A stretch of DNA of 64,000 nt from Dermanyssus gallinae (lineage: Eukaryota; Arthropoda; Arachnida; Mesostigmata; Dermanyssidae). Location of the stretch: contig QVRM01005202.1 in the NCBI GenBank assembly GCA_003439945.1, forward strand, positions 884,001 through 948,000, written 5' to 3'. Shown in pieces: positions 1 through 64,000 of this stretch (position 1 is the stretch's first letter; each line of letters starts with the position of its first letter). The position numbers and the translations under genes are program-made. The notes under the pieces were generated by a model. That model did not search any database. It saw only the letters and a list, made by a program, of their open reading frames with translations, and was not told where the DNA came from.

Positions 1-484
1 GTCGTGCCAATAGTACTGACAGCCGTCAGGGCCATCGAGATTAAATTTCTTTTCATCCGAGATGATGATGTTTTTCCACTCGTTATCCCAAGTTTGGTAT
101 CTATTTACGCCGTGCGACAATGTGCTTCGGTTGCAATCGCGGCATAAGCTTCTTTTTCGCGTATCGCACGTTTTTGTCCGAACTTAACACTCGGTACACT
201 GTGGATCGGTGCACTGGCACTCCCAAAGTAGTCCGGATCCTGGAAGAAGACATTTGGTCATGAGTAGCCAACTGTATGATCCTTCGCCGATCTCGAATAG
301 TCAAGACTGGCTTACGCCCACTGTTAGATCTGCACCTTTGGTTCACTCCTGGGTGTAAGAACCTGCTGATGGTGCTCTTATGCCGTCCTAATCTGGTTGC
401 TATAGCAGTTACTGTATTACCGAGCTCAGCATATGCCTCAATTCCTGTCTTTTCGTTATCCGAGAGATCCTTGTACGACCCATG
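1..484 (-). pseudogene. Tc1-like transposase, frameshifted N-terminal half
   Basis: Reading from an ATG at 484, the minus strand gives MGRTRIS, then after a frameshift the first helix-turn-helix (residues like ELGNTVTAIATRLGRHKSTI), then GRKPVLT and a second HTH around RIRTTLGVPVHRSTVYRVL. This ends in an early stop near 101. A second frameshift restores the catalytic core start at 1-98, with [16 protein letters not shown], the first Asp of the DDE/DDD triad in Tc1 proteins, followed by QYYWHD. At least two frameshifts make it inactive. Family assignment rests on these motifs; the rest of the catalytic domain is off the left edge. Confidence 0.8.
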
Positions 485-866
485 GTTTAAGCATACGCTT
501 CGCCGTTAGATTGGAACAACGACTAAGCTGTAGAATATTTTGCAGCTATAGAAGGATTGATTTAACTAGACAATATTCCTGACATTTTATCCCCGGGATC
601 GAATATCAGCTGTAGTATCGACTATCCTTTACAAACAAGAGCTGTGTTGTTAGCATGTTATTGTTGCTAATATTTTGCAACACTGTTTTTTTACACTTTT
701 TATTTTTTGTATGAACCGATTGTGAGATTGCAACGAAATTAACATCATGTTCGTGTTTCATTGTGTACATCATGCGCTTAAGTTAAATTTCAAGTCATTC
801 AAATAAACCAAGCCAAAATTATCACCAAAAACATGAGTTGCTAATTTTTTGCAACACACTTTATAT
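1..866 (-). mobile_element. Tc1-like DNA transposon, 5' part, cut by window edge
   Basis: The minus strand carries a Tc1-type transposase remnant (1-484) preceded by a non-coding end reaching about 866. Two near-identical short palindromic motifs built around GTTGCTAAT...TTGCAAC lie at about 663-686 and 837-860, as in Tc1 elements with repeats inside a long terminal end (IR/DR type). The element abuts a (TA)-rich run, consistent with TA target choice. The other end lies outside the window. Confidence 0.7.
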
Positions 867-943
867 ATATACATATATATGTAGGGTCTATCATAACCGT
901 ATGTACTTATTTTAAGGTTTGGTACAACTCGGCGAGAAAATGG

Positions 944-1509
944 TTTTTCTCAATGGAAGGAGGGTAACGGAAACGTCCGGTTTAAGAGTGAGAATAAATA
1001 TTTATAAAAGTAGTTATTCTGCCCTTTTCTCCTACATAGTTGTGTTAAATTTACGTTTGCGAGATAACCAGTCAATACATGAAGAAACCGATCATATTGG
1101 CGTGTTCTGCAGAAAATTCCGCATATTTTTAATGATATCCGACGCAAGCTAGCGCAAGCCGAATAGCCAGATTAAGGAAAGTCACAAAAAGTTTATATGT
1201 TGTTATGTATTACGTTCAAGCTTTCACGCGCGGAACCGTGAAACTTTGCCATTACGATCAAAAATAAACTCCCAAAAAGCTATTATCTGGCAATAGCAAA
1301 GTCAATGAACATGATTTTCGTACCAAAGTGATGGCGCTGTGTTACGTAGTTGCCGAGTAACTAAGCGTTTTCGACAGCCGACAGAATTTGAAAACGTAGA
1401 TTTTGCACAACTTTGTAAAATAAAAAAGGCAGAATAACTACTTTATACATTTCATTCTCACTCCTAAACAAGACGCTTCCGACCCCTCTTTCCATTGGGA
1501 AAATTTCTG
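944..1509. repeat. Diverged foldback element with about 120-bp inverted arms
   Basis: The segment 944-1060 is an imperfect reverse complement of 1390-1509. Both arms carry the blocks CTCAATGGAA/CCAATGGAAA, GAGTGAGAAT, AAAGTAGTTATTCTGCC and GTTGTG..AAA.TACGTTT, in the same order when one arm is reversed. About 330 bp separate the arms. The arm ends resemble the ends of the larger foldback element at 33957-35001 (the ATGGAA...GAGTGAGA block), so they may be distant relatives. Short open frames inside are considered spurious. Confidence 0.6.
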
Positions 1510-1530
1510 AAGTTAGCGTTCATGTGGCTA

Positions 1531-2217
1531 ACTCGCTCTCGTTGTGCCTATTAAGCCAAAGCAGTAGGCGTCTCAGTCGGTACCACCGGGTTGCTAAAGC
1601 CCGGGGCGTTGACCGACCGGCCCGGGTTTTGTGTGCAGCACACTTCCCCGTACATTTAAAGTAGCCTTAACAACCCTCGAATGGGTCATGACAAAATGAC
1701 AATATGAATTCTTTGCCATTCAATCGATATCGTATGCCTTGCCTCCCGCGCTAACAACAGTGACCTCGGGAAAGTTACTATTGGGAGTTTATACAGTCTG
1801 ACCAACTTTCTATTGGCGCGTGAAAGTCCCTGCAGCACATATATCTCGCGCGCCAGCGGACCAACACCGCAAAGAGGGTCATACTTACTCCCGAAAATAC
1901 TTTCTTGCCGAGTTCTTCCAAACCTAAAATAAGTATAAATATATATATATATATATATATATAAAGATGTGTAACGCAGACTCGCCTCAAGGGCGTTTTT
2001 GAGACATTTGAAATGAAAAAAAATCACGTTTTTCGACGTTAACCGCAAACCTATAACCATATGTGCACACTGTGGTGCTATTATACCACGAAATAATAGT
2101 TGATGTAGTATATGGTTCTGGTACTATGGGATAGTAAGAAGGAATCTGATTAAATTCGCATTCTCAAATCGGTAAGGAGATGTTAATACCTCGCACCTCC
2201 CCCAATCTTTAATGCAG
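1531..2217. other. Non-coding stretch upstream of first recognised exon
   Basis: This holds a GC-rich 60-bp block (about 1585-1650), a short (TA)n at about 1940-1962 and a clean pyrimidine-rich acceptor (ctcccccaatctttaatgcag) ending at 2217. I see no exon of the repeat gene here, so its preceding exon, which must end in phase 2, lies elsewhere, probably left of the window. Confidence 0.5.
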
Positions 2218-2557
2218 GCCGACAACAACAACAAGCACCAGCACTTCAACAACAACTACAACAACATCAACAACAACAACCACATCGACTACCCCAGCTT
2301 CGGTTCTCATCGAAGACGGTGTCGGCGAGTACGAGCTACGTGAAGACGGCGAGTCGCATGTAGACTATACGCAATACGCCGACGAGGAGGAGGTCAGGAG
2401 AGGCTTTGTTTCTTCGTCGTCGTCGATTGAACAGGCCCAGCCTTCGTTGCACTCGACGCGCGATGGCCGCGTTGTCGTCATCTTTCAAGGACAACGCTTC
2501 CTGGTTCCCAACGACCTGCCGAATATCTCGAACGTCCTCGACACCGAGCAGGTCACG
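2218..2557 (+). CDS. Repeat gene exon 1 (of those visible): Thr-rich stretch plus PR module
   Basis: The acceptor is ...aatgcag at 2217 and the donor ACG|GTGCGT at 2558. It enters in phase 2 and leaves in phase 0, giving residues 1-113. Residues 1-27 are almost all Thr/Ser with terminal Pro-Ala (encoded by ACA/ACC/TCA runs), a likely O-glycosylation-prone mucin-like segment. Residues 28-80 are acidic with a Ser run. Residues 81-113 are the first PR module: GRVVVIFQGQRFLVPNDL and a helix ending DTEQVT. The CAA-like DNA repeat raises some doubt about the exact 5' boundary, but the frame is open throughout. Confidence 0.75.
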
Positions 2558-3752
2558 GTGCGTGGTCGCCTGCTTCTGCCATTCGGCTACCACGTAACCG
2601 AAGAACAGCGAAGGATATGTGATACGTGCCGTTACCCTGCTAGGGTTGATAATCAGGCACAATGAAATCACGTTATGCGAGTGTATAAAAATATTTCATA
2701 TATGGTGTACGTATGGGTAAGATTTGTGTGACGGTGCGTGTTGGTTTGTGTTCGTTGTCATATTTCAGCGGTTAGTGGCGAGTCTTTCGCTGCTTGGTGT
2801 GCCGGTGAGTCTGCAGCAGGGCCGCGTAGTTATTGTCAGGAAGCCAACGATCCCTATCGTCGACGTGCGGCAAGTGGATGGAAACCAGGTAGGTCAAAAG
2901 GGACTTACACAGCAGCCCTTTAGACACCTTAGGGATGCTTTTTTTAAAAGATTTTCTGTGAGGCTAATGTCAGTGTACGGTTTTTTCATGTTATGTCTAA
3001 TTTTTATTCCACTCCGATATTTACTTTGTCTAAATTAGAAACCATGCAAGCCAATTTAAGAGTGGCCAGTCTGGGCCTCGAACCCAGTCCTCTCGATTTC
3101 AAGGCAAAGGCTTTGCCACTAAGCCATCTTGCTCGGTGTTTCCTCCTTGCATGGTTTTTAATCCAATTAAAAAATAGGAACACGAACAAAGATATTTGCT
3201 TCCAATAATGGACCTCAACAGAAAAGGTGGTAATCGAAAAAAATGAGAAAACGCATTGCCTATTGCTTTTCTAGAGCGACGCCATCTGGCATTGCCTATT
3301 GCCTGTCAATATAACGACCTCCTTCCCAGACGGTAATCAAGGAGTCTCCGGCAATAAGGGTTTCAGTAGAGAATGCTCTTTCTAAAATCCTTTTAAAAGT
3401 ACTAAAGATAGTTATGTATTTAATTGCTGTTCTGCTCGTACACGTGTTTAGTATGTATGTTCGCTGTGAAACCTTCCCCCAGTTAAGTTTCGTTAAAGTC
3501 ACTGAATAAGAGTAGAGGAAACCGCGCAATTGCGAACAACTCCTGCCCTAATGCGCTGACACCCTTTATTGCCAAGCTTTATCAAGCCTGATATTCTTTT
3601 GAATAAAAATAGGTGCTTGCAAGGCAAAACTGGTGATCGTACATTAAAAGCCGTTGTTACTAACGGGAGTCCTTTTTTATTATATATATATATATATTTA
3701 GAAAATATTGTGATGATTTATGACAATACGTTTGCACACTCGGCAGTGCTCG

Positions 3753-3801
<49 letters not shown>

Positions 3802-6178
3802 GCTATGTATTAATCTATATATAGTATATGCAGTTTATGCAAATGTTTACATGCAAAGGTGAGGGCAGTTTGCTTTGCGGACAAATTTAACTCTCTTTAA
3901 GGTACTTACGATTTTCATTTAATGACACTTTAAAGCGGGTTGTATTAGCATTTCCGTTCTTTGGCTTGTGGCTAAATGTGTCAAAAAGAAAACCTGTCGT
4001 GTTTAAATTGCCACTTTGTATTTTTGACTTGGCCAGCCATATTACGTTTTTTCAAATGTAGGAAATGCTTTTACGCACACCCTCTGATGTCAGTGGTGAG
4101 TAGTGTGGGGCTAAACGCCGAAGGAAAGTATAATGCTTGATCCAATCCGCGCGCGCTACCCATTAAGAACCATCTCTCCCACCCTCTCCTTATTCGGAAT
4201 TCACTTGATCTATTTCCACACCAGATTGGGTAAATCATACAGTAGTATGATCAATATCGCTACAGCCTTGTAATTATATTAATAATTACAAATCGCTCAG
4301 TGCTAGCCTTGTTAGCGAGGAGACTGCATTGCACTTACTGCCATGATATCTAACACATATACCATAACAATATTTACAAACACATGTGTCACATGGTTCA
4401 TGGCAAGCGTCTTTCTGGCATAGGAAGTGTTAAAAACCGTGTACAGCAAAACGGGCGATTATGCGCCTGTCTGTCCTGCCTGTGTCCTTCCATTCTGACC
4501 TAACCATTGCATCTGTCGTATAAAAATGTGTCTCGATCTCTGCCTTCATATCGCCGTATAAACTCGCTGTATGCGGGGGTGTCTGAGAGCGCAAACTGTT
4601 TTTTGATCTGTTCCACGAATAGTGGAGCATTGCACAGTAAATACGTAAGGCGGTTGTATGCTGACGTATGTAAACCTTTTACCTGTTTAAAAAAAGCTGG
4701 TTTCACCCAATCGAGTGCACCAAGTTGAACCGAGCTTAGCTTTGCCCACACAAGCTGAATCTTGTATGATGCAATTGGCGTTATTTTCATATCGAAGAGA
4801 GCTTGCGCTGTCTTAATCGAGAACATCTGGGGCTTCTTAAGGGCTATCGCTGCGATCAAGGCTTTTCGAGACCTCTCCTCTATGTGTGCAGCGAAGATCT
4901 TGGCTGATGGGACCAGTGTGATACCGAGATATGTAAACTTATTTACATAGTTCAGGTCCTGTCATTTTACCTAAATGTAGCGGTCAGGGCCGTGACTAAA
5001 CTTCATGGCTTCTGTCTTCTGCATATTTATTTCAAGTCCTACTACGTTCACATACGCTTATAAAGTAGCGAGATTCCTGATTCGGAAATGTGAAATATTA
5101 CCTCGAGACCAGGAGAGGGGAGTCCCATGTTACGACCCTATCCTTAGTCTACGAGTATGTCTCGAGCAGGGAGTGGGTCTTGCCCGGCGGTGGACACAAG
5201 AAACCTAGTGCTGATTTGCGATCTGCGGCGATCCTCCTGGCGAATCTTTTCGCGCATAAACCCGTCAAGGTATAGGATCTCAGTGTGCCAGCCCGATGCC
5301 GACTCGAGCGTGTTGCCAATGAATGCTCGGCTGGTTCAATCTGTTGGCGGCCTCAAATCTCAAAGTCGACCGGAGTCTGGACCTTGTCGTTTCGAAAAGC
5401 AGGCCTGTGTCCCTCAGAGGCTAAAGAATGCGAAAACGCTAGCGTGAAATCGACTTTCATATAATCTGCTATAGGGAGATTAGAAATCTTGAAACGCTTG
5501 TTCTCCGCTTTCCTTCAGTCCGGTTGATGTTTTTTTGTTGGAGAGGAGCTGACGAACTACAGCATCCATCACATATATTTGGTCCATCGCATATATATGT
5601 ATATATATATATGCTCTTGGACGACCGTGAGCTAGATTATATATATATATATATGTGGTTAAAATTCCCGGATTATTGGAACGATCATAATTTATTTCTT
5701 TGTTTATTGTTCATTGTGACAGATCTTGGTACACGTCGATTCGTCGACATTTACCCTTCCACAGGAAGCCGACCGCCTCCGAGTGCTCTGGAAAGAGCAT
5801 CCTGAATACGTCTACACAATCGTCGTTGTATGTATGGCGACAGAGCAAATCCTTATATATATATAAAATGCAAAAGCAAGACCATGGCTATCGTTTCTTT
5901 TAATTGTGTACGATTTGACAACAGTTCAACCTTCCGAATATATAAAGGAAATATATTGTTTCATGTGTCTGTAAATGTTTATGCATTTTGATATTCTATA
6001 AAATCATCTCACGCTTTATTTGTATATCGTCAGCGTTAGCATACACACACACACACAATACTCCAGCAGCGACTTTTACTTATAGTACCCAGTGTAGCTA
6101 TTATATATATAGGTAAATCGAAATCGTTAACCGCTACTTATATATATGTATATATATACATATATATACACTTATAGT

Positions 6179-6233
<55 letters not shown>

Positions 6234-8127
6234 TTTTAATGATCTTAGTGTTCCAAAATATTACCAAGTTATATGAGTTAGCGTTTTAGTTGCAACGAAC
6301 AGCACATCTACTGCGCAAATTGTTTTGACCTGCCGCCAAAGCCTCTTCAAGTTCACTCAGTGGCACAGCCAACAAACGAGCTTAAGTCCATGTCCTTAAA
6401 AAGGCGGGTTTAGTACCAAACCCGCATCAATGTGGCATGCTGCAGCGGTACGCAAGAGTTAACGCAGAAACGTTTTTTTTCACACACAATAGTTTGCATT
6501 TCATGGAGGAACGACAAACGAACCAAGCTAGCATGCTCATCGATAAATTAAACAGGTCCCCTTAGCTCATTACCATATCTCGACCATTTTGTATGCGCCT
6601 TGTTCATTGCTGTATATATGTACACGCGACTTACAGAAGCGTTTAATTCTAGAGAGAGACCAGAAACGCACATATATTATGTGCTAACTACACGTGGGGG
6701 GGGGGGTACACGCTGTTACGTAGAGGGGAGTACCTAAAGAGAGAGTTTATAAGCGTGAACACGTCAACGAAGATCCACATTATCGAAAACGCAAGCTAGA
6801 GCGAGGGGTGAGCCATATAAAGTATGTTATGTAGAAGTAAAGAAAGCAGAAAGGGAGCGAGGAATAGGAAGAGATCTTTTTTTAAGATCATCTATCAGAT
6901 GTGGTCTAAAGCCAGCCAAGGGTCGCCTTAGTGCTCTGTTCGCCCGATGGGGGCAGCTGAGGCAAAAGGACAAATGCTATGACGAAGGGAAGCATCACCC
7001 GTGCCTGGGTAGGTGAGCATAAACATGTCGAAAACGTGTCGGGTGGGGGGGGGGGGGTTGTGGGGTTGCGGGTGCGTCGAATGGGGGACCGGTTACTCGA
7101 CGTGACCGTAATGACTGTCCGCAACGGCTGTGTATGACTGGCGTTGCAGGGCCATCCCAGATGGTCGATGGTGCTTGGACAACCTTTGCTTTGGCAAAAT
7201 TATATTCATGCTGATGACCACGTTCTTCTCACGCAGGAGTTGGCCCGTTTACACTACCCGCTCACCGTGCCTTCCCGCGACGTCTCCACGTGAGTATTAC
7301 CCTCCACAGCGTAGAGTCTATTTATACATATATATTATATGTATATACTATACATCAGCCAGCAGCATGCTGTTTGGTATCTTACACAGTAAGCGCATCT
7401 GGTTTAAGATATATTCAACAAGGAACAACATAAACTTTCATATAAATATATATATACGTGTATGTGGTATACTTCTTTGGGCGATGCTACAACGTGTTCA
7501 AATTATCATTTTTGATCAAGTTCTAGCATCATCTACTTTGCTTTGTCCGAAGGATACTCGTGTTGGCTACCGTAGGGTAAATAGTCATAATGAGATTCGT
7601 TTGCAAAAATCGGAGGAATATATATATATATGATTGTCCAGAAGTTTCTAAGGTAAAGATTATATACATGATTATATACATGTATATATAGAAGTATTTA
7701 TTGTTTTATTAAATATTTAACTGCCTACATGACTATGTCACTAACATACAGCATTCCTATACAGCATTATCATACATCCTATGCACATGCCATACATCAC
7801 GATGTGCTGTGTGTGTCCTTGCGCTTTGGTTTGAACAGTTGGGTAAGCCGGATCCCGGCGTACGATTTGTCTACCACAGACGATGGCCAGATGGTGATTC
7901 AAGTCGAGGGAGAGCGTCTACAGGTGCCCAGAGACCTGCCTCAGCTGGCCACGCTAGTCAGTCCCTCGATGATAGTGGTAAGCGAACACTTGCCAAATAT
8001 GGCGTCTACGCTACTTACTGCACGTATTTACGCAAATATCAAATGGCTATGCATATACTATTTTAAGATTATATAAACATAAAAGCTTCTAGAATATATT
8101 GTTTGGGTAGCACCATGTGTGTGCCAT

Positions 8128-8159
<32 letters not shown>

Positions 8160-11100
8160 GGGTAGCACCATGTGTGTGCCATCTACATATATATATATAT
8201 ATATATCGCGTGGCCACTTTAACTTGCCATTGGTTTTGTGCGGCTGCCATTTATTCTTCCGAGATAAATTATGGGAACTTGCTTATAATAGATCAAGGTT
8301 TATTGTCCTTAGGAAGCACCTCTGCAAGAGCTAAACGTGTCAGGGGACATACAAGTTTTAGGTTCCGAGTGTGTACCTCTCGCTTGACGCTGCAAAAGAC
8401 AAAGCGTTCGTAACGGTATATTTGTATACCAGTCACCAAAAACGTGACATTTGTATTATCTTGTCTATCTAGGCTATCATTACTCGACTCCAGCAGATTG
8501 GCATTCCTGTCAAGTACGCCAACAATCGCGTGATTGTGACAAGGGAGACGACCTCCTCATACAGGTAGGCTCGGTTTATACTATATATCTAGAGATATAC
8601 GCATATACCTATAGATAGGTGTCTGCGTATGCATATACCTATAGATATGTGTATGCGTATATACCTGTGTAGATGTTCATATATGTAATTGCATCGAACA
8701 GACAGTTGTTCTTATGAATGCTAACAACTTCTTCCCATAGAAAGCCAAGCGCTGTTGGTCAACACTTCTTAACTGCAGTGCAATTGTCGCGTGAACTCTT
8801 TCAAGCAAGCAAAGGAAGATGCGCATTCAGATGCAAATAGCGCATTTTCCGACAAAACCTGCTTTATTTACTTCCTTCGCCAGGAATGCTTATATTTTTG
8901 TTTCGTTGAGATATTGTGGTACACTTTCATATTTTTTTACAGCCGCTCCAATTCTCAAAATACACTAGTCGCGGTTAGTTCAGTAGGCAATGCAATAGAC
9001 AGACCAAGCCATGCCTAGACAGTTCTAGACTTAGCTTAGTACAAATGACTACAATCAATAACTATTCTTAATACTCTAGGTTAGCCAGCTGTTTTGTTCG
9101 TACATGGCTAGGCATGAACTTTGTATCACACATTGTATGTGTGCGCTAAATAGACATTTTATTATAACGATTTTATAAGCCTAAAACTTACAGGTCGGGA
9201 AGAGGTGTTGTACCGCGTATATGAGCAGCGTATATGTAAGAGCGGCCGGATTTGGCGGACAAGTTCTACTGTGTATTGCGACTTTCTCTCGATCCACCAT
9301 AGGTGACGTTGTGGTCGAAAGTTGGCATCATTTTTGTGTAGACCTAATGTGCTATATTTAAGCATACGATCAATAACTATTCTAAACAGCCCCCCCCCCC
9401 CCACTGCGAACGCAAACGCTTTATCATTCAAAGTAGTCGCTGGTAATCAGAGCTTTCATGTAGATGTGAACTAAATATGTAACCAGCTACTGCACTTAGA
9501 ATACCTCTCCATAGGAAACTACGCTTACACATGCAATTGATTTTGGTTTTTCGAGGTCGTAATGTAATTTCTGTGCGCTGTCTCGTGTGAGGTGTTATTT
9601 GGCGCCGCCATTCGTCTGCATTCTCTGCTGAGCTTAACGGCTATCGGTGATCGTCTCGAGTTTGATTAGAGACTTGCTCTAAAGCTGAGTTTCTGAAAAT
9701 ACCTTCTTCCCGAAAATACCTTGTCATCAAAAACCTTGACGTAAACGTTTGTCCGTTTGCGTTTGAAACACTTTTTTTTTCTGGGAGGTTTCGGGAATGC
9801 ATGATGCACATGCGCCACTAGCAGCCTGCGTGACTAGTGTGAGACTCGCAAACCCACTAAACCCGGATTCCTCCCCACCCCCCAGGCTCGGTAATACTTT
9901 GGCATTACATCGAAGTAACATTTGAAACACTTGGCAAGCCCGGACCAGCGCCGGCTCCACTTTTAACCAAAATCTGCAAGCAAACCTTGAAGCACCACTG
10001 GTGGCCTAGGATCCAGAGAGTTCGTTTGCTAACGCTTATCAATTCAAATATAACGTGAAAACGCCGCTTTGCTGTTATGTACAGGTAGTTCAATAAGTTC
10101 TTAGAATGAGCTTTTTAGAATTCGAATTTTGGCACGCTTTCACCGCTAATAGGAACTGCAACTTTTCGACTTCAATATATTATGGTGATTGGCCGTTGCG
10201 ATTTCGTTTGATAGCTTTCCCGTGCAACGTATCGGCGTGATTTTTAAAAATGGAGAAAAAAGAGTTTCGAGTGGTTATCAAGCATTTTTATTTCAAAGGT
10301 TGGAATGCGACCCAAGTAAAAATTGAGTTAGACGAGACGTACAGTGACTCTGCGCCATGTTTTGCCACTGTTTCCAACTGGATTAATGTGTTAAAAAGAG
10401 GTCGCAGGAGCACCGAGGATGAACTACGTCCAGGAGGCCAAAAAACGGCAACTGATGAGGAAAACGTAGAGAAAGTGCGAAAAATTCTTGGCACAGATAA
10501 GCGAATGAACATTAAAGAAATAGCGGAGGCATTAGGGATCAGTTTAGGCAGTGTGCATTTTATCCTACACGAAAACTTGAAGATGAAAAAGCTTAGAGCA
10601 AAATGGCTGCCGCATTTGCTCAACCAAGGCCAAAAAGACGCGCCTGTTTTGGCTTTACAGCGAAATTTGGCCAAGAGGTCGAACAATCTGTCGGATTTTT
10701 GGTGCAGATTCATGACCGTCGATGAAAGCCGGGTTCATCACTACACTCCCGAGACCCAAGAAGCATCTTGCCAATTGTGTGCACCTGATGAAGGACCTCC
10801 AAAGAGGGTGCGGACAACGGCATTGACCGGAAAGGTGATGGCTACAGTTTTTAAAGACCAACGTAGAATAATGCTGGTCGACTACCTTGAGAGCTGTAAA
10901 ACGATCACAGGAGAATATTATGCAAGACTGTTGGACTGCCGTTAGCAAGAACTCATCGTGAAACGGCCCGCTTTGCAGAAGAAGGTTGTCCCGTTTCACC
11001 AGGGCAATGCTCCTGCACACAAGTCCCGGCAAGCATCGGCAAAACTGGCCCAACTGAGGTTCGAACTCATTGAACAACCCTCCTATTCTCCAGACCTGGC

Positions 11101-11389
11101 CCCCTCTGATTATTTCCTCTTCGGACATTTGAAGAATAGTCTCGGTGGAAAGCGTTTTTCCAGCAATGAAGAGGTTAAGGCTGCTGTCAATGCCTATCTT
11201 CAGTCTAACGACGCGGAATTCTACTCAAGAGGTATGAAAGCTCTGAAATCTCGGTGGGAAAAGTGTATTGAGCTTCTCGGGAAGTTTATCGAATAAGAAA
11301 AATTTAAAAACATGATTTGGAAAATTCTCGGTTTTCATTCTAAGAACTTATTGAACTACCTGTAATATAAACAGGTGGTCAACACCCAG

Positions 11390-11420
<31 letters not shown>

Positions 11421-12728
11421 GCAATACGACAACACCCAGAGTTGGCGAATAATCGCCACAAGCGGTAGCACAAGTCACGTGGGGTAGGACACAATTATAA
11501 AGAACACGTGCTTTATCCGGCACCTTCAATGTATTTGCTATGCTAGGGAACTAACACTACTTGCGGGTTCTATCTTGACCACGCTTAATTTTGAACAGCA
11601 CTGGTGCGTAAAATCACTGTAATGCGATTGCAGTATTATTCCACTGTTTCCGTCTACCCAGGTTGCAGCATTATTCTATCGTTTCTGTCTTACAGCATTA
11701 TAAAATTATTTCACCCTTCTTTGTGAATTTCTAATTTTTGTGGTTTAAGCGAGACCTAAAGCATTTCTTTAACGTTTTACCTCTAAAAAAATGCAATAAC
11801 CTAGGTCGGCCGTACCTAATGAAGATTTACTAGGGATCTTCAAACTCGCTGAATTTGGTGTAATTTGAGCAGCGATCAAATCCCAGGAAGCGACGCCCGG
11901 AGATTTATTTTGCCTCAATTGCCATAATCGTTCTGCGGCGTTAGTAATTAACAGTACATCTCCTGGCGATAAGTATTTTTTTTTTGGCGCATGATTTCTA
12001 CGCTACCCTTGCCGGTCCAGGTCCACTTGCTTCATTGCCACGATGGTATATTATATTGTGTGTATACGGCAAAGACTTGTAGTTGCCTCCTAATTGCAAT
12101 GGGCTCTTAGGCCTAAGGCCTTCAGGTAAGAAAGGAAAGCTGCACCACTTGGTGGATAAATTCATATGAAGTGCCGCCGGATCTGGCGGGTAAGTTCTCT
12201 TGTACACTGTAACTTTATCTCTTGTTACAATAGGTGGTGTTGAGCTTGGACGACGATGTATATAAACGCAACAGTATAGATCTCCAGAAATAAATTGATA
12301 TATTTATATATTTTTTTGTTAGCGCACATATGCATAAATCTAGAATTTGTACAAATGTTTTGGCTGCGTTTGCATCCACGTTCTATAACATGATGCCTAA
12401 CCTCTTATTCAAGTGCTTACGGCCTCAGGCAGTCAAGAACACGGCGTGTCTCGTTCAATATAAACTCAAAAGCCTACGTGGTCTGTACTGTGGACTGAGT
12501 AATATTACACTTTCCGAAGTCTTCCAGGTTAGCCAATACTTTCAGAAGTACTAATTCGATTTCAGAATCGAAGTGGAGGTTCGTAGTCGCGGAAACCGCC
12601 TTATCTCAGTCGTGATTGTAATGAATGGACAGCGCTTTGAGCTTCCTCGGGATACCGAAAAATTCCAGCAGGTTATTAAAACAGAACCAGAGGTTACCTT
12701 CAAGCTATTTAAGGTAAGAGCACACACG

Positions 12729-12763
<35 letters not shown>

Positions 12764-15700
12764 TCAGGTTCTCAAATCTTTAGTCGGACGCGCACCAGCC
12801 GGTTTTAAGATCAAAGACGGATATTAACAGCTTGAAAGGGTCGCACAGAAGGCTATAATGCGGCCTAAGTCTAGGAGGTCCCGTTCGTGGTTCTCTAGGC
12901 TTGTTATCTCAGTCAGCATGGCCTGATGAAGCTTCTGCGTTAAGCTAAGGCCACAAATCAGACTATGCTTGACGTAAGAAATCTATTGTTAAGCTATGCC
13001 GAAGGCACAAGGCAAAGTTTGTCCAGCGGCAAGAGAGGATCTTTCTAGCAAAGGTGAAGCGAGGTCCTTGCGTTACTTGAGTGTGTTACTCAAACGCGGA
13101 ACGAGCGCATCTAATGATCAAGCCCCCGCTGGCTTTGAAACAGGCTACCATGAATAAACAATTCACAGTGGGTGCTATGCTAAAGAAAACAAATCTTGTG
13201 AACTGTGCGTACTAAGAGCAATCTGAGCATACCCTTGTGGGTATCCTTTGTGATTTGTTCGACACGATCATCAGGAAAGAAACGAATACCTAGGCCTTTG
13301 ACTACTTTGAATACCTTTGACGCGTTTCCAGGATTTCTGTCATTTTTGAGGAAAAACTAAAAAATAAAAAAAATAATAAAGGTAAAAAAATTGTACCGAG
13401 TTTTGCCTCAGCAAGAACGCTCGAGAAGAATATTTTTCAAGCGAATTGTAGCAAGACTGGACTCCGCAATGAACCACAACATTTTGCCTAAATAACTCGA
13501 GCCTCGGTGGTGTGTAGATGCAAGACGCCGTTCACGTGCTGCAATCAGCATTTGAGCAAGCTGCGGCAGAGCTACAAGACCAGTTGCATGTAGTTTTCGT
13601 AGACTACGTCAAAGCCCTTGACAAGGCTCCTCGTCACTGACCGGTGGACGCGTTTAGAACACCCATGAAGGCCGAGGCGTCGAAATTCCGACGAGGAGCG
13701 CCAGTTACGACTAGCGATACTATCTTCTGCTATTGGAAGCCCCTGGAGTTTGCAAACACGCTTCCGTGTTTATGACTTTTACTTCACTGTACGGAGACGT
13801 GTTTTACGGCAAACGTTGATCATGTCATAAGCTCAGCCTTGGCTAATGATTATAGGGGTGTAGGAAATGTCAAACGACTTCCCGTTGACGCAGCTGTGTG
13901 TCTTGTTATGGTGAAAACGCTTTCAAAGTTGGCACACAGTCTAGAGAATGTGTGGATCCACCTGACGGAGGCGAATCGGTATTCCCTCTAGAGTTGCTTA
14001 GCGACGTAAAAAGCCATTCAATAGCCTTGCTGGAAAAGCATGCCATCCTTAAGGAGGATATTCTGTATTTTATCAGGGCTAAAACCCAATCCGTGTATGC
14101 CCTGACTGGCTGTTCGCAGATAATAAAGGCGCTTCGGCTGAGACTGCACATGTCTACAGCTCCACCGCTTTACGAATTCTTCATGAAGTGGGGGACGTAA
14201 CACAGGGAGCGGCTGAGATAAAAAAAATACACGTCTCGCTCTTACCTCAATTCTGGGCCAGAATGGCCTGTGACGAAAGCCACGTACACACAAGGTACTG
14301 CATGCATGGCTATTTCCACTTTCTGTATTTGTTCAATGAATTTCACACGAAGTATCTCCATGCAGTTGTCGGCTGTGCTCGCAGAAGTTCTTCCCAATCT
14401 CGAAATGAGTGATGACAATGACAGCATTTTATCTAAAGAATAAATTATGTACATATATAAACGAAAGGAAAACTTATAAGTACATATACTAGGTAGTCAT
14501 CTATGACCGACAAAAGAGCGTTCTGCTAGATTGTTTACACGACGTTTTATATTTACTTTACACGTCTTTACAGCTGCTAGCCCAATACCACATTCCGGTG
14601 GAGTTTGACCAGGAGAGTGGTACCGTTTCGTTTACATTCGACGATGATTCAGGACATCAGCCGCCTTCTGAACTGTACGTGTATACATATTTTACTTGGT
14701 TGTTCGTTATTTAAAAAAATGTCCTACCTATAATAGGGTCACCTAGTAAATACAATTGGCTAATTTAAGAGTCTCAGCCAGTACACTTTATAGATGTTGT
14801 TCATAGGTGTAAACTAATCGGCGTACTTGTCATCAAGTATAATATATGTAAAATGTATGTAATAAAATGTATAATTTATGTAGAATGTATAGATAATAAA
14901 AACCTAGCAAAAATGTTTCTACGTGATCTGGTGAAGCCTTTCAGTGCATGCTAATCGCCTAAAATATCGTTATCCCTTCTCTTAGCCCTTACGAAATAAT
15001 CTCCCAGCAAGGAAATATCATCATACGCATTGGGTCGGACGACTTCGAGTTTCCTCGAGACCTACAGCGGCTCTCTGCTATGCTCGACCACAATACTCTG
15101 CAGGTGAGGATCCGTCCTCATACGATTATACTAATCATAATAATTAACTCTAAACTTGACAGAAATTATTGGGACCGTCTTATGATGCCCCTATCTATTA
15201 GTTCGAATAACTCCGACAAAAAGTACAGGAAGCATTATTGATCCGAATATTAATGAACAATAGAGTTAAAATTGACATAGGTGCCTGATAAAAGTCGTAG
15301 TTTGGATTTCCAAAATGCTTTCAATACGGCCTCTAGCTTCCACCAGCGGCAAAGTTCCAAAGACTCTTTAATCCTGGCCGAAAGTACAGAGGTAACCATA
15401 CGTTCGCAATCCAGTATTTAACAGGCAGGCCATCTAGAGCTAGCCTCAGCAGAACTGTGACGAGCCAAAGATGCACAATTCACTCGTCGAAAAATAAGGA
15501 TTAAAACTCAACGCGCCTAAATATGAAGTTATAGCATTGAAGTCACATCCTAAGCTCAAGATGGCGCATTCTGAACAATCACGGAAGTACTCTCTTTGGT
15601 AGGTCTGATCGAACACAGGATACCCTACTTAGACACCCTAGGATCGCCGCTAACGTCAGGAGAACGTCGCGAGCACTTTTTAAAGCGAAAATTCACCAAG

Positions 15701-18202
15701 ATTATTTTATTGGATGCGTCCCCAAGCCTTAAGTATCAGTAAAAATTGTCAAGACTTAACTTGGCCCCGGCCCCCTAGATGTTGCCTGTTTGACGTTCTG
15801 ATGCAAAGGCGAGCTAAACGCAAGAGGGGCCGCTACGCCCCCCTGCTGACAACCGGCTGATGACATGATTTCAGTTTCACCAAACATCAGAGGAGCCGAT
15901 CAGCTACTCGCTTAGGGCATCACTGGATAGAGAACCAAGGCGTGCTTGGAAACCTCTGCTAAGAGATGCCCCCTTTTTTTTTAGATTTTCCGTAAGGCAA
16001 TTGCTTGTGTACAGTTTTTTCATGTCATGGCTATTTTTAATCCACTCCGGCATTTACCTTGTCTAAATTGGAAACCATGCAAACCAATTTAAGAGTGGCC
16101 GGTCTGGGTCTCGAACCCAGTCCTCCAGAATGCAAGGCAAAGGCTTTGCCACTAAGCCATCTTGCTCGGTAAAGCAAGTAATACATTTGTTTAAATTAAA
16201 AAAAAATACTTTTTAAAACGCAACATTTCTCGTTGTTTTCGAGAAAAGTGCAAGCTCTGTGAGCAATTAAGTCCGCTCCATTTTTAGCGGCACACCCAGT
16301 CTGCCGTGGCTGCCGGTAGTTTTTCACATTAACCTGGAGCAGCAGGATCTTTGTCGCCAATCTACGCAGAGTGTAGCCAATGCCTATGAGTCGGTATCCC
16401 CCAGTTTTATTTTTCAAGGCGATAAGCCTCCTACCATATATAACGTTTCTCTTGGCCGTGGGCAGGTAGAAGGCGTTTTAGATGGTCAGGCGTGAAGCTG
16501 CCGAGGCCTCTCGCCAAACTAGATGGAATGGCGCAAAGTACGTCGGCCGCATCGTCGTTCAAGCACGACCCGACCCGATAGGGCACCACGTCCCCTGCAG
16601 GAGCAGGAGGGTTCTTTGCCATCTCACTAATCGACTCCTCCGTTACGGACGCAATCTGGTCGTCGGAAGACAAGATTCTAATGGCGCTCCGCACATTAAA
16701 ATCCATGGAGAGCTTGTGAGCAGCAATCTAAGCGCAAGCTTTAGCCGTCATTACACCCTCCACCATCGGCTTTTTCGCGATTGAGAGCGGCACCTCCGAA
16801 AAAAAAAACCTTTCCCTGACCACGCTGGCCAGGCTATGGCCTCTTTGATTTTCTTTGTCGACGTGGAGAACTTTTGGGGGAGGATGAGCAGTGCAGTCCA
16901 GCTCTTTCCGTCCTTATTTTTCACAACTTCTTCGAGCAGACGGTGGATGAGCCCTAACATATTTTCATCTTAGACCACGCAATCAGAATGAGGTCTAGGC
17001 AACGACCGGTCGGCCACGGACACCCAAGGCTAATAGCTCAACGTTAGGTCAAGTATTATTGCAAATCGACGCAGGAGCAGCTTAGAGGTGTACCTTAATA
17101 ATCACGCCTATACAACCGCCAGTAGATCAATGCCAAGCAAAGAACATTAGCGAGTAAACCACGCAAAGCGCAAGTAGGCGGACGACAACGCACGCTCTTT
17201 AGTACGTTTGCTCATATCTTCTGACGTGATTAACGTGATAACTACTGAAGAGGAATTCAAGAATACGTACCCTCTTCATAAGGACAGTAGCAATGAAGCA
17301 ATGCAGAATTCTGCTATGCTGGACTCAACTACTTTCCTATGGCTGCCGCTATAAAATTGGAGCCGTAACATACGATACCTTGCCTTGCGGAATCTCAGAC
17401 TAAACAACGACAAGATACCTGATGGCGTGACCGTCCCTTTGTGGTATCATGGGAAGTGCTATAGGTTGCTATAGTGTCTAGATCTGTAATAATAATAATA
17501 ATAATAATAATATTAATAATAATAATGCTATTATTGTTTTATAATGTTCAGTTTTGCGATTGTGGGGTACAAACGCTGAAGCCAGCTTTGTTATTATTGT
17601 AAAAATAATTTGCAGCCATGAGGCTCCATCAGCGTTAGGGTTTGACTAGTTCCTCGCGTACGAATATATGACAAGAAACATGGAGGAAATAGCTTCGGTT
17701 AAAGCAGTTGCCTTTATAAACTAGAATTTCGAGTCAACGACTTAATAGATTACACTGACATATGCATGTAGAGGCATGGTATTAATCGTAGTGGTATGTC
17801 ATGTTAATTTCCAGACCCTCGTAGCCGAGCTGCGCTCCTTTGGTGCCCCTATAGAAATGCGTGGATCTCGTCTTGTCATCACCCGAGAGCGGACAACCAG
17901 CTACAGAATATCGTTACAGGTGAGGGTATATATATACATATCGTACGGAAAAATCAGGCTGGGCGATACTCCTGAGTACCGTCCGGCCTGATTTGTTGGA
18001 CGAGGTGGGTAAGGCAAGCACAGCTCATTGCGAAAACGTTTAAGCTTGGCTATCTTGTGATAATAGGTTAATGCACCCCATGTTCGAAATTGTCCTTCGT
18101 GTTGTGTCATAGGTTACAACGATGCGAGGTCAACCCATCAAAGCGGTCGTGACCATCAATAACGACAGGTATGATTTCCAATGCTAAATTTGTCAGCTTT
18201 TG

Positions 18203-18241
<39 letters not shown>

Positions 18242-19033
18242 CTTCGAATTCATTCTGCTGGCTAGATTTTAACAGTTAAAAAGGCAATAAATCAAATAGA
18301 AGACGTGACGGTTCTTCTTGTCTACTGTATTCTCAAATTATTTTATAGATTAAAATATTTATGGTATTATACTGATAATGAACAATTAGGATTAGTGTTA
18401 TTTACTATATTTCATTTAACTCAAATTCTATTATACTATATGATTTACACTTATTAGCGTTTTCTTCATAATTCTTAATCTTCTTCGCACTTCTGAGAGA
18501 GAAGTGGTGCAAGAGTTTAAGTCTTTATATTAGTATTGCTGCTACTAACAAAGTATAAAAATATTGTTTTTACAGCTGAATTTGCCCTAAAGCACTAGAA
18601 CGGAAAGGCATATGAAAATGTTATTGGCCATATATTTACGACTATTGCTTTTACTTTCCACGGATGTCGTATGCAAGAGGGTAAACAATTATACTAAAGA
18701 TACACCACTCAATTGACAAAAATCCCCCAGATATCAGCTGCCGGCAGATGAGGAACGATTCCAGGCGTTCCTAGCGAAGGAACCATCGATAAATTACAAA
18801 ATCTTCCAGGTAAGCATCGCAGACAAACTACTGGACTAGCCTAGCTGTGCAGTTAATGACCTCAAATTAACTCCGCTACATTAAACACGGGCTAGCCGGT
18901 CGGGTGGTCGACCACGCGCTTTACAAACTATACGTGATGACGTTGAATCATTGTGGTAGCCGGTATCTTAGCTTAGAAAATCAACATCATGTAACATCTT
19001 TAAGCACAAGATCTGCCGGTTAGATCCCATCTG

Positions 19034-19071
<38 letters not shown>

Positions 19072-22000
19072 GTAGGATAGTAGAGCATGATGTAAGCAAT
19101 ATACGCAAGTAAGTAATTCCATAGATAAAACAAACTCGTAACAAAATCACTTATATCACTTATTATTTTTTCTGTGTTGCTACGGTATTTTTTTGGGAGT
19201 TTTGCACACTTAGTCCAGCCATGCTTTATATTGCGGAACCGTGACTTTTCCGCAAGTCCCGGCTGTTTTTTCTTTGTAGTTTTAGTACAAAGGTAAGCTT
19301 TCAAGGTTTTGTACGCCTTCAAAGTCGTACGAATTGAACTCAAGCACCGACGAACACTCCTTTACAATGTTTGTTTCGTAGGCTCTTTCATTCGATGCTT
19401 AGCAATTGCTGAGTTCATCGCTCTAATAGCAAGAATGGAAAAGCACACAGCCTTTTGTTTTTGCTCTTCCCGGAATATACATTCTCGCTTTGTAGCATCA
19501 GTTAGACACTGTCTGATCACGTTCGAATTTATTACTCTGAATTAAAACGGTCTTTGATGCTAATTCCGGGCGCTTAATAACTTTGCCCAAGGCGACCAAT
19601 TAAATTGAGGGCGTTTGTTTTAACTAATCTATAGTTACGGATTTAGTTATCTAAAAGTTACGGAAATTGTCAAGGCTATATATTTTGTTTTATTGGACAT
19701 GTATATATATATATATATTTTTTTTTTTGGACCGTTCACACTACTGTGATACGGCAAGTTTATTTTAAGAGAACCACGGAAATGTTTTTCACTTTACTTC
19801 GTGGTGTGTGTAGTAGTCAGCGCTGAGCTGGTCGTCAGCTTCTCTCCCTCCGCTTTCTTTCATGTTCCAGTTCCTCTTTTTTCTGCATAATCTTCTCGAT
19901 CGCTTTCACTCCCAGCAGCCACTTTTCCTCGCCTTCGGACATCCATGCTACCAGTTCTTTTACTGATCGTCCTTTATTCTGCAAGACGCTCAGCATCGTT
20001 CTTTGCTCTTCGAGCGCTGGGCAGAAGCAGACGGTGTGGGTGACGTCGTCCACCTCGCCCGTCTCGCATGTCACACACCTCGGGTCCTGCACGACCTTGA
20101 TCTTGTACAGGTACGACTGAAAGCAGCCATGACCCGTTAGAACCTGTGTAAGGTGATAAGTTGTCTCCCCGTGGCCTCTGTTCAACTATGTGACCAGGTC
20201 GGGGATTAGGTGTCTGGTCCACGCTCCGGGGGCGTCGTCTGGCGTACAGCTCCACTCGTGCTGCCATTTCCGGAGCGTCTCTTGACGGCTTTCTTGCCTT
20301 CCTCGAGTGGGGTCTTCTTTCCGCCGGCATCTTTCGTCTATTAGCAATGGCCAAGGGACAAGTCTGGCCAGGGCTATGACGGCCTTGGTCTCTACCGTCC
20401 TGTACGCTCTCGCAACCCGTATGGCCATTTTTCTCTGTATTTTTAGAAGTTTGCTCCGGTTCTTTTTCCTTTTCATTGCGAGAGGCCCCCAGACTGGCGC
20501 GGCGTAAAGGACAATGGAATCTGCCACTGTCGCAAGAAGCCGGCGCTTGCCCTCGGACGCTCCTCTAAATCTTGGTAGGATTCTGGCGAGGTTGGTTACT
20601 ACCTTGCCTGCTTTCTCTGTTACATTTTCTATATGAGCGTTTCCCGTGAGAGCACGGTCAACGGTGACCCCCAGGTACTTTGCTGTCTCGTTGACTGCAA
20701 TTTTCACTCCATTCAGAGTCAGGTTCGGCTTGGTGTGGACTTTATTCCCTACTAGCATCACAGCCTCGCTTTTTTCCGGTGCTAGTTCCATCCCGTGGTG
20801 TTTCATCCAAGTTTCCACCTGATGGAGCGCTTTTTGGGCCTTCCGCTCCAGGAGACCCGGGTCTCGATCTGTGACCATTATGGCGAGGTCGTCCGCATAC
20901 GCGATCGTTTGTACTCCCTGCGCCTGGACTACTTCTAGCACTCCGTTGTATGCCATATTCCAGAGGAGAGGGCCCAGGACTGAGCCCTGGGGGACCCCGG
21001 CCGTCATAGGAAACTCATCCTCTCCGTACATCACCGCTCTGTCTTTAAAGTATGACGCAATTACCCTTTGCAGGTATTTAGAGATTTGGATGTCTCTCAT
21101 GACATCTATAACTACTTGCCACCGTAACGAGTTAAACGCGTTTCGTACATCTAGGAGGACGACGAGGCACAGCTCTCTCGACCACTGGTTTCGTTCTCTC
21201 TGCCTCTGGGCCTCTTGTAGAATCCGTTCTATAGCCATCTCTGTTGATCTTCTCTTTCGGAAACCGTACTGTGAGTCTGCCAGAGCTCCCTTGTCCGAAA
21301 GCTCCGCGGTCAGTCACATGTTAACCAGTATCTCGAAAGCCTTACCTATCGTATCCAGGAGGCATATTGGGCGATATCCCCCTGGGTCCGTAGGGGGCTT
21401 TCCTGGCTTTCTAATTAGGGCCAGAATGGCTTTTTTCCACTCCCTCGGATAGTGTCCTTTGGTCCAGATGATGTCTGCTATCCTTTTAAAGACCTCCGGT
21501 TTCTCTTGCAAGAGTATTTTGATGGCTTCTGCCGGAATTCCATCGGGCCCAGGCGCTTTTCTATTGGGGAGGCGCTCAATTATCGCTTTAATTTCCCCGG
21601 CCGTGGTCAGGGGGATGTCCTCCCCGCTCTCTGTTCCGACCGGACGAATGGGTTCATCATGAGTCGGGAAGAGCCTCCTCACTGACGCCACGACCAAGTC
21701 CTTTGAGAGCGCTGGCGTGGGTTTCCGTAGCTTGTCCATGACTATTTTGTATGGTTGCCCCCATATGTCGGTTTCCACCTTCTCGCATAACTCTTTCCAG
21801 GAGTTCCTCTTGCTTTTGTTTATTGCTTTTCTGAGGTTTTTTCTCGCCTCTTTTATTGCCTCCCATTCTCTGTCCGTATTGGTCTTTTTTGCCCTTGCCC
21901 TGGCAAGTGCCCTTCTGGCTTTGTTACACGATGTTCTGATAGACATTACTTCTGTTGTCCACCAGTACTTTGGGGGGTTTTTGTGTGGTGTCCTTCCTTT

Positions 22001-25000
22001 CCCGATGGACGCCAACCTGCAGACTTCTGTCATCATAGCCGTTACAGCTTCTGGCCGGATTTCCTCTTCTTTGTTTAGGAGCTGTTGACCCCTTGCTCTT
22101 ACTTCGTTTCTCATCTTTTCCAGGTCAAGTTTCGACGCGTGCCACGCTACACGGCGGTTGTTGCTTTCCTGCCGCTCGTGTTTCTCTCTGTACTTAAAGC
22201 TTATGTACGCGTGGTCACTTTGGCTATCTTCTTCTAAGACTTTCCAGTTTTGAAGCTTATCTGCCGTTCGTTCAGTTCCGAGGGTCAGGTCTATAAAGGT
22301 GGCCTGGCTTCCTCGGACGAATGTCGGCTCCAGCCCGTCGTTGTAGAGAATTAAGCTATTCTCTGCCAGCCACTCTATCGTGTCTCTGCCCCTCGAGGTT
22401 GTCTCTCTGCTTCCCCATTCCCGTGCCGCCGCGTTGAAGTCTCCTCCCACCAAGACTTCTCTGTTTCGCTTTCTCTGTTCATCTATCTCTTTCCCCAGGC
22501 CGTCCAAGAAATTTGTAAAAGCTTGCCTGCCTGAGTTTGGGGATATATAACAGCTGAAGATCACTGGTCCCCCTTCGATTTCTACCCATACCCATCCTTC
22601 TCCTAATCTTTCAGCCCTTACGGGGTATCCTGGACTCACCCAGACGGCAGCGTCAATGTTTTTGTCAGCAAAACAGTCTCTTCTCCTTCTACGATCAATC
22701 CAACTTTTATTAGGTTCGCTAAGAAGCAAGATGTTTGCGTTCTCTCGTTCTTTTGTCACGTCGAGTACGTCATGAGCCCTTCGCGACCGTGCTACGTTAA
22801 TCTGCAATATCTTGATTTTTCTAGCCGTTTATGTTTTTATTTCTTTTTCTCTTCTTCTGCTTGGCTGCTTGTGGCTCATTTTGTACGATCGGAGGTGGTC
22901 TTGGGTTTATCGTCTTCCCGACGTCATATTCTATATAGTAAGAGTCTTTAAAAAGTTCTTCGTCAGGTAGTGCTATCTGGTTTAAAACTCTAGAAGCGTG
23001 CTCTCGTTTGCGGGTTGTCAAACTTATGTGTTTTAAAATCGAAGAGGGTCTTGAGGCGATGGGTTTCGCGGCGTTATATTGTGTATAGTAGGGGTGGTCG
23101 CTAAAATGCTTTTCGTCAGGTAGTACGGTTCGCTTTAAACGTTTAACAACGTGCTCGCGGTTGCGGATTGTAAGGTTAAAACGCGGTTTCATTCTTCTGC
23201 GATAAAAGGTAGAGTCTGAGCCTCCTCTACGATCACCTATGACCGCTCTTTTTCTCGTCGCTATCTCCTTCAGTGTTTGGTGAGACGCACGACTTCTGGA
23301 GCAGTTTACTTGAGTCTTTTTATGTTGCGTCATTGCGGTTTTGAAACTTAGCAGCCCGTAGGTTTGTTGGCGGTGACCGTACTGTTCTTTTACGCGAGGG
23401 TTGTCTGAAACCGTCGTCGTCCTCAGCGGTGTTTGCTGTTTGATCGGAGGCGTCTGCGGCGTTGTCCGTCGGGTTTTCCTGTTGGCGTGTCGGAGCTGGG
23501 GGAGCTGCGACGTTGTTCTGCCGCGTGGGGGCTAGATCCGGCTGTCCGCGTTGGCGTCTGGCCTCTGTTATTTTGGACCGGTAGTTTGGGCACGCTGCGG
23601 AGTTGGCTGAGTGCCCGGCCCCTCCACAGTTATAACACGAGGGAGCCTTTGCGCATTCGTTTGAGATGTGGCCCAAATCGCCGCATTTGTGGCAGCGTTT
23701 GGTTTCCACTAGCTCGAACGTGCAGGTTCGCGCGTGGTGCCCGACTCTTTGGCATCTTTGGCATGTAGGCACTGTGACCCATTCAGAGATAGGGCAGGAC
23801 GCCCACCCGATCGGAACCTTCCCCAGCTCCGTTAGTTTTGCGGCGTCGGAGTGATTTACCCGGGCCACAGCTGACCATCGGTCGCGGTATCCCTTTTGGG
23901 GCTTCTCGACCGCTAGTGGGGCGGCACTGCCTATTACTTGCTTTAGTGCCTGCTCGACATCTCCTTGCGATGTTCCTTCAAGCAGGTCCCTTATTATGAA
24001 TTTCCGAGGCGTTGAGGTGTCCCTGGAGGCCTGTGCCCCCCCCTTGGTCGTGAGGGCCTCTATGAATGACGCGGAGCCACCCTCTGCAGTTTCTGCGACT
24101 ATCAGTCGCATGTCACCGCTGGTTAAGCGTTGGACTTTTGTCACCCTCACGTTGTATTTAGTCGGGTCAACCATACTGCCAAGACGCTTCAGCGTGTCCG
24201 CGTAGGAGACCCCTTGCTCCCGTTGAAGGAGAATCGAGGTGCCGCTCGGAGCTCTCGCTCCCCCCCTCGCCTGTTGCCCCTTCCTGTTTTTTCCTTGAGT
24301 GACCCCCATCTGGATGTTGTGCTTCCGTGCAATACATTCGAGGAGCTTATTGACTCCCTTGGCCTCCCCCTGGCTTGTCATGTAGGCATGGGGGCATTGT
24401 CCTGCAGCGCTTCGTGTTTATTACGTAACTCTATCGCCTTTACGACCGCCTTCTCAATCATCTCGCCTTCCTCCCACGGCGTGGTATCCTTTGGCAGACG
24501 GATCGCCACTAAGGCACGTGCGGTAGGGAGTCCGTCATCACCTGTCTCCTGGATAGTGCGTGATAGGACTGCGCCTACTTTCTTTCCAGGCTCCCCCGCT
24601 ATTCCTTGAAACTGGTTTGCCATGTTTCTCCAGGTGGCCGAGTCAACCGGGTCCTCTTCCCGGGCAATTAGAACCCGAAGTGGGCTTTCCCTCAGAATGC
24701 TCTCTTTGTAGTGGGACACGTTGTTATACGCGCCATCTGGCCAGTCCCTCGACAAGAGATCTTTTAAGTCGTCTTCAGTGTTGCAACGAGCGATCAGGGT
24801 GTTAATAGCTTCTACCTGTCGGCTGATCTTGTCTGTTTTTAAGATCGCGGCTCGCTGTCTTTCGGCCCGTCTTGCCTTTTCTGTCCGTATTGCTTCTCTT
24901 ACAAGAGACCTGAGCTGTTCCGTTGAGCTTTTGACTACTGTTTGCATGTTTTTGGTGCTAGCGGTGACTCTGTACATGTCGTCGATCAGCTTCATCATTT

Positions 25001-26415
25001 CGGCCAGTTGACTTAGAAGCGGGTCTTCCTTGTCTTCCTTATCTAGTTCTAGGCCGACGTCTTCCACCGCTGTTGGCTCGTCGCCCTGTTCCATGTTCGG
25101 CTCCGCGCTTAGATCCTTGTCCGGGTGAGAGCCCTTGTTCTCGTCCGATTTGTCGCCCGGTTCTTTGTCCAGCCGGGTGCCTTTCCCCTTATCCGGTTCC
25201 TTGCACTGAGGGGCTTGGCTTAAAAACATCTCGCTACCTGCAAGTGTGGCGGTAACCGGGGAAGATGCAAATCCACACCGTCGCAACACCACCATCAATC
25301 TCTGATTCGCCGTTTAAAGGCAATTTCGCCACCGTGGCAGTTGATGTAGAGCTAGCAGCAACTCTGACGACAATGCGCAGGAACCACACTGGAAGGCCTG
25401 ACACGACCAAACGATGACGATGAAAAACTTCGTAAGTCTCGACTCAATAGTCTACGTGGGCACCACTCGACAGCAGATGACCGAACACAAACCACACGGC
25501 AGCTGGAAACAGGCCGACTTACGGACATGTATATAGTACTATTTATTCAACTATAAGATGGCAGACAAAAGCAGTGTCGCCGAAAATAGCGCTGCGGCTG
25601 TCGCGCGACGCGTCGGCGGTAGTGAACGTCGCCACACAGTCATTTTACATGCACTCAATCTCGACATGCCCTCCGAAAAATCGTAATTACTCCGCAACCA
25701 CAGCTCGCATGGACATATGTTTGGTACCAAAATGATCGCCATGAATTGCGCATTGGCTGAATATGTCCGTTTTGAGCGCTGTGAGTGATTGTAGGGTTAT
25801 GATTCTAAAGTATTTGGCGTGAACGCTAATAAAGAACTTTATTTTTGGCGAATTCAGATGGAGCAGAATTTTATCACGAACACGATGGTGTACTTAGTTT
25901 CTGTCTAGGAAAACTGGTTGTCTCGCAACAGCACATTTTGTGCTCCTATGTCGGGCAAAAACACCAGTGTCACAAATTGTAGTAATTTCACTCTCACTCC
26001 GAAACAAGACTTCTCAGAGACCATGTTCCATTGGAAAAAATATTTGCTTTAACGAGCTCTACAATTCTGTATATCGCGCTTCAAATATTCCTGCAACACC
26101 CTGTATATATATATGCAATTTATAACAAGCATTCTGTCAATTCTGCTCTTGCTGCTCGCGTACGGTCGTACCGGTTTTGCGTTGCAGTTGTTGTCCAGCA
26201 AGAACATACCGGTGAGCTACGACAACGAGACGCGTCGTGTACGAATCAAGTTCGCCTCCCCGAGCGAGCTACGTGCAAGGCGTCCGCCAGGTGCGCGCGT
26301 GACGGCCACCAGGTATAGTAGCAGCAGTAGCAGCAGCAGCAGCAGTCAACGCATCCCCGCTACGCTTGTCTATGGTCAGAAGTCACCTTCGTCATCGTTC
26401 GTATACCGAGGTTAA
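2218..26415 (+). CDS. Unrecognised 13-exon gene encoding a Cys-free tandem-module protein (5' partial)
   Basis: Thirteen exons (2218-2557, 2769-2888, 5723-5827, 7237-7289, 7839-7977, 8473-8564, 12566-12713, 14574-14674, 14986-15103, 17815-17919, 18113-18168, 18731-18809, 26188-26415) splice with GT/AG sites and matching phases into 560 intact codons plus TAA. After a Thr/Ser-rich acidic start, the protein alternates two modules. The PR module is a hydrophobic strand, G-x-x-F, a (V/L/F)P(R/N/A)(D/E) motif and an amphipathic helix. The L module is a Leu-rich helix, (I/V/A)P(V/I), then a V-I-V-type strand. Alternate modules are most alike, so the period is about 145 residues. There is no cysteine and there are only two tryptophans in 560 residues, suggesting an extracellular, matrix or cuticle-like protein (inference). 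I recognise no family and assign no function. The 5' end, promoter and any signal peptide are not in view. Confidence 0.8.
2558..2768 (+). other. Intron 1 of repeat gene
   Basis: A 211-bp intron with donor GTGCGT and acceptor CATATTTCAG. No other feature was seen in it. Confidence 0.7.
2769..2888 (+). CDS. Repeat gene exon 2: L module (odd type)
   Basis: Forty codons, phase 0 in and out, between ATTTCAG and CAG|GTAGGT. It gives residues 114-153: LVASLSLLGVPVSLQQGRV, then VIVRKPTIPI and an acidic turn ending VDGNQ. It aligns with exons 6 and 10 (Leu-rich helix, G-x-P-V/I, R-x-V-I-x-R/T-R). The last residues belong to the first strand of the next PR module, so the following intron sits about ten residues further downstream than in the sister copy (exon 6/7). 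Confidence 0.8.
2951..3136 (-). mobile_element. tRNA-derived SINE, copy 1
   Basis: On the minus strand the element begins CCGAGCAAGATGG, has an A-box-like TGGCTTAGTGGC and a B-box-like GGTTCGAGGCC, then a shared unrelated tail (TAAATTGG..TGCATGG, TTTAGACAAAGTAAA..., AATCGGAGTGGA-like) ending near ATGAAAAAACCGTACACTG and an A-rich end. The same 170-190-bp unit recurs at 15983-16169 and 59612-59783, all on the minus strand. Shared tails outside the tRNA-like head argue for a SINE rather than a true tRNA gene. Confidence 0.75.
3755..3797. repeat. (TA)n microsatellite
   Basis: About 43 bp of perfect TA dinucleotide repeat in intron 2 of the repeat gene. Confidence 0.95.
4270..5080 (-). pseudogene. 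LINE RT C-terminal fragment with Cys-rich finger
   Basis: The minus strand encodes, with two stops near 4980, INMQKTEAMKFSHG and NKFTYLGITLVPSAKIFAAHIE (end of the RT domain), then an open stretch 4859-4430 with the post-RT region (FDMKITPIASYKIQLVWAKL, VKGLHTSAYNRLTYLLCNAP). Reading on past a frameshift to about 4290 gives a Cys/His cluster (CHEPCDTC..C..C...CVRYHGSKC). It is a 5'-truncated, decayed copy of the same LINE type as at 50240-51000. Assignment is by motif resemblance only. Confidence 0.65.
5723..5827 (+). CDS. Repeat gene exon 3: PR module (even type)
   Basis: Thirty-five codons, phase 0 at both ends, between GTGACAG and GTT|GTATGT. Residues 154-188 read ILVHVDSSTFTLPQEADRL, then a helix RVLWKEHPEYVY and TIVV. 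It aligns with exon 7 and with exons 11 plus 12: strand, x-x-x-F/Y-x-L-P, acidic helix and a final hydrophobic strand of Y/F-K/T-hydrophobic type. Confidence 0.8.
5828..7236 (+). other. Intron 3: microsatellites only
   Basis: The 1.4-kb intron holds (CA)n at about 6041-6057, a 49-bp (TA)n at 6183-6231, G runs at about 6694-6708 and 7046-7058 and a pyrimidine-rich acceptor (ttcttctcacgcag). No gene or transposon protein was recognised; the minus-strand frame at 6906-7124 is driven by Pro/Gly-type base runs. Confidence 0.6.
6183..6231. repeat. (TA)n microsatellite
   Basis: Nearly 50 bp of uninterrupted TA repeat. Confidence 0.95.
7237..7289 (+). CDS. Repeat gene exon 4: short L module (even type)
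   Basis: A 53-nt exon between TCACGCAG and AC|GTGAGT, phase 0 in and phase 2 out. Residues 189-205 read ELARLHYPLTVPSRDVS, with Thr 206 split across the intron. It corresponds to the start of exons 8 and 13 (L-L-A-Q-Y-H-I-P-V and L-L-S-S-K-N-I-P-V) but lacks their longer strand, part of which continues in exon 5. Its small size would hide it from simple ORF searches. Confidence 0.7.
7290..7838 (+). other. Intron 4
   Basis: A 549-bp AT-rich intron with several short TATATA runs and acceptor TTTGAACAG. Nothing else recognised. Confidence 0.65.
7839..7977 (+). CDS. Repeat gene exon 5: PR module (odd type)
   Basis: A 139-nt exon, phase 2 in and phase 0 out (GTG|GTAAGC). Residues 207-252 are WVSRIPAYDLSTTDDGQM, then VIQVEGERLQVPRDLPQL and a helix ATLVSPSMIV. 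This is a clear PR module with the VPRDL motif shared with exon 9 (FPRDL) and exon 1 (VPNDL). Confidence 0.85.
7978..8472 (+). other. Intron 5 with duplicated (TA)n-linked unit
   Basis: A 495-bp intron. It contains a direct duplication of a 29-bp unit (ttgggtagcaccatgtgtgt...) each followed by (TA)n, at about 8103-8206. The acceptor is cttgtctatctag. Confidence 0.7.
8103..8206. repeat. Two-copy tandem unit with (TA)n tails
   Basis: The unit ttgggtagcaccatgtgtgt...ctaca occurs twice, each copy followed by 22-28 bp of TA. The identity of both copies suggests recent unequal exchange or slippage through the TA tracts. Confidence 0.9.
8473..8564 (+). CDS. Repeat gene exon 6: L module (odd type)
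   Basis: A 92-nt exon between TATCTAG and CAG|GTAGGC, phase 0 in and phase 2 out. Residues 253-282 read AIITRLQQIGIPVKYANNRV, then IVTRETTSSY with Arg 283 split. It is very close to exon 10 (…RLVITRERTTSYR), the best evidence that exons 6-9 and 10-13 arose by duplication of a multi-exon block. Confidence 0.85.
9240..9340. repeat. Diverged interspersed repeat, copy A
   Basis: Shares with 12171-12280 an ordered series of blocks (GCCGGATTTGGCGGAC, AAGTTCTcttGTgtA, ATAGGTGaCGTTGtGgTcGa). About 100 bp, both on the plus strand, both in intron 6. Its origin is unknown; it could be a MITE remnant. Confidence 0.45.
10082..11362 (+). mobile_element. Complete mariner element, 1281 bp
   Basis: Both ends carry the same 28-bp inverted repeat starting CAGGTAGTTCAATAAGTTCT, flanked by the TA target duplication (10080-10081 and 11363-11364). 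The length and transposase position are typical of mauritiana/irritans mariners. The element sits in intron 6 of the repeat gene in the same orientation as the gene, and splicing out of the intron would leave the gene intact. Confidence 0.95.
10250..11296 (+). pseudogene. Mariner transposase, inactivated by one stop and a catalytic Asp loss
   Basis: The frame 10250-11296 has 348 sense/stop positions plus the final stop, full family length. Residues 1-110 form the paired-HTH DNA-binding region (KRGRRSTEDELRPG linker). The first catalytic Asp is Asp158 in MTVDESRVHHYTPE. A single TAG at 10943-10945 (codon 232) splits the frame. The second catalytic position is Gly252 in FHQGNAPAH, where active mariners have Asp. 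The third is present, Asp287 in SPDLAPSDYFLF, with the D34D spacing preserved. With both a stop and a missing metal ligand it cannot be active; the low number of lesions implies a fairly recent insertion. Confidence 0.95.
12171..12280. repeat. Diverged interspersed repeat, copy B
   Basis: Partner of the repeat at 9240-9340 (GCCGGATCTGGCGGGT, AAGTTCTCTTGTACAC, AATAGGTGGTGTTGAGCT). Confidence 0.45.
12566..12713 (+). CDS. Repeat gene exon 7: PR module (even type)
   Basis: A 148-nt exon between GATTTCAG and AAG|GTAAGA, phase 2 in and phase 0 out. Residues 284-332: IEVEVRSRGNRLISVVIVMN, then GQRFELPRDTEKFQQVIKTE and PEVTFKLFK. This is the most canonical PR module, with G-Q-R-F-x-L-P-R-D and the closing strand TFKLFK, which matches NYKIFQ of exon 12. 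Confidence 0.85.
12714..14573 (+). other. Intron 7: (TA)n and decayed RT fragments
   Basis: The 1.86-kb intron holds a 30-bp (TA)n at about 12731-12761 next to the donor, and a decayed plus-strand RT fragment near 13500-13900 (FVDYVKALDKA, an RT domain A motif). A further short open frame at 13898-14200 I cannot assign. The acceptor is ttacacgtctttacag. Confidence 0.55.
13500..13900 (+). pseudogene. Non-LTR retrotransposon RT remnant
   Basis: Translated with stops, this region gives QSAFEQAAAELQDQLHVVF then VDYVKALDKAP, resembling the region around the first RT aspartate (F-x-D-x-x-K-A-F-D). It is heavily decayed and short; family placement is not possible by eye. Confidence 0.45.
14574..14674 (+). 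CDS. Repeat gene exon 8: L module (even type)
   Basis: A 101-nt exon between CTTTACAG and ACT|GTACGT, phase 0 in and phase 2 out. Residues 333-365: LLAQYHIPVEFDQESGTVSF, then TFDDDSGHQPPSE with Leu 366 split. It matches exon 13 at the same spacing (LLSSKNIPV, then PSEL), which supports both as the even-type L module. Confidence 0.85.
14675..14985 (+). other. Intron 8
   Basis: A 311-bp AT-rich intron with repeated GTATAATxTATGTA motifs near 14840-14895 and acceptor cccttctcttag. Confidence 0.7.
14986..15103 (+). CDS. Repeat gene exon 9: PR module (odd type)
   Basis: A 118-nt exon, phase 2 in and phase 0 out (CAG|GTGAGG). Residues 367-405: PYEIISQQGNIIIRIGSDDF, then EFPRDLQRLSAMLDHNTLQ. It aligns with exon 5 (DLPQLATLV) and exon 1 (DLPNISNVL): the odd-type PR modules share PxDL and a shorter helix without the closing F-K strand. 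Confidence 0.85.
15290..15960 (+). pseudogene. LINE RT fragment, 3' side, plus strand
   Basis: With several stops it reads LDFQNAFNTASSF (RT domain A) and further on YLDTLGSPLTSGERREHFL, the post-palm region seen in LINEs with the C-terminal module present at 28684-29370. It starts at the same RT position where the minus-strand piece at 16196-16960 breaks off. Confidence 0.5.
15983..16169 (-). mobile_element. tRNA-derived SINE, copy 2
   Basis: Same unit as 2951-3136: minus-strand head CCGAGCAAGATGGCTTAGTG, B-box-like GGTTCGAGACC, then the shared tail through TTAGACAAGGTAAATGCCGG to an A-rich end (about 15971-15983). Confidence 0.75.
16196..16960 (-). pseudogene. LINE RT fragment, 5' side, minus strand
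   Basis: The minus strand shows a pre-RT linker (SSLARGLGSFTPDHLKRLLP), then KNKTGGYRLIGIGYTLRRLA (the G-x-R-P-I-x-x-G-x-x-x-R-R-L region) and GADLIAHRACTFLE. It ends at VLKS..F, just before domain A. It has frameshifts. The 59868 copy (KNGCVRPIACGSTIRR) is the same family. Confidence 0.6.
17815..17919 (+). CDS. Repeat gene exon 10: L module (odd type)
   Basis: A 105-nt exon between AATTTCCAG and CAG|GTGAGG, phase 0 both ends. Residues 406-440: TLVAELRSFGAPIEMRGSRL, VITRERTTSYRISLQ. It is nearly identical in pattern to exon 6, but the donor lies four residues further on, so the intron phase differs (0 here, 2 after exon 6). Confidence 0.85.
18113..18168 (+). CDS. Repeat gene exon 11: first half of PR module
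   Basis: A 56-nt exon between TGTCATAG and CAG|GTATGA, phase 0 in, phase 2 out. Residues 441-458: VTTMRGQPIKAVVTINND, with Arg 459 split. An extra intron, absent from the sister modules, cuts the PR module just before its Y-x-L-P motif. The intron before it is 193 bp. Confidence 0.8.
18169..18730 (+). other. Intron 11 (extra intron)
   Basis: A 562-bp AT-rich intron with a 34-bp (TA)n at 18205-18238. No transposon protein seen. The acceptor AATCCCCCAG is unusually C-rich. Confidence 0.65.
18731..18809 (+). CDS. Repeat gene exon 12: second half of PR module
   Basis: A 79-nt exon, phase 2 in and 0 out (CAG|GTAAGC). Residues 460-485: YQLPADEERFQAFLAKEPSI, NYKIFQ. With exon 11 it forms a full even-type PR module matching exon 7 (KTEPEVTFKLFK against AKEPSINYKIFQ). 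Confidence 0.85.
19835..22807 (-). pseudogene. LINE ORF2: AP endonuclease, reverse transcriptase, CCHC; two premature stops
   Basis: Read straight through, 22807-19835 is one frame of about 990 codons interrupted only by TGA at 21314-21316 and TAG at 20186-20188. The endonuclease domain (about residues 1-220) shows LLLSEPNKSW, VGGDFNAAAREWGS, TFIDLTLGT and SDHAYISF. The RT domain shows KAPGPDGIPAEA, ILALIRKPGK, YRPICLLDTIGK, LLDVRNAFNSLRW, GVPQGSVLGPLLWN and AYADDLAIM. The C-terminus has CVTCETGEVDDVTHTVCFCP, the CCHC of R1-type proteins. The first stop interrupts NM*LTAEL where Arg is expected (CGA to TGA); the second is VT*LNRGHGE, where Trp is common. No ATG opens the frame at its 5' end, so its initiation is unclear. 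Confidence 0.9.
22821..23333 (-). CDS. Extra 170-codon ORF between LINE ORF1 and ORF2, with an internal duplication
   Basis: It starts at an ATG overlapping the last 14 nt of ORF1b in another frame and ends 13 nt before the ORF2 frame. It is strongly basic. Two tandem copies of about 45 residues are visible: NREHVVKRLKRTVLPDEKHF followed by SDHPYYTQYNAAKPIASRP, and KREHASRVLNQIALPDEELF followed by KDSYYIEYDVGKTINPRP. R1-type elements are normally described with two ORFs, so this is unusual. I recognise no domain. The end is Lys/Arg/Asn-rich (KKRKRNKN), a possible nuclear or RNA-binding tail (inference). Confidence 0.6.
   Translation of the reverse strand: MTQHKKTQVNCSRSRASHQTLKEIATRKRAVIGDRRGGSDSTFYRRRMKPRFNLTIRNREHVVKRLKRTVLPDEKHFSDHPYYTQYNAAKPIASRPSSILKHISLTTRKREHASRVLNQIALPDEELFKDSYYIEYDVGKTINPRPPPIVQNEPQAAKQKKRKRNKNING
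23320..24381 (-). CDS. LINE ORF1b: gag-like protein with three CCHC zinc knuckles
   Basis: 353 codons. Residues about 60-200 contain an RRM-like gag region (KYNVRVTKVQRLTSGDMRL ... FIIRDLLEGTSQGDVEQAL). Residues about 207-268 contain three knuckles: CQRCQRVGHHARTC, CHKCGDLGHISNEC and CYNCGGAGHSANSAAC. A Pro/Gln/Asp-rich tail follows. Its ATG overlaps the stop of ORF1a as ATGA. Known role of such proteins: binding element RNA and packaging it into RNPs. It is open and undamaged. Confidence 0.85.
   Translation of the reverse strand: MTSQGEAKGVNKLLECIARKHNIQMGVTQGKNRKGQQARGGARAPSGTSILLQREQGVSYADTLKRLGSMVDPTKYNVRVTKVQRLTSGDMRLIVAETAEGGSASFIEALTTKGGAQASRDTSTPRKFIIRDLLEGTSQGDVEQALKQVIGSAAPLAVEKPQKGYRDRWSAVARVNHSDAAKLTELGKVPIGWASCPISEWVTVPTCQRCQRVGHHARTCTFELVETKRCHKCGDLGHISNECAKAPSCYNCGGAGHSANSAACPNYRSKITEARRQRGQPDLAPTRQNNVAAPPAPTRQQENPTDNAADASDQTANTAEDDDGFRQPSRKRTVRSPPTNLRAAKFQNRNDAT
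24378..25298 (-). CDS. LINE ORF1a: acidic coiled-coil N-terminal ORF
   Basis: 306 codons, ending in an ATGA overlap with ORF1b. Residues about 30-85 are an acidic/Lys tract of imperfect repeats (LDKEPGDKSDENKGSHPDKD). Residues about 95-175 look coiled-coil (Leu/Lys/Arg/Glu-rich), and the C-terminus has VALVAIRLPKD-type strand sequence. In related R1 elements ORF1 is usually a single protein. Here it is either split by one frameshift or translated as two coupled ORFs; the sequence alone does not decide. Confidence 0.65.
   Translation of the reverse strand: MMVVLRRCGFASSPVTATLAGSEMFLSQAPQCKEPDKGKGTRLDKEPGDKSDENKGSHPDKDLSAEPNMEQGDEPTAVEDVGLELDKEDKEDPLLSQLAEMMKLIDDMYRVTASTKNMQTVVKSSTEQLRSLVREAIRTEKARRAERQRAAILKTDKISRQVEAINTLIARCNTEDDLKDLLSRDWPDGAYNNVSHYKESILRESPLRVLIAREEDPVDSATWRNMANQFQGIAGEPGKKVGAVLSRTIQETGDDGLPTARALVAIRLPKDTTPWEEGEMIEKAVVKAIELRNKHEALQDNAPMPT
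25299..25589. other. LINE 5' region and junction
   Basis: Non-coding sequence upstream of ORF1a (minus strand), probably the LINE 5' UTR to about 25540, then about 50 bp of host sequence before the foldback arm. Target-site duplications were not identified. Confidence 0.4.
25590..26103 (+). mobile_element. Solo arm of the 33957-35001 foldback element
   Basis: Collinear with 34437-35001: the loop block GCGCTGCGGCTGTCGCGCGA, CACACAGTCATTTTACATGC, GGTACCAAAATGATCG, TTGTCTCGCAACAGCACATT, ATGTCGGGCAAAA and the terminal ATATTCCTGCAACACCCTG, followed by TA. The opposite arm is missing. It lies just upstream of exon 13 of the repeat gene, so it must have inserted very close to the splice acceptor. 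Confidence 0.85.
26188..26415 (+). CDS. Repeat gene exon 13: L module, Ser-rich tail and stop
   Basis: Starts after GCGTTGCAG, phase 0. Residues 486-560: LLSSKNIPVSYDNETRRV, RIKFASPSELRARRPPG, then a ten-Ser run (AGC/AGT repeat) and a short tail ending FVYRG-stop. The first nine residues align without gaps with exon 8. A possible donor, CCACCAG|GTATAG at 26312 in phase 2 (like exon 6), would remove the Ser tail and imply more exons, but I found no further module downstream. The in-frame stop plus a nearby AATAAA favour a terminal exon. Confidence 0.7.
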   Translation: MLSSKNIPVSYDNETRRVRIKFASPSELRARRPPGARVTATRYSSSSSSSSSSQRIPATLVYGQKSPSSSFVYRG

Positions 26416-26611
26416 TAGGTTAACGGCAAACGGTCAAACAACTGCCTGTCTGCCAGCCAGAATACCGATTGGACAGGCGATGTGTCAAGGCTCGCGCCCG
26501 GCCCAGTAGCACAGCATGACGGATAGCATGATACAGGGATGGACGAGCGGCGGTACGCAGCGTGCACCGATGATAAAAACAGTTTATATATATATATATA
26601 TATAGTATCGA

Positions 26612-26617
26612 AATAAA
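26612..26617 (+). promoter_or_regulatory. Candidate polyadenylation signal AATAAA
   Basis: It lies about 200 bp after the stop codon of exon 13, just past a short (TA)n (26585-26603). A reasonable 3' end for the repeat gene, but AATAAA is frequent in AT-rich DNA. Confidence 0.4.
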
Positions 26618-26619
26618 GA

Positions 26620-27727
26620 TGGAGATCTTGAGCAGAGGGGAAATGTGAGGGTTAAAAGTGGAGTGCCCGGGCACACTGTGGACGGGTTCCTGCCATAGCT
26701 CCAGTCTTCTATGAAGCCCGTACTATGCAAAATTGAGACATACAGCCACAAACGGTAGAAGGCTATTGTAATCAAATATGGTGAGCCCAGCACACCATCT
26801 GGAAAGCCTATCCTCCTAGTCAATATACAATAAATGGCATCTATAGAAAAAACATCAATGTTTGATTCAATTTATTTATTATTAATTCATCAATGTTTGA
26901 TTTAATTATTTATCCATTAGCATTTTGCCTACCTATCTACTATACTTAAATACTTACGATACCTACTACGCTCGAACAGGCCAACTCAGGCTCTATAAAC
27001 TAGTAGTCGCTTCGAAATACACGAATTCATTTTCCCAGCCATAACTTGCGTATTATTACGCTGACCCGACTGATTAGTTAGAACCGTTGCGTTTGGTAGA
27101 AATGCATAATAGAATGCATGCTTCAGTCATCGACCTGCAGGCCTTTCCGGCCCTCCTAACGGACCGAGCGCTCGCAGCGGACATGTAGAGCTTCCTCTTC
27201 CAGATGACCGACATTGTTCCCTGGCCTGTTCGATGGCTTCGTGGCTGGCATTCTCTGTAAGGCATTGTCATCGGACGTCATTGGACATCAGTTTGTCTTC
27301 TGCAATATCTGGTGAACCTTGAGACTTCTGCTTGTGTCAAACCGCCTCTCGATTATCATCGCAGACCCATACGAGTCTTTTTGCACGGTCTACGAACAAT
27401 CTGTTGTTTGTCGAAGGTTTTATGTGGCTGTCACACCGAACCTGTCGGTCTCGAGGTGGTTATGAGTAATGTTTGTTGTAACTAGATTTAGCCGTGAGTA
27501 ACTATTTTCAGTCGTCGGTAGACGCGGTTGAAACTTATATGTAGTTTATTCTGAAGCGTCATTCTGATTTCTAATAAGACTTAAAAAATATGTGTTGGGA
27601 TACCTGCCTAACATTGCAATATTTTTTTTATTTGACTGGTTTTTCCTCAAGCTCAACGTATGTAAATTATAGATATGTAGACGAGATCGGGCCTATCTTA
27701 AACAGCACGTTAGTCGGTACTCAACAG

Positions 27728-27768
<41 letters not shown>

Positions 27769-27990
27769 AAACATTCGCCTTGCGTGTGATTCTCTTACCA
27801 CGCGCGAGGCAAACATGCAATCTCGATTCATTATCTTAATTCTTGCGATACATTTGCCATTATTTGGCTTTTCAAAAAAGTGGTTAATAATATTTGGCCT
27901 CAAGAGCCGTGAGAGTCCCCGTTCTTCGTAAATAAAGTTGTCGAATATTCTATGCAGAGCCTTTTCAGGAATTTCCTATAAGTACCCTTA
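26620..27990. other. No recognised gene
   Basis: AT-rich, with a duplicated CATCAATGTTTGATT motif at about 26851-26905 and a 37-bp (TA)n at 27730-27766. No exon or transposon protein could be supported. Confidence 0.5.
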
Positions 27991-27999
27991 ATCTTAAAT

Positions 28000-28375
28000 A
28001 CGCGTTTGCACAAATATGGGCTTCTGGGAAGAGGTGAGCTCTATGAAAGTCTAGATAACACAATCGATTTAGGCAAAGAAAGATTCATCTTTATGTTATT
28101 AGTGATGACACAACGGAATAACACATTTACAAGTACAATAGTGGATTTTAATTTATGCAGAGAACACAAAATCCGTCGAATTTCCTGTAATATTTACGAT
28201 TGACAGTCTTAACCTGTTGAGCGAATGGTCTAAGTTGGGGAAGCCGTGCTTTTGAAACTAGACGTTTCGGAACAAAGAGCTTAATTGTCACTGAACCAGC
28301 GACCGATACTATCGACCGCGGACTGCAGCACAGCATGCGCTGAGGAAAATATAGTTTTAGATCGCCCGCGTACAA
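28000..28375 (-). pseudogene. CR1/L2-like LINE RT remnant
   Basis: The minus strand reads YAGDLKLYFP (the YADD box with D to G) at the 28375 end. The block at 28088-28150 matches 31165-31235 of the LINE at 30.7-33.9 kb (catctttat...aacacatttacaagta). It is a short decayed copy of that family. Confidence 0.55.
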
Positions 28376-28683
28376 AATGTACTAATAAACGAAATATAAG
28401 ATTTGGTGTGTAAAATAAAGTGTTGCATACAACAGTGGGACCCTAGAGACGCCAGTCGGGGCTCACTAAGAGTTTTCCCGCATTTCACTCGATTGACAAT
28501 TGCTTGTGCAAAAGAGCGGCAAGCCATTTACGAGTATGTAGATCGAGCTGGAGCGCGTTCGTCTTGCCAACAACAAGTCTACGACGGACTTTATCAAAGG
28601 CACTCCTCAGATTGAAGTATAACAATGAATGCCCGTGTTAGCGCGTATGCACGCGAATGTCAATCGTTTGCCATTTCTAACAG

Positions 28684-29370
28684 TTGCGTGCACGTCGAGC
28701 GTCGAAGTACCAACCCGTAGTGGAACGTGTCAAATGGAATATTCGCAAACATAGTGCGGGGCTACGCCTGGGGACAGCTCTCGTAATCCCCCACCAATGT
28801 AAATGCGGCGATCAAGTGGGGCCACAGGCACACCATGGCCTCTCTTGTGCCTTAAGCTCAGGTCGTCGAGCCCGACCCGCCGCACTTAACGAGACATTTA
28901 GCCGAGCTTTGAGGTCGGCCGGCTTTCCTTGCATTCTCGAGCCTCCTGGCCTCTGCAGGAATGATGGGAAGCGACCGGACGGGCTGACACTAACGTCCTT
29001 CGAGATGAGTCGCATGCTGGTATGGGATGCAACCGTTACTGACTCATTAGCCCCCTCAATGGTCAGTGCGGGAACGGAACATGCTGGACACGCGTTTATG
29101 TTGGCGGAAGCGAACAAGTGCAGAAAGTATGCCAGTATCACTTACCCCCACGACTTTCGTCCACTGGCATTCGAGACATTAGGGGGGCCTGGCCCGAAGA
29201 CGCACAAACTTATTCAACGTGTCGGCAAGGCGCTCAATCGTTCGACAGGGGACCTTAGAGCTGTCGAGTACTTGCACGAGAGACTATCGCTGGACATTCA
29301 GCGGGGTAACGCCGCCTCTGTGCGTGGAACTCTGCTAGACTGGACACGCCCGAACCTGGAGGATATGTGA
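28684..29370 (+). pseudogene. LINE C-terminus: CCHC motif and probable restriction-like endonuclease
   Basis: 228 open codons, 5'-truncated. Residues 39-55 hold CKCGDQVGPQAHHGLSC, a CCHC-type motif. Residues 97-120 hold KRPDG, then VWDATVTDS, a PD...D pattern like the restriction-like endonuclease at the C-terminus of R2/R4-type LINEs. Then SLDIQRGNAASVRGTLL and a stop. Upstream (28480-28680) is only poorly related. The endonuclease reading is inference from spacing. The 60813-61380 region is a more decayed copy. Confidence 0.7.
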
Positions 29371-29729
29371 CATTTCCACTTGATTTATCTGGTGTATACG
29401 TTCATAAGGATACAATTGTTGCCTCTTGCATATAAGCAAATAAAACTGTAACTTTTCCATTCGCAAACATATAATTGGCTATGTGTCTGACAAGTATCAT
29501 TATAAAATGGTGCAGGCCGTGCAATATTGAGACATAGAGTGGTAGTTCTTAATGCACTCTACCTTTACATCCTATCCCATGTGTCAGTACTCTGTTTGAA
29601 GAAGGCTAGAACAGCGTCGTTATGTGATCGGTTAAAATGAAAACATGTTCCAGTCAATCAAGTTGAGATGGTTGCCCATTAACTCAACGTTAATTTGGTG
29701 AGAGTTAAAACTACAGAGACTATCACCGG

Positions 29730-29774
<45 letters not shown>
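29730..29774. repeat. (TA)n microsatellite
   Basis: About 42 bp of TA repeat, between two LINE fragments. Confidence 0.95.
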
Positions 29775-29775
<1 letters not shown>

Positions 29776-29989
29776 TGGCTTGATGTATATCACCGGGCGT
29801 CGTTATTAAAGCCACAGAAGTGTGCGACTCACAAACTCATAACAATTCAGCCGTCCTCTTCGCCCGCTGTCGGGGATGTGTGGGAGCATGCTTTGTTCTC
29901 GAGATTACCTGACCTGGCCGCTTTTTCTTGTCATTAGGGCTGCTCGATTTGCACCGAGATGCATTTCTGCAGCGATTATTTTTGCTTTT

Positions 29990-30692
29990 GAGCTTGAATT
30001 CTACAAATCTTCTTACTATATACCGGGACTCTTGGTCCCTGAAGAGCACTTCGACAAGAACTTGGCATGCAGAAAAAATAATTATCGATATATTTACTAT
30101 TCCGACAACTTCAAGTACCAGCTAAGAGATTTCCCTATACCTGAGGTAACATCCTACAAGGACCTAGAAGTTAGGTTCGATAGACATATGAAATTTCGGG
30201 CGCACATTGCCGACTCAGCAAAAGCTGCCTCTCGACTAAGTAATCTTATACTAAGAGTATTCTCATCGCAAGATGCCTCCAAATACCTGCGTTTTTATGA
30301 AGCCCTAGTAGTGCCAAAATAGTCATACTGTACTCATGTGTGGACGCCTTTTTACGACATGGATATATGTTTGCTGCAGCGTATTCAGGACAAGTCTTTA
30401 AAGAGAGTCTCAAGAAGGTGCAACTTGACGCGTGACAGAGTCGTACTCCCAAGTGTCGCGGAGTACCAGCGTCGTGTTGACTACCGCATTTTTAAATATC
30501 TTATACGCAATGATCAGATTAATAGTTTCTACCACGTGCGATCAAACAGCCTACGGAGTCGCGGTTCCATTCAACCGCCCGAGATAGCCAGTGTGGCAGT
30601 TGTTAACCACTCATTTGCTTGGCAAACAGCTCGCCTAGCCCGCGAATGCGAGCAATTCATTTCCCTTGTTCGACCCTTTTTTTTAAAATAAA
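29990..30692 (+). pseudogene. CR1/L2-like LINE 3' fragment, plus strand
   Basis: Reads YKDLEVRFDRHMKFRAHIAD, RVFSSQDASKYLRFYEALVV, one TAG at about 30320, then SYCTHVWTPFYDMDICLLQR, RRVDYRIFKYLIRNDQINSF and SNSLRSRGSIQPP. This is the post-RT region of the same family as the minus-strand LINE that follows. It ends with a stop at about 30690 and AATAAA, tail to tail with that element. Confidence 0.7.
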
Positions 30693-30764
30693 GTAGACAT
30701 TCGTATTGTATTGTTCAATTCAATTCAATTCAATAGCGCCTTTATTAAAAGGGGTTGATACAGG

Positions 30765-33480
30765 TTACAACAATGAAGATACACCAAATTGTTCCGGCGA
30801 TAACTGCTTGGATTGGTACATTCGAGCTATTCGCCAAGCAAATATATTATTAATACGCTCAGTGCGAGCGGTGTCCTTTGGCACAATAGTGTGGCCACTA
30901 CGTAGGCTGTTGGAGTGGATGTCAAAAAATTTGTCAATCATTCCTGCCCTTCGAAGTATGCGGAGGGCAGAGACATTTTGTTTTACAAACAGGGCGGAGA
31001 TTGGCGGTAGAGCGATCGCATCCCTGTCGAGGTTGCACCGCCATCTTAATCGCCTTAAAAATTTGCGTTGGACGCCCTCAAGCTTATTGAGGAAACCTTT
31101 TTGGTATGGTTCCCACACCGGGGAGCAGTACATCAGTCTTGAGAGAACTATGGCTTTGTACATCTTTATATATACATCGGGATCCCTGACAATAAAACAA
31201 CGAAACAACATATTTACAAGTATTGCAGAGGATTTCACCAGCTGGTGCACGTGCTCCTTAAAAGTTAGGTCAGCGGTGACCTGTATACCTAAGTCTCTCG
31301 TGACGGGAAGCGTGGGGAGAACGGTCCTATTGATCTCATAGTCAAAATCAGTCGACCCACGCTTCAGAACGACACATTTCTGAGCCGAGAGAATCATTCC
31401 GTTCTCGACACACCAACGGGCGATTCCGTCAACAGCCCTTTGCAGCCGAGCGTGCGAGGTGCTGTCATTCACAGGGCAGTAGAGCTTGAGGTCGTCGGCG
31501 TACTCTAGGTACTTCACCCCAAGAGGGACATGCCGGCCGATATCAGAAATAAAAATGGCGTACAGCAGAGGAGACGCGCATCCGCCCTGAGGGACACCCG
31601 ACGGGGCAGGCCAGGGTCGACTGAGGACGTTGTCAACCTTGACGCGATACGAGCGGCCGGATAGGTAGGCTTTGAACCATCGAACAGTGGAAGCGTGGAT
31701 TCCGAGCGAGACCAACTTCTTGATGAGAAGATCGTGTTCAACCCTGTCGAATGCACTCTTCTGGTCAAAATATATACAGTGGAAGTTGACGTTGTGATTT
31801 ATATTCATGGCCCAGTCTTGTGTCATTTCCAGTAGTTGGGTGCACGTCGAGCGATGTGCGACGAAGCCATGCTGGGCAGGATTGAGGAGAACGTTACGGG
31901 TGAGGTGACGAACCAAGTGCGCAACCGCGAGCTTTTCGAAGACGGTGCACGCGATGGAACATTGAGAGACCGGCCGATAGTTGCAGACGTCCATTTTGGA
32001 GTTTTTTTTGTGTATAGCCGTAACTATCGATTCGCGGAAGGGGTTGGGTACTTGACCATCATTGTATGAGCGTTCAAATAGCAGTTTCAGAGGCTCGGCG
32101 AGAAAAATGGCAAACTTCTTGTAGAAGATCGGTGGAATGCCATCGGGAGTGTGGCTGCATTTCCCTTTTAGATGAGAGAGCACCTTGTAAATTTCTTCTT
32201 CCGAGAAAACCAGCGGCGAATCTTGGATGGGAGATGTGGAGTGGCTGGGCCTGTCACCATGTGTGTGAGAAGACGTCGGTGATGTAGACGCGCCTTGTGA
32301 GTCACGAAAAAGAGACGAGAAATGCTGGGCTAACAAACTGGCTTTTTCTTCCGGCTTGGTAGCAGTAACGTTGACAGATTGCAGAGAGGGTAGAGACCCA
32401 GTATCCTTCAGTCGCGCGTTCACATAACGGAAGAAAGCTCTGCCATCGTTGTGATTCAGGTTCAGTTCGGTTAGCGAGCGTAATCGCCTTGTTGCCTTCA
32501 TCAGTTTTTGATGAAGAGCAACGCTCGGGGACGCAGAGACGAGATTCTCCAAGAGGGAGACGTAGTCGCGAAGGCTACGCCATTGAGCGTTGGCATCAAG
32601 TCTGGGTGTAAACTCGTTGATCAGGAAATTGCAGCAGTCACAGAATTTCTCATACATCGTGTTCACCCCGTCGCAGTCACGGAAAAAGGCACTCCAGTCT
32701 ATAGCGTTCAGATGGGCAGCAATGTTGACTTCGTCCATCTTTTTGTAACTGAGACGGATGCAGTCGGATGAGAAGTCGGTGTTTTCGAGAGCGATATCAA
32801 GCTAATTGCTTTGTGATCTGAGTCCACAGGAGGGTCGACAGGTGCAAGATTTCCTATGATATCGGGGTCGGTGGAGAAGAGCAGATCTAGCGTAGCACCA
32901 GCTTTGTGTGTGGGAAAAGAAATGAGCTGAAGTAGCCCATTGTCGTCACAACAGTCGGCAAAGACACTCTCTTTCGTCGTGGAGTCGTTGGGAACCGGAA
33001 CCGACCAGTTTATCCGCGGCAGGTTGAAGTCTCCGACAAGAACGATTGGAGCGTCGACAGTACAGTAGAAGTCAATGGCCGCACATGTGTCCCGTATACG
33101 GGCGAGACGAGCAACGGAGTCACCAGCATTGGTAACATAGAAACAGATGACGCGAATTTTGTTGTTATTACTTAGAAGATCGAGTGCCACATGCTCACCA
33201 ACGAGATCTTGTTTTACACTGACGGCGTTCAGGTGATTGCTGACGAGAATGCAGACGCCCCCACCGCGTGAAGGTCTGTCGAGGCGAAACACCTGGTAAC
33301 GATTGTTAAAGGAGAGTTCAGCATCAGAGATCGAAACGTCAAACCAGGTCTCGCACAGAAGAAGCAGATCAATGTTTTGCGAGGCACAATGCGCGAGAAT
33401 GGCATCAAGTGCCCCCGGTTTGGCGGCCGATCGAGAGTTTAGAAAGAGTGATTTTATTTTACGGTCCCTAGTAGAGGATG
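30765..33480 (-). pseudogene. CR1/L2-like ORF2 (endonuclease-RT) with one frameshift
   Basis: The endonuclease shows LALLLCETW-like DLLLLCETWFDVSI, SRGGGVCILV, IVLVGDFNLPRINW, TLDLLFSTD and VDSDHKAISL. A one-base shift at about 32710-32750 moves the frame. The remaining 657 codons are open: HTPDGIPPIFYKKF, SIVTAIHKKN, YRPVSQCSIACTVFEKL, YFDQKSAFDRVEHDLL, SGVPQGGCASPLLYAIFI and LEYADDLKLYC, with the thumb region to HSNSLRSGHTIVP. It is a young copy with apparently a single lesion. Confidence 0.85.
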
Positions 33481-33532
33481 GGTCCGGTCCAGGTTCGATA
33501 TCGATTGCGAGACGCGGGTCAGACCCAGGGAG

Positions 33533-33862
33533 TCAATCGGAAGTGCGACATTCGATGACATCTGTGTCCCTCACCCTGCCATTGAAGACTTTGATTACGG
33601 CCCCCTCATTCCATATGTGTTGATCGAACATTTTGTCGGTGTCCGAGTCGGGGACCTCGACATAGAAGGAGCTGTAGTGGTCATACCGGGTTTTCAGTTT
33701 CTTTATTACGATGGGATAAATTCCGGATGTAGTCAGATGCTTGTGCAGATCTTCAGCTCTGAGTGCCGGGTCCTGACCAGAAATGAACATGCGTTCAGAG
33801 TGGAGACGAACGGAGACTCGAGGTAGGGTCTCCGGTCCATTGTCTGTGCGGTTACGTACCAC
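33533..33862 (-). CDS. CR1/L2-like ORF1, C-terminal part
   Basis: 109 codons: MFISGQDPALRAEDLHKHL, YPIVIKKLKTRYDHYSSFYV and HIWNEGAVIKVFNGRV. Related LINE ORF1 proteins end in a similar KLxTxYxxYxSFxV ... WPxGxxxxxF domain. The N-terminus is absent, so this is a 5'-truncated copy. Confidence 0.6.
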   Translation of the reverse strand: MVRNRTDNGPETLPRVSVRLHSERMFISGQDPALRAEDLHKHLTTSGIYPIVIKKLKTRYDHYSSFYVEVPDSDTDKMFDQHIWNEGAVIKVFNGRVRDTDVIECRTSD

Positions 33863-33956
33863 CAGGACGCGCTATTGTATTCGCTTAACAAGTACACCTG
33901 AATACATATGTCATATTTTTATTATATATTAGGGACACGTAGCGCGGCAGCACGTA

Positions 33957-35001
33957 CAGGGTATTACAGGAAAATTTGATCAACGATATATGGAATTGTA
34001 GAGCTCGTTAAGGCAAATATTTTTTCCAATGGAACATGGTCTCTAAGAGGCCCTGTTTCGGAATGAGAGTTAAATTACTACAATTTGTGACATTGGTGTT
34101 TTTGCCCGACATAGGAGCATAGAATGTGCTGTTGCGAGACAACCAGGTTTCCTAGACAGAAGCTAAACACCTTATGAGTGCTTCTTTCGAAGCACTCATA
34201 AGGCCGGTCAGAAGATGCTACATGGTCGCTTAGAAGAGAATTCGCCAAAATGAAGTTATTTTATTAACCTTCACGCCCAATACCTCAAAATCATTACCTT
34301 ACGACCACTTAACATATTCAGGCAAATGCGTTTCATGACGATCATTTTGGTACCAAACTTATGGCAATGCGAGCTGTGGTTGCGGAGTTATTACGATTTC
34401 TTGGTGGGATGTCCAGATTAAGTGCATGTAAAATGACGCGCTGCGGCTGTCGCGCGACACGTCGGCGGTAGTGAACGTCGCCACACAGTCATTTTACATG
34501 CACTTAATCTGGACATCCCACCAAAAAATCGTAATTACTCCGCAACCACAGCTCGCATTGCCATACGTTTGGTACCAAAATGATCGTCATGAAATGCGCA
34601 TTTGCCTAAATATGTTAGTTTAGAGCGCTGTAAGTGGTCGTAAGGTAATGATTTTGAGGTATTGGGCGTGAAGGTTAATAAAATAACTTCATTTTGGCGA
34701 ATTCTCTTTTAAGCGACCATGTAGCATCTTCTGAACGGCCTTATGAGTTCGAAAGAAGCAAGCGAATTTTCTCACGAACACGGCGGTGTGTTAAGCTTCT
34801 GTCTAGGAAACCTGGTTGTCTCGCAACAGCACATTCTATGCTCCTATGTCGGGCAAAATCACCAATGTGACAAATTGTAGTAATTTAACTCTCATTCCGA
34901 AACAGGGCCTCTTAGAGACCATGTTCCATTGGAAAAAATATTTGCCTTAACGAGCTCTACAGTTCCATATATCGTTGATCAAATATTCCTGTAAGACCCT
35001 G
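33957..35001. mobile_element. Complete foldback element, 1045 bp with about 0.5-kb arms
   Basis: The arms 33957-34436 and 34489-35001 are near-perfect reverse complements around a 52-bp GC-rich loop. The outer ends read CAGGGTATTACAGGAA and (reverse) CAGGGTCTTACAGGAA, flanked by TA on both sides (33955-33956, 35002-35003), so TA target duplication is likely, as for Tc1/mariner-type transposition. The left arm lacks about 33 bases present in the right arm next to CTTATGAG, where it has a small hairpin instead. There is no transposase; it is non-autonomous. Confidence 0.9.
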
Positions 35002-35079
35002 TATATTACCTAAGATCCATATTACCAATGTTTCCTCTTCTAATACCTACTGAGTAATTGTCTTCCATAAAACAGCCTT

Positions 35080-35900
35080 TCCGCCGATCTGGTCCTTCTA
35101 ATACTTAGTCTTAAAGCTAAGGCCTCCGACAAGTCAAAATAGCTGACCCCGCCCCAAAACTCTTAAATCGTTTACAATATGTTCAGTTAACGCATGCCCT
35201 AACCTACAGGCTCGACATTTTGTACTTCCCCTCTATTTATTTAGCGTAATTAACATCAGCTAACAGCCCACTCTTGGAATATCATATGCCCGTCCTGCCC
35301 CGTCCATGTCTCGTTTTTACTCTGTATCTGTCAAACTCGATCCCGCCCTCAACGCCTTTGTTGACCCTTATTTGCCTTGTTGCCCTCGATTTCACTACTT
35401 CCTCCTAAAACTACGCTTTTTTTCATTAAACATCATGTCCAGTTCTCTCGCTGCTTCCCCACATGTATTCAACATTTTCTAAACCTTTCTACTACTCCGC
35501 CCTAACACTATCATATTGTCAGCAAACAACAGCAGTGGCGTCTTGATATATACATCATTTTCTCCTATCTGTTATCCTAAGCTGTGCTAAGAATCTTTTA
35601 TGCTATTTTTCTACAAACATAAGACAAATCACCGATGATTTTTCTGGCCCATTTAGCGGCTATAAACTCTTTGGATCGTCCAGCAGCTTTCATTATTATT
35701 GCTGGAATCGTGTTTTTCCTGTAAATTTATTCCAGCAACTGTTCCCAGCTTCTCTCAAAACCCTCCTTCATTATAATTTGATACAACTTGTACTGTCCAT
35801 CATATCATACGCTTGTTCTTTATTAAAAAACCCTATCACACCCCTTGTCGATGCTTCATAACCTGACTTAATAAAAAGATGTTAATATAATTTATAATTA
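35080..35900 (-). pseudogene. Old LINE RT remnant
   Basis: The minus strand, with many stops, reads LFADN.IVLGRSSRKV and MLNTCGEAARELDMMFNEKK, matching the region around the RT YADD box (ADDI.IL......L....G..A.EL.M.FN..K). It is heavily mutated and lies in AT-rich DNA. Confidence 0.5.
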
Positions 35901-35903
35901 AAA

Positions 35904-35911
<8 letters not shown>

Positions 35912-35979
<68 letters not shown>
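35912..35979. repeat. (TA)n microsatellite, about 68 bp
   Basis: One of the longest uninterrupted TA tracts in the window, preceded by A(12). Confidence 0.95.
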
Positions 35980-35981
<2 letters not shown>

Positions 35982-35984
35982 AAA

Positions 35985-36564
35985 GTTATGTATATCATGT
36001 TTATCAAGATCTATTATCGCTATATGTATGGTACATATATGTTTATTTTTATTAGTTTTTTCCTACCAATGCAGAAAACATAAGCTCATCTTATGAGTTT
36101 TCTAGTTAGTACCCGCGTAGCGCCTGGTTGCTGCTTCTTAGTATTGACATTATTTTTTTTGTATTTAAGTACACCACAGCTCTGTACTAACATCAGTAAC
36201 ATTTACATTCACGACATCGCACAATATTAACATAATCACGTATTTTCTACGTATTTTTCATTAACAGGTGTCATACCGATGCTTTAGACTTGAGGTAAAA
36301 CGACTTTGTTGAGTTTTCGAAAATTGCTGATGCAGAAAGGATTCATTTGCGTATTATGGATCGTGGGAGAAGCAATTTAAGCAATACTTGAGGGATCAAC
36401 AACCTTGCATACAACTATACATACATATTATAGTGGTCATTTTGTCATTTTATAAAAAGTCATTTTTTGATATCGATAAGGCAGGATTTACATTAAAAGA
36501 TTAAAGGGTTTTCGTAAACTAGATATCCTTAAAATAACGTAAGCGTAATATGGTTTAAGAAATT

Positions 36565-36605
<41 letters not shown>

Positions 36606-36890
36606 TGGGCATGCAGCTGATAAAAGGTCATCACCTCTCCGATATTGTATTTGGTAAAAAATTGCGTTCTTTCGTAGACAGAGAAGATTTCCAAGAAAGG
36701 ATTCCATTTCTAATAAGCGCTTTTCTCAAAAACAAGGTTTGAATACGTTAATTCACGCTTTAATGTTAATCCTTAGCTTGCTCATGGTCGTGAGGTTTGT
36801 AGCCTAAGCTCCACTCTTTAAAATACCCACAGCAAAAAGTAAAACGGCATTAAATCGCAAAACTTTCAAGAACAGTGAATGTCCTCGTTA
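35985..36890. other. No recognised gene; (TA)n at 36567-36601
   Basis: AT-rich sequence with one 35-bp TA tract. No homology or open frame worth reporting. Confidence 0.5.
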
Positions 36891-36899
36891 CGCGAAATT

Positions 36900-37400
36900 A
36901 CCTATTGGGGACACTTCATCCTCAAAAGATCGATTGTCTCGCCGGCTATGTGGCTTCTGGCCAAGGACAATTAAGGATCATGCCGCGATAACGCTCGCTA
37001 GTCATCGTAGAGTGAGGCTCTCCGTAACTTATGTGAAGGTTCTCGGTTGCCCAAATACACCAGGTTTGTTAATTCACAATTCGCTAATTTTTACTTCAAT
37101 TTATGTGTTCCGATAGACTAGATAAGCTTCGTCGGAAATAATCATTTTCGGCACAAAATCAGCATTACGCTGCATCCTGTCGGAAGCACAATTCACTAAG
37201 TTTAACCGATCCTGGTGGTCCATAGGTTTGAGCTCTTGCGTCAGCTGAACCTTGCATGTATACATCGCTAGATTCGCCCTCAATATACGCCAGATTGAGC
37301 AGCGCGAAGGACCTAGTCAGGAAGGTCGGCCACCCTATTTGTCTAAACAGGCCCTTGTGAGTAGCAATTCGGCCCACCCACGTTCTGCCTCTCCACCTTA
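36900..37400 (-). pseudogene. DDE transposase remnant (mariner/Tc-like HTH-DDE type)
   Basis: The minus strand reads VQLTQELKPMDHQDRLNLVN, then MIISDEAYLVYRNT and after stops KPGVFGQPRTFT and VTESLTLR. The order Q-x-L-x-x-x-D-x-x-x-R-x-x-x-x, S-D-E-A-x-F, W-G-x-x-N-P and S-x-K-V-x-V-W is that of a widespread invertebrate mariner-related transposase, the SDEA aspartate being the first catalytic residue. Several stops make it dead. Confidence 0.6.
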
Positions 37401-37486
37401 GCTATTATTCTCACATATGGAAAATTGGTTACACTAAGTCGATAGTCTTAAAAATGTCCTTGAATCTGCGCGGAATCTGACCGCGA

Positions 37487-37520
<34 letters not shown>

Positions 37521-38450
37521 TAAATGATTAATAAATCATCACAATATTTTCTATATATATATATATATATATAATCCGTGCTGGTGGTGCATCATCTGTA
37601 TTGCGTAAACGCATCTGCTCCTTCTAAGGCACATTTTAGCTATTTCCAAGTGATACTCAATTTGAACTCAGTGAGCGATAAGCGGCAAATTTTTTTTAAA
37701 TATTGTCAGGAACTATTGTCCCATCATGCATGAATGTTCATTTACAGGTGCAGCAATACGTACATATACTGCAGTTAACAAAGCTGTGACCCTAAAAATG
37801 GAAAGGCGAATTAAGAAAGACTGCCAAAGCTTGGCTCGGTCGTTTGCTGCTTCCTTCCAATCTAAATTTAATCCCTATCACGCTCTAAAAAGATCTTTGT
37901 AATTCCAACCTCTCAAGTGTTAATGCTCGACCTTGTGTTGTAGTACTACGTGTTTTTCATTTAATTATCTAACTTCATTACAATATTTTCACGAGAATAC
38001 CACTTGCCAAATGCGTCATTTATTACATAATACTATTAACTGTATGCACTGTCAGTGTTTTAGATAACTTTGTTGAAATTAAGAATCGACTCACTTTAAG
38101 ATCCAAAGTTACATGATTAAAATAATTCGGTAATTAGGTAAATACGATAGCTCGCTATGTTTAGTGACAAGGTTTTCTGTGTATGTTGGAAGGTATTATT
38201 TCTATTGACTACGATCAAGCAACGTGTTCGGTTAGTACACCGACGGCAGCTAGCGGGCTCTAACGGAAAATAAATTGTTAAAACAGTTCTGTAAATCGAG
38301 TTTCACCACGATTGCCGGTTCCGGGTCGTTTTCTGAGGAGCTCCCTGGGCATGTGGTTAAATCTTTGTGTGTAGCTTTCAAACCTATAAAGAACACTTTC
38401 AAATTGCAGATTAAACGTACCCATAAAAAGCAGCTGCATAGAGTGAGTAG
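37400..38450. other. No recognised gene; two short (TA)n tracts
   Basis: TA tracts at about 37490-37518 and 37551-37573. Otherwise unremarkable AT-rich DNA. Confidence 0.5.
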
Positions 38451-38454
38451 GTAA

Positions 38455-38750
38455 TTAGATGGGAGTGTAGAGGGAGATGGAGAGGGAGAGGGAGAGGGAG
38501 AAGGTAGAGGGAGATGGAGATGGAGAGGGGATGTAGAGGGAGAGGAGAGGAGAGGGAGAGGGCGAGGGAGAGAGAGGGTAGAGGGAGAGCGGTAGAAGGG
38601 AAGGGAGATGGAGAGGTAGAGGGAGAGGGAAAGGGAGAGGGAGAGGGAGAATGGAGAGGAGAGGGATAGGGATATTTAGATTTAGAGTATGGAGATTTAG
38701 AGGGATATTTAAGGAGGGAGCTTTATAGGGAGAGGGAAGGTGAGACTTTT
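38455..38750. repeat. GA-rich (GGGAGA/GGAGAT)n satellite
   Basis: About 290 bp of almost pure purine on the plus strand, made of degenerate 6-bp units (GAGGGA, GATGGA, GAGAGG). A polypurine/polypyrimidine tract of this length can adopt triplex (H-DNA) structure; that is general knowledge, not shown here. Confidence 0.9.
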
Positions 38751-38759
38751 TTTAGATTG

Positions 38760-41700
38760 ATATTAGAGTTTCTTGATATTTATATTTATTTTCTATTTGC
38801 TTTGTTGTATTTAGATTTCTCTTTTGAGTATTTTTATATATATTTATTTTCTCATTAATATTCATATCATATTCTTCATATTATATTCATATCATATTCA
38901 TATGTATATATATATTTATAATCTATCATTTAGCAGATCAATTAGACGCACCGCGGTAATAACCAACGCAACTATTAGTAAACTTTATTTACTTAAAATA
39001 CGTTCCATAGTTTCCACACTTGACTCAGCGGGATTCGTTTCATTGTGCTCTCTTGGAACTCCTCCTGGAATAGTATGTGCACCTCATCTCGTTCCAGTTA
39101 ATACCCCGCTTCTGCAACGTATTACTATCGCTGCGTGATGTATCGTTACAAGCAGTTTTGTGGTGATGCAGTGGTTTTTCGGTTCACCTGATGATATTAT
39201 GGGCCGGGCCGTTGTTGCTCTGTGTTGTGGTTGCTGTACAATTGCAGTCACATTTTGTGTCGTTGCTGTCGTTGACCTGAGTTAATTCGGTCATGTTTAT
39301 AGCTGTTTTGCGAGTTATCCTGTTGCACTAGCTGTTTTAGTTGTTGTTGTTGTTGTTTTCTTACAGTCATTTTTATGTGTGTTCTCTGTTGTTACTGCTG
39401 TTTTGTATTGTGCTGTTATTGTTGTCGAAAAGTCATTGTGGGTGTTGTTGTTGTTGTTTGGTTGTTGTTGTTGTTGTTGCTGTGGTTGTAGTAATTGTGG
39501 TACTTGTGGTATTTGTTGTTACTAGTTGTGGCTGTAATTAAATGTTGTTGTTAGATGTGTTTGTGTGTGTGTTGTGCCTATGGCCCTCAATGACTTATAA
39601 TTGGTGCTATTTACGCTCTATATTTTATTTAGTCGCCACCTATCGGTTAGTGATGTCCAAAGTAGAAGAAACGTTCCTTACGGACATTCAGAACGAGCGT
39701 GTTTACGTGTATAATAGACCGTCATGTGTGCTGCGTTTCGAGTGGCATCAGGAACAAACAATGTTTCGGTATGAGGAGCGCGATCATAAGGAAGATAATC
39801 GCTTATATAATACGTCGCTCGCGCTGCTCACGCGGCCGCTAGTAAACAACGTTCCCCTAGAAGGGGAAGTGAGGAGGTCGGTGGGAGGGAGGTAGTAGGC
39901 ATACGAGTGCTTTCAGCGCCTGTAGGAGGTTGTGTACGCTGCGATTACGGTTACAATCTCCCCCTCTCTGTCTGTCTTTCGAGGGTTTTTTTTTGTTCAA
40001 AGATGAGTAGCTTTGTTTGCCATTGTTACACACCTGTGCCTTATGTTGATATTGTTGTTTCGCTGTTGTTGTTGTCGCCAAATATCTCAAATCGATATTC
40101 CCAAACGCCGGCTTGGCTCTCTCTATATTGTGATCACTTACCAGTGATCACTCATTCAATTGATGGTGCTAGTTGTCTCTCAATATATAGAAGCAAGTCT
40201 CTTTACGCGACGCTCGCCCAAAAAGCGGCTTTAAAGTGTGTAATTAGCATACGTACTGATTCGGAAGCCAGTTGAGTGCAATCGTAATAATAATAATAAT
40301 AACTATTATTATCATCATCATATGTTGGGAGATGTATTAACTACCGCATATAACTAGGTATTATCGTCATCCTCATCGTAATCGTCATCATCAATTATTA
40401 TCATCATCATATATCCTTATCATCAGTTATTGTTAACCGAACACGTTCTGACTAAATACTTTGTACATCCACGCACATATATCGTCTCTAATACATTCAA
40501 ATACACTCACTCACTCACTTATTCACTTTCAAGTCATGCAGACACTTGGATTCTTCTCGGTATTTAAGGAGTATTTTTGCCTTGCTTGATCGTTCTAACA
40601 GCAATTAATTAACAGTAGCGGTCGTAGGTTTGGTATTAGTAGTAGGGGTAGTAGTGGTAGTAGTAGTAGTAGAAGTAGTACTAATAGTAGTAGTAGCTTC
40701 AATTCATTTCATTTACATTACGCCAACAGCACATCTCTCATACAACAGTGTTACTGTACAAGGTCAAGGGTAGAGGTCAACTGGATGCGGTGATTACGAA
40801 CAAACCACACAGCCAGACCCCGAACTCGAACGTAATTAGAAGAAGACACCAATAACGGGTGTATATGTTTTTGTGCTAATTAGCGCGACAGCGATGGCCA
40901 TGATGGTTGTTGTTGTTGGTAAGTAATATAAAGCAATATGCAACTGCATGCAATGTGACAACAGCGTTCATTCGTCACCACCAGCGTCATTGATAAGCTG
41001 GAGGCAGAATACCATATGAACATCATACTGTTGTTGTTGTTTTGCGGTGGCCATTATCGCTGTTGTGCCTTGGTTTGGATAACTGGCTGTCATTTAAAAT
41101 TCTCCTTTACAGTTATGTTTTACTCAATCGCTCTCTCTCTGTCTCCCCCTCTCTCTCTCGCGTGCGCGATCTCTCTTATAGATAGCCTCCTCTTACCAAC
41201 GAGCCGGATTGAAATGCAACTTGTTACTACTTCTGGTAGGTTGATTCTCTAACGCATGAAATATCCACCACACGCTACCTTTTTTGATTTTCAAATAAAC
41301 AGCTCGGGTGGCGTAACTACGACACAAACGGTGCCCCCCGAGTGTTTGTCCTCCTCTGCTTCTCTACCTCTCTACGGTTGTCGAGCGGTACATGCACAGC
41401 GTGGGGTGAACTTGAGTCACCAACATCGATTAGCCGGCTTTGGGCTCGGCTTTTTTCACCTCTATATGCGTGCGCGTGAGTGTATATATGCAGCTTATTC
41501 CTATGTGTGTTATCTTCTTCATCAGGCATGAGAAACATCTTCATTTTTTTCTTCAGTTGGTAGCTAGTTTCGTGATAATGCGGTATCAACTTAGCAGGAC
41601 CCGATATCTGGTTGACTGTTGCGGCTTGTGCAATGGGTGCAAGCCGAGAAGCAAGCAACATAAATAGCGTCTAAGCAGACGCTCGAACATCGAACGCTAT

Positions 41701-44700
41701 ACATTATAATACTTCGTAATGAAGTTCGACTGCAGCACGTGGAATGTTCGGGGGAATAACACGCGGCAGATTAAAGCGCTTGCCTGGTTTGAATTGACTA
41801 GTTGACTGAGGTTCGTTTGGAAGCTCCCGCCAAGGGTTACAAAGTGCCGGGGACCTCCAAATATAAACGGCCCCCTAGCTCCCCCAAATAGGAAGGGGCT
41901 GGAACAAGAGCAGTAAAGGAACAACGAAATAGATTTACAAACTAACAATCACAAAGACAATTGGAAGAGAAAGTAAAATCCTCGTTCTGGTCGTTCCATC
42001 ATTGTGTGAATTGGATTTGTTTTTTTCACAGTTCCGCGGGGCGGATCTTCCGGATACCTTTGCGAGAAAACTGAACGCCCAACACACGCACACAAGAAAT
42101 CGTGGGCCTAGAGCATCTAGAGCGATGCTTGTCATTGTCGCTTTTTGTACCTTACACAGCGACCTTGCACAGAGGCGTTGCAGGTGAATTAAATTATAGA
42201 CTTTGTCGAACGAGCAGACGGCAGATATGGCCGGCCGGATTGTGTGAGACGCGATCAATGCCTGTCTCTGCCCGGTCGCTCGTCAACTCGTCCACAGACA
42301 GAGCAGTGAGATCTGTCGACGACGTGATGAAATGAAACCACTCGCCACGTGTTTGCTTGTTGATCAGTGGTTGACTCACCACTCATCACATTACTTACAT
42401 TTTCAGAGTCAAGTGTTGTTGTTGTTGTGCAGCCTGGGGCAACTAGCTAGTGGTAGTAACGGTAATTGTCAGGCGATGATCAAGAGCAGGGTGCTGCTAC
42501 CTGTGTGGTAGCATCATCTGCGCTATCGTATCTATCTAAGCATCCTCTTAATAATCATCATTTTCGTAATGAGTTGAGTGAGCAAGAACCCTGGCAGAAT
42601 TCGCACCGTCTGCTTCGCATTCTCCCCGTGCCCCTACGAAAACCTCTCCAGCCACCCTAACTCCTCCTCCTCAACTGAGTGGCGTTTGAACTGCACGGTC
42701 ACCACCACCACTACCTTCTCACAGAAGAACGTAACGGCAAACGTAGACAAAGAGGAAGGTGTCAAACAAAAGGTGGATAAAAACAACGCGTTTCCATACG
42801 GAACGACACGTACTGTCACATCCATGCCTGCGTCCGTAAACTAGACAATAGCAAAGACATCTGGAGGAGATTCTAGGAAAGCAATGGAAATTGGCGGAGA
42901 CCGAAGGGAATAGCGAAGAAGAGAGAGATACAAAAATACAGATAAGATTACTGCAGCATAAAACGATTGAGCAAAGATACAATTATTTCTGTATAGAAAC
43001 AAATAAACCTACAAACAAGAAGCAAACACCTCCGGAGGGACAGAGCGACAGACAGAGAGACAGAGAGAGAAAAAGGACTAACGTCTTTCCCGAAAGAAGG
43101 ACGGGTAATTGGGTATGGGAAACAGGCCACTAAAAAAATCTTTGTGAATTGTGACAGCCATCTATATAGCAAGAGAACGATTATGTATACTGCATTGATA
43201 TGCGTTAAAACGTCACAATATCGTAATTGGGCAAGTTGCCTCTTCCGCCCAACTCTGACCAGCGTCGCCACTGCCATTCCACTTTTTCTGTACCTCCACC
43301 AGTCGCTGTAGTAGTGCCAGTGACGAGGTCAGCAGCGGCAAGAACAGCAGTAGAGCCCAAGTTGAGTGCCATCATCTCGGCATCTTTTCCTAGCCTATTC
43401 ATGTGCGATCATCAAGTCATCTTATTCTATTCATTACAACTGCCGTCGTTACATTCGCCTGATTATCGTGACGCTTACCACGGCGGCTATCGCGACTAGT
43501 AATTACAACAACAACCACGACAACCACGATAACAACTACGACATGGATTCCAGTTGCGAAACTGGACGGCAAGCATTACGTTTGAGCCATGACGTTAGGT
43601 TACCGGCGGCTCTGTCGTCGTGTGAAGGGTAGGCAGAGTCCTGCACAAGGAAGAACCACAACGCAGGCGGTGGCATACTAGATGAGATGTTAAAAGTAAT
43701 GATGTGGGTGGGACTTCTGCTGCTACTATCGCCGGAACTACCGATGCTACTGATAATACTGTGCAATGTCATCGGTCTTCAAATGTGGGTTACACCCCTA
43801 TTTCTTTTTCTCTCTCTCTCAATATATATATCCTCTTTCCCTCTCGACATATATATATATATATATAGCCTCTTTCTCTCTCTCGCTCCGTTGATCTTGA
43901 CGAAACAAGTATAAAACACCATAATACTCTATACTTCTTTTTGATCTATTTTCTTAATCGTATGATATTCACAATCCTCTCGCTCTCTCCCTGCCCATTT
44001 CTCTCTCTTGCTCCTGCTCTGCCTCTTACATTTTACCTTTCTCTCTATCTCTCTCCGTCTATATATATATATATATATATCTACCGCTGCTTCTCTGCTC
44101 ATTTCCCTTAACTAAGTCTCGTTTCGGCTTGTCGATCCGTTAGCTTCGTCAGCCGACGACGTGGGGTGCGCTCGCGAACGAGATCGAGACACGCACAATC
44201 TCTACCTAGGTAGAACCTGCACGCAACGAGCCAAGCCAGAGTAGTAACAAACATTCTTCCTAGACAAAACAAACAAGACAAACGCTTAACGACGTGAGCA
44301 CACGACCATAACACCCTGTGTTCGCCAGTTTAACTCCTTATTTTGTGGGGGGGGGGCATCACATCTAGTCTACTAGTGCGTGACAGTCATGAACGTCACG
44401 TTCGACGCATGCATGACTCTCTATATTGCCCATGCCTGGTGTCGTCTATGTACGTATGCACATATAAGATGGTTAAACGTATACATGCACACAATCGCGT
44501 TCAACAGCTGCTTTCTCCAAACGTATCCCTGGCTTTGTCTTTCTGCTCGGCGCGTCGTCTGTGTCGCCCGATGCGTCAGTTCTGTCGGCGGCGGCGGCAG
44601 CGTCATCGCTCCTTGGCCATTTAAGTCTTCTAGAAATTCTTGCTAGACTCCATTCATTTGCTTACGCGTACGAATTGAAAAGCAAAATGAACTGCAAGCT
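38760..44700. other. Repeat-punctuated non-coding DNA, no supported gene
   Basis: Contains (GTT)n-rich DNA (39330-39535), (ATC/AAT)n at 40285-40420, (TAG)n at 40655-40700, CT-rich and (TA)n blocks at 43805-43870 and 43975-44080. Open frames here are explained by the repeats or show no domain. It lies downstream of the minus-strand Ig gene and might include its 3' UTR, though no polyadenylation signal could be fixed. Confidence 0.45.
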
Positions 44701-44727
44701 TTCCTTTCGCCCCGTCCCTCAGATACG

Positions 44728-44828
44728 TTACAGGGGACTCGGCCGCGTTAGAACGCTAATTCCAAACTGAATCAGCAACAGCATGAAGGCTTCGAGTGAC
44801 AGCAAAGAAGTGGCCCGTGAAGGTGCAC
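44728..44828 (-). CDS. Ig gene, last exon: hydrophobic C-terminus
   Basis: On the minus strand the acceptor is CGCTTGTTTTCAG (to 44829). It enters in phase 1 and completes a Gly codon, then reads APSRATSLLSLEAFMLLLIQ, FGISVLTRPSPL, stop TAA at 44730-44728. The small residues N-G-A-P-S, a short spacer and 15 hydrophobic residues near the C-terminus resemble a GPI-attachment signal; a transmembrane tail is the alternative. It would be invisible to an ATG-based search. Confidence 0.6.
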
Positions 44829-44903
44829 CTGAAAACAAGCGCATAATAAAGCTTTTAGGCAAAGAACACAGAACAATATAGGTTTATGGTGCGCTAAGTG
44901 TTC

Positions 44904-44938
<35 letters not shown>

Positions 44939-45524
44939 GAAATAAAAAATAGTGCTTCAAATGCTGTCTCTAGAAATCCTTAAATTCATTATTATTAAAT
45001 ATTATTTAAAACGAATATGCAATATTATATATAGCTTCAATTGATATGTAATACGTTTATGCATCTGCGTCTTCTATGTAAAGTTGCATGTGAATTAATA
45101 CAGCAATAACACTGATCCTGAAAAGGAATAAATCAATGCAGCAAAATCACGTGGATTTTCATGTCATCCGCTAATGTGATTAGCATCACAAATGTCACCT
45201 GTATCGTGTGGTTACAGTACTATTTATTTTTCTCTATCTATTTCCATCAAAATCTGACACTGCGTGCTCGGAGTCCAGTCGCGGACTAAGCGTGACAGAA
45301 CCTGCAGTCCCACAGAAATGTCACAGAGCACTATCGCACGGACACAGCATCCTTCCGCAGCTGGAATATACTAACTGAAGATGATGCATGGACCCAGTAA
45401 CTGACCCACAACAAGCTCGAAGGGTATAATACATTGCAAGTAACAACAACAACAACAATAATAACAATAACTATAATAACAACTAGATGTCAAATGATTG
45501 TTTTCTTTGTTTTGTTTACCATAC

Positions 45525-45738
45525 CGTTTAGGAAGAAATAGCCAGCGCTGCGTGCCTGCATCTTGAGCGTGCGAACCTTGGTGGCGTTCCACAGGGCATG
45601 AGCCTGAACGGCAACGCAGCGTAAGAGCGGCCGAATCCGGTCCGAGCGTTGAAGGTGGACGCTGACGTCGGATTTGACGCTCAGCGAGGGATGTACCCTC
45701 ATGTAGGTCTCCAGTCGCCGTGTGTTGTTCGTGTCCAG
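45525..45738 (-). CDS. Ig gene, penultimate exon: second half of an Ig domain
   Basis: The acceptor is GAACTGCAG and the donor ACG|GTATGG; 214 nt, phase 0 in and phase 1 out. It encodes LDTNNTRRLETYMRVHPSLS, VKSDVSVHLQRSDRIRPLLR, CVAVQAHALWNATKVRTLKM and QARSAGYFFLN. The L-x-C pattern (LLRCVA) after an alternating strand is the F strand of an Ig fold, and NAT is a potential N-glycosylation site. The second Ig domains of Beaten-path proteins end similarly (L-x-C-x-A), which is why I suggest that family. Confidence 0.65.
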
Positions 45739-45903
45739 CTGCAGTTCGTAGAGTGACAATAACGATAAGATCAACAACAATAACTTTAGAAAATGCAGCC
45801 AGAAGTATTTACGAAAACGAGTATCCGTTGGCGCAAACTACAAGCGTCATCGTTATGCTGATCGCGGTTCTAGCTACTATGTTCCTGCTCTCATATATGT
45901 GTG

Positions 45904-45907
<4 letters not shown>

Positions 45908-45946
<39 letters not shown>
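45908..45946. repeat. (TA)n microsatellite in Ig-gene intron
   Basis: About 39 bp of TA repeat between the two Ig-half exons. Confidence 0.95.
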
Positions 45947-45948
<2 letters not shown>

Positions 45949-46383
45949 TATGGTAGTTGGCCTGACTAAACATTTCATCTTAGCCGGTGACGTCAATGAC
46001 CGAATAATACAGTCATTTGATCACCGATAATACTAATGATGAGAGTCGCTAGCATTAATGTCGACCTCGTAATGGCTCCATTGGTCGCCATAGAGCAAAC
46101 CACTACATGAATCATAGTGTAGCTTATATTCAGAGTGGTGGTGGAAGAGTGGCCCCGAGAAAGTCCTGCAACTTGAAGTCAAGCAAAAAACGATCACGGG
46201 CGGGCGTAAAATATGTCCTGAAATCTGGACGAGTAGTAGCGCTTGCTTAGTTGCATTTCTCCTAGCGGTGGTTCGATCGTGGTTGGCTTGCTAACTCACA
46301 TGAGTACATGGAAGTACCTATTGCACTATGCTTAGAGAACGAGTCGATAGTTTGAATCGAACTGATGTGAGAGGCATGCGCAC

Positions 46384-46499
46384 CTTTTTCCCGTTCAGGA
46401 ACCACGTGATGTCGCTGGCGTCGCTGGAGTCGCGCACGATGCACGATGCGTTCAAGACGTCGTGCTGCTGACTGTATGCGATTATCGGGTTCTCTTCAA
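46384..46499 (-). CDS. Ig gene exon: first half of an Ig domain
   Basis: The donor is AAAAAG|GTGCGC at 46383 and the probable acceptor GCGGCTCTTAG at 46500, giving 116 nt that enter with two bases of a split codon. It encodes EENPIIAYSQQHDVLNASC, IVRDSSDASDITWFLNGKK: the B-strand Cys (NASC) and C-strand Trp (ITWFLNGKK) of an Ig C2-type domain, with an NAS glycosylation site. Beaten-path second domains have the same layout (P-x-I ... NC ... LTWFINGE). Alternatively the frame continues upstream to an ATG at 46584 with a hydrophobic, signal-peptide-like start (MIVLLSSSMGLVRLL), which would make this a first exon. I favour the internal exon because the pyrimidine tract and AG are good. Confidence 0.6.
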
Positions 46500-46789
46500 C
46501 TAAGAGCCGCACGAGTCCCATGGAAGAAGACAATAAGACAATCATAGTCGAAGAACATTTAGTCAAGCATAGGAATTGTTTCATGTTTGTATTATTAGTA
46601 GTAGTAGTAGTAGTAGTAGTGCTATTATTTTGGGGCAAGAATACACTTAAACTGACAAAGAAAAGAGCTTAGGCAAAAGCTCTTTGAGGCCACAGCTAAG
46701 ATCGATCGCGTTCCTCCGACAGAGCTGCTGATGCAAGATGAGAGGAATAAGAGAGGCAACGGCAAGATGATGTTGAGTTGGAATACGCG

Positions 46790-47940
46790 CTTTATTTACA
46801 TAAAGGATAAGAATTTATTTTTGCATCAAATGACCCCCTCTCGGGTGTGCGTCAGTTGTATGTCCTGGCAACCCTCCAGGGGAACAGCGACATAACTATC
46901 TCTTTTCGAGCTATGCATTTGGGGTCGTATCTCACTTGAGATCTTGTGGTCGTTGGTATGCGAATAAAAAAGGAGCTGCAAAACTCCTAATTGGAAAAAA
47001 CATAGTTGGCAAATTTACAGTCTAATTCATTTAAAGTGTCTATGATATCTTTAACAACGGTTTGCGTCGGTGGGACGTCACAGAGATAAGAAACTCGGCG
47101 TGTGAATTTATTGATCACACCTCTCAGTAGTCGTTTATCTTTCTCGTTCATGGGGTACTACACTTGAGAGGCATACGTCAGGATGGGTTTTACATAAGTA
47201 TCAAATAATTTTATATACAGTTCTGGATTTTTAACAATGAAGAACCTGAGGATCCAGTTGCATCTTTTCGTCGCCTTAAGCGCGACTTGTCGACACTGCT
47301 CTAAAAATTTCAGGTCAGGTGTCATAATTATACCTAAGTCCCTCATAGCAGTTACATTTTCGAGTGGAACATTGTTGATTTTATATACAAAGTGATAATT
47401 TCTTCTTCCAAAGTGCATTACTGTACACTTCGGGATCGACAGTTTCTGCGTCCATTTATAAAAATTGTCTATACATCTCTGCATGCGTTCACAGTCTGAT
47501 GTAGAATTGGCGCGTGCATATATTTTCACGTCATCAGCATATACTTTCGTCGATACCTCATCGGGTATTATGGATAAATTTGAGTTTGTATACAAAATGT
47601 AGCATAAGCAGCCAAGAACTGTTCCTTGCGGACAGCCTGAGGTGACCTTAGCGGGAGTCGAGAAACAATCGTTCACTTTTACAAAAAAGCTTCTATCAGT
47701 CAGAAAGCTTTTAAACCAACGTAGAATTTTCGGTCCTACGCCGTGTCGGGATATACAGTCCAACCGTTTAGTGTGGGTGGTGGATTCGAAAGCTGACTTA
47801 AAGTCAAACAACAGCACGTCGAAGCAGTCTCCTCGATTCATCATTTCTCCGAAGTCTTGCTCACACATCAATAGCTGTAGAACAGTGGACCTTCCGATAA
47901 CACTCTCGAACAGCTTTGTTGTTCCAACAGTTGTTACCAA
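46790..47940 (-). pseudogene. CR1/L2-like LINE RT fragment, minus strand
   Basis: Starts abruptly beside a (TAA)n tract and reads FDVLLFDFKSAFESTTHTKR, GCPQGTVLGCLCYILYTN, KVYADDVKIYARA, VTAMRDLGIIMTPDLKFLEQ and FIVKNPELYIKLFDTYVKPI, with a stop at 47158-47160. After that stop it continues NEKDKRLLRGVINKFTRRVS and PPTQTVVKDIIDTLNEL. The 3' end near 46790 reads TTTATGTAAATAAAGCGCG. It is 5'-truncated within the RT domain and lies upstream of the Ig exons, probably in an intron of that gene. Confidence 0.75.
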
Positions 47941-48074
<134 letters not shown>

Positions 48075-48076
48075 TT

Positions 48077-48136
48077 TACAAACAATATTGTAGACATTCT
48101 ATAATTAATTATATATTATCTACAATATTGTTTGTA
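48077..48136. repeat. Short perfect inverted repeat (18-bp arms)
   Basis: The arms TACAAACAATATTGTAGA and TCTACAATATTGTTTGTA enclose a 24-bp AT loop. It abuts the (TAA)n tract and could be a MITE end or a cruciform-forming site. Confidence 0.85.
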
Positions 48137-48139
48137 TAG

Positions 48140-48574
48140 TATGTATTAGTAATTGTGATACCTGCACATATTCTTTATAATAAACCTTTTCACCAATTTT
48201 TTTAAGTATTCGTATACATTGTCATCATCGTCGTGGCAAAAGCTTGGTTCTAAAAAACTAAGCAGTTAGCACAGTAAAATCGAATCCTCGAGCTAAACCG
48301 GCTCGAGACTTGCCCTGCTGTTACATTTTTCTGCTGGAGCTCCAGTACGAGCACGCTAAAAGTTGGGCCCCCTTTTTTACAAACAATAAAGAAATTGCTT
48401 ACACGGCCGTAAAAAGCCTATTTATACAGACACTTTGCGGCACTAGGCATCGGCACACTATCAGGCATCGCCCCTTGTATGCATGTAAGATCGTTCGATT
48501 CCTAATTGTGCCGTGTTTTGGTTTCGTATAAAAGATTATTCAGCATGCATATGCAACAAATTAATTTATAAACC

Positions 48575-48622
<48 letters not shown>

Positions 48623-48785
48623 CAACGTTTAGGACGAACACCATAGAGAACTCATATGGAAAAAATATTAATTAAGCGGATAGGGGACTCATGGCAAAGG
48701 GCAAGCTAAATATAGGATGTACAACCAGCATGTAACGAAGTGGCTGAGCTTTCCCAGCTGCTTCTACTACGAAAATGTTTGATAT
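48140..48785. other. No recognised gene; (TA)n at 48579-48613
   Basis: Nothing beyond one TA tract. Confidence 0.5.
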
Positions 48786-48789
48786 ATCA

Positions 48790-49308
48790 TCAAGTAATGT
48801 AAAGGAAACAAAATTGAAAAACAAGGAGCCTTCTCTCTGGCGAGATTTGACACATTGAAAATAATTGGAGACAGAAGATCCCTGCCTGGTACGCAAGCAA
48901 GGTCGAGGGCGTCCCGGCAAACTTGATAGCTTGCCTTGTTGATAGGAAAGCAAACGATAGGCTTAGAATGACAGCTGCAAAGCCCAGAAAATCAAAACTG
49001 CTGCCCACAATAGCAGTGATGAAGGCACGAAAATAACGGGATACTAAACCAGGGGACAAGACTGAACAACGGCCGATCGAAGTAATACAATAAGTTAAAA
49101 AATTTAGGATTGCGGTGGCGTTGACGGCTGTAGCCAATGAAGTACTGGAGACAACCGTCAGTATTAACGCGGCTGCCTCCGGGTGAACAATTAACGAAAA
49201 ACAAGACTCACACCGGGTTCGAGGAGCAGAACAATGAGATATTTTTCGATCAACACGAACAGGTGCAGAGCCGCTCGGGGCCTCCTTGAGACAACGGACA
49301 CCACTCAT
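48790..49308 (-). CDS. Hypothetical hydrophobic ORF, 172 codons
   Basis: An open ATG-to-stop frame with a polar N-terminus (MSGVRCLKEAPSGSAPVRV) and long hydrophobic segments around residues 48-75 (AALILTVVSSTSLATAVNA) and 97-125 (FITAIVGSSFDFLGFAAVIL). It could be a small multi-pass membrane protein, part of a spliced gene, or chance. I recognise no family, and base composition does not single it out. Weak call. Confidence 0.25.
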   Translation of the reverse strand: MSGVRCLKEAPSGSAPVRVDRKISHCSAPRTRCESCFSLIVHPEAAALILTVVSSTSLATAVNATAILNFLTYCITSIGRCSVLSPGLVSRYFRAFITAIVGSSFDFLGFAAVILSLSFAFLSTRQAIKFAGTPSTLLAYQAGIFCLQLFSMCQISPERRLLVFQFCFLYIT

Positions 49309-49564
49309 GGTCGTGGATAGCGTTAGTCATCGGCAGGGTGTGTGTCTTTCGTGTGCCTCTTGTAAAACCATCATAGGCATGTGACCTCTGAGCCAATCAC
49401 AGGCGGTAGCACACCGGCCGACCCACTACGACCTACTCGCCGGTGATCCGAGCAAGAACGTCACTTCAGATAGGGCCGATGTTCCGCCGCCATCAAAATA
49501 GGACTGCCTGCGATAAGCTGCAGATCTGCTCGAATGCCTACACCGATTCCGAGCCGTCTGCAAA

Positions 49565-49665
49565 GCTGGCTGTAGATATCTTGGACGTCTGAGACACCTA
49601 TGGCACATCCTTTCGAATGTCATGGATGTCTTAGACGTCTAAGATTTCTAAGACATCTATGGCTT
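49565..49665. repeat. Imperfect GACGTCT/AAGACAT repeats
   Basis: Repeats of GGACGTCTGAGACACCTATG, then TGGATGTCTTAGACGTCTAA and TTTCTAAGACATCTATGGC form overlapping direct and inverted copies. Function unknown. Confidence 0.5.
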
Positions 49666-49753
49666 CCTTTTCCGCTCGCTGGATCTGCTCGAGTGTTACA
49701 GGTAAATATCCTCCTTATGCACTGCAAGCAAATCTCTGTGTTCCCCTCGTCAG

Positions 49754-49758
<5 letters not shown>

Positions 49759-49785
<27 letters not shown>
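49759..49785. repeat. (TA)n microsatellite
   Basis: About 27 bp of TA repeat. Confidence 0.9.
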
Positions 49786-49788
<3 letters not shown>

Positions 49789-50239
49789 TAAACAGATACG
49801 AAACGACACTGGATATAATTTAAGTCTGACATTCGCATTCTGACACGCCGATTACTTCCCTTCCAGGTCATTCATTTTGTCAATAAGTTCGGCTGTGACG
49901 GGCACTCCACTTTCTCACTGACTTGCCACAGTCTCCCTCGTGTATGTAGGTTCGTATCAGTTCAACTGATTTGGTTGATACGACGTTTCGTACCTCTTCA
50001 TTTAAATACATTTTTATATCTCTTGAGATGTTGTTCGTTAAGATCGTTCTATCTACCGCGTTATAAGTAAAAATAACATAGGATCGTAGAGTAAAATTCG
50101 CAAATTTAAGAAAGGAGTATCTCAATATTACAAAGAAGAGGTTGTTTTTATTAAAGGTACTTAGTGGGTATTGGATGAGGATACATTGGTGATATTGAAG
50201 CTTAGGTAATATACATGGTGCTGCTCTAAGCGCCGCTGA

Positions 50240-51010
50240 TACAATGGGGACTCCTCAAAGAGACCCTCTCAGTTGCCTGGCCTTCTCTTTGCTCATCGCA
50301 GACTTAGCCCGCCATGTGCAGAAGGAGTTTAGAAACGCCGTCGTCGTTATGAATGTGGATGACATAGTAGTGGCCCACCGGGACCGCGGTGCCATTCGTC
50401 GTATTGTCGGCGACGTAGAACGTTACCTTTACCGTAAGAGCCTTCAAATAAATTTGCGAAAGACGAAAGCCATTAACTTTCGCCGTGGGGGTCGGTTGGC
50501 TGTAGCAGACGTAATACCCCGTTGTGGCCAACTGCAGGAGTTTGTCAACTCCTTCTCGTATTTGGGTCTGAGACTACACTATACGGGAACGACCTTTACT
50601 TAGCACATCGGCGACAGGTGTCGGATGGCTATGGCTTCTATTCGCACAGAGGTGAGAGGCCTTCGACAACTGTCTCTTAGTGCCGCAGTGCGTCTTTTTG
50701 GGCTTAACATTGTGCCAGTGTTGACCTACAGACTTGGCAGGGTGTGGGGCCATCTTCCAGCGGCAAATTTTGCGCAGCTAGAAATATGCTTCACAATATA
50801 TATGAAGCGCGTTCTTTCTTCTTAAAATCTACATGTCAGGGCTATAACAAACCTATATATATGTTAGGGAGCATTTGAATATCGTTGGAAGTGCTAAATG
50901 TCAGCTTTGCACAAAGTTTACTGCACTTAGGGGACACTTTGTGAAACTTCTCACGCGTGAATAGTCTCATATGGAAGCCGTGCACAGCGAAACCGGTTAT
51001 TAAGTATCAA
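50240..51010 (+). pseudogene. LINE RT fragment, plus strand
   Basis: Reads MGTPQRDPLSCLAFSLLIAD (GxxQGDPLS box), VVVMNVDDIVVAHRDRGAIR (YADD box altered to NVDD), KSLQINLRKTKAINFRRGGR, SFSYLGLRLH, then after a stop CRMAMASIRTEVRGLRQLSL, LFGLNIVPVLTYRLGRVWGH and beyond 50830 a Cys-rich end (SAKCQLCTKF). Same family as 4270-5080. At least two stops. Confidence 0.7.
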
Positions 51011-51014
51011 TTTC

Positions 51015-51870
51015 TGTACGTTCTGTCCTTTAAGGCGTTTGACTTCATTGCTTGTATCTACTAGAACGGCACGTCTAGTTTAGCCAGCTTAAGTTCCCAC
51101 TCAATTAGGTACTCATTGAGCGCATTTATCTTTGAGAGGTTGCCTGTCCTCCAAAAGTCCTCTACAAGGATTACTAGTTGTAGAAGTCAAGTATGGCTAG
51201 TTCTATTTACGGCCGAGACTCTTACTATTTTCAATTTAACGCTTTGAGTTATCACATTACGAATAGGGCAGCGCAGCTGTCATCTTAATATTGTATAAAG
51301 CTCCTATGAAAGTGCCGTCAAAAATGCCAAACCATTGTCTTAAAATGATGCCGCCTGCGATATGCAAGTTGCTCTAAGTCTAAGTTCTATGGTGACCGGA
51401 ATATGACCCCAAATGCCAATACATACTTCTGCGACCCCAGTATGTGACATCGCACTTTTTGTACTGGTACAAGAGACATCTAGTGCGGATTTGCCCGGTG
51501 GCGCAATACAGGTGTATTTTTTAGTTATATATACTACTCACACATTGTATTCTCTTACTTATACAATAAACAATCGAGATTATTGGATAACGACCGCAGA
51601 AAATCGTCAATTTTTTAAATCGGCCCTTTTTAAGATAGTGATTAAAAAACTATCATCGACGGCGTTGTTTCCGAAGGGTTCGTGTATATCGCTACTGTAT
51701 TGGCATTCTGCAGTTATTTTGGGCAGCCCTTTATGGGTCATGCGGGATGCAGTTTTATAACGGCATCGGCAACCGCTGCTTTCACGGCCTTTACAATAAA
51801 GAAAAGCGATCACGGCCTTTACAATAAAGAGAAGCGTCGGCGCCAGTTGATAGGGCTGCCGTATTAATCG
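51015..51870. other. No recognised gene
   Basis: No domain or repeat structure could be supported, apart from a 20-bp direct duplication CACGGCCTTTACAATAAAGA at about 51784-51830. Confidence 0.45.
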
Positions 51871-51877
51871 ATGCCGC

Positions 51878-52180
51878 TCACAATTTTATTCGCATGCTTA
51901 ATTTTGAGTTCGAGCATTGCAGCCGCTTCGGAGGAGCTCCGTAGAGCCACATCTCCGACATTTTGGGTTCAGCCTTAGAGATAGCGGCGAAGTGGTCCAA
52001 ACTATAACACTTATGGCATTGCAGTGATTCATGATATAGTACGACTCCATGCCGTCTCAGCCTCAAACGCACCCCAACCGGAAAACCGCTACTGACGAAT
52101 GCGAAAATAACATGTTCCGTTGACGACACAACAGTGTTTCGTCGGCGGTGCACTGCGGGACGCCGGGGAAACTCGCCCAC
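51878..52180 (-). pseudogene. LINE ORF1 (gag) remnant with zinc knuckle
   Basis: Open for 100 codons; GVRLRLRRHGVVLYHESLQC then HKCYSLDHFAA matches the strand-plus-knuckle junction of LINE ORF1 proteins (C-x2-C-x4-H). Following Cys residues (CSNSK) suggest a second decayed knuckle. Related remnants occur at 58740-58960. Confidence 0.5.
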
Positions 52181-52331
52181 TTCATTCGACAGTTATTGCG
52201 AGACATAAGCTGAAGAGGTCTGCTTGGATCGAATTTGCTTGCTCTTGCTCGGTATTTTGCAGTTTCCCCGGCCTTTTAACATAACCAGCTTTGTTCTCCT
52301 CAGGGAACTTATTTATATACGACGAAAATGC

Positions 52332-52350
52332 CAAGCGCGTATGCCTACTG

Positions 52351-52384
<34 letters not shown>

Positions 52385-52406
52385 CAGTAGGCACACGCGC
52401 TTTGCA
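52332..52406. repeat. Cruciform-prone palindrome with (TA)n core
   Basis: Left arm CAAGCGCGTATGCCTACTGA and right arm TCAGTAGGCACACGCGCTTTG flank a TTATATA...TATATAA core; almost the entire 75 bp can pair with itself, with one or two mismatches. Confidence 0.9.
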
Positions 52407-52409
52407 CTC

Positions 52410-53151
52410 TATATCGCATACATTAACATGTATTCCTCCTGCCCGTTCATCGTTGCACAGTCCGCTGCCCGGCTGATGGCAGCCCGGTCAACCATCGTTA
52501 GATACAATGTAGTGTGTATTTAATATTGCCCTGGCTCACTTTCGATAGACATAGAGCGATAGCGCAGTCCTTATTAGTTGTACAACTAATTTGAGTAGCC
52601 TTGCTAGACGGACTAGGCGGTAAAATTAGCTGCTGTAGTATTCGTGTACATTAATATTCTGGGTGTATATTAAGAGGCGCGTATCGCGCGCTCATCCGCC
52701 TTCTCTTCTCGGCAATCGGAGCGCGACGATCAGGAGCGAACCGTGGTCGTCGGATTTTGTGCTTGTTTAGCTGGATCACTATCCACAGCATGGCAGCATC
52801 GTCTCGCGTCTGCGTCACACAAAATGCCACGGCTGCCAGCTTCGCCCCCGCTAGTCCCGGGGGTAGTCGGGCACGTCGAAGACCGTTGGGCCGTGCAGGC
52901 AGATTCTGCAGACCCCCCCTCACACCCCACACTCGACCCCTGACCGTGTTCTGTTGCTGCCTGTATTTCTGAACGGTCGTCGTTCATGGTCGATCAGTAC
53001 GAGCCGCTGTACATGCACACTGTACGCGCATACAGATTGGGTAGGATAGGCTGCGATCCGCCGATAAGCAGCGGCTGAGCTAACGACGATGGGAAACGGC
53101 CACTGTAAAGAGGAACGGCCGCGTACAACCCAACCAACCAACGATATATAT

Positions 53152-53201
<50 letters not shown>

Positions 53202-53455
53202 TTTGAATAAGTTGGAATGGTAGGAACAAGTGGTTTGAAAAGCCGCGCTATCTTCATAACGGTATAGGGACAAGACAGCGAATATCATAATTCCCGCGTC
53301 CCCACGCCGATAGCGTTGTTGTTCTCAGAGATTATCGCTGTTGTTCATGAGGCATTCGCGAGGCATTATTGTCAATAAGCCTCGGTGGAAGATTTAGAAG
53401 TTAAAGTGTGTAGTGATAATTGTGAGTTAAGACGTTTTCCTGTGGCTGGATAACA
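52410..53455. other. No recognised gene; (TA)n at about 53143-53201
   Basis: A moderately GC-rich stretch (52680-53100) of unknown role and a TA tract. The long minus frames here show no domain. Confidence 0.45.
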
Positions 53456-53605
53456 CAACAACAATAACAAAAATTATAGTGACAACAACAATAACAGCAA
53501 TAACAACAACAACACCAACAACAACGACAACAACACCAACAACAACGACAACAACAGCAACAACAACGACAACAACAGCAACAACAACGACAACAACAGC
53601 AACGG
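53456..53605. repeat. (CAA)n / CAACAACGACAA tandem repeats
   Basis: About 150 bp of CAA-type triplets with a 24-bp higher period (acaacaacgacaacaacagca). The apparent poly-Thr and poly-Val/Leu frames on the two strands come from this repeat. Confidence 0.9.
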
Positions 53606-53609
53606 TATT

Positions 53610-55890
53610 ACCACCGATGACGCCATCTCCGTCAACAACAACATCAGCCACGACACCACTCACAACAATAGCACAAGGCAGCCATTCAGGATCTCTCGTC
53701 GCCCGGTCGCTCCATCCTTAAATGAAGACGGGGCATTGGCAGCAGCAGCCGCCGCCGCAACAACAACAACAGCAGCCACGCGCCAGATGATTACAAATTT
53801 GCATACGAATAGACGCCACTGTTGGCGATAGATTAAAGACGCATGCTTCGACGCATGATCATGTTCATCATGAGTGCAAAGCCATTGGCTTGGCGACGCA
53901 GGCAAACCTCGGCGAAACGTCGAGAAAGGCACTTGTCTCCTGGTTTGCCGCATGCAGCGCATACGTGTTTGCACGGACCCACGCATGCACGCGCTGCACT
54001 GGTCTATATGTACTGTATATGAAAATGCATATGCATCCTCCTGCCGCGGCTGCTTAATAATAAATTAACAACTTGTGTTCACACAGAACAGACAGAGAAG
54101 GAGGATGAGGACGAACAAACGAAGCAGAACCAAAATCCATCATTATCTGTCTGCCGCGTCTGTGGCCGGTGTGACTTGTGGCCGCGATCAGCAACAGATT
54201 GAAAGAGAAACCAACAAAGACCAAAGAGCAAAAAATGCCGATTGTCGAGCGAGCGCCGCATCGTTCGTAAGGTCTATCGGTGGCCACCAGCTGGCAAGGC
54301 GCGATGAACACGATGAGCGACAATCGTTTAGATATCGGTATGGCAGTTATTCGAGGCCGTCACTCGTTAAATATCGCTTAACTTTTTCGTACAACTGGCT
54401 TATTGACTGTTGAAATTGATTATCGAATCGCGGCCTACGACGGAACCGCTGCAGGAATATCGCGTGCTTAATCCATGCTGTGTTTTGTTGCTTCTTCAGT
54501 TACACTTGGTTTGGCTTCATTTGGTGAGGCTCTACGCCCTAACTACCATTGCACCAGCAAAGCTAAATACCGTCGTGGTCTGGTCTGTTTCGTTCCGCTG
54601 CTTTATGCGCTGCTGTCGCCTGTCTAGGCTCTATACTGGCGTGCTAACATCATTTTGCATGAAACCCAGGCGACGCAAAACCAAGCTTTGGAAAGGAACT
54701 TTCATCTTCATATTCAAAATCTTTTTTTCTTTCGGCAAAGCGCGTTTTATCTATGACATAACCTTTATTAACTGTGCGACAACTATAGGTGTCGGATTTT
54801 ATATTTATCTTGCTTATTCAGCACCCGAAGCACGTATAATCGCAAAGGCCCGCTTGTATTCGAACCCAACTAGGGCATTTACATACAGTAAATAGTGTCG
54901 TTTATAAGCGAATTCACAGAATCCGCAATAGGTGGCAAGACGCACGAAAAGCTTTGACGTGTGAACCCTGCGCTTTCATTGCAGAGGTCGGATACCTAAT
55001 GCTTCGCTTGGCAGCGGCCTTTAACATGGCGGGCGTCCTCGAACTTGGGCTAGCACAGCGGACCATTTTGGGTTGGCCTCCGACCACATAACAACCTGCC
55101 CCGACTAAGTACTACACCTCTTTCATCGTTTCAACACACAGACGCTCAGACGATACCACCCAGAAGTAAACGGAAGATACGGACGATGCCATCCTTCTTT
55201 AAGTACCGTGGTCGAGTCGTCCTTCTCAAGGATACCGACAATGTCTATGAGCTACTATAGGCAGTTGTTTTAGGACCTCTCCTTTTTCCTGCCCCTTTCA
55301 TTCTCTCTTTCTTTTCTTTGCCACGAATCAATCAGAAATGCATATTTTCCATTTAGGCTTGACCGGAGTCGGCACTGCAGCCTCTTCATTTCCCCATATA
55401 ATATAGAGTTACCGACAGCTTCGATTGGTCGACATGACCCCCTGGGCAATCATCATGCCGACCTCCTTAATGCTGTGGCCAGTGAACATGGCTAAGCTGG
55501 CCAGATATAGGTAATGAAGGCGAACAACGAGTGGTGGTGAGCAACCAGTTGTGGCGCACAAAGCGAAGAACGCCGCCTATTCCCACGCCCTCGAGCGAGC
55601 CCGCAACACTGCAGCAATAGGGCCTTGCGTCTGGTGCCGCGCATTTGCGACCGCAACCGATACGGCGCCGTCACGACTCTTAGCAGTGGCAATCATCGTC
55701 TTTAGGGTTGTCGTCGGGCTTGCGGCGGCAATAGGAAAGATCTGACGAGCAGCAAATTGAAAGTGATGATGGTCATGCTGACGATGGAAGCATCTCAACT
55801 GCCAAGATGTGAAAGCAAGCGCAAAGATCGGGGCGGTCGAGACGTCGAGGTAACTCACTGCCTGCCTAACTAACTAACTAACTACCGAAC
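53610..55890. other. Unassigned, probably intronic or intergenic
   Basis: Includes CAG/CAA triplets (53740-53790) and an unexplained 161-codon plus-strand frame (54410-54895) with hydrophobic segments but no recognised domain. The segment 54983-55260 has short exon-like stretches (ATTGCAG|AGGTCGG...) that I could not link into any gene. Confidence 0.4.
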
Positions 55891-55899
55891 TAACCAACG

Positions 55900-57150
55900 A
55901 CAAACTAACGACAACAGCGACAGCGGCTAGAGGAGGGAATTAGCATAGCGAGGGCGAGGGCCCGAAGGGAGAGGGGGTTCGTGCAAGAAAGCCGCCAGGT
56001 CGTCGCCGCCGCTGCTGCGGCCGCCGCCCGAGGCGCAGAAGGAAGAACCAATAGAACAGATGGAACACAGGGCGGCGGCGAATTGGAGATTAGATGTAGT
56101 CCGCGCGAACTGCTCGAGGCCCCAAAGCGAGGGGCCTCGACTCGCGGGAAGCGGGAAAAAGGGCCAGCAGAATGGCGGGCGCGAGCGAAACGGGTTGGCT
56201 AGAAAGGAGGGCCCGCTGGCGGGGGCAGGTGGCGGTTAGGGGCGGGGCTTCGACCCTTGACTCCGCCCAGCGCTGTTCGGGGCAGGTTGAGCCAGCCGCC
56301 CGCAGGAGATCCAGTAGTAGCAGTAGCAGCAGCGGCAAAGCAATGGTGGTAACGGCGGCAGAAACGATGTCGCTATGACGTCGACGACGAGTTCTAGTCT
56401 TCTACCGAGCAGCAGAGTGGGTGGCTGGGTGTCTGGCTGGCTAAATTCGTGACGGGGGAATAAGGAACGGTTCTCCGTATACCGGCCGGCCACCACCACG
56501 ACTGCCACGATCCTTCATAGGCGTTCTTCGGCGCCGCATGCGTCCGGTCCCTCGCGGCCATAGAAAGGCCGTAGGCCAGACGTGAGAGGCCACCGGCGGT
56601 ACTGCTATCGTCTGTCGGCCTAACACCCCCTTCGTCGCCCCCCACGCGTCGTTTCCCCACAGACTGGCTGACTGGCTGCATGGCAGTGACGAAAGGAGAC
56701 GACCTCTACAACAACCACCCTTAGCGAGCGACACCGTTCGCTTTCCAAGTCGTCTAGTTTCAAGGTAGACGGTATGGCACGCAAGGCAAGGCGACGTGAC
56801 GTGAACCCAGCTAGCTCGCAGGTTCGCCGATGTTTGTTTCTTCTTGGACGGGCGGCATTTGTCGGATCGCGCGTGCATTTCGCACACGACGCCTCGACGA
56901 ATGATGATGATGATCAAGCAAGCGACGGACAAAGCGGCTGCAGCAGCAGCATGACATTTGCATGCACGGCGGCCATGTGACGACGTCCATGTGGAAACGT
57001 CGTTCGTTTTGGAACAGGAAGGCAGGGAGAGGCGGAGGACGGGAGAGCGATGGTCACCCGTTGTAACACACGTTACGTTAGAGCTGTACCCTTCAGCTGC
57101 TGCTGCTGTTTTCACCTCCGCGCTCGGGCCGACGTGTTAAGAGGCGTGCC
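55900..57150. promoter_or_regulatory. GC-rich, CpG-rich island with GC box
   Basis: In an otherwise AT-rich window this 1.2-kb segment is clearly GC-rich, with many CG dinucleotides, Ala/Gly-type CCG triplets (56000-56035), a GGGGCGGGGC GC box at about 56239-56248 and CAG/GCA runs. This could be a promoter or first exon, perhaps for the minus-strand Ig gene whose exons lie at 44.7-46.5 kb. The 224-codon minus frame at 56441-57115 is probably a by-product of composition. No transcription start can be fixed by eye. Confidence 0.35.
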
Positions 57151-57287
57151 GCGGTGCTCACCGGCACAGAACAAAGCAGGCGTCAATTTTCGTTAGATTG
57201 ACGTAAAGGTTCAATCAAGACACAACATACTTTGCGCTTTGAAACGTACTTATGCACTAAAAAAGTATGTTATAATATTAATAATGC

Positions 57288-57288
57288 C

Positions 57289-57330
<42 letters not shown>
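57288..57330. repeat. (TTA)n microsatellite
   Basis: About 42 bp of perfect ATT repeat. Confidence 0.9.
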
Positions 57331-57885
57331 CATCAGGGATTTTAAATAACGGCAAGGAAGAACGCACCAACAGGTGTTACGGAATAGCGATACCTAGGTG
57401 AAAATTCGGGTGCGCGTATGGTTGCGCAGCTGGTGACTGTGTACCTCATTGTACTTTCTTACACTTTATCCTTGTCACACTACAAGCCACGCACGCTGGT
57501 GATTTTTTGCACCTTCTTTCTGCTTTAAGTTGCAGCTCAACTCCTCACTTAATCCATGAAAATGTTGTGCATTTGCAGCACGATGGGGTGGCGTCCACAC
57601 ACCAGTAGCATTTGTAGTAAACAACGTCGTAGAACAGCTGTATTAGTACTCTGCTAGTTGTCACGATAACAGAATGAGCAGCCGTTAAAAGTTCACGTCG
57701 GAACCATCCATCTAATGAAGAACAGGCGTGTCTCTGCGGCTGTGAACATACGCCCGCGAAGCCCGAAGTGCTGTTAACGAAGCTGTTGAAGCCTATTCAA
57801 ATATTCGTTTGTGCCACTCTTTCCCTCCTCTCTAATGAAAATGGCCCACTTACACGCATTAAAATCCAGTGCACTAACACGCTGT
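57331..57885. other. No recognised gene
   Basis: No open frame, repeat or transposon motif that I can support. Confidence 0.45.
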
Positions 57886-58165
<280 letters not shown>

Positions 58166-58720
58166 TGTTACAATTGTTGAAAATGTGTTAACAATTGAAA
58201 TTTTACGTCAATGATGAATTATTAAATGTAAATAAAGTTGTCATTGGAAAAAAGCGATCCCATAAAGAAAACAAATCTTAGCAAACGACAGCTTAATAAG
58301 CTTTGATGTAACAGCGAAGCAGAGACCATTCATTTGTACAAGGTTACAATTCGAAGACAACCAACTGTCGGGTCGGATAATAAAGTATTTTGCAAAGATT
58401 CAATGCACAAAATCTTCAATAAGATCTACGCGATGTCACCAGACTGCAAGTTTGCTGGTGATACCCAGTCAGTTGCTGCCTGAGTAAAAAAACTTAAAAA
58501 CTGTAAATACGGCACTTAAAGTGTCAAGCCTAGAAAACTTCCACTATCCGGCCGTCACCGCAATTACCGCAAGAATTGAGGGAGCCAGCCCATATTCACC
58601 AAAGGCAAGAGTGCACGCGAACTGGCGGAACAAGGAATTACCCAAACGCGGGCTGCATCGTTTGTCCCTTGGCGGGAGGAGGCCGCTGACGAAGTTAATC
58701 CTTAGTTTTTCTTAAGACCG

Positions 58721-58966
58721 ATGTCCGTTTTTCTAGGCCATAGACCTTACCCAGTTATCCTGGAGCCGGGCCAAGCAAGAATCTGCTTTAAGTGCTTGAA
58801 ACCTAGATACCTGGCCAATAATTGTCTGGGAAAAAAAGCCCTGCAAGAATTGCGGAGGCCCAGATTACACCGCCGATTCCTGTTGTTATGCTTTGAAGTG
58901 CGTGAACTGCCAGAAACCTCACCACGCAGGATCTTCCTCATGCCCGCGGCTAGCTTAACTGCTTGA
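58721..58966 (+). pseudogene. LINE ORF1 remnant with three CCHC knuckles across a frameshift
   Basis: One frame gives ICFKCLKPRYLANNC (C-x2-C-x8-C without the usual His). Shifting by one base gives CKNCGGPDYTADSC and CVNCQKPHHAGSSSC. Three consecutive Cys clusters at knuckle spacing identify a gag-like ORF1. Confidence 0.6.
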
Positions 58967-59611
58967 AAAAACAGAATTATGCTTGAGCATACACCAGCAG
59001 GTTACAGCGGATTATCCTGACGCTTGGTAAAACTGTTTGTTGTCCCTCGGCTTTCGTCCAAGAGGGCCCGTCGTCCGACGTACAGGACCTGCGCTATTGT
59101 GGTCAGAGGGATTTCGCCGGCAGCGGGGGTTGATCCGCAGGTCATTCTACCCAGGCCGAAATCCATACTGAGTAGTCAGAAAAAGAAACGCGGATACAGG
59201 TCGCTTACGGGCAGGACCCACCGCTACCGCCGCCCGAAAAGGACTCCGAGAATAAGTAAGTCGTGTTAGAGCCTCGACACCGGTTTGACGCTCTCGGGGC
59301 TGGCTGATCTTCTCTGTTTTATTTCGCGCCCGTCGTCCTTTGCCTTCCTGATGATAAAAAGATGACCGCTCGTTGGCGGTTATCGTCCGGAAGAATTGCC
59401 GGGACTTTACTGATGTAAAACGGTTTGACCTTAGAAGTAGCCCTGCCCCAAACCAACGTCCGCGGACAGCGGACTCACTCCTGTCATGGCCTAGCCCTCC
59501 TCGTTTGGTTTGCCAAAAATACGTTTTTCTGTAGCTCAGCAGCAGGCCAGGATTTCATTAGAGCACGGTTCTTACAAAAACGGTTGTCCCCTCCCTAGGG
59601 GCCCTTTTTGT

Positions 59612-59783
59612 ATATTTTCCGTGTACGGTTTATTTATGTCATGACTAATTTTAATCCACTCCGGCATTTACCTTGTCTAAATTGGAAACCATGCAAACCA
59701 ATTTAAGAGTGGCCGGTCTGGGACTCGAACCCAGTCCTCCCGAATGCAAGGCAAAGGCTTTGCCACTGAGCCATTTTGCTCGG
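59612..59783 (-). mobile_element. tRNA-derived SINE, copy 3
   Basis: Minus-strand head CCGAGCAAAATGGCTCAGTG, B-box-like GGTTCGAGTCC, and the common tail to CATAAATAAACCGTACACGG. It lies within the decayed LINE, so it inserted after that LINE. Confidence 0.75.
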
Positions 59784-60812
59784 TAGGTAGCCAATTTTCT
59801 TCGCTGGAGCTTGACTTTACGCGATTGGAAATCGCTCATCTTTGGGGCTTAACTTTTTTACCTTAAGAAGAAGAATGGCTGCGTGAGGCCCATCGCATGC
59901 TGATCCGCAATCCAGAGGCTGGCGGCAAAGATTTGCATCTGTGAAAACAGGGCAGACGTCTCATGTGCTCTTGGTAGCCTTCAGCTTGGGTTTGTGACAC
60001 CGGGAGGATACGAGGTCGCGGTGCATTCAACTCGCTCCGGAGCCACTCTTGTGGTGAAGCTTGATTTCAGGAACGTCTTTACTACTATTCGGAGGAACCA
60101 CCTGTCGAATGCGGTCAAAGCTTGAGCCCCGAGTATGTTTCACCAGATGGAACTAACGTATAGGCCATCTTGCATGATACAATAATCTAGTAAATTAAGG
60201 TGCAGCAAGGCGACTCATTGGGTCTCCTCTGTTCTGCTTGGTTATCAAGGAGTAAGTCGGCTCTTTCGAGTGCCCTCTAAACGTATGGTATTTGGACGAC
60301 GGTATTCTGAACAGCTAATGCAGTGACTGAAGGACTTAAAATGCTAGACGTTCCCCTATTTCCGCTGAGAGTTCCGGCAACCCTCGAGAAGTGGCTAAAA
60401 AAGCTAGGGCATGCGATGTCACGCATTCAATTAGTAGGTTCTCATAGAGGCCTTTTTCTTCTAAGACTTTCATTTTCGGCTCTATGTCTCAATCACCTGT
60501 TCCGAGGTGCAGACTGCTCGCTCGCTGCGACTTAGCGATAGCGTACTGACTACAATAGAAACGTTGCTGAACCTCAGCCTATCGGCAGAAGCACGCCAAC
60601 AAGCCCTAATTCCCGTTCTTTGGGGGGGGGGGGTAGGGTTGTCTGATGGTATTTTCCTATCGGAGACAGCTCTGCTGGCTTCTTTCCACAGGTCCATGCA
60701 ACAAGCTAAATCACTTCTCGATTTATCTTACGGACCTAGAAGTTCGATTAGAAACAAGCCGGCCAAAGCTGGACGTCTGAGAGATTGGTCGGCGACTTTA
60801 TATAAGTAAAGG

Positions 60813-61380
60813 GTGAAAAATCTCATCGCGGGAAGCGCCACGGACGGTGATAGAGCCAGGCTGCGCGCCGTTTCCTCCAAAAAGGCGGGCGCGTGGCTAC
60901 ACGCCATACCCTGTGCTCGTATCGGGACGCTTTTAGATGACGAGTCGGTGAGAATCGCGGTCAGACTTTGTTTTGGGACGGACCTTGTGGACGCTCACAT
61001 CTGCATCTGTGGAGACGCCGTCAAGCCGGACGAACGCCACGGGCTATCCTGTATCGTCATTGCAGATAGGCAAGCCAGACGCCAAGCCTTGAACAAAATC
61101 TTCAGCAGAGCCTTACGATTCATTGGCCTACCGTACGTCCTGGAACCCGTCGGACTGGAAGGGGAAGGCCGGAAGAGCCTGACGGTCTAACCTTAACCTT
61201 GTTCGTGAACGGTTGCATGTTGGTTTGAGACGGGAGGAGTTACTGACTTATTAGCCCCGTTAATGATTAGTGCTGGCGCGGCCCGGGACGGGCATGCTTC
61301 AGCTCTAACCGAGACAGGCAAGGTGAGAAATTACGGGTACCCGTACGGATTTTACCCACTTGCCTTCGAGATTAACTTTT
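60813..61380 (+). pseudogene. LINE C-terminal CCHC/endonuclease-like domain, decayed
   Basis: Reads VSSKKAGAWLHAIPCARIGT, HICICGDAVKPDERHGLSC (the CCHC pattern), RRQALNKIFSRALRFIGLPY and VLEPVGL. Past a frameshift at about 61180 it reads LLAPLMISAGAARDGHASAL. The counterpart at 28684-29370 is intact here. Confidence 0.65.
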
Positions 61381-61389
61381 CATAGCAGC

Positions 61390-62060
61390 GTTGCATCTTT
61401 CCGTATTGCGCCGAGGGAGAGAGATACCGTGCTAGATATACATGATTCTGCTAATCTGGCTTCTATTCCAAGGTCGTCTGGGAGACAACCGGAACAAAAT
61501 ATTTTAGTCACGTATGTTGTCTGCGTCATAGAAATGACAATGTTAGCAAACGTTGCAATATTGTGGATGATGCTAGGCAAGTACAATTTGCATACACATT
61601 GTAAATTGCACGTATGCCAGACCTAACCTCCTAAATGTTTAAGAAAAAATAATAGTACTAATATCGTGTTTTATTACGTCCAATGCAGCGTTTTGAAGAC
61701 TTTGGGGTGTCAAACGGAGCCTTTAAAAACGCCAGGCTTCCAGGAATATTTTGTTTAATGCGTGATTAAATGAATGGGTGAACGAGAATGGCAATCTAAT
61801 TGTTCGGCCAAAGCCTGATGTAAACAGCCAGAGCTTTACTTTTCTTTACATTTAGATATATATATATATATATATGCGTATATAACACAAGTACCAATAT
61901 ACATAATGCACATGTGTAAAACGCATCTCGCATTATGAAAGCTTCCCCTTAAGATAGGCATACTTGCTAATCATCAATTAATACATAGCAAACCAGTAGT
62001 AAGAATAGGCAAGATGCACTTTTCAGCGAGACCGTGAACAACACGAAATATTCAACGTTT
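61390..62060. other. No recognised gene; short (TA)n at 61856-61875
   Basis: AT-rich DNA. No exon, RNA or transposon motif supported. Confidence 0.45.
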
Positions 62061-62068
62061 CGTGGTAC

Positions 62069-62166
62069 GCTCAGGCGGCGCAACGAGACGCTTGATGGTG
62101 ATCGTGACGGTGTCGTGGCGACAACGACACAGCCAAACACCCGACCTCACCGGGTGTGTGGCGACA
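62069..62166 (-). CDS. Possible upstream exon of the Ig gene (end of first Ig domain)
   Basis: On the minus strand a 98-nt segment between TTGTGTCCTCGCAG and GAGC|GTACCA reads VATHPVRSGVWLCRCRHD, TVTITIKRLVAPPE. S-G-x-W-x-C followed by T-V-T-I-T-I-K resembles F and G strands of an Ig domain. Its exit phase (1) fits the 46499 exon, and the joined text (VAPPE-x-EENPII) follows the linker pattern between Beaten-path domains. But the donor is not strong, the intron would be 15.6 kb, and the motif is short. Speculative. Confidence 0.25.
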
Positions 62167-62489
62167 CTGCGAGGACACAAGGTCTTCGTCTATCGCGACA
62201 GCGGACAGACAGTGCATGTTGTTGAAGTTGGATCTGATGTTAGTGCTGTTGAAGTTGGTGTTGTTCGAAGTGGCTGTTGGGATCGAGGTGCTACAATGAA
62301 GGCCCGCCTTCACTTTGTCGTTATTTTTGCTGTCCTCCTCTTTCCCTTCCTGGACAGTCTGGGTTCGTCTGCATAATATGGCACGCCGTTGTCGAGCACT
62401 CAGAACAGAACGCGCCGAGCTTCGGCGCGCGGCTCGGCGAGACCATGCGGCGGAGGCCCGTCGAAATGCCACCGTTGCTGCATATGCTG

Positions 62490-62720
62490 CTTCGTTACTG
62501 TTGTTGTTCTTGTTTGTTGTTGTCGTTGTTGCTGTTGGTGTTGTTGTTGTTGGTGATGTTGTTGTTGTTGGTAATGTTGTTGTTGGTGATGTTGTTTTTG
62601 TTAATTTTGTTGTTGTTGTTTTTGTTGTTGTTGATGTTGTTTGAAAGCGCATACGTTACTGCTCAACAGACCGGCAACTTTTGTGCTTCTGTTACTGTCG
62701 CTGTTGTTGTTGTTGCTGTC
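62490..62720. repeat. (GTT)n-type triplet tract
   Basis: GTTGTT, GTTGGTGAT and GTTTTTGTT units produce poly-Val/Leu (plus) and poly-Thr (minus) frames. Not considered coding. Confidence 0.85.
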
Positions 62721-62934
62721 GTTTGACCCTTTGCCGGCTAGAAGTCACGCATCATCGACCACTAATAACGAGTAACAATAACTCCATTTGCTGATCCAAA
62801 CTCGTGTGCTCTCCGTATTTGGAGACCAAGGTTGGCCATTGACCCATTAGTTCATCGGCCGCGAACTTGTTTATTTACCGCCCATTTGCGCCGTCTTCCT
62901 TTTTCATCGATAGCTGTCTCTCTATTTAACATAT

Positions 62935-62982
62935 TTTTTCCCTCTCGCGCGCTCTCTTTCTCTCTCTCTCTCTATTCCCCGC

Positions 62983-63031
<49 letters not shown>
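62935..63031. repeat. (CT)n followed by (TA)n
   Basis: CTCTCTCT blocks from 62950 to 63000 run directly into a 30-bp (TA)n. Confidence 0.9.
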
Positions 63032-63035
<4 letters not shown>

Positions 63036-63199
63036 AGATTTGTGTTATTCATTTTCCCGCCTATTCCTGTTCCCTCCGTTGCCGGTAGCTTCGTTCAGCC
63101 CTTGACTTCTTTCTCGCTTTACCGCGCCGGCCTGTACGCCTTTTCCGATGGACCTACGAATGCTGCGTTGCACCAAGTATGGGCGCGCTGCGTCGTCGT

Positions 63200-63800
63200 C
63201 GTCGTCGTCGTCGCCGTGCCTTGAGTTTGCGCCCCCGATGGCGGCAGCAGCAGCAGCAGCAGTAGCAGTGCTGCCCGCCGCTCCCCCGCGCCACCCCTGG
63301 GGGGTCTCTGCAGAGGCAGAGGCCTGACAAGGAACGAACGGAAGAGACCAGCAGTCAGCGAACGATGGTGCCTATGGTCGTAATAGTAGTAGTAGTAGTA
63401 GCAGCAGCAGTAGTAGTAAGAGTCGTAGCAGTAGTGGTAATGGTAGTCAGAGGTCTGGCACAACTTACCCCGAATAACAAGCACAATGTGCAAGACAGAC
63501 GGATATACCGACAGACACACAGACAGACACACAGACAGACAGACAGACAGTCAGACAGACAGTGTAAGCGGACGAGAAGAATCCTAGTTGGCCCAGGCCG
63601 ACCACGACCGGCTACCGGCAATGAGAAGCCACATTGCCGGTAGTAGAAGATGCAGCCCCAGCAGCAGCATCGGCATCAGCATTCGTCGTCGTCGTCGCAG
63701 TAGTAATAGTAACAGTAGTAGTTACAGCAGCAGCAGCATCTGCAGTAATAGTAGTAGTAGTAGTAGTAGCAGTGTTATAGCAGCGCAGCAGCAGCAGCAG
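63200..63800. repeat. (CAG/TAG/GTC)n triplet-rich and (ACAGACAG)n DNA
   Basis: Blocks of GTC (63193-63215), CAG/TAG (63243-63265, 63385-63440, 63660-63800) and an (ACAG)n tract (63513-63562). Frames here are Ser, Val or Cys runs and are not called as genes. Confidence 0.85.
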
Positions 63801-64000
63801 AAACCGGGACTCGAAAACGACAAAGATGAACAAACCGAGAAAACCGGGGCGCCGTTTTCGACGCCATTTGCTGCTCGTCGTGCTTTCGTTTGGCCGTGCT
63901 GAAAAAACCAGTAGCCACGGCCACAGCCACGGCAGCAGCAGCTCGTGCCGGCGTTTCGTCGTGTTTCTTCGTTCATTTTCGCTCTCTTTGACTCATTCTT

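Follow-up and report, generated by a model that had tools for sequence, protein, structure and literature searches.

The closest relatives found for the gene described here are proteins of other mites and of a tick that are annotated without a function. They are LOC111267571 of Varroa jacobsoni (isoform X1, 1042 amino acids, uncharacterized), BIW11_01673 of Tropilaelaps mercedesae (651 amino acids, hypothetical) and an 886-amino-acid uncharacterized protein of the tick Dermacentor andersoni. The family of the Varroa protein is recognized by tandem repeats of about 70 residues with LPxD and GxPV motifs, and by a CxxxC pair that follows a hydrophobic start. Both traits are found in the gene of the poultry red mite Dermanyssus gallinae. 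Literature searches with the identifiers LOC111267571 and BIW11_01673 found no publication in the literature collection searched, searches by topic gave no title on the repeat family among the matches listed, and the string BIW11 is absent from the main text of the Tropilaelaps genome paper (PMC5467014).

The analysed window is a 64-kb stretch of DNA (C5196:884001-948000). It contains 13 exons of the gene, all on the forward strand (Table 1), with AG preceding every exon and GT following all 12 that need a donor. When joined, they form 560 codons and a TAA in consistent phases, free of cysteine, internal stops and frameshifts. An earlier note, made from these letters alone, had proposed the 13 exons and the single intact frame, and this part of it is borne out by the splice sites, the phases and a profile from other species. 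The latter HMM was built from 23 repeats of the Varroa, Tropilaelaps and tick proteins, excluding the window sequence, and was compared with six-frame fragments of at least 15 amino acids from the window. Its top 13 matches are the fragments carrying the 13 exons, all on the forward strand (45.7 to 11.1 bits), and the 14th-ranked match reaches just 6.2 bits; the top score in 20 dinucleotide-shuffled windows was 8.6 bits. Exon 4 is the weakest of these matches (E 0.14 alone). All 13 exons were also matched by the Varroa protein in tblastn (E <= 1e-3). Splice sites, scored with simple, hand-typed general consensus values and ranked against the AG or GT sites of the window, mostly score high, the exceptions being the exon 12 acceptor (71st percentile of AG) and the exon 3 donor (90th percentile of GT).

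Exon 4 may be used in a long form, a short form, or both. The long form is included in both the Varroa and the Tropilaelaps proteins, to which it is 66% and 55% identical in frame, each over 47 columns. The stretch specific to it (7150-7236) is open in frame, is preceded by AG, and has a counterpart of 25 residues in the two proteins. The short form, which begins at 7237 and was the one originally proposed, has a good acceptor too and would adjoin both halves of repeat 6, as in other repeats.

Table 1. Exons of the Dermanyssus gallinae repeat gene and of paralogous loci; coordinates without a contig name are window positions.
Feature	Coordinates	Strand	Content	Evidence
Upstream exon 1	C5196:873038-873295		Hydrophobic start (by eye) and VCTYDC (CxxxC pair)	
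Upstream exon 2	C5196:873735-873839		Would end in a GC donor (GCAAGT)	
Six upstream exons	C5196, outside the window		Repeats 1-4	
Last of these six exons	C5196:883021-883082		Ends in phase 2	Joins window exon 1 in frame
Exon 1	2218..2557	+	Thr/Ser-rich linker and first half of repeat 5 (subtype A); phase-2 entry	AG/GT, upstream join, ortholog match
Exon 2	2769..2888	+	Second half of repeat 5 and first strand of repeat 6	Splice sites, tblastn, HMM
Exon 3	5723..5827	+	Remaining first half of repeat 6 (subtype B)	Splice sites, HMM, 78% identity to Varroa over 36 columns
Exon 4, long form	7150..7289	+	29 extra codons and second half of repeat 6	AG, ortholog match
Exon 4, short form	7237-7289	+	Second half of repeat 6	AG before start
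Exon 5	7839..7977	+	First half of repeat 7 (A)	Splice sites, tblastn, HMM
Exon 6	8473..8564	+	Second half of repeat 7	Splice sites, tblastn, HMM
Exon 7	12566..12713	+	First half of repeat 8 (B)	Splice sites, tblastn, top HMM match (45.7 bits)
Exon 8	14574..14674	+	Second half of repeat 8	Splice sites, tblastn, HMM
Exon 9	14986..15103	+	First half of repeat 9 (A)	Splice sites, tblastn, HMM
Exon 10	17815..17919	+	Second half of repeat 9 and first strand of repeat 10	Splice sites, tblastn, HMM
Exon 11	18113..18168	+	Strand of repeat 10 (B)	Splice sites, tblastn, HMM
Exon 12	18731..18809	+	Remaining first half of repeat 10: LPAD motif, first helix	Splice sites, HMM, 89% identity to Varroa over 28 columns
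Exon 13	26188..26415	+	Second half of repeat 10, Ser-rich tail, TAA at 26413-26415	AG, tblastn, HMM
Paralog locus	C305: L026 2703-3221, 6604-9827; L027 122-1557		Several diverged repeats	
Paralog exons	C5858, about 1386-1395 kb (L029, L030)		LPxD repeats	

Several mobile-element sequences share the window with the gene. Within the intron after exon 6, two reading frames hold sequence of a Mariner-like transposase of the Mos1 type (10244-11293, forward strand), where the Pfam model Transposase_1 scores above its cut-off, and HTH_48 and DDE_3 below theirs. A non-LTR retroelement occupies about 19835-25313 of the last intron on the reverse strand, with zinc knuckles (23323-24417) and an endonuclease domain (21317-22828), its remainder being judged from open reading frames. 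Downstream of the gene, at 30768-33532, the reverse strand also carries another non-LTR element, which has both an endonuclease and a reverse transcriptase domain; a fragment of a Tc3-like transposase helix-turn-helix lies on that strand near the left window edge (101-505). An open reading frame at 46318-46668 (reverse strand) combines a hydrophobic stretch with similarity to an immunoglobulin C2-set domain (PF08205 at 24.8 bits, cut-off 21); it may be an early exon of a gene encoding a cell-surface protein.

The gene extends upstream of the window, and the 13 exons make up its 3' part. A search of the mite genome (958,664,175 bases in 7160 contigs) with the Varroa protein gave 22 matches at E <= 1: 18 on C5196, one on C305, two on C5858 and one on C4605. 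The published assembly is reported at 959 Mb in 7,171 contigs (PMC6256547). The 18 matches on C5196 run in the order of the Varroa protein; as single matches, the one on C4605 (E 0.93) and the weaker one on C5858 (E 0.05) lack significance. Eight upstream exons were located, which carry a signal-peptide-like start, the CxxxC pair and repeats 1-4, bringing the gene to 21 located exons, of which those in the window hold six of the ten repeats of the whole protein. Because exon 1 is entered in phase 2 from the last of the upstream exons, its Thr/Ser-rich stretch is an internal linker and not the start of the protein, as had been thought. The description of the protein as cysteine-free likewise stands for the window part but fails for the whole gene, given the upstream CxxxC pair. 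Upstream exon 2 ends in phase 0, but entry into the exon of repeat 1 is in phase 2, and therefore a linker exon is probably missing between them, or one bound is wrong; the gene probably has one further exon beyond those located.

On sequence grounds, the predicted product is an ortholog of Varroa LOC111267571. The two are 60% identical over 526 columns and have the same order of repeats; the Varroa protein spans the whole protein and has four cysteines after its hydrophobic start, as against none in the window part. The Tropilaelaps protein is 54% identical over 98% of the searched region, but is shorter and is without some stretches of the window protein, for which the gene model is perhaps to blame. 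Both orthologs carry an N-terminal part. A first protein search, in which the 7991 best-sharing candidates were scored, returned the Tropilaelaps protein as its one match; a second, with a conserved part of that protein (441 candidates), returned it and the Varroa protein; and a third, with an alignment of three sequences (7990 candidates scored), returned both of these and the Dermacentor protein, the latter with a modest database E-value of 6.4e-3.

The tick protein also begins with a hydrophobic stretch, has three cysteines close to it and contains nine repeats of this type. It is 22% identical to the Varroa protein in the alignment, has a Pro-rich linker, and its repeats do not correspond one-to-one to those of the mites. 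An HMM of mite repeats, those of the window included, found the nine repeats with a summed score of 110.6 bits, while of 500 letter-shuffled versions of the tick protein 167 gave any reported match, with a top score of 3.1 bits. Comparison of the mite and tick repeat profiles by hhalign, both split out of one joint alignment, gave a probability of 97.5 over 61 columns. Mesostigmata and Ixodida are orders of Parasitiformes. The two other mite proteins are acidic (pI 5.4 and 5.5; 6.3 for the window part) and the tick protein is basic (10.1), and thus a single role for the mite and tick proteins is not assured.

At least two further repeat loci occur in the mite genome, on contigs C305 and C5858. 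The best fragments of these diverged repeats score 70.7 bits (C305) and 34.3 bits (C5858) against an HMM that excludes both loci. One of the C305 repeats lacks the usual intron and is read straight through. Upstream, on the strand of these repeats, an open reading frame encodes a hydrophobic stretch followed by CSEQC, and we infer that it is part of the same gene as the C305 repeats.

The repeats number ten when the upstream exons are included, and follow approximately the motif [G/N]xx[F/Y]x[L/V/F]PxD, with a second helix that leads to GxPV. Since BLAST searches of each protein against itself reported the full-length self match alone, repeats were delimited by hand and HMM. Two alternating modules, PR and L, had been described in the earlier note; by alignment and structural model these are the first and second halves of one and the same repeat, about 70 residues long, and the alternation is one of two repeat subtypes, A and B. 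A phase-0 intron separates the halves in ten of ten D. gallinae repeats, at alignment column 50 in all five A repeats (1, 3, 5, 7, 9) and at column 54 in all five B repeats (2, 4, 6, 8, 10), counted on hand-delimited pieces with repeat 6 taken with the short exon 4. Because the subtypes alternate, the array resembles five A-B pairs, and a history of A-B pair duplication may be the simplest reading.

In a tree of 34 repeats, repeats 2-10 of D. gallinae group with the Varroa repeats of corresponding position, weakly supported in the case of repeat 9, and therefore the array is probably older than the split of the two mites. Repeat 1 clusters with two tick repeats in a group that the tree does not resolve, the A repeats do not form one clade, and repeat 6 sits on a long branch away from the other B repeats. 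Thirteen of the 31 inner branches of this tree are open, and its long tick branches are unsure.

AlphaFold2 predicts the order beta-beta-beta-alpha-alpha-beta-beta for each repeat of a repeat pair (pLDDT 89.9, pTM 0.80; alignment of 11 rows cut from three proteins). The earlier note had proposed predicting the structure of a PR and L pair, and in the model both halves fold as one unit. The intron sites map within the second helix of each repeat: where this helix spans 37-49 the site follows residue 41, and where it spans 113-125 the site follows residue 121. A model of the whole-length protein with three rows was poor (pLDDT 37.8) and was left out of the fold searches. The repeat-pair model gave no clear match in the PDB and no match in a viral structure library at E <= 0.001. 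Sequence searches of solved structures gave no match for the window protein, two weak matches for the three-protein alignment (best E 0.45), neither of which was accepted as a relative, and, for the profile of one repeat, 28 weak matches with E values of at most 10. None of the 28 was accepted either, including the best of them (E 0.0034), a chain named Immunoglobulin G-binding protein A that matched over 25 of 71 positions.

No Pfam model scored above its cut-off for the window, Tropilaelaps or Varroa proteins, and the tick protein had no Pfam match at E <= 10. Among 18 single repeats, no Pfam family matched more than two (best E 0.006), and all NCBIfam matches were below cut-off. Partial, weak matches to stretches of 25-43 residues of the Varroa protein were rejected: Fimbrial_PilY2 (PF14481; 22.2 bits against a cut-off of 25, window protein 17.7), YscJ_FliF (PF01514; 18.9 against 24.4, window protein 14.1) and TIG (13.8 against 20.9). 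The copper amine oxidase N-terminal domain CuAO_N1, the first domain of E. coli TynA, has what we take by eye to be a similar linear pattern (a segment ending in G and V, strands, an NGQ strand, VP). It was rejected at an hhalign probability of 4.5% and an hmmsearch score of 1.5 bits, both with the N-terminal segment of this one E. coli sequence as the sole comparison, and appears neither in the Pfam list for single repeats nor among the fold-search matches listed for the repeat-pair model, the latter absence being compatible with a shared fold. The earlier statement that the modules match no family known to its author agrees with the Pfam results for all four proteins. The further proposal of a candidate undescribed family is supported in that no described family was found to cover these proteins, but relatives are already in databases under the labels "hypothetical" and "uncharacterized".

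The signal-peptide-like start, the CxxxC pair, the Thr/Ser linkers and the small domains without conserved cysteines suggest a secreted, extended protein. We hypothesize that it is a scaffold outside cells, a reading to which we give about even odds (probability roughly 0.5). The hydrophobic start, signal-peptide-like by eye, would mark the protein for secretion, the ten tandem repeats would serve as contact domains, stacked or strung like beads, and the Thr/Ser-rich linkers could be glycosylated spacers. Such an extended, disulfide-poor multidomain scaffold might be located in cuticle, eggshell, gut matrix or a secretion. The extracellular role suggested by the earlier note would fit the predicted start upstream. 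More tentatively, the repeat may be a new domain with a fold outside the PDB (beta-beta-beta-alpha-alpha-beta-beta), limited to ticks and mesostigmatan mites, in which duplication of an A-B pair with its introns would have produced a ten-domain secreted rod with a parasite-particular role in extracellular matrix or at the host interface.

Roles in binding, saliva or storage would also be compatible with this anatomy. The main rival to a scaffold is a secreted protein of saliva, gut or haemolymph with a binding function, whose repeats would capture nutrients or host molecules, such as components of a blood meal, with avidity from ten copies. D. gallinae, Varroa, Tropilaelaps and Dermacentor are parasites, and the detection of members in these four species (a bird mite, two bee mites and a tick), like the signal-peptide-like start, is consistent with such a role. 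However, the diets of the bee mites differ from those of the blood feeders, and absence elsewhere says little because two of the three protein searches scored best-sharing candidates alone; we regard binding as possible but doubtful. A storage, yolk or haemolymph protein whose repeats chiefly give mass would also be large, repetitive and secreted-looking, but is unlikely given the order of repeats 2-10 kept between Varroa and D. gallinae and the motif residues kept as far as the tick. It is very improbable that the 560 codons, although cysteine-free within the window, are a complete protein of two alternating modules, as the in-frame upstream join, the N-terminal part of both orthologs and the folding of both halves as one unit argue otherwise. 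A pseudogene or decayed copy, to which transposable-element sequence in two introns might point, is just as improbable in view of the 13 joined exons without a stop or frameshift and the identity to Varroa.

A secreted scaffold is the preferred reading. Whichever role applies, proteins listed as "hypothetical" in major pests (the poultry red mite, bee mites and a tick) can be drawn together into one definable domain family, with a confidently predicted, testable fold for which no clear structural match was found. The intron in every repeat offers a record of how a repeat gene may grow through duplication. Lineage-specific proteins that, like these, are predicted to be secreted would be natural subjects for research on mite biology and control.
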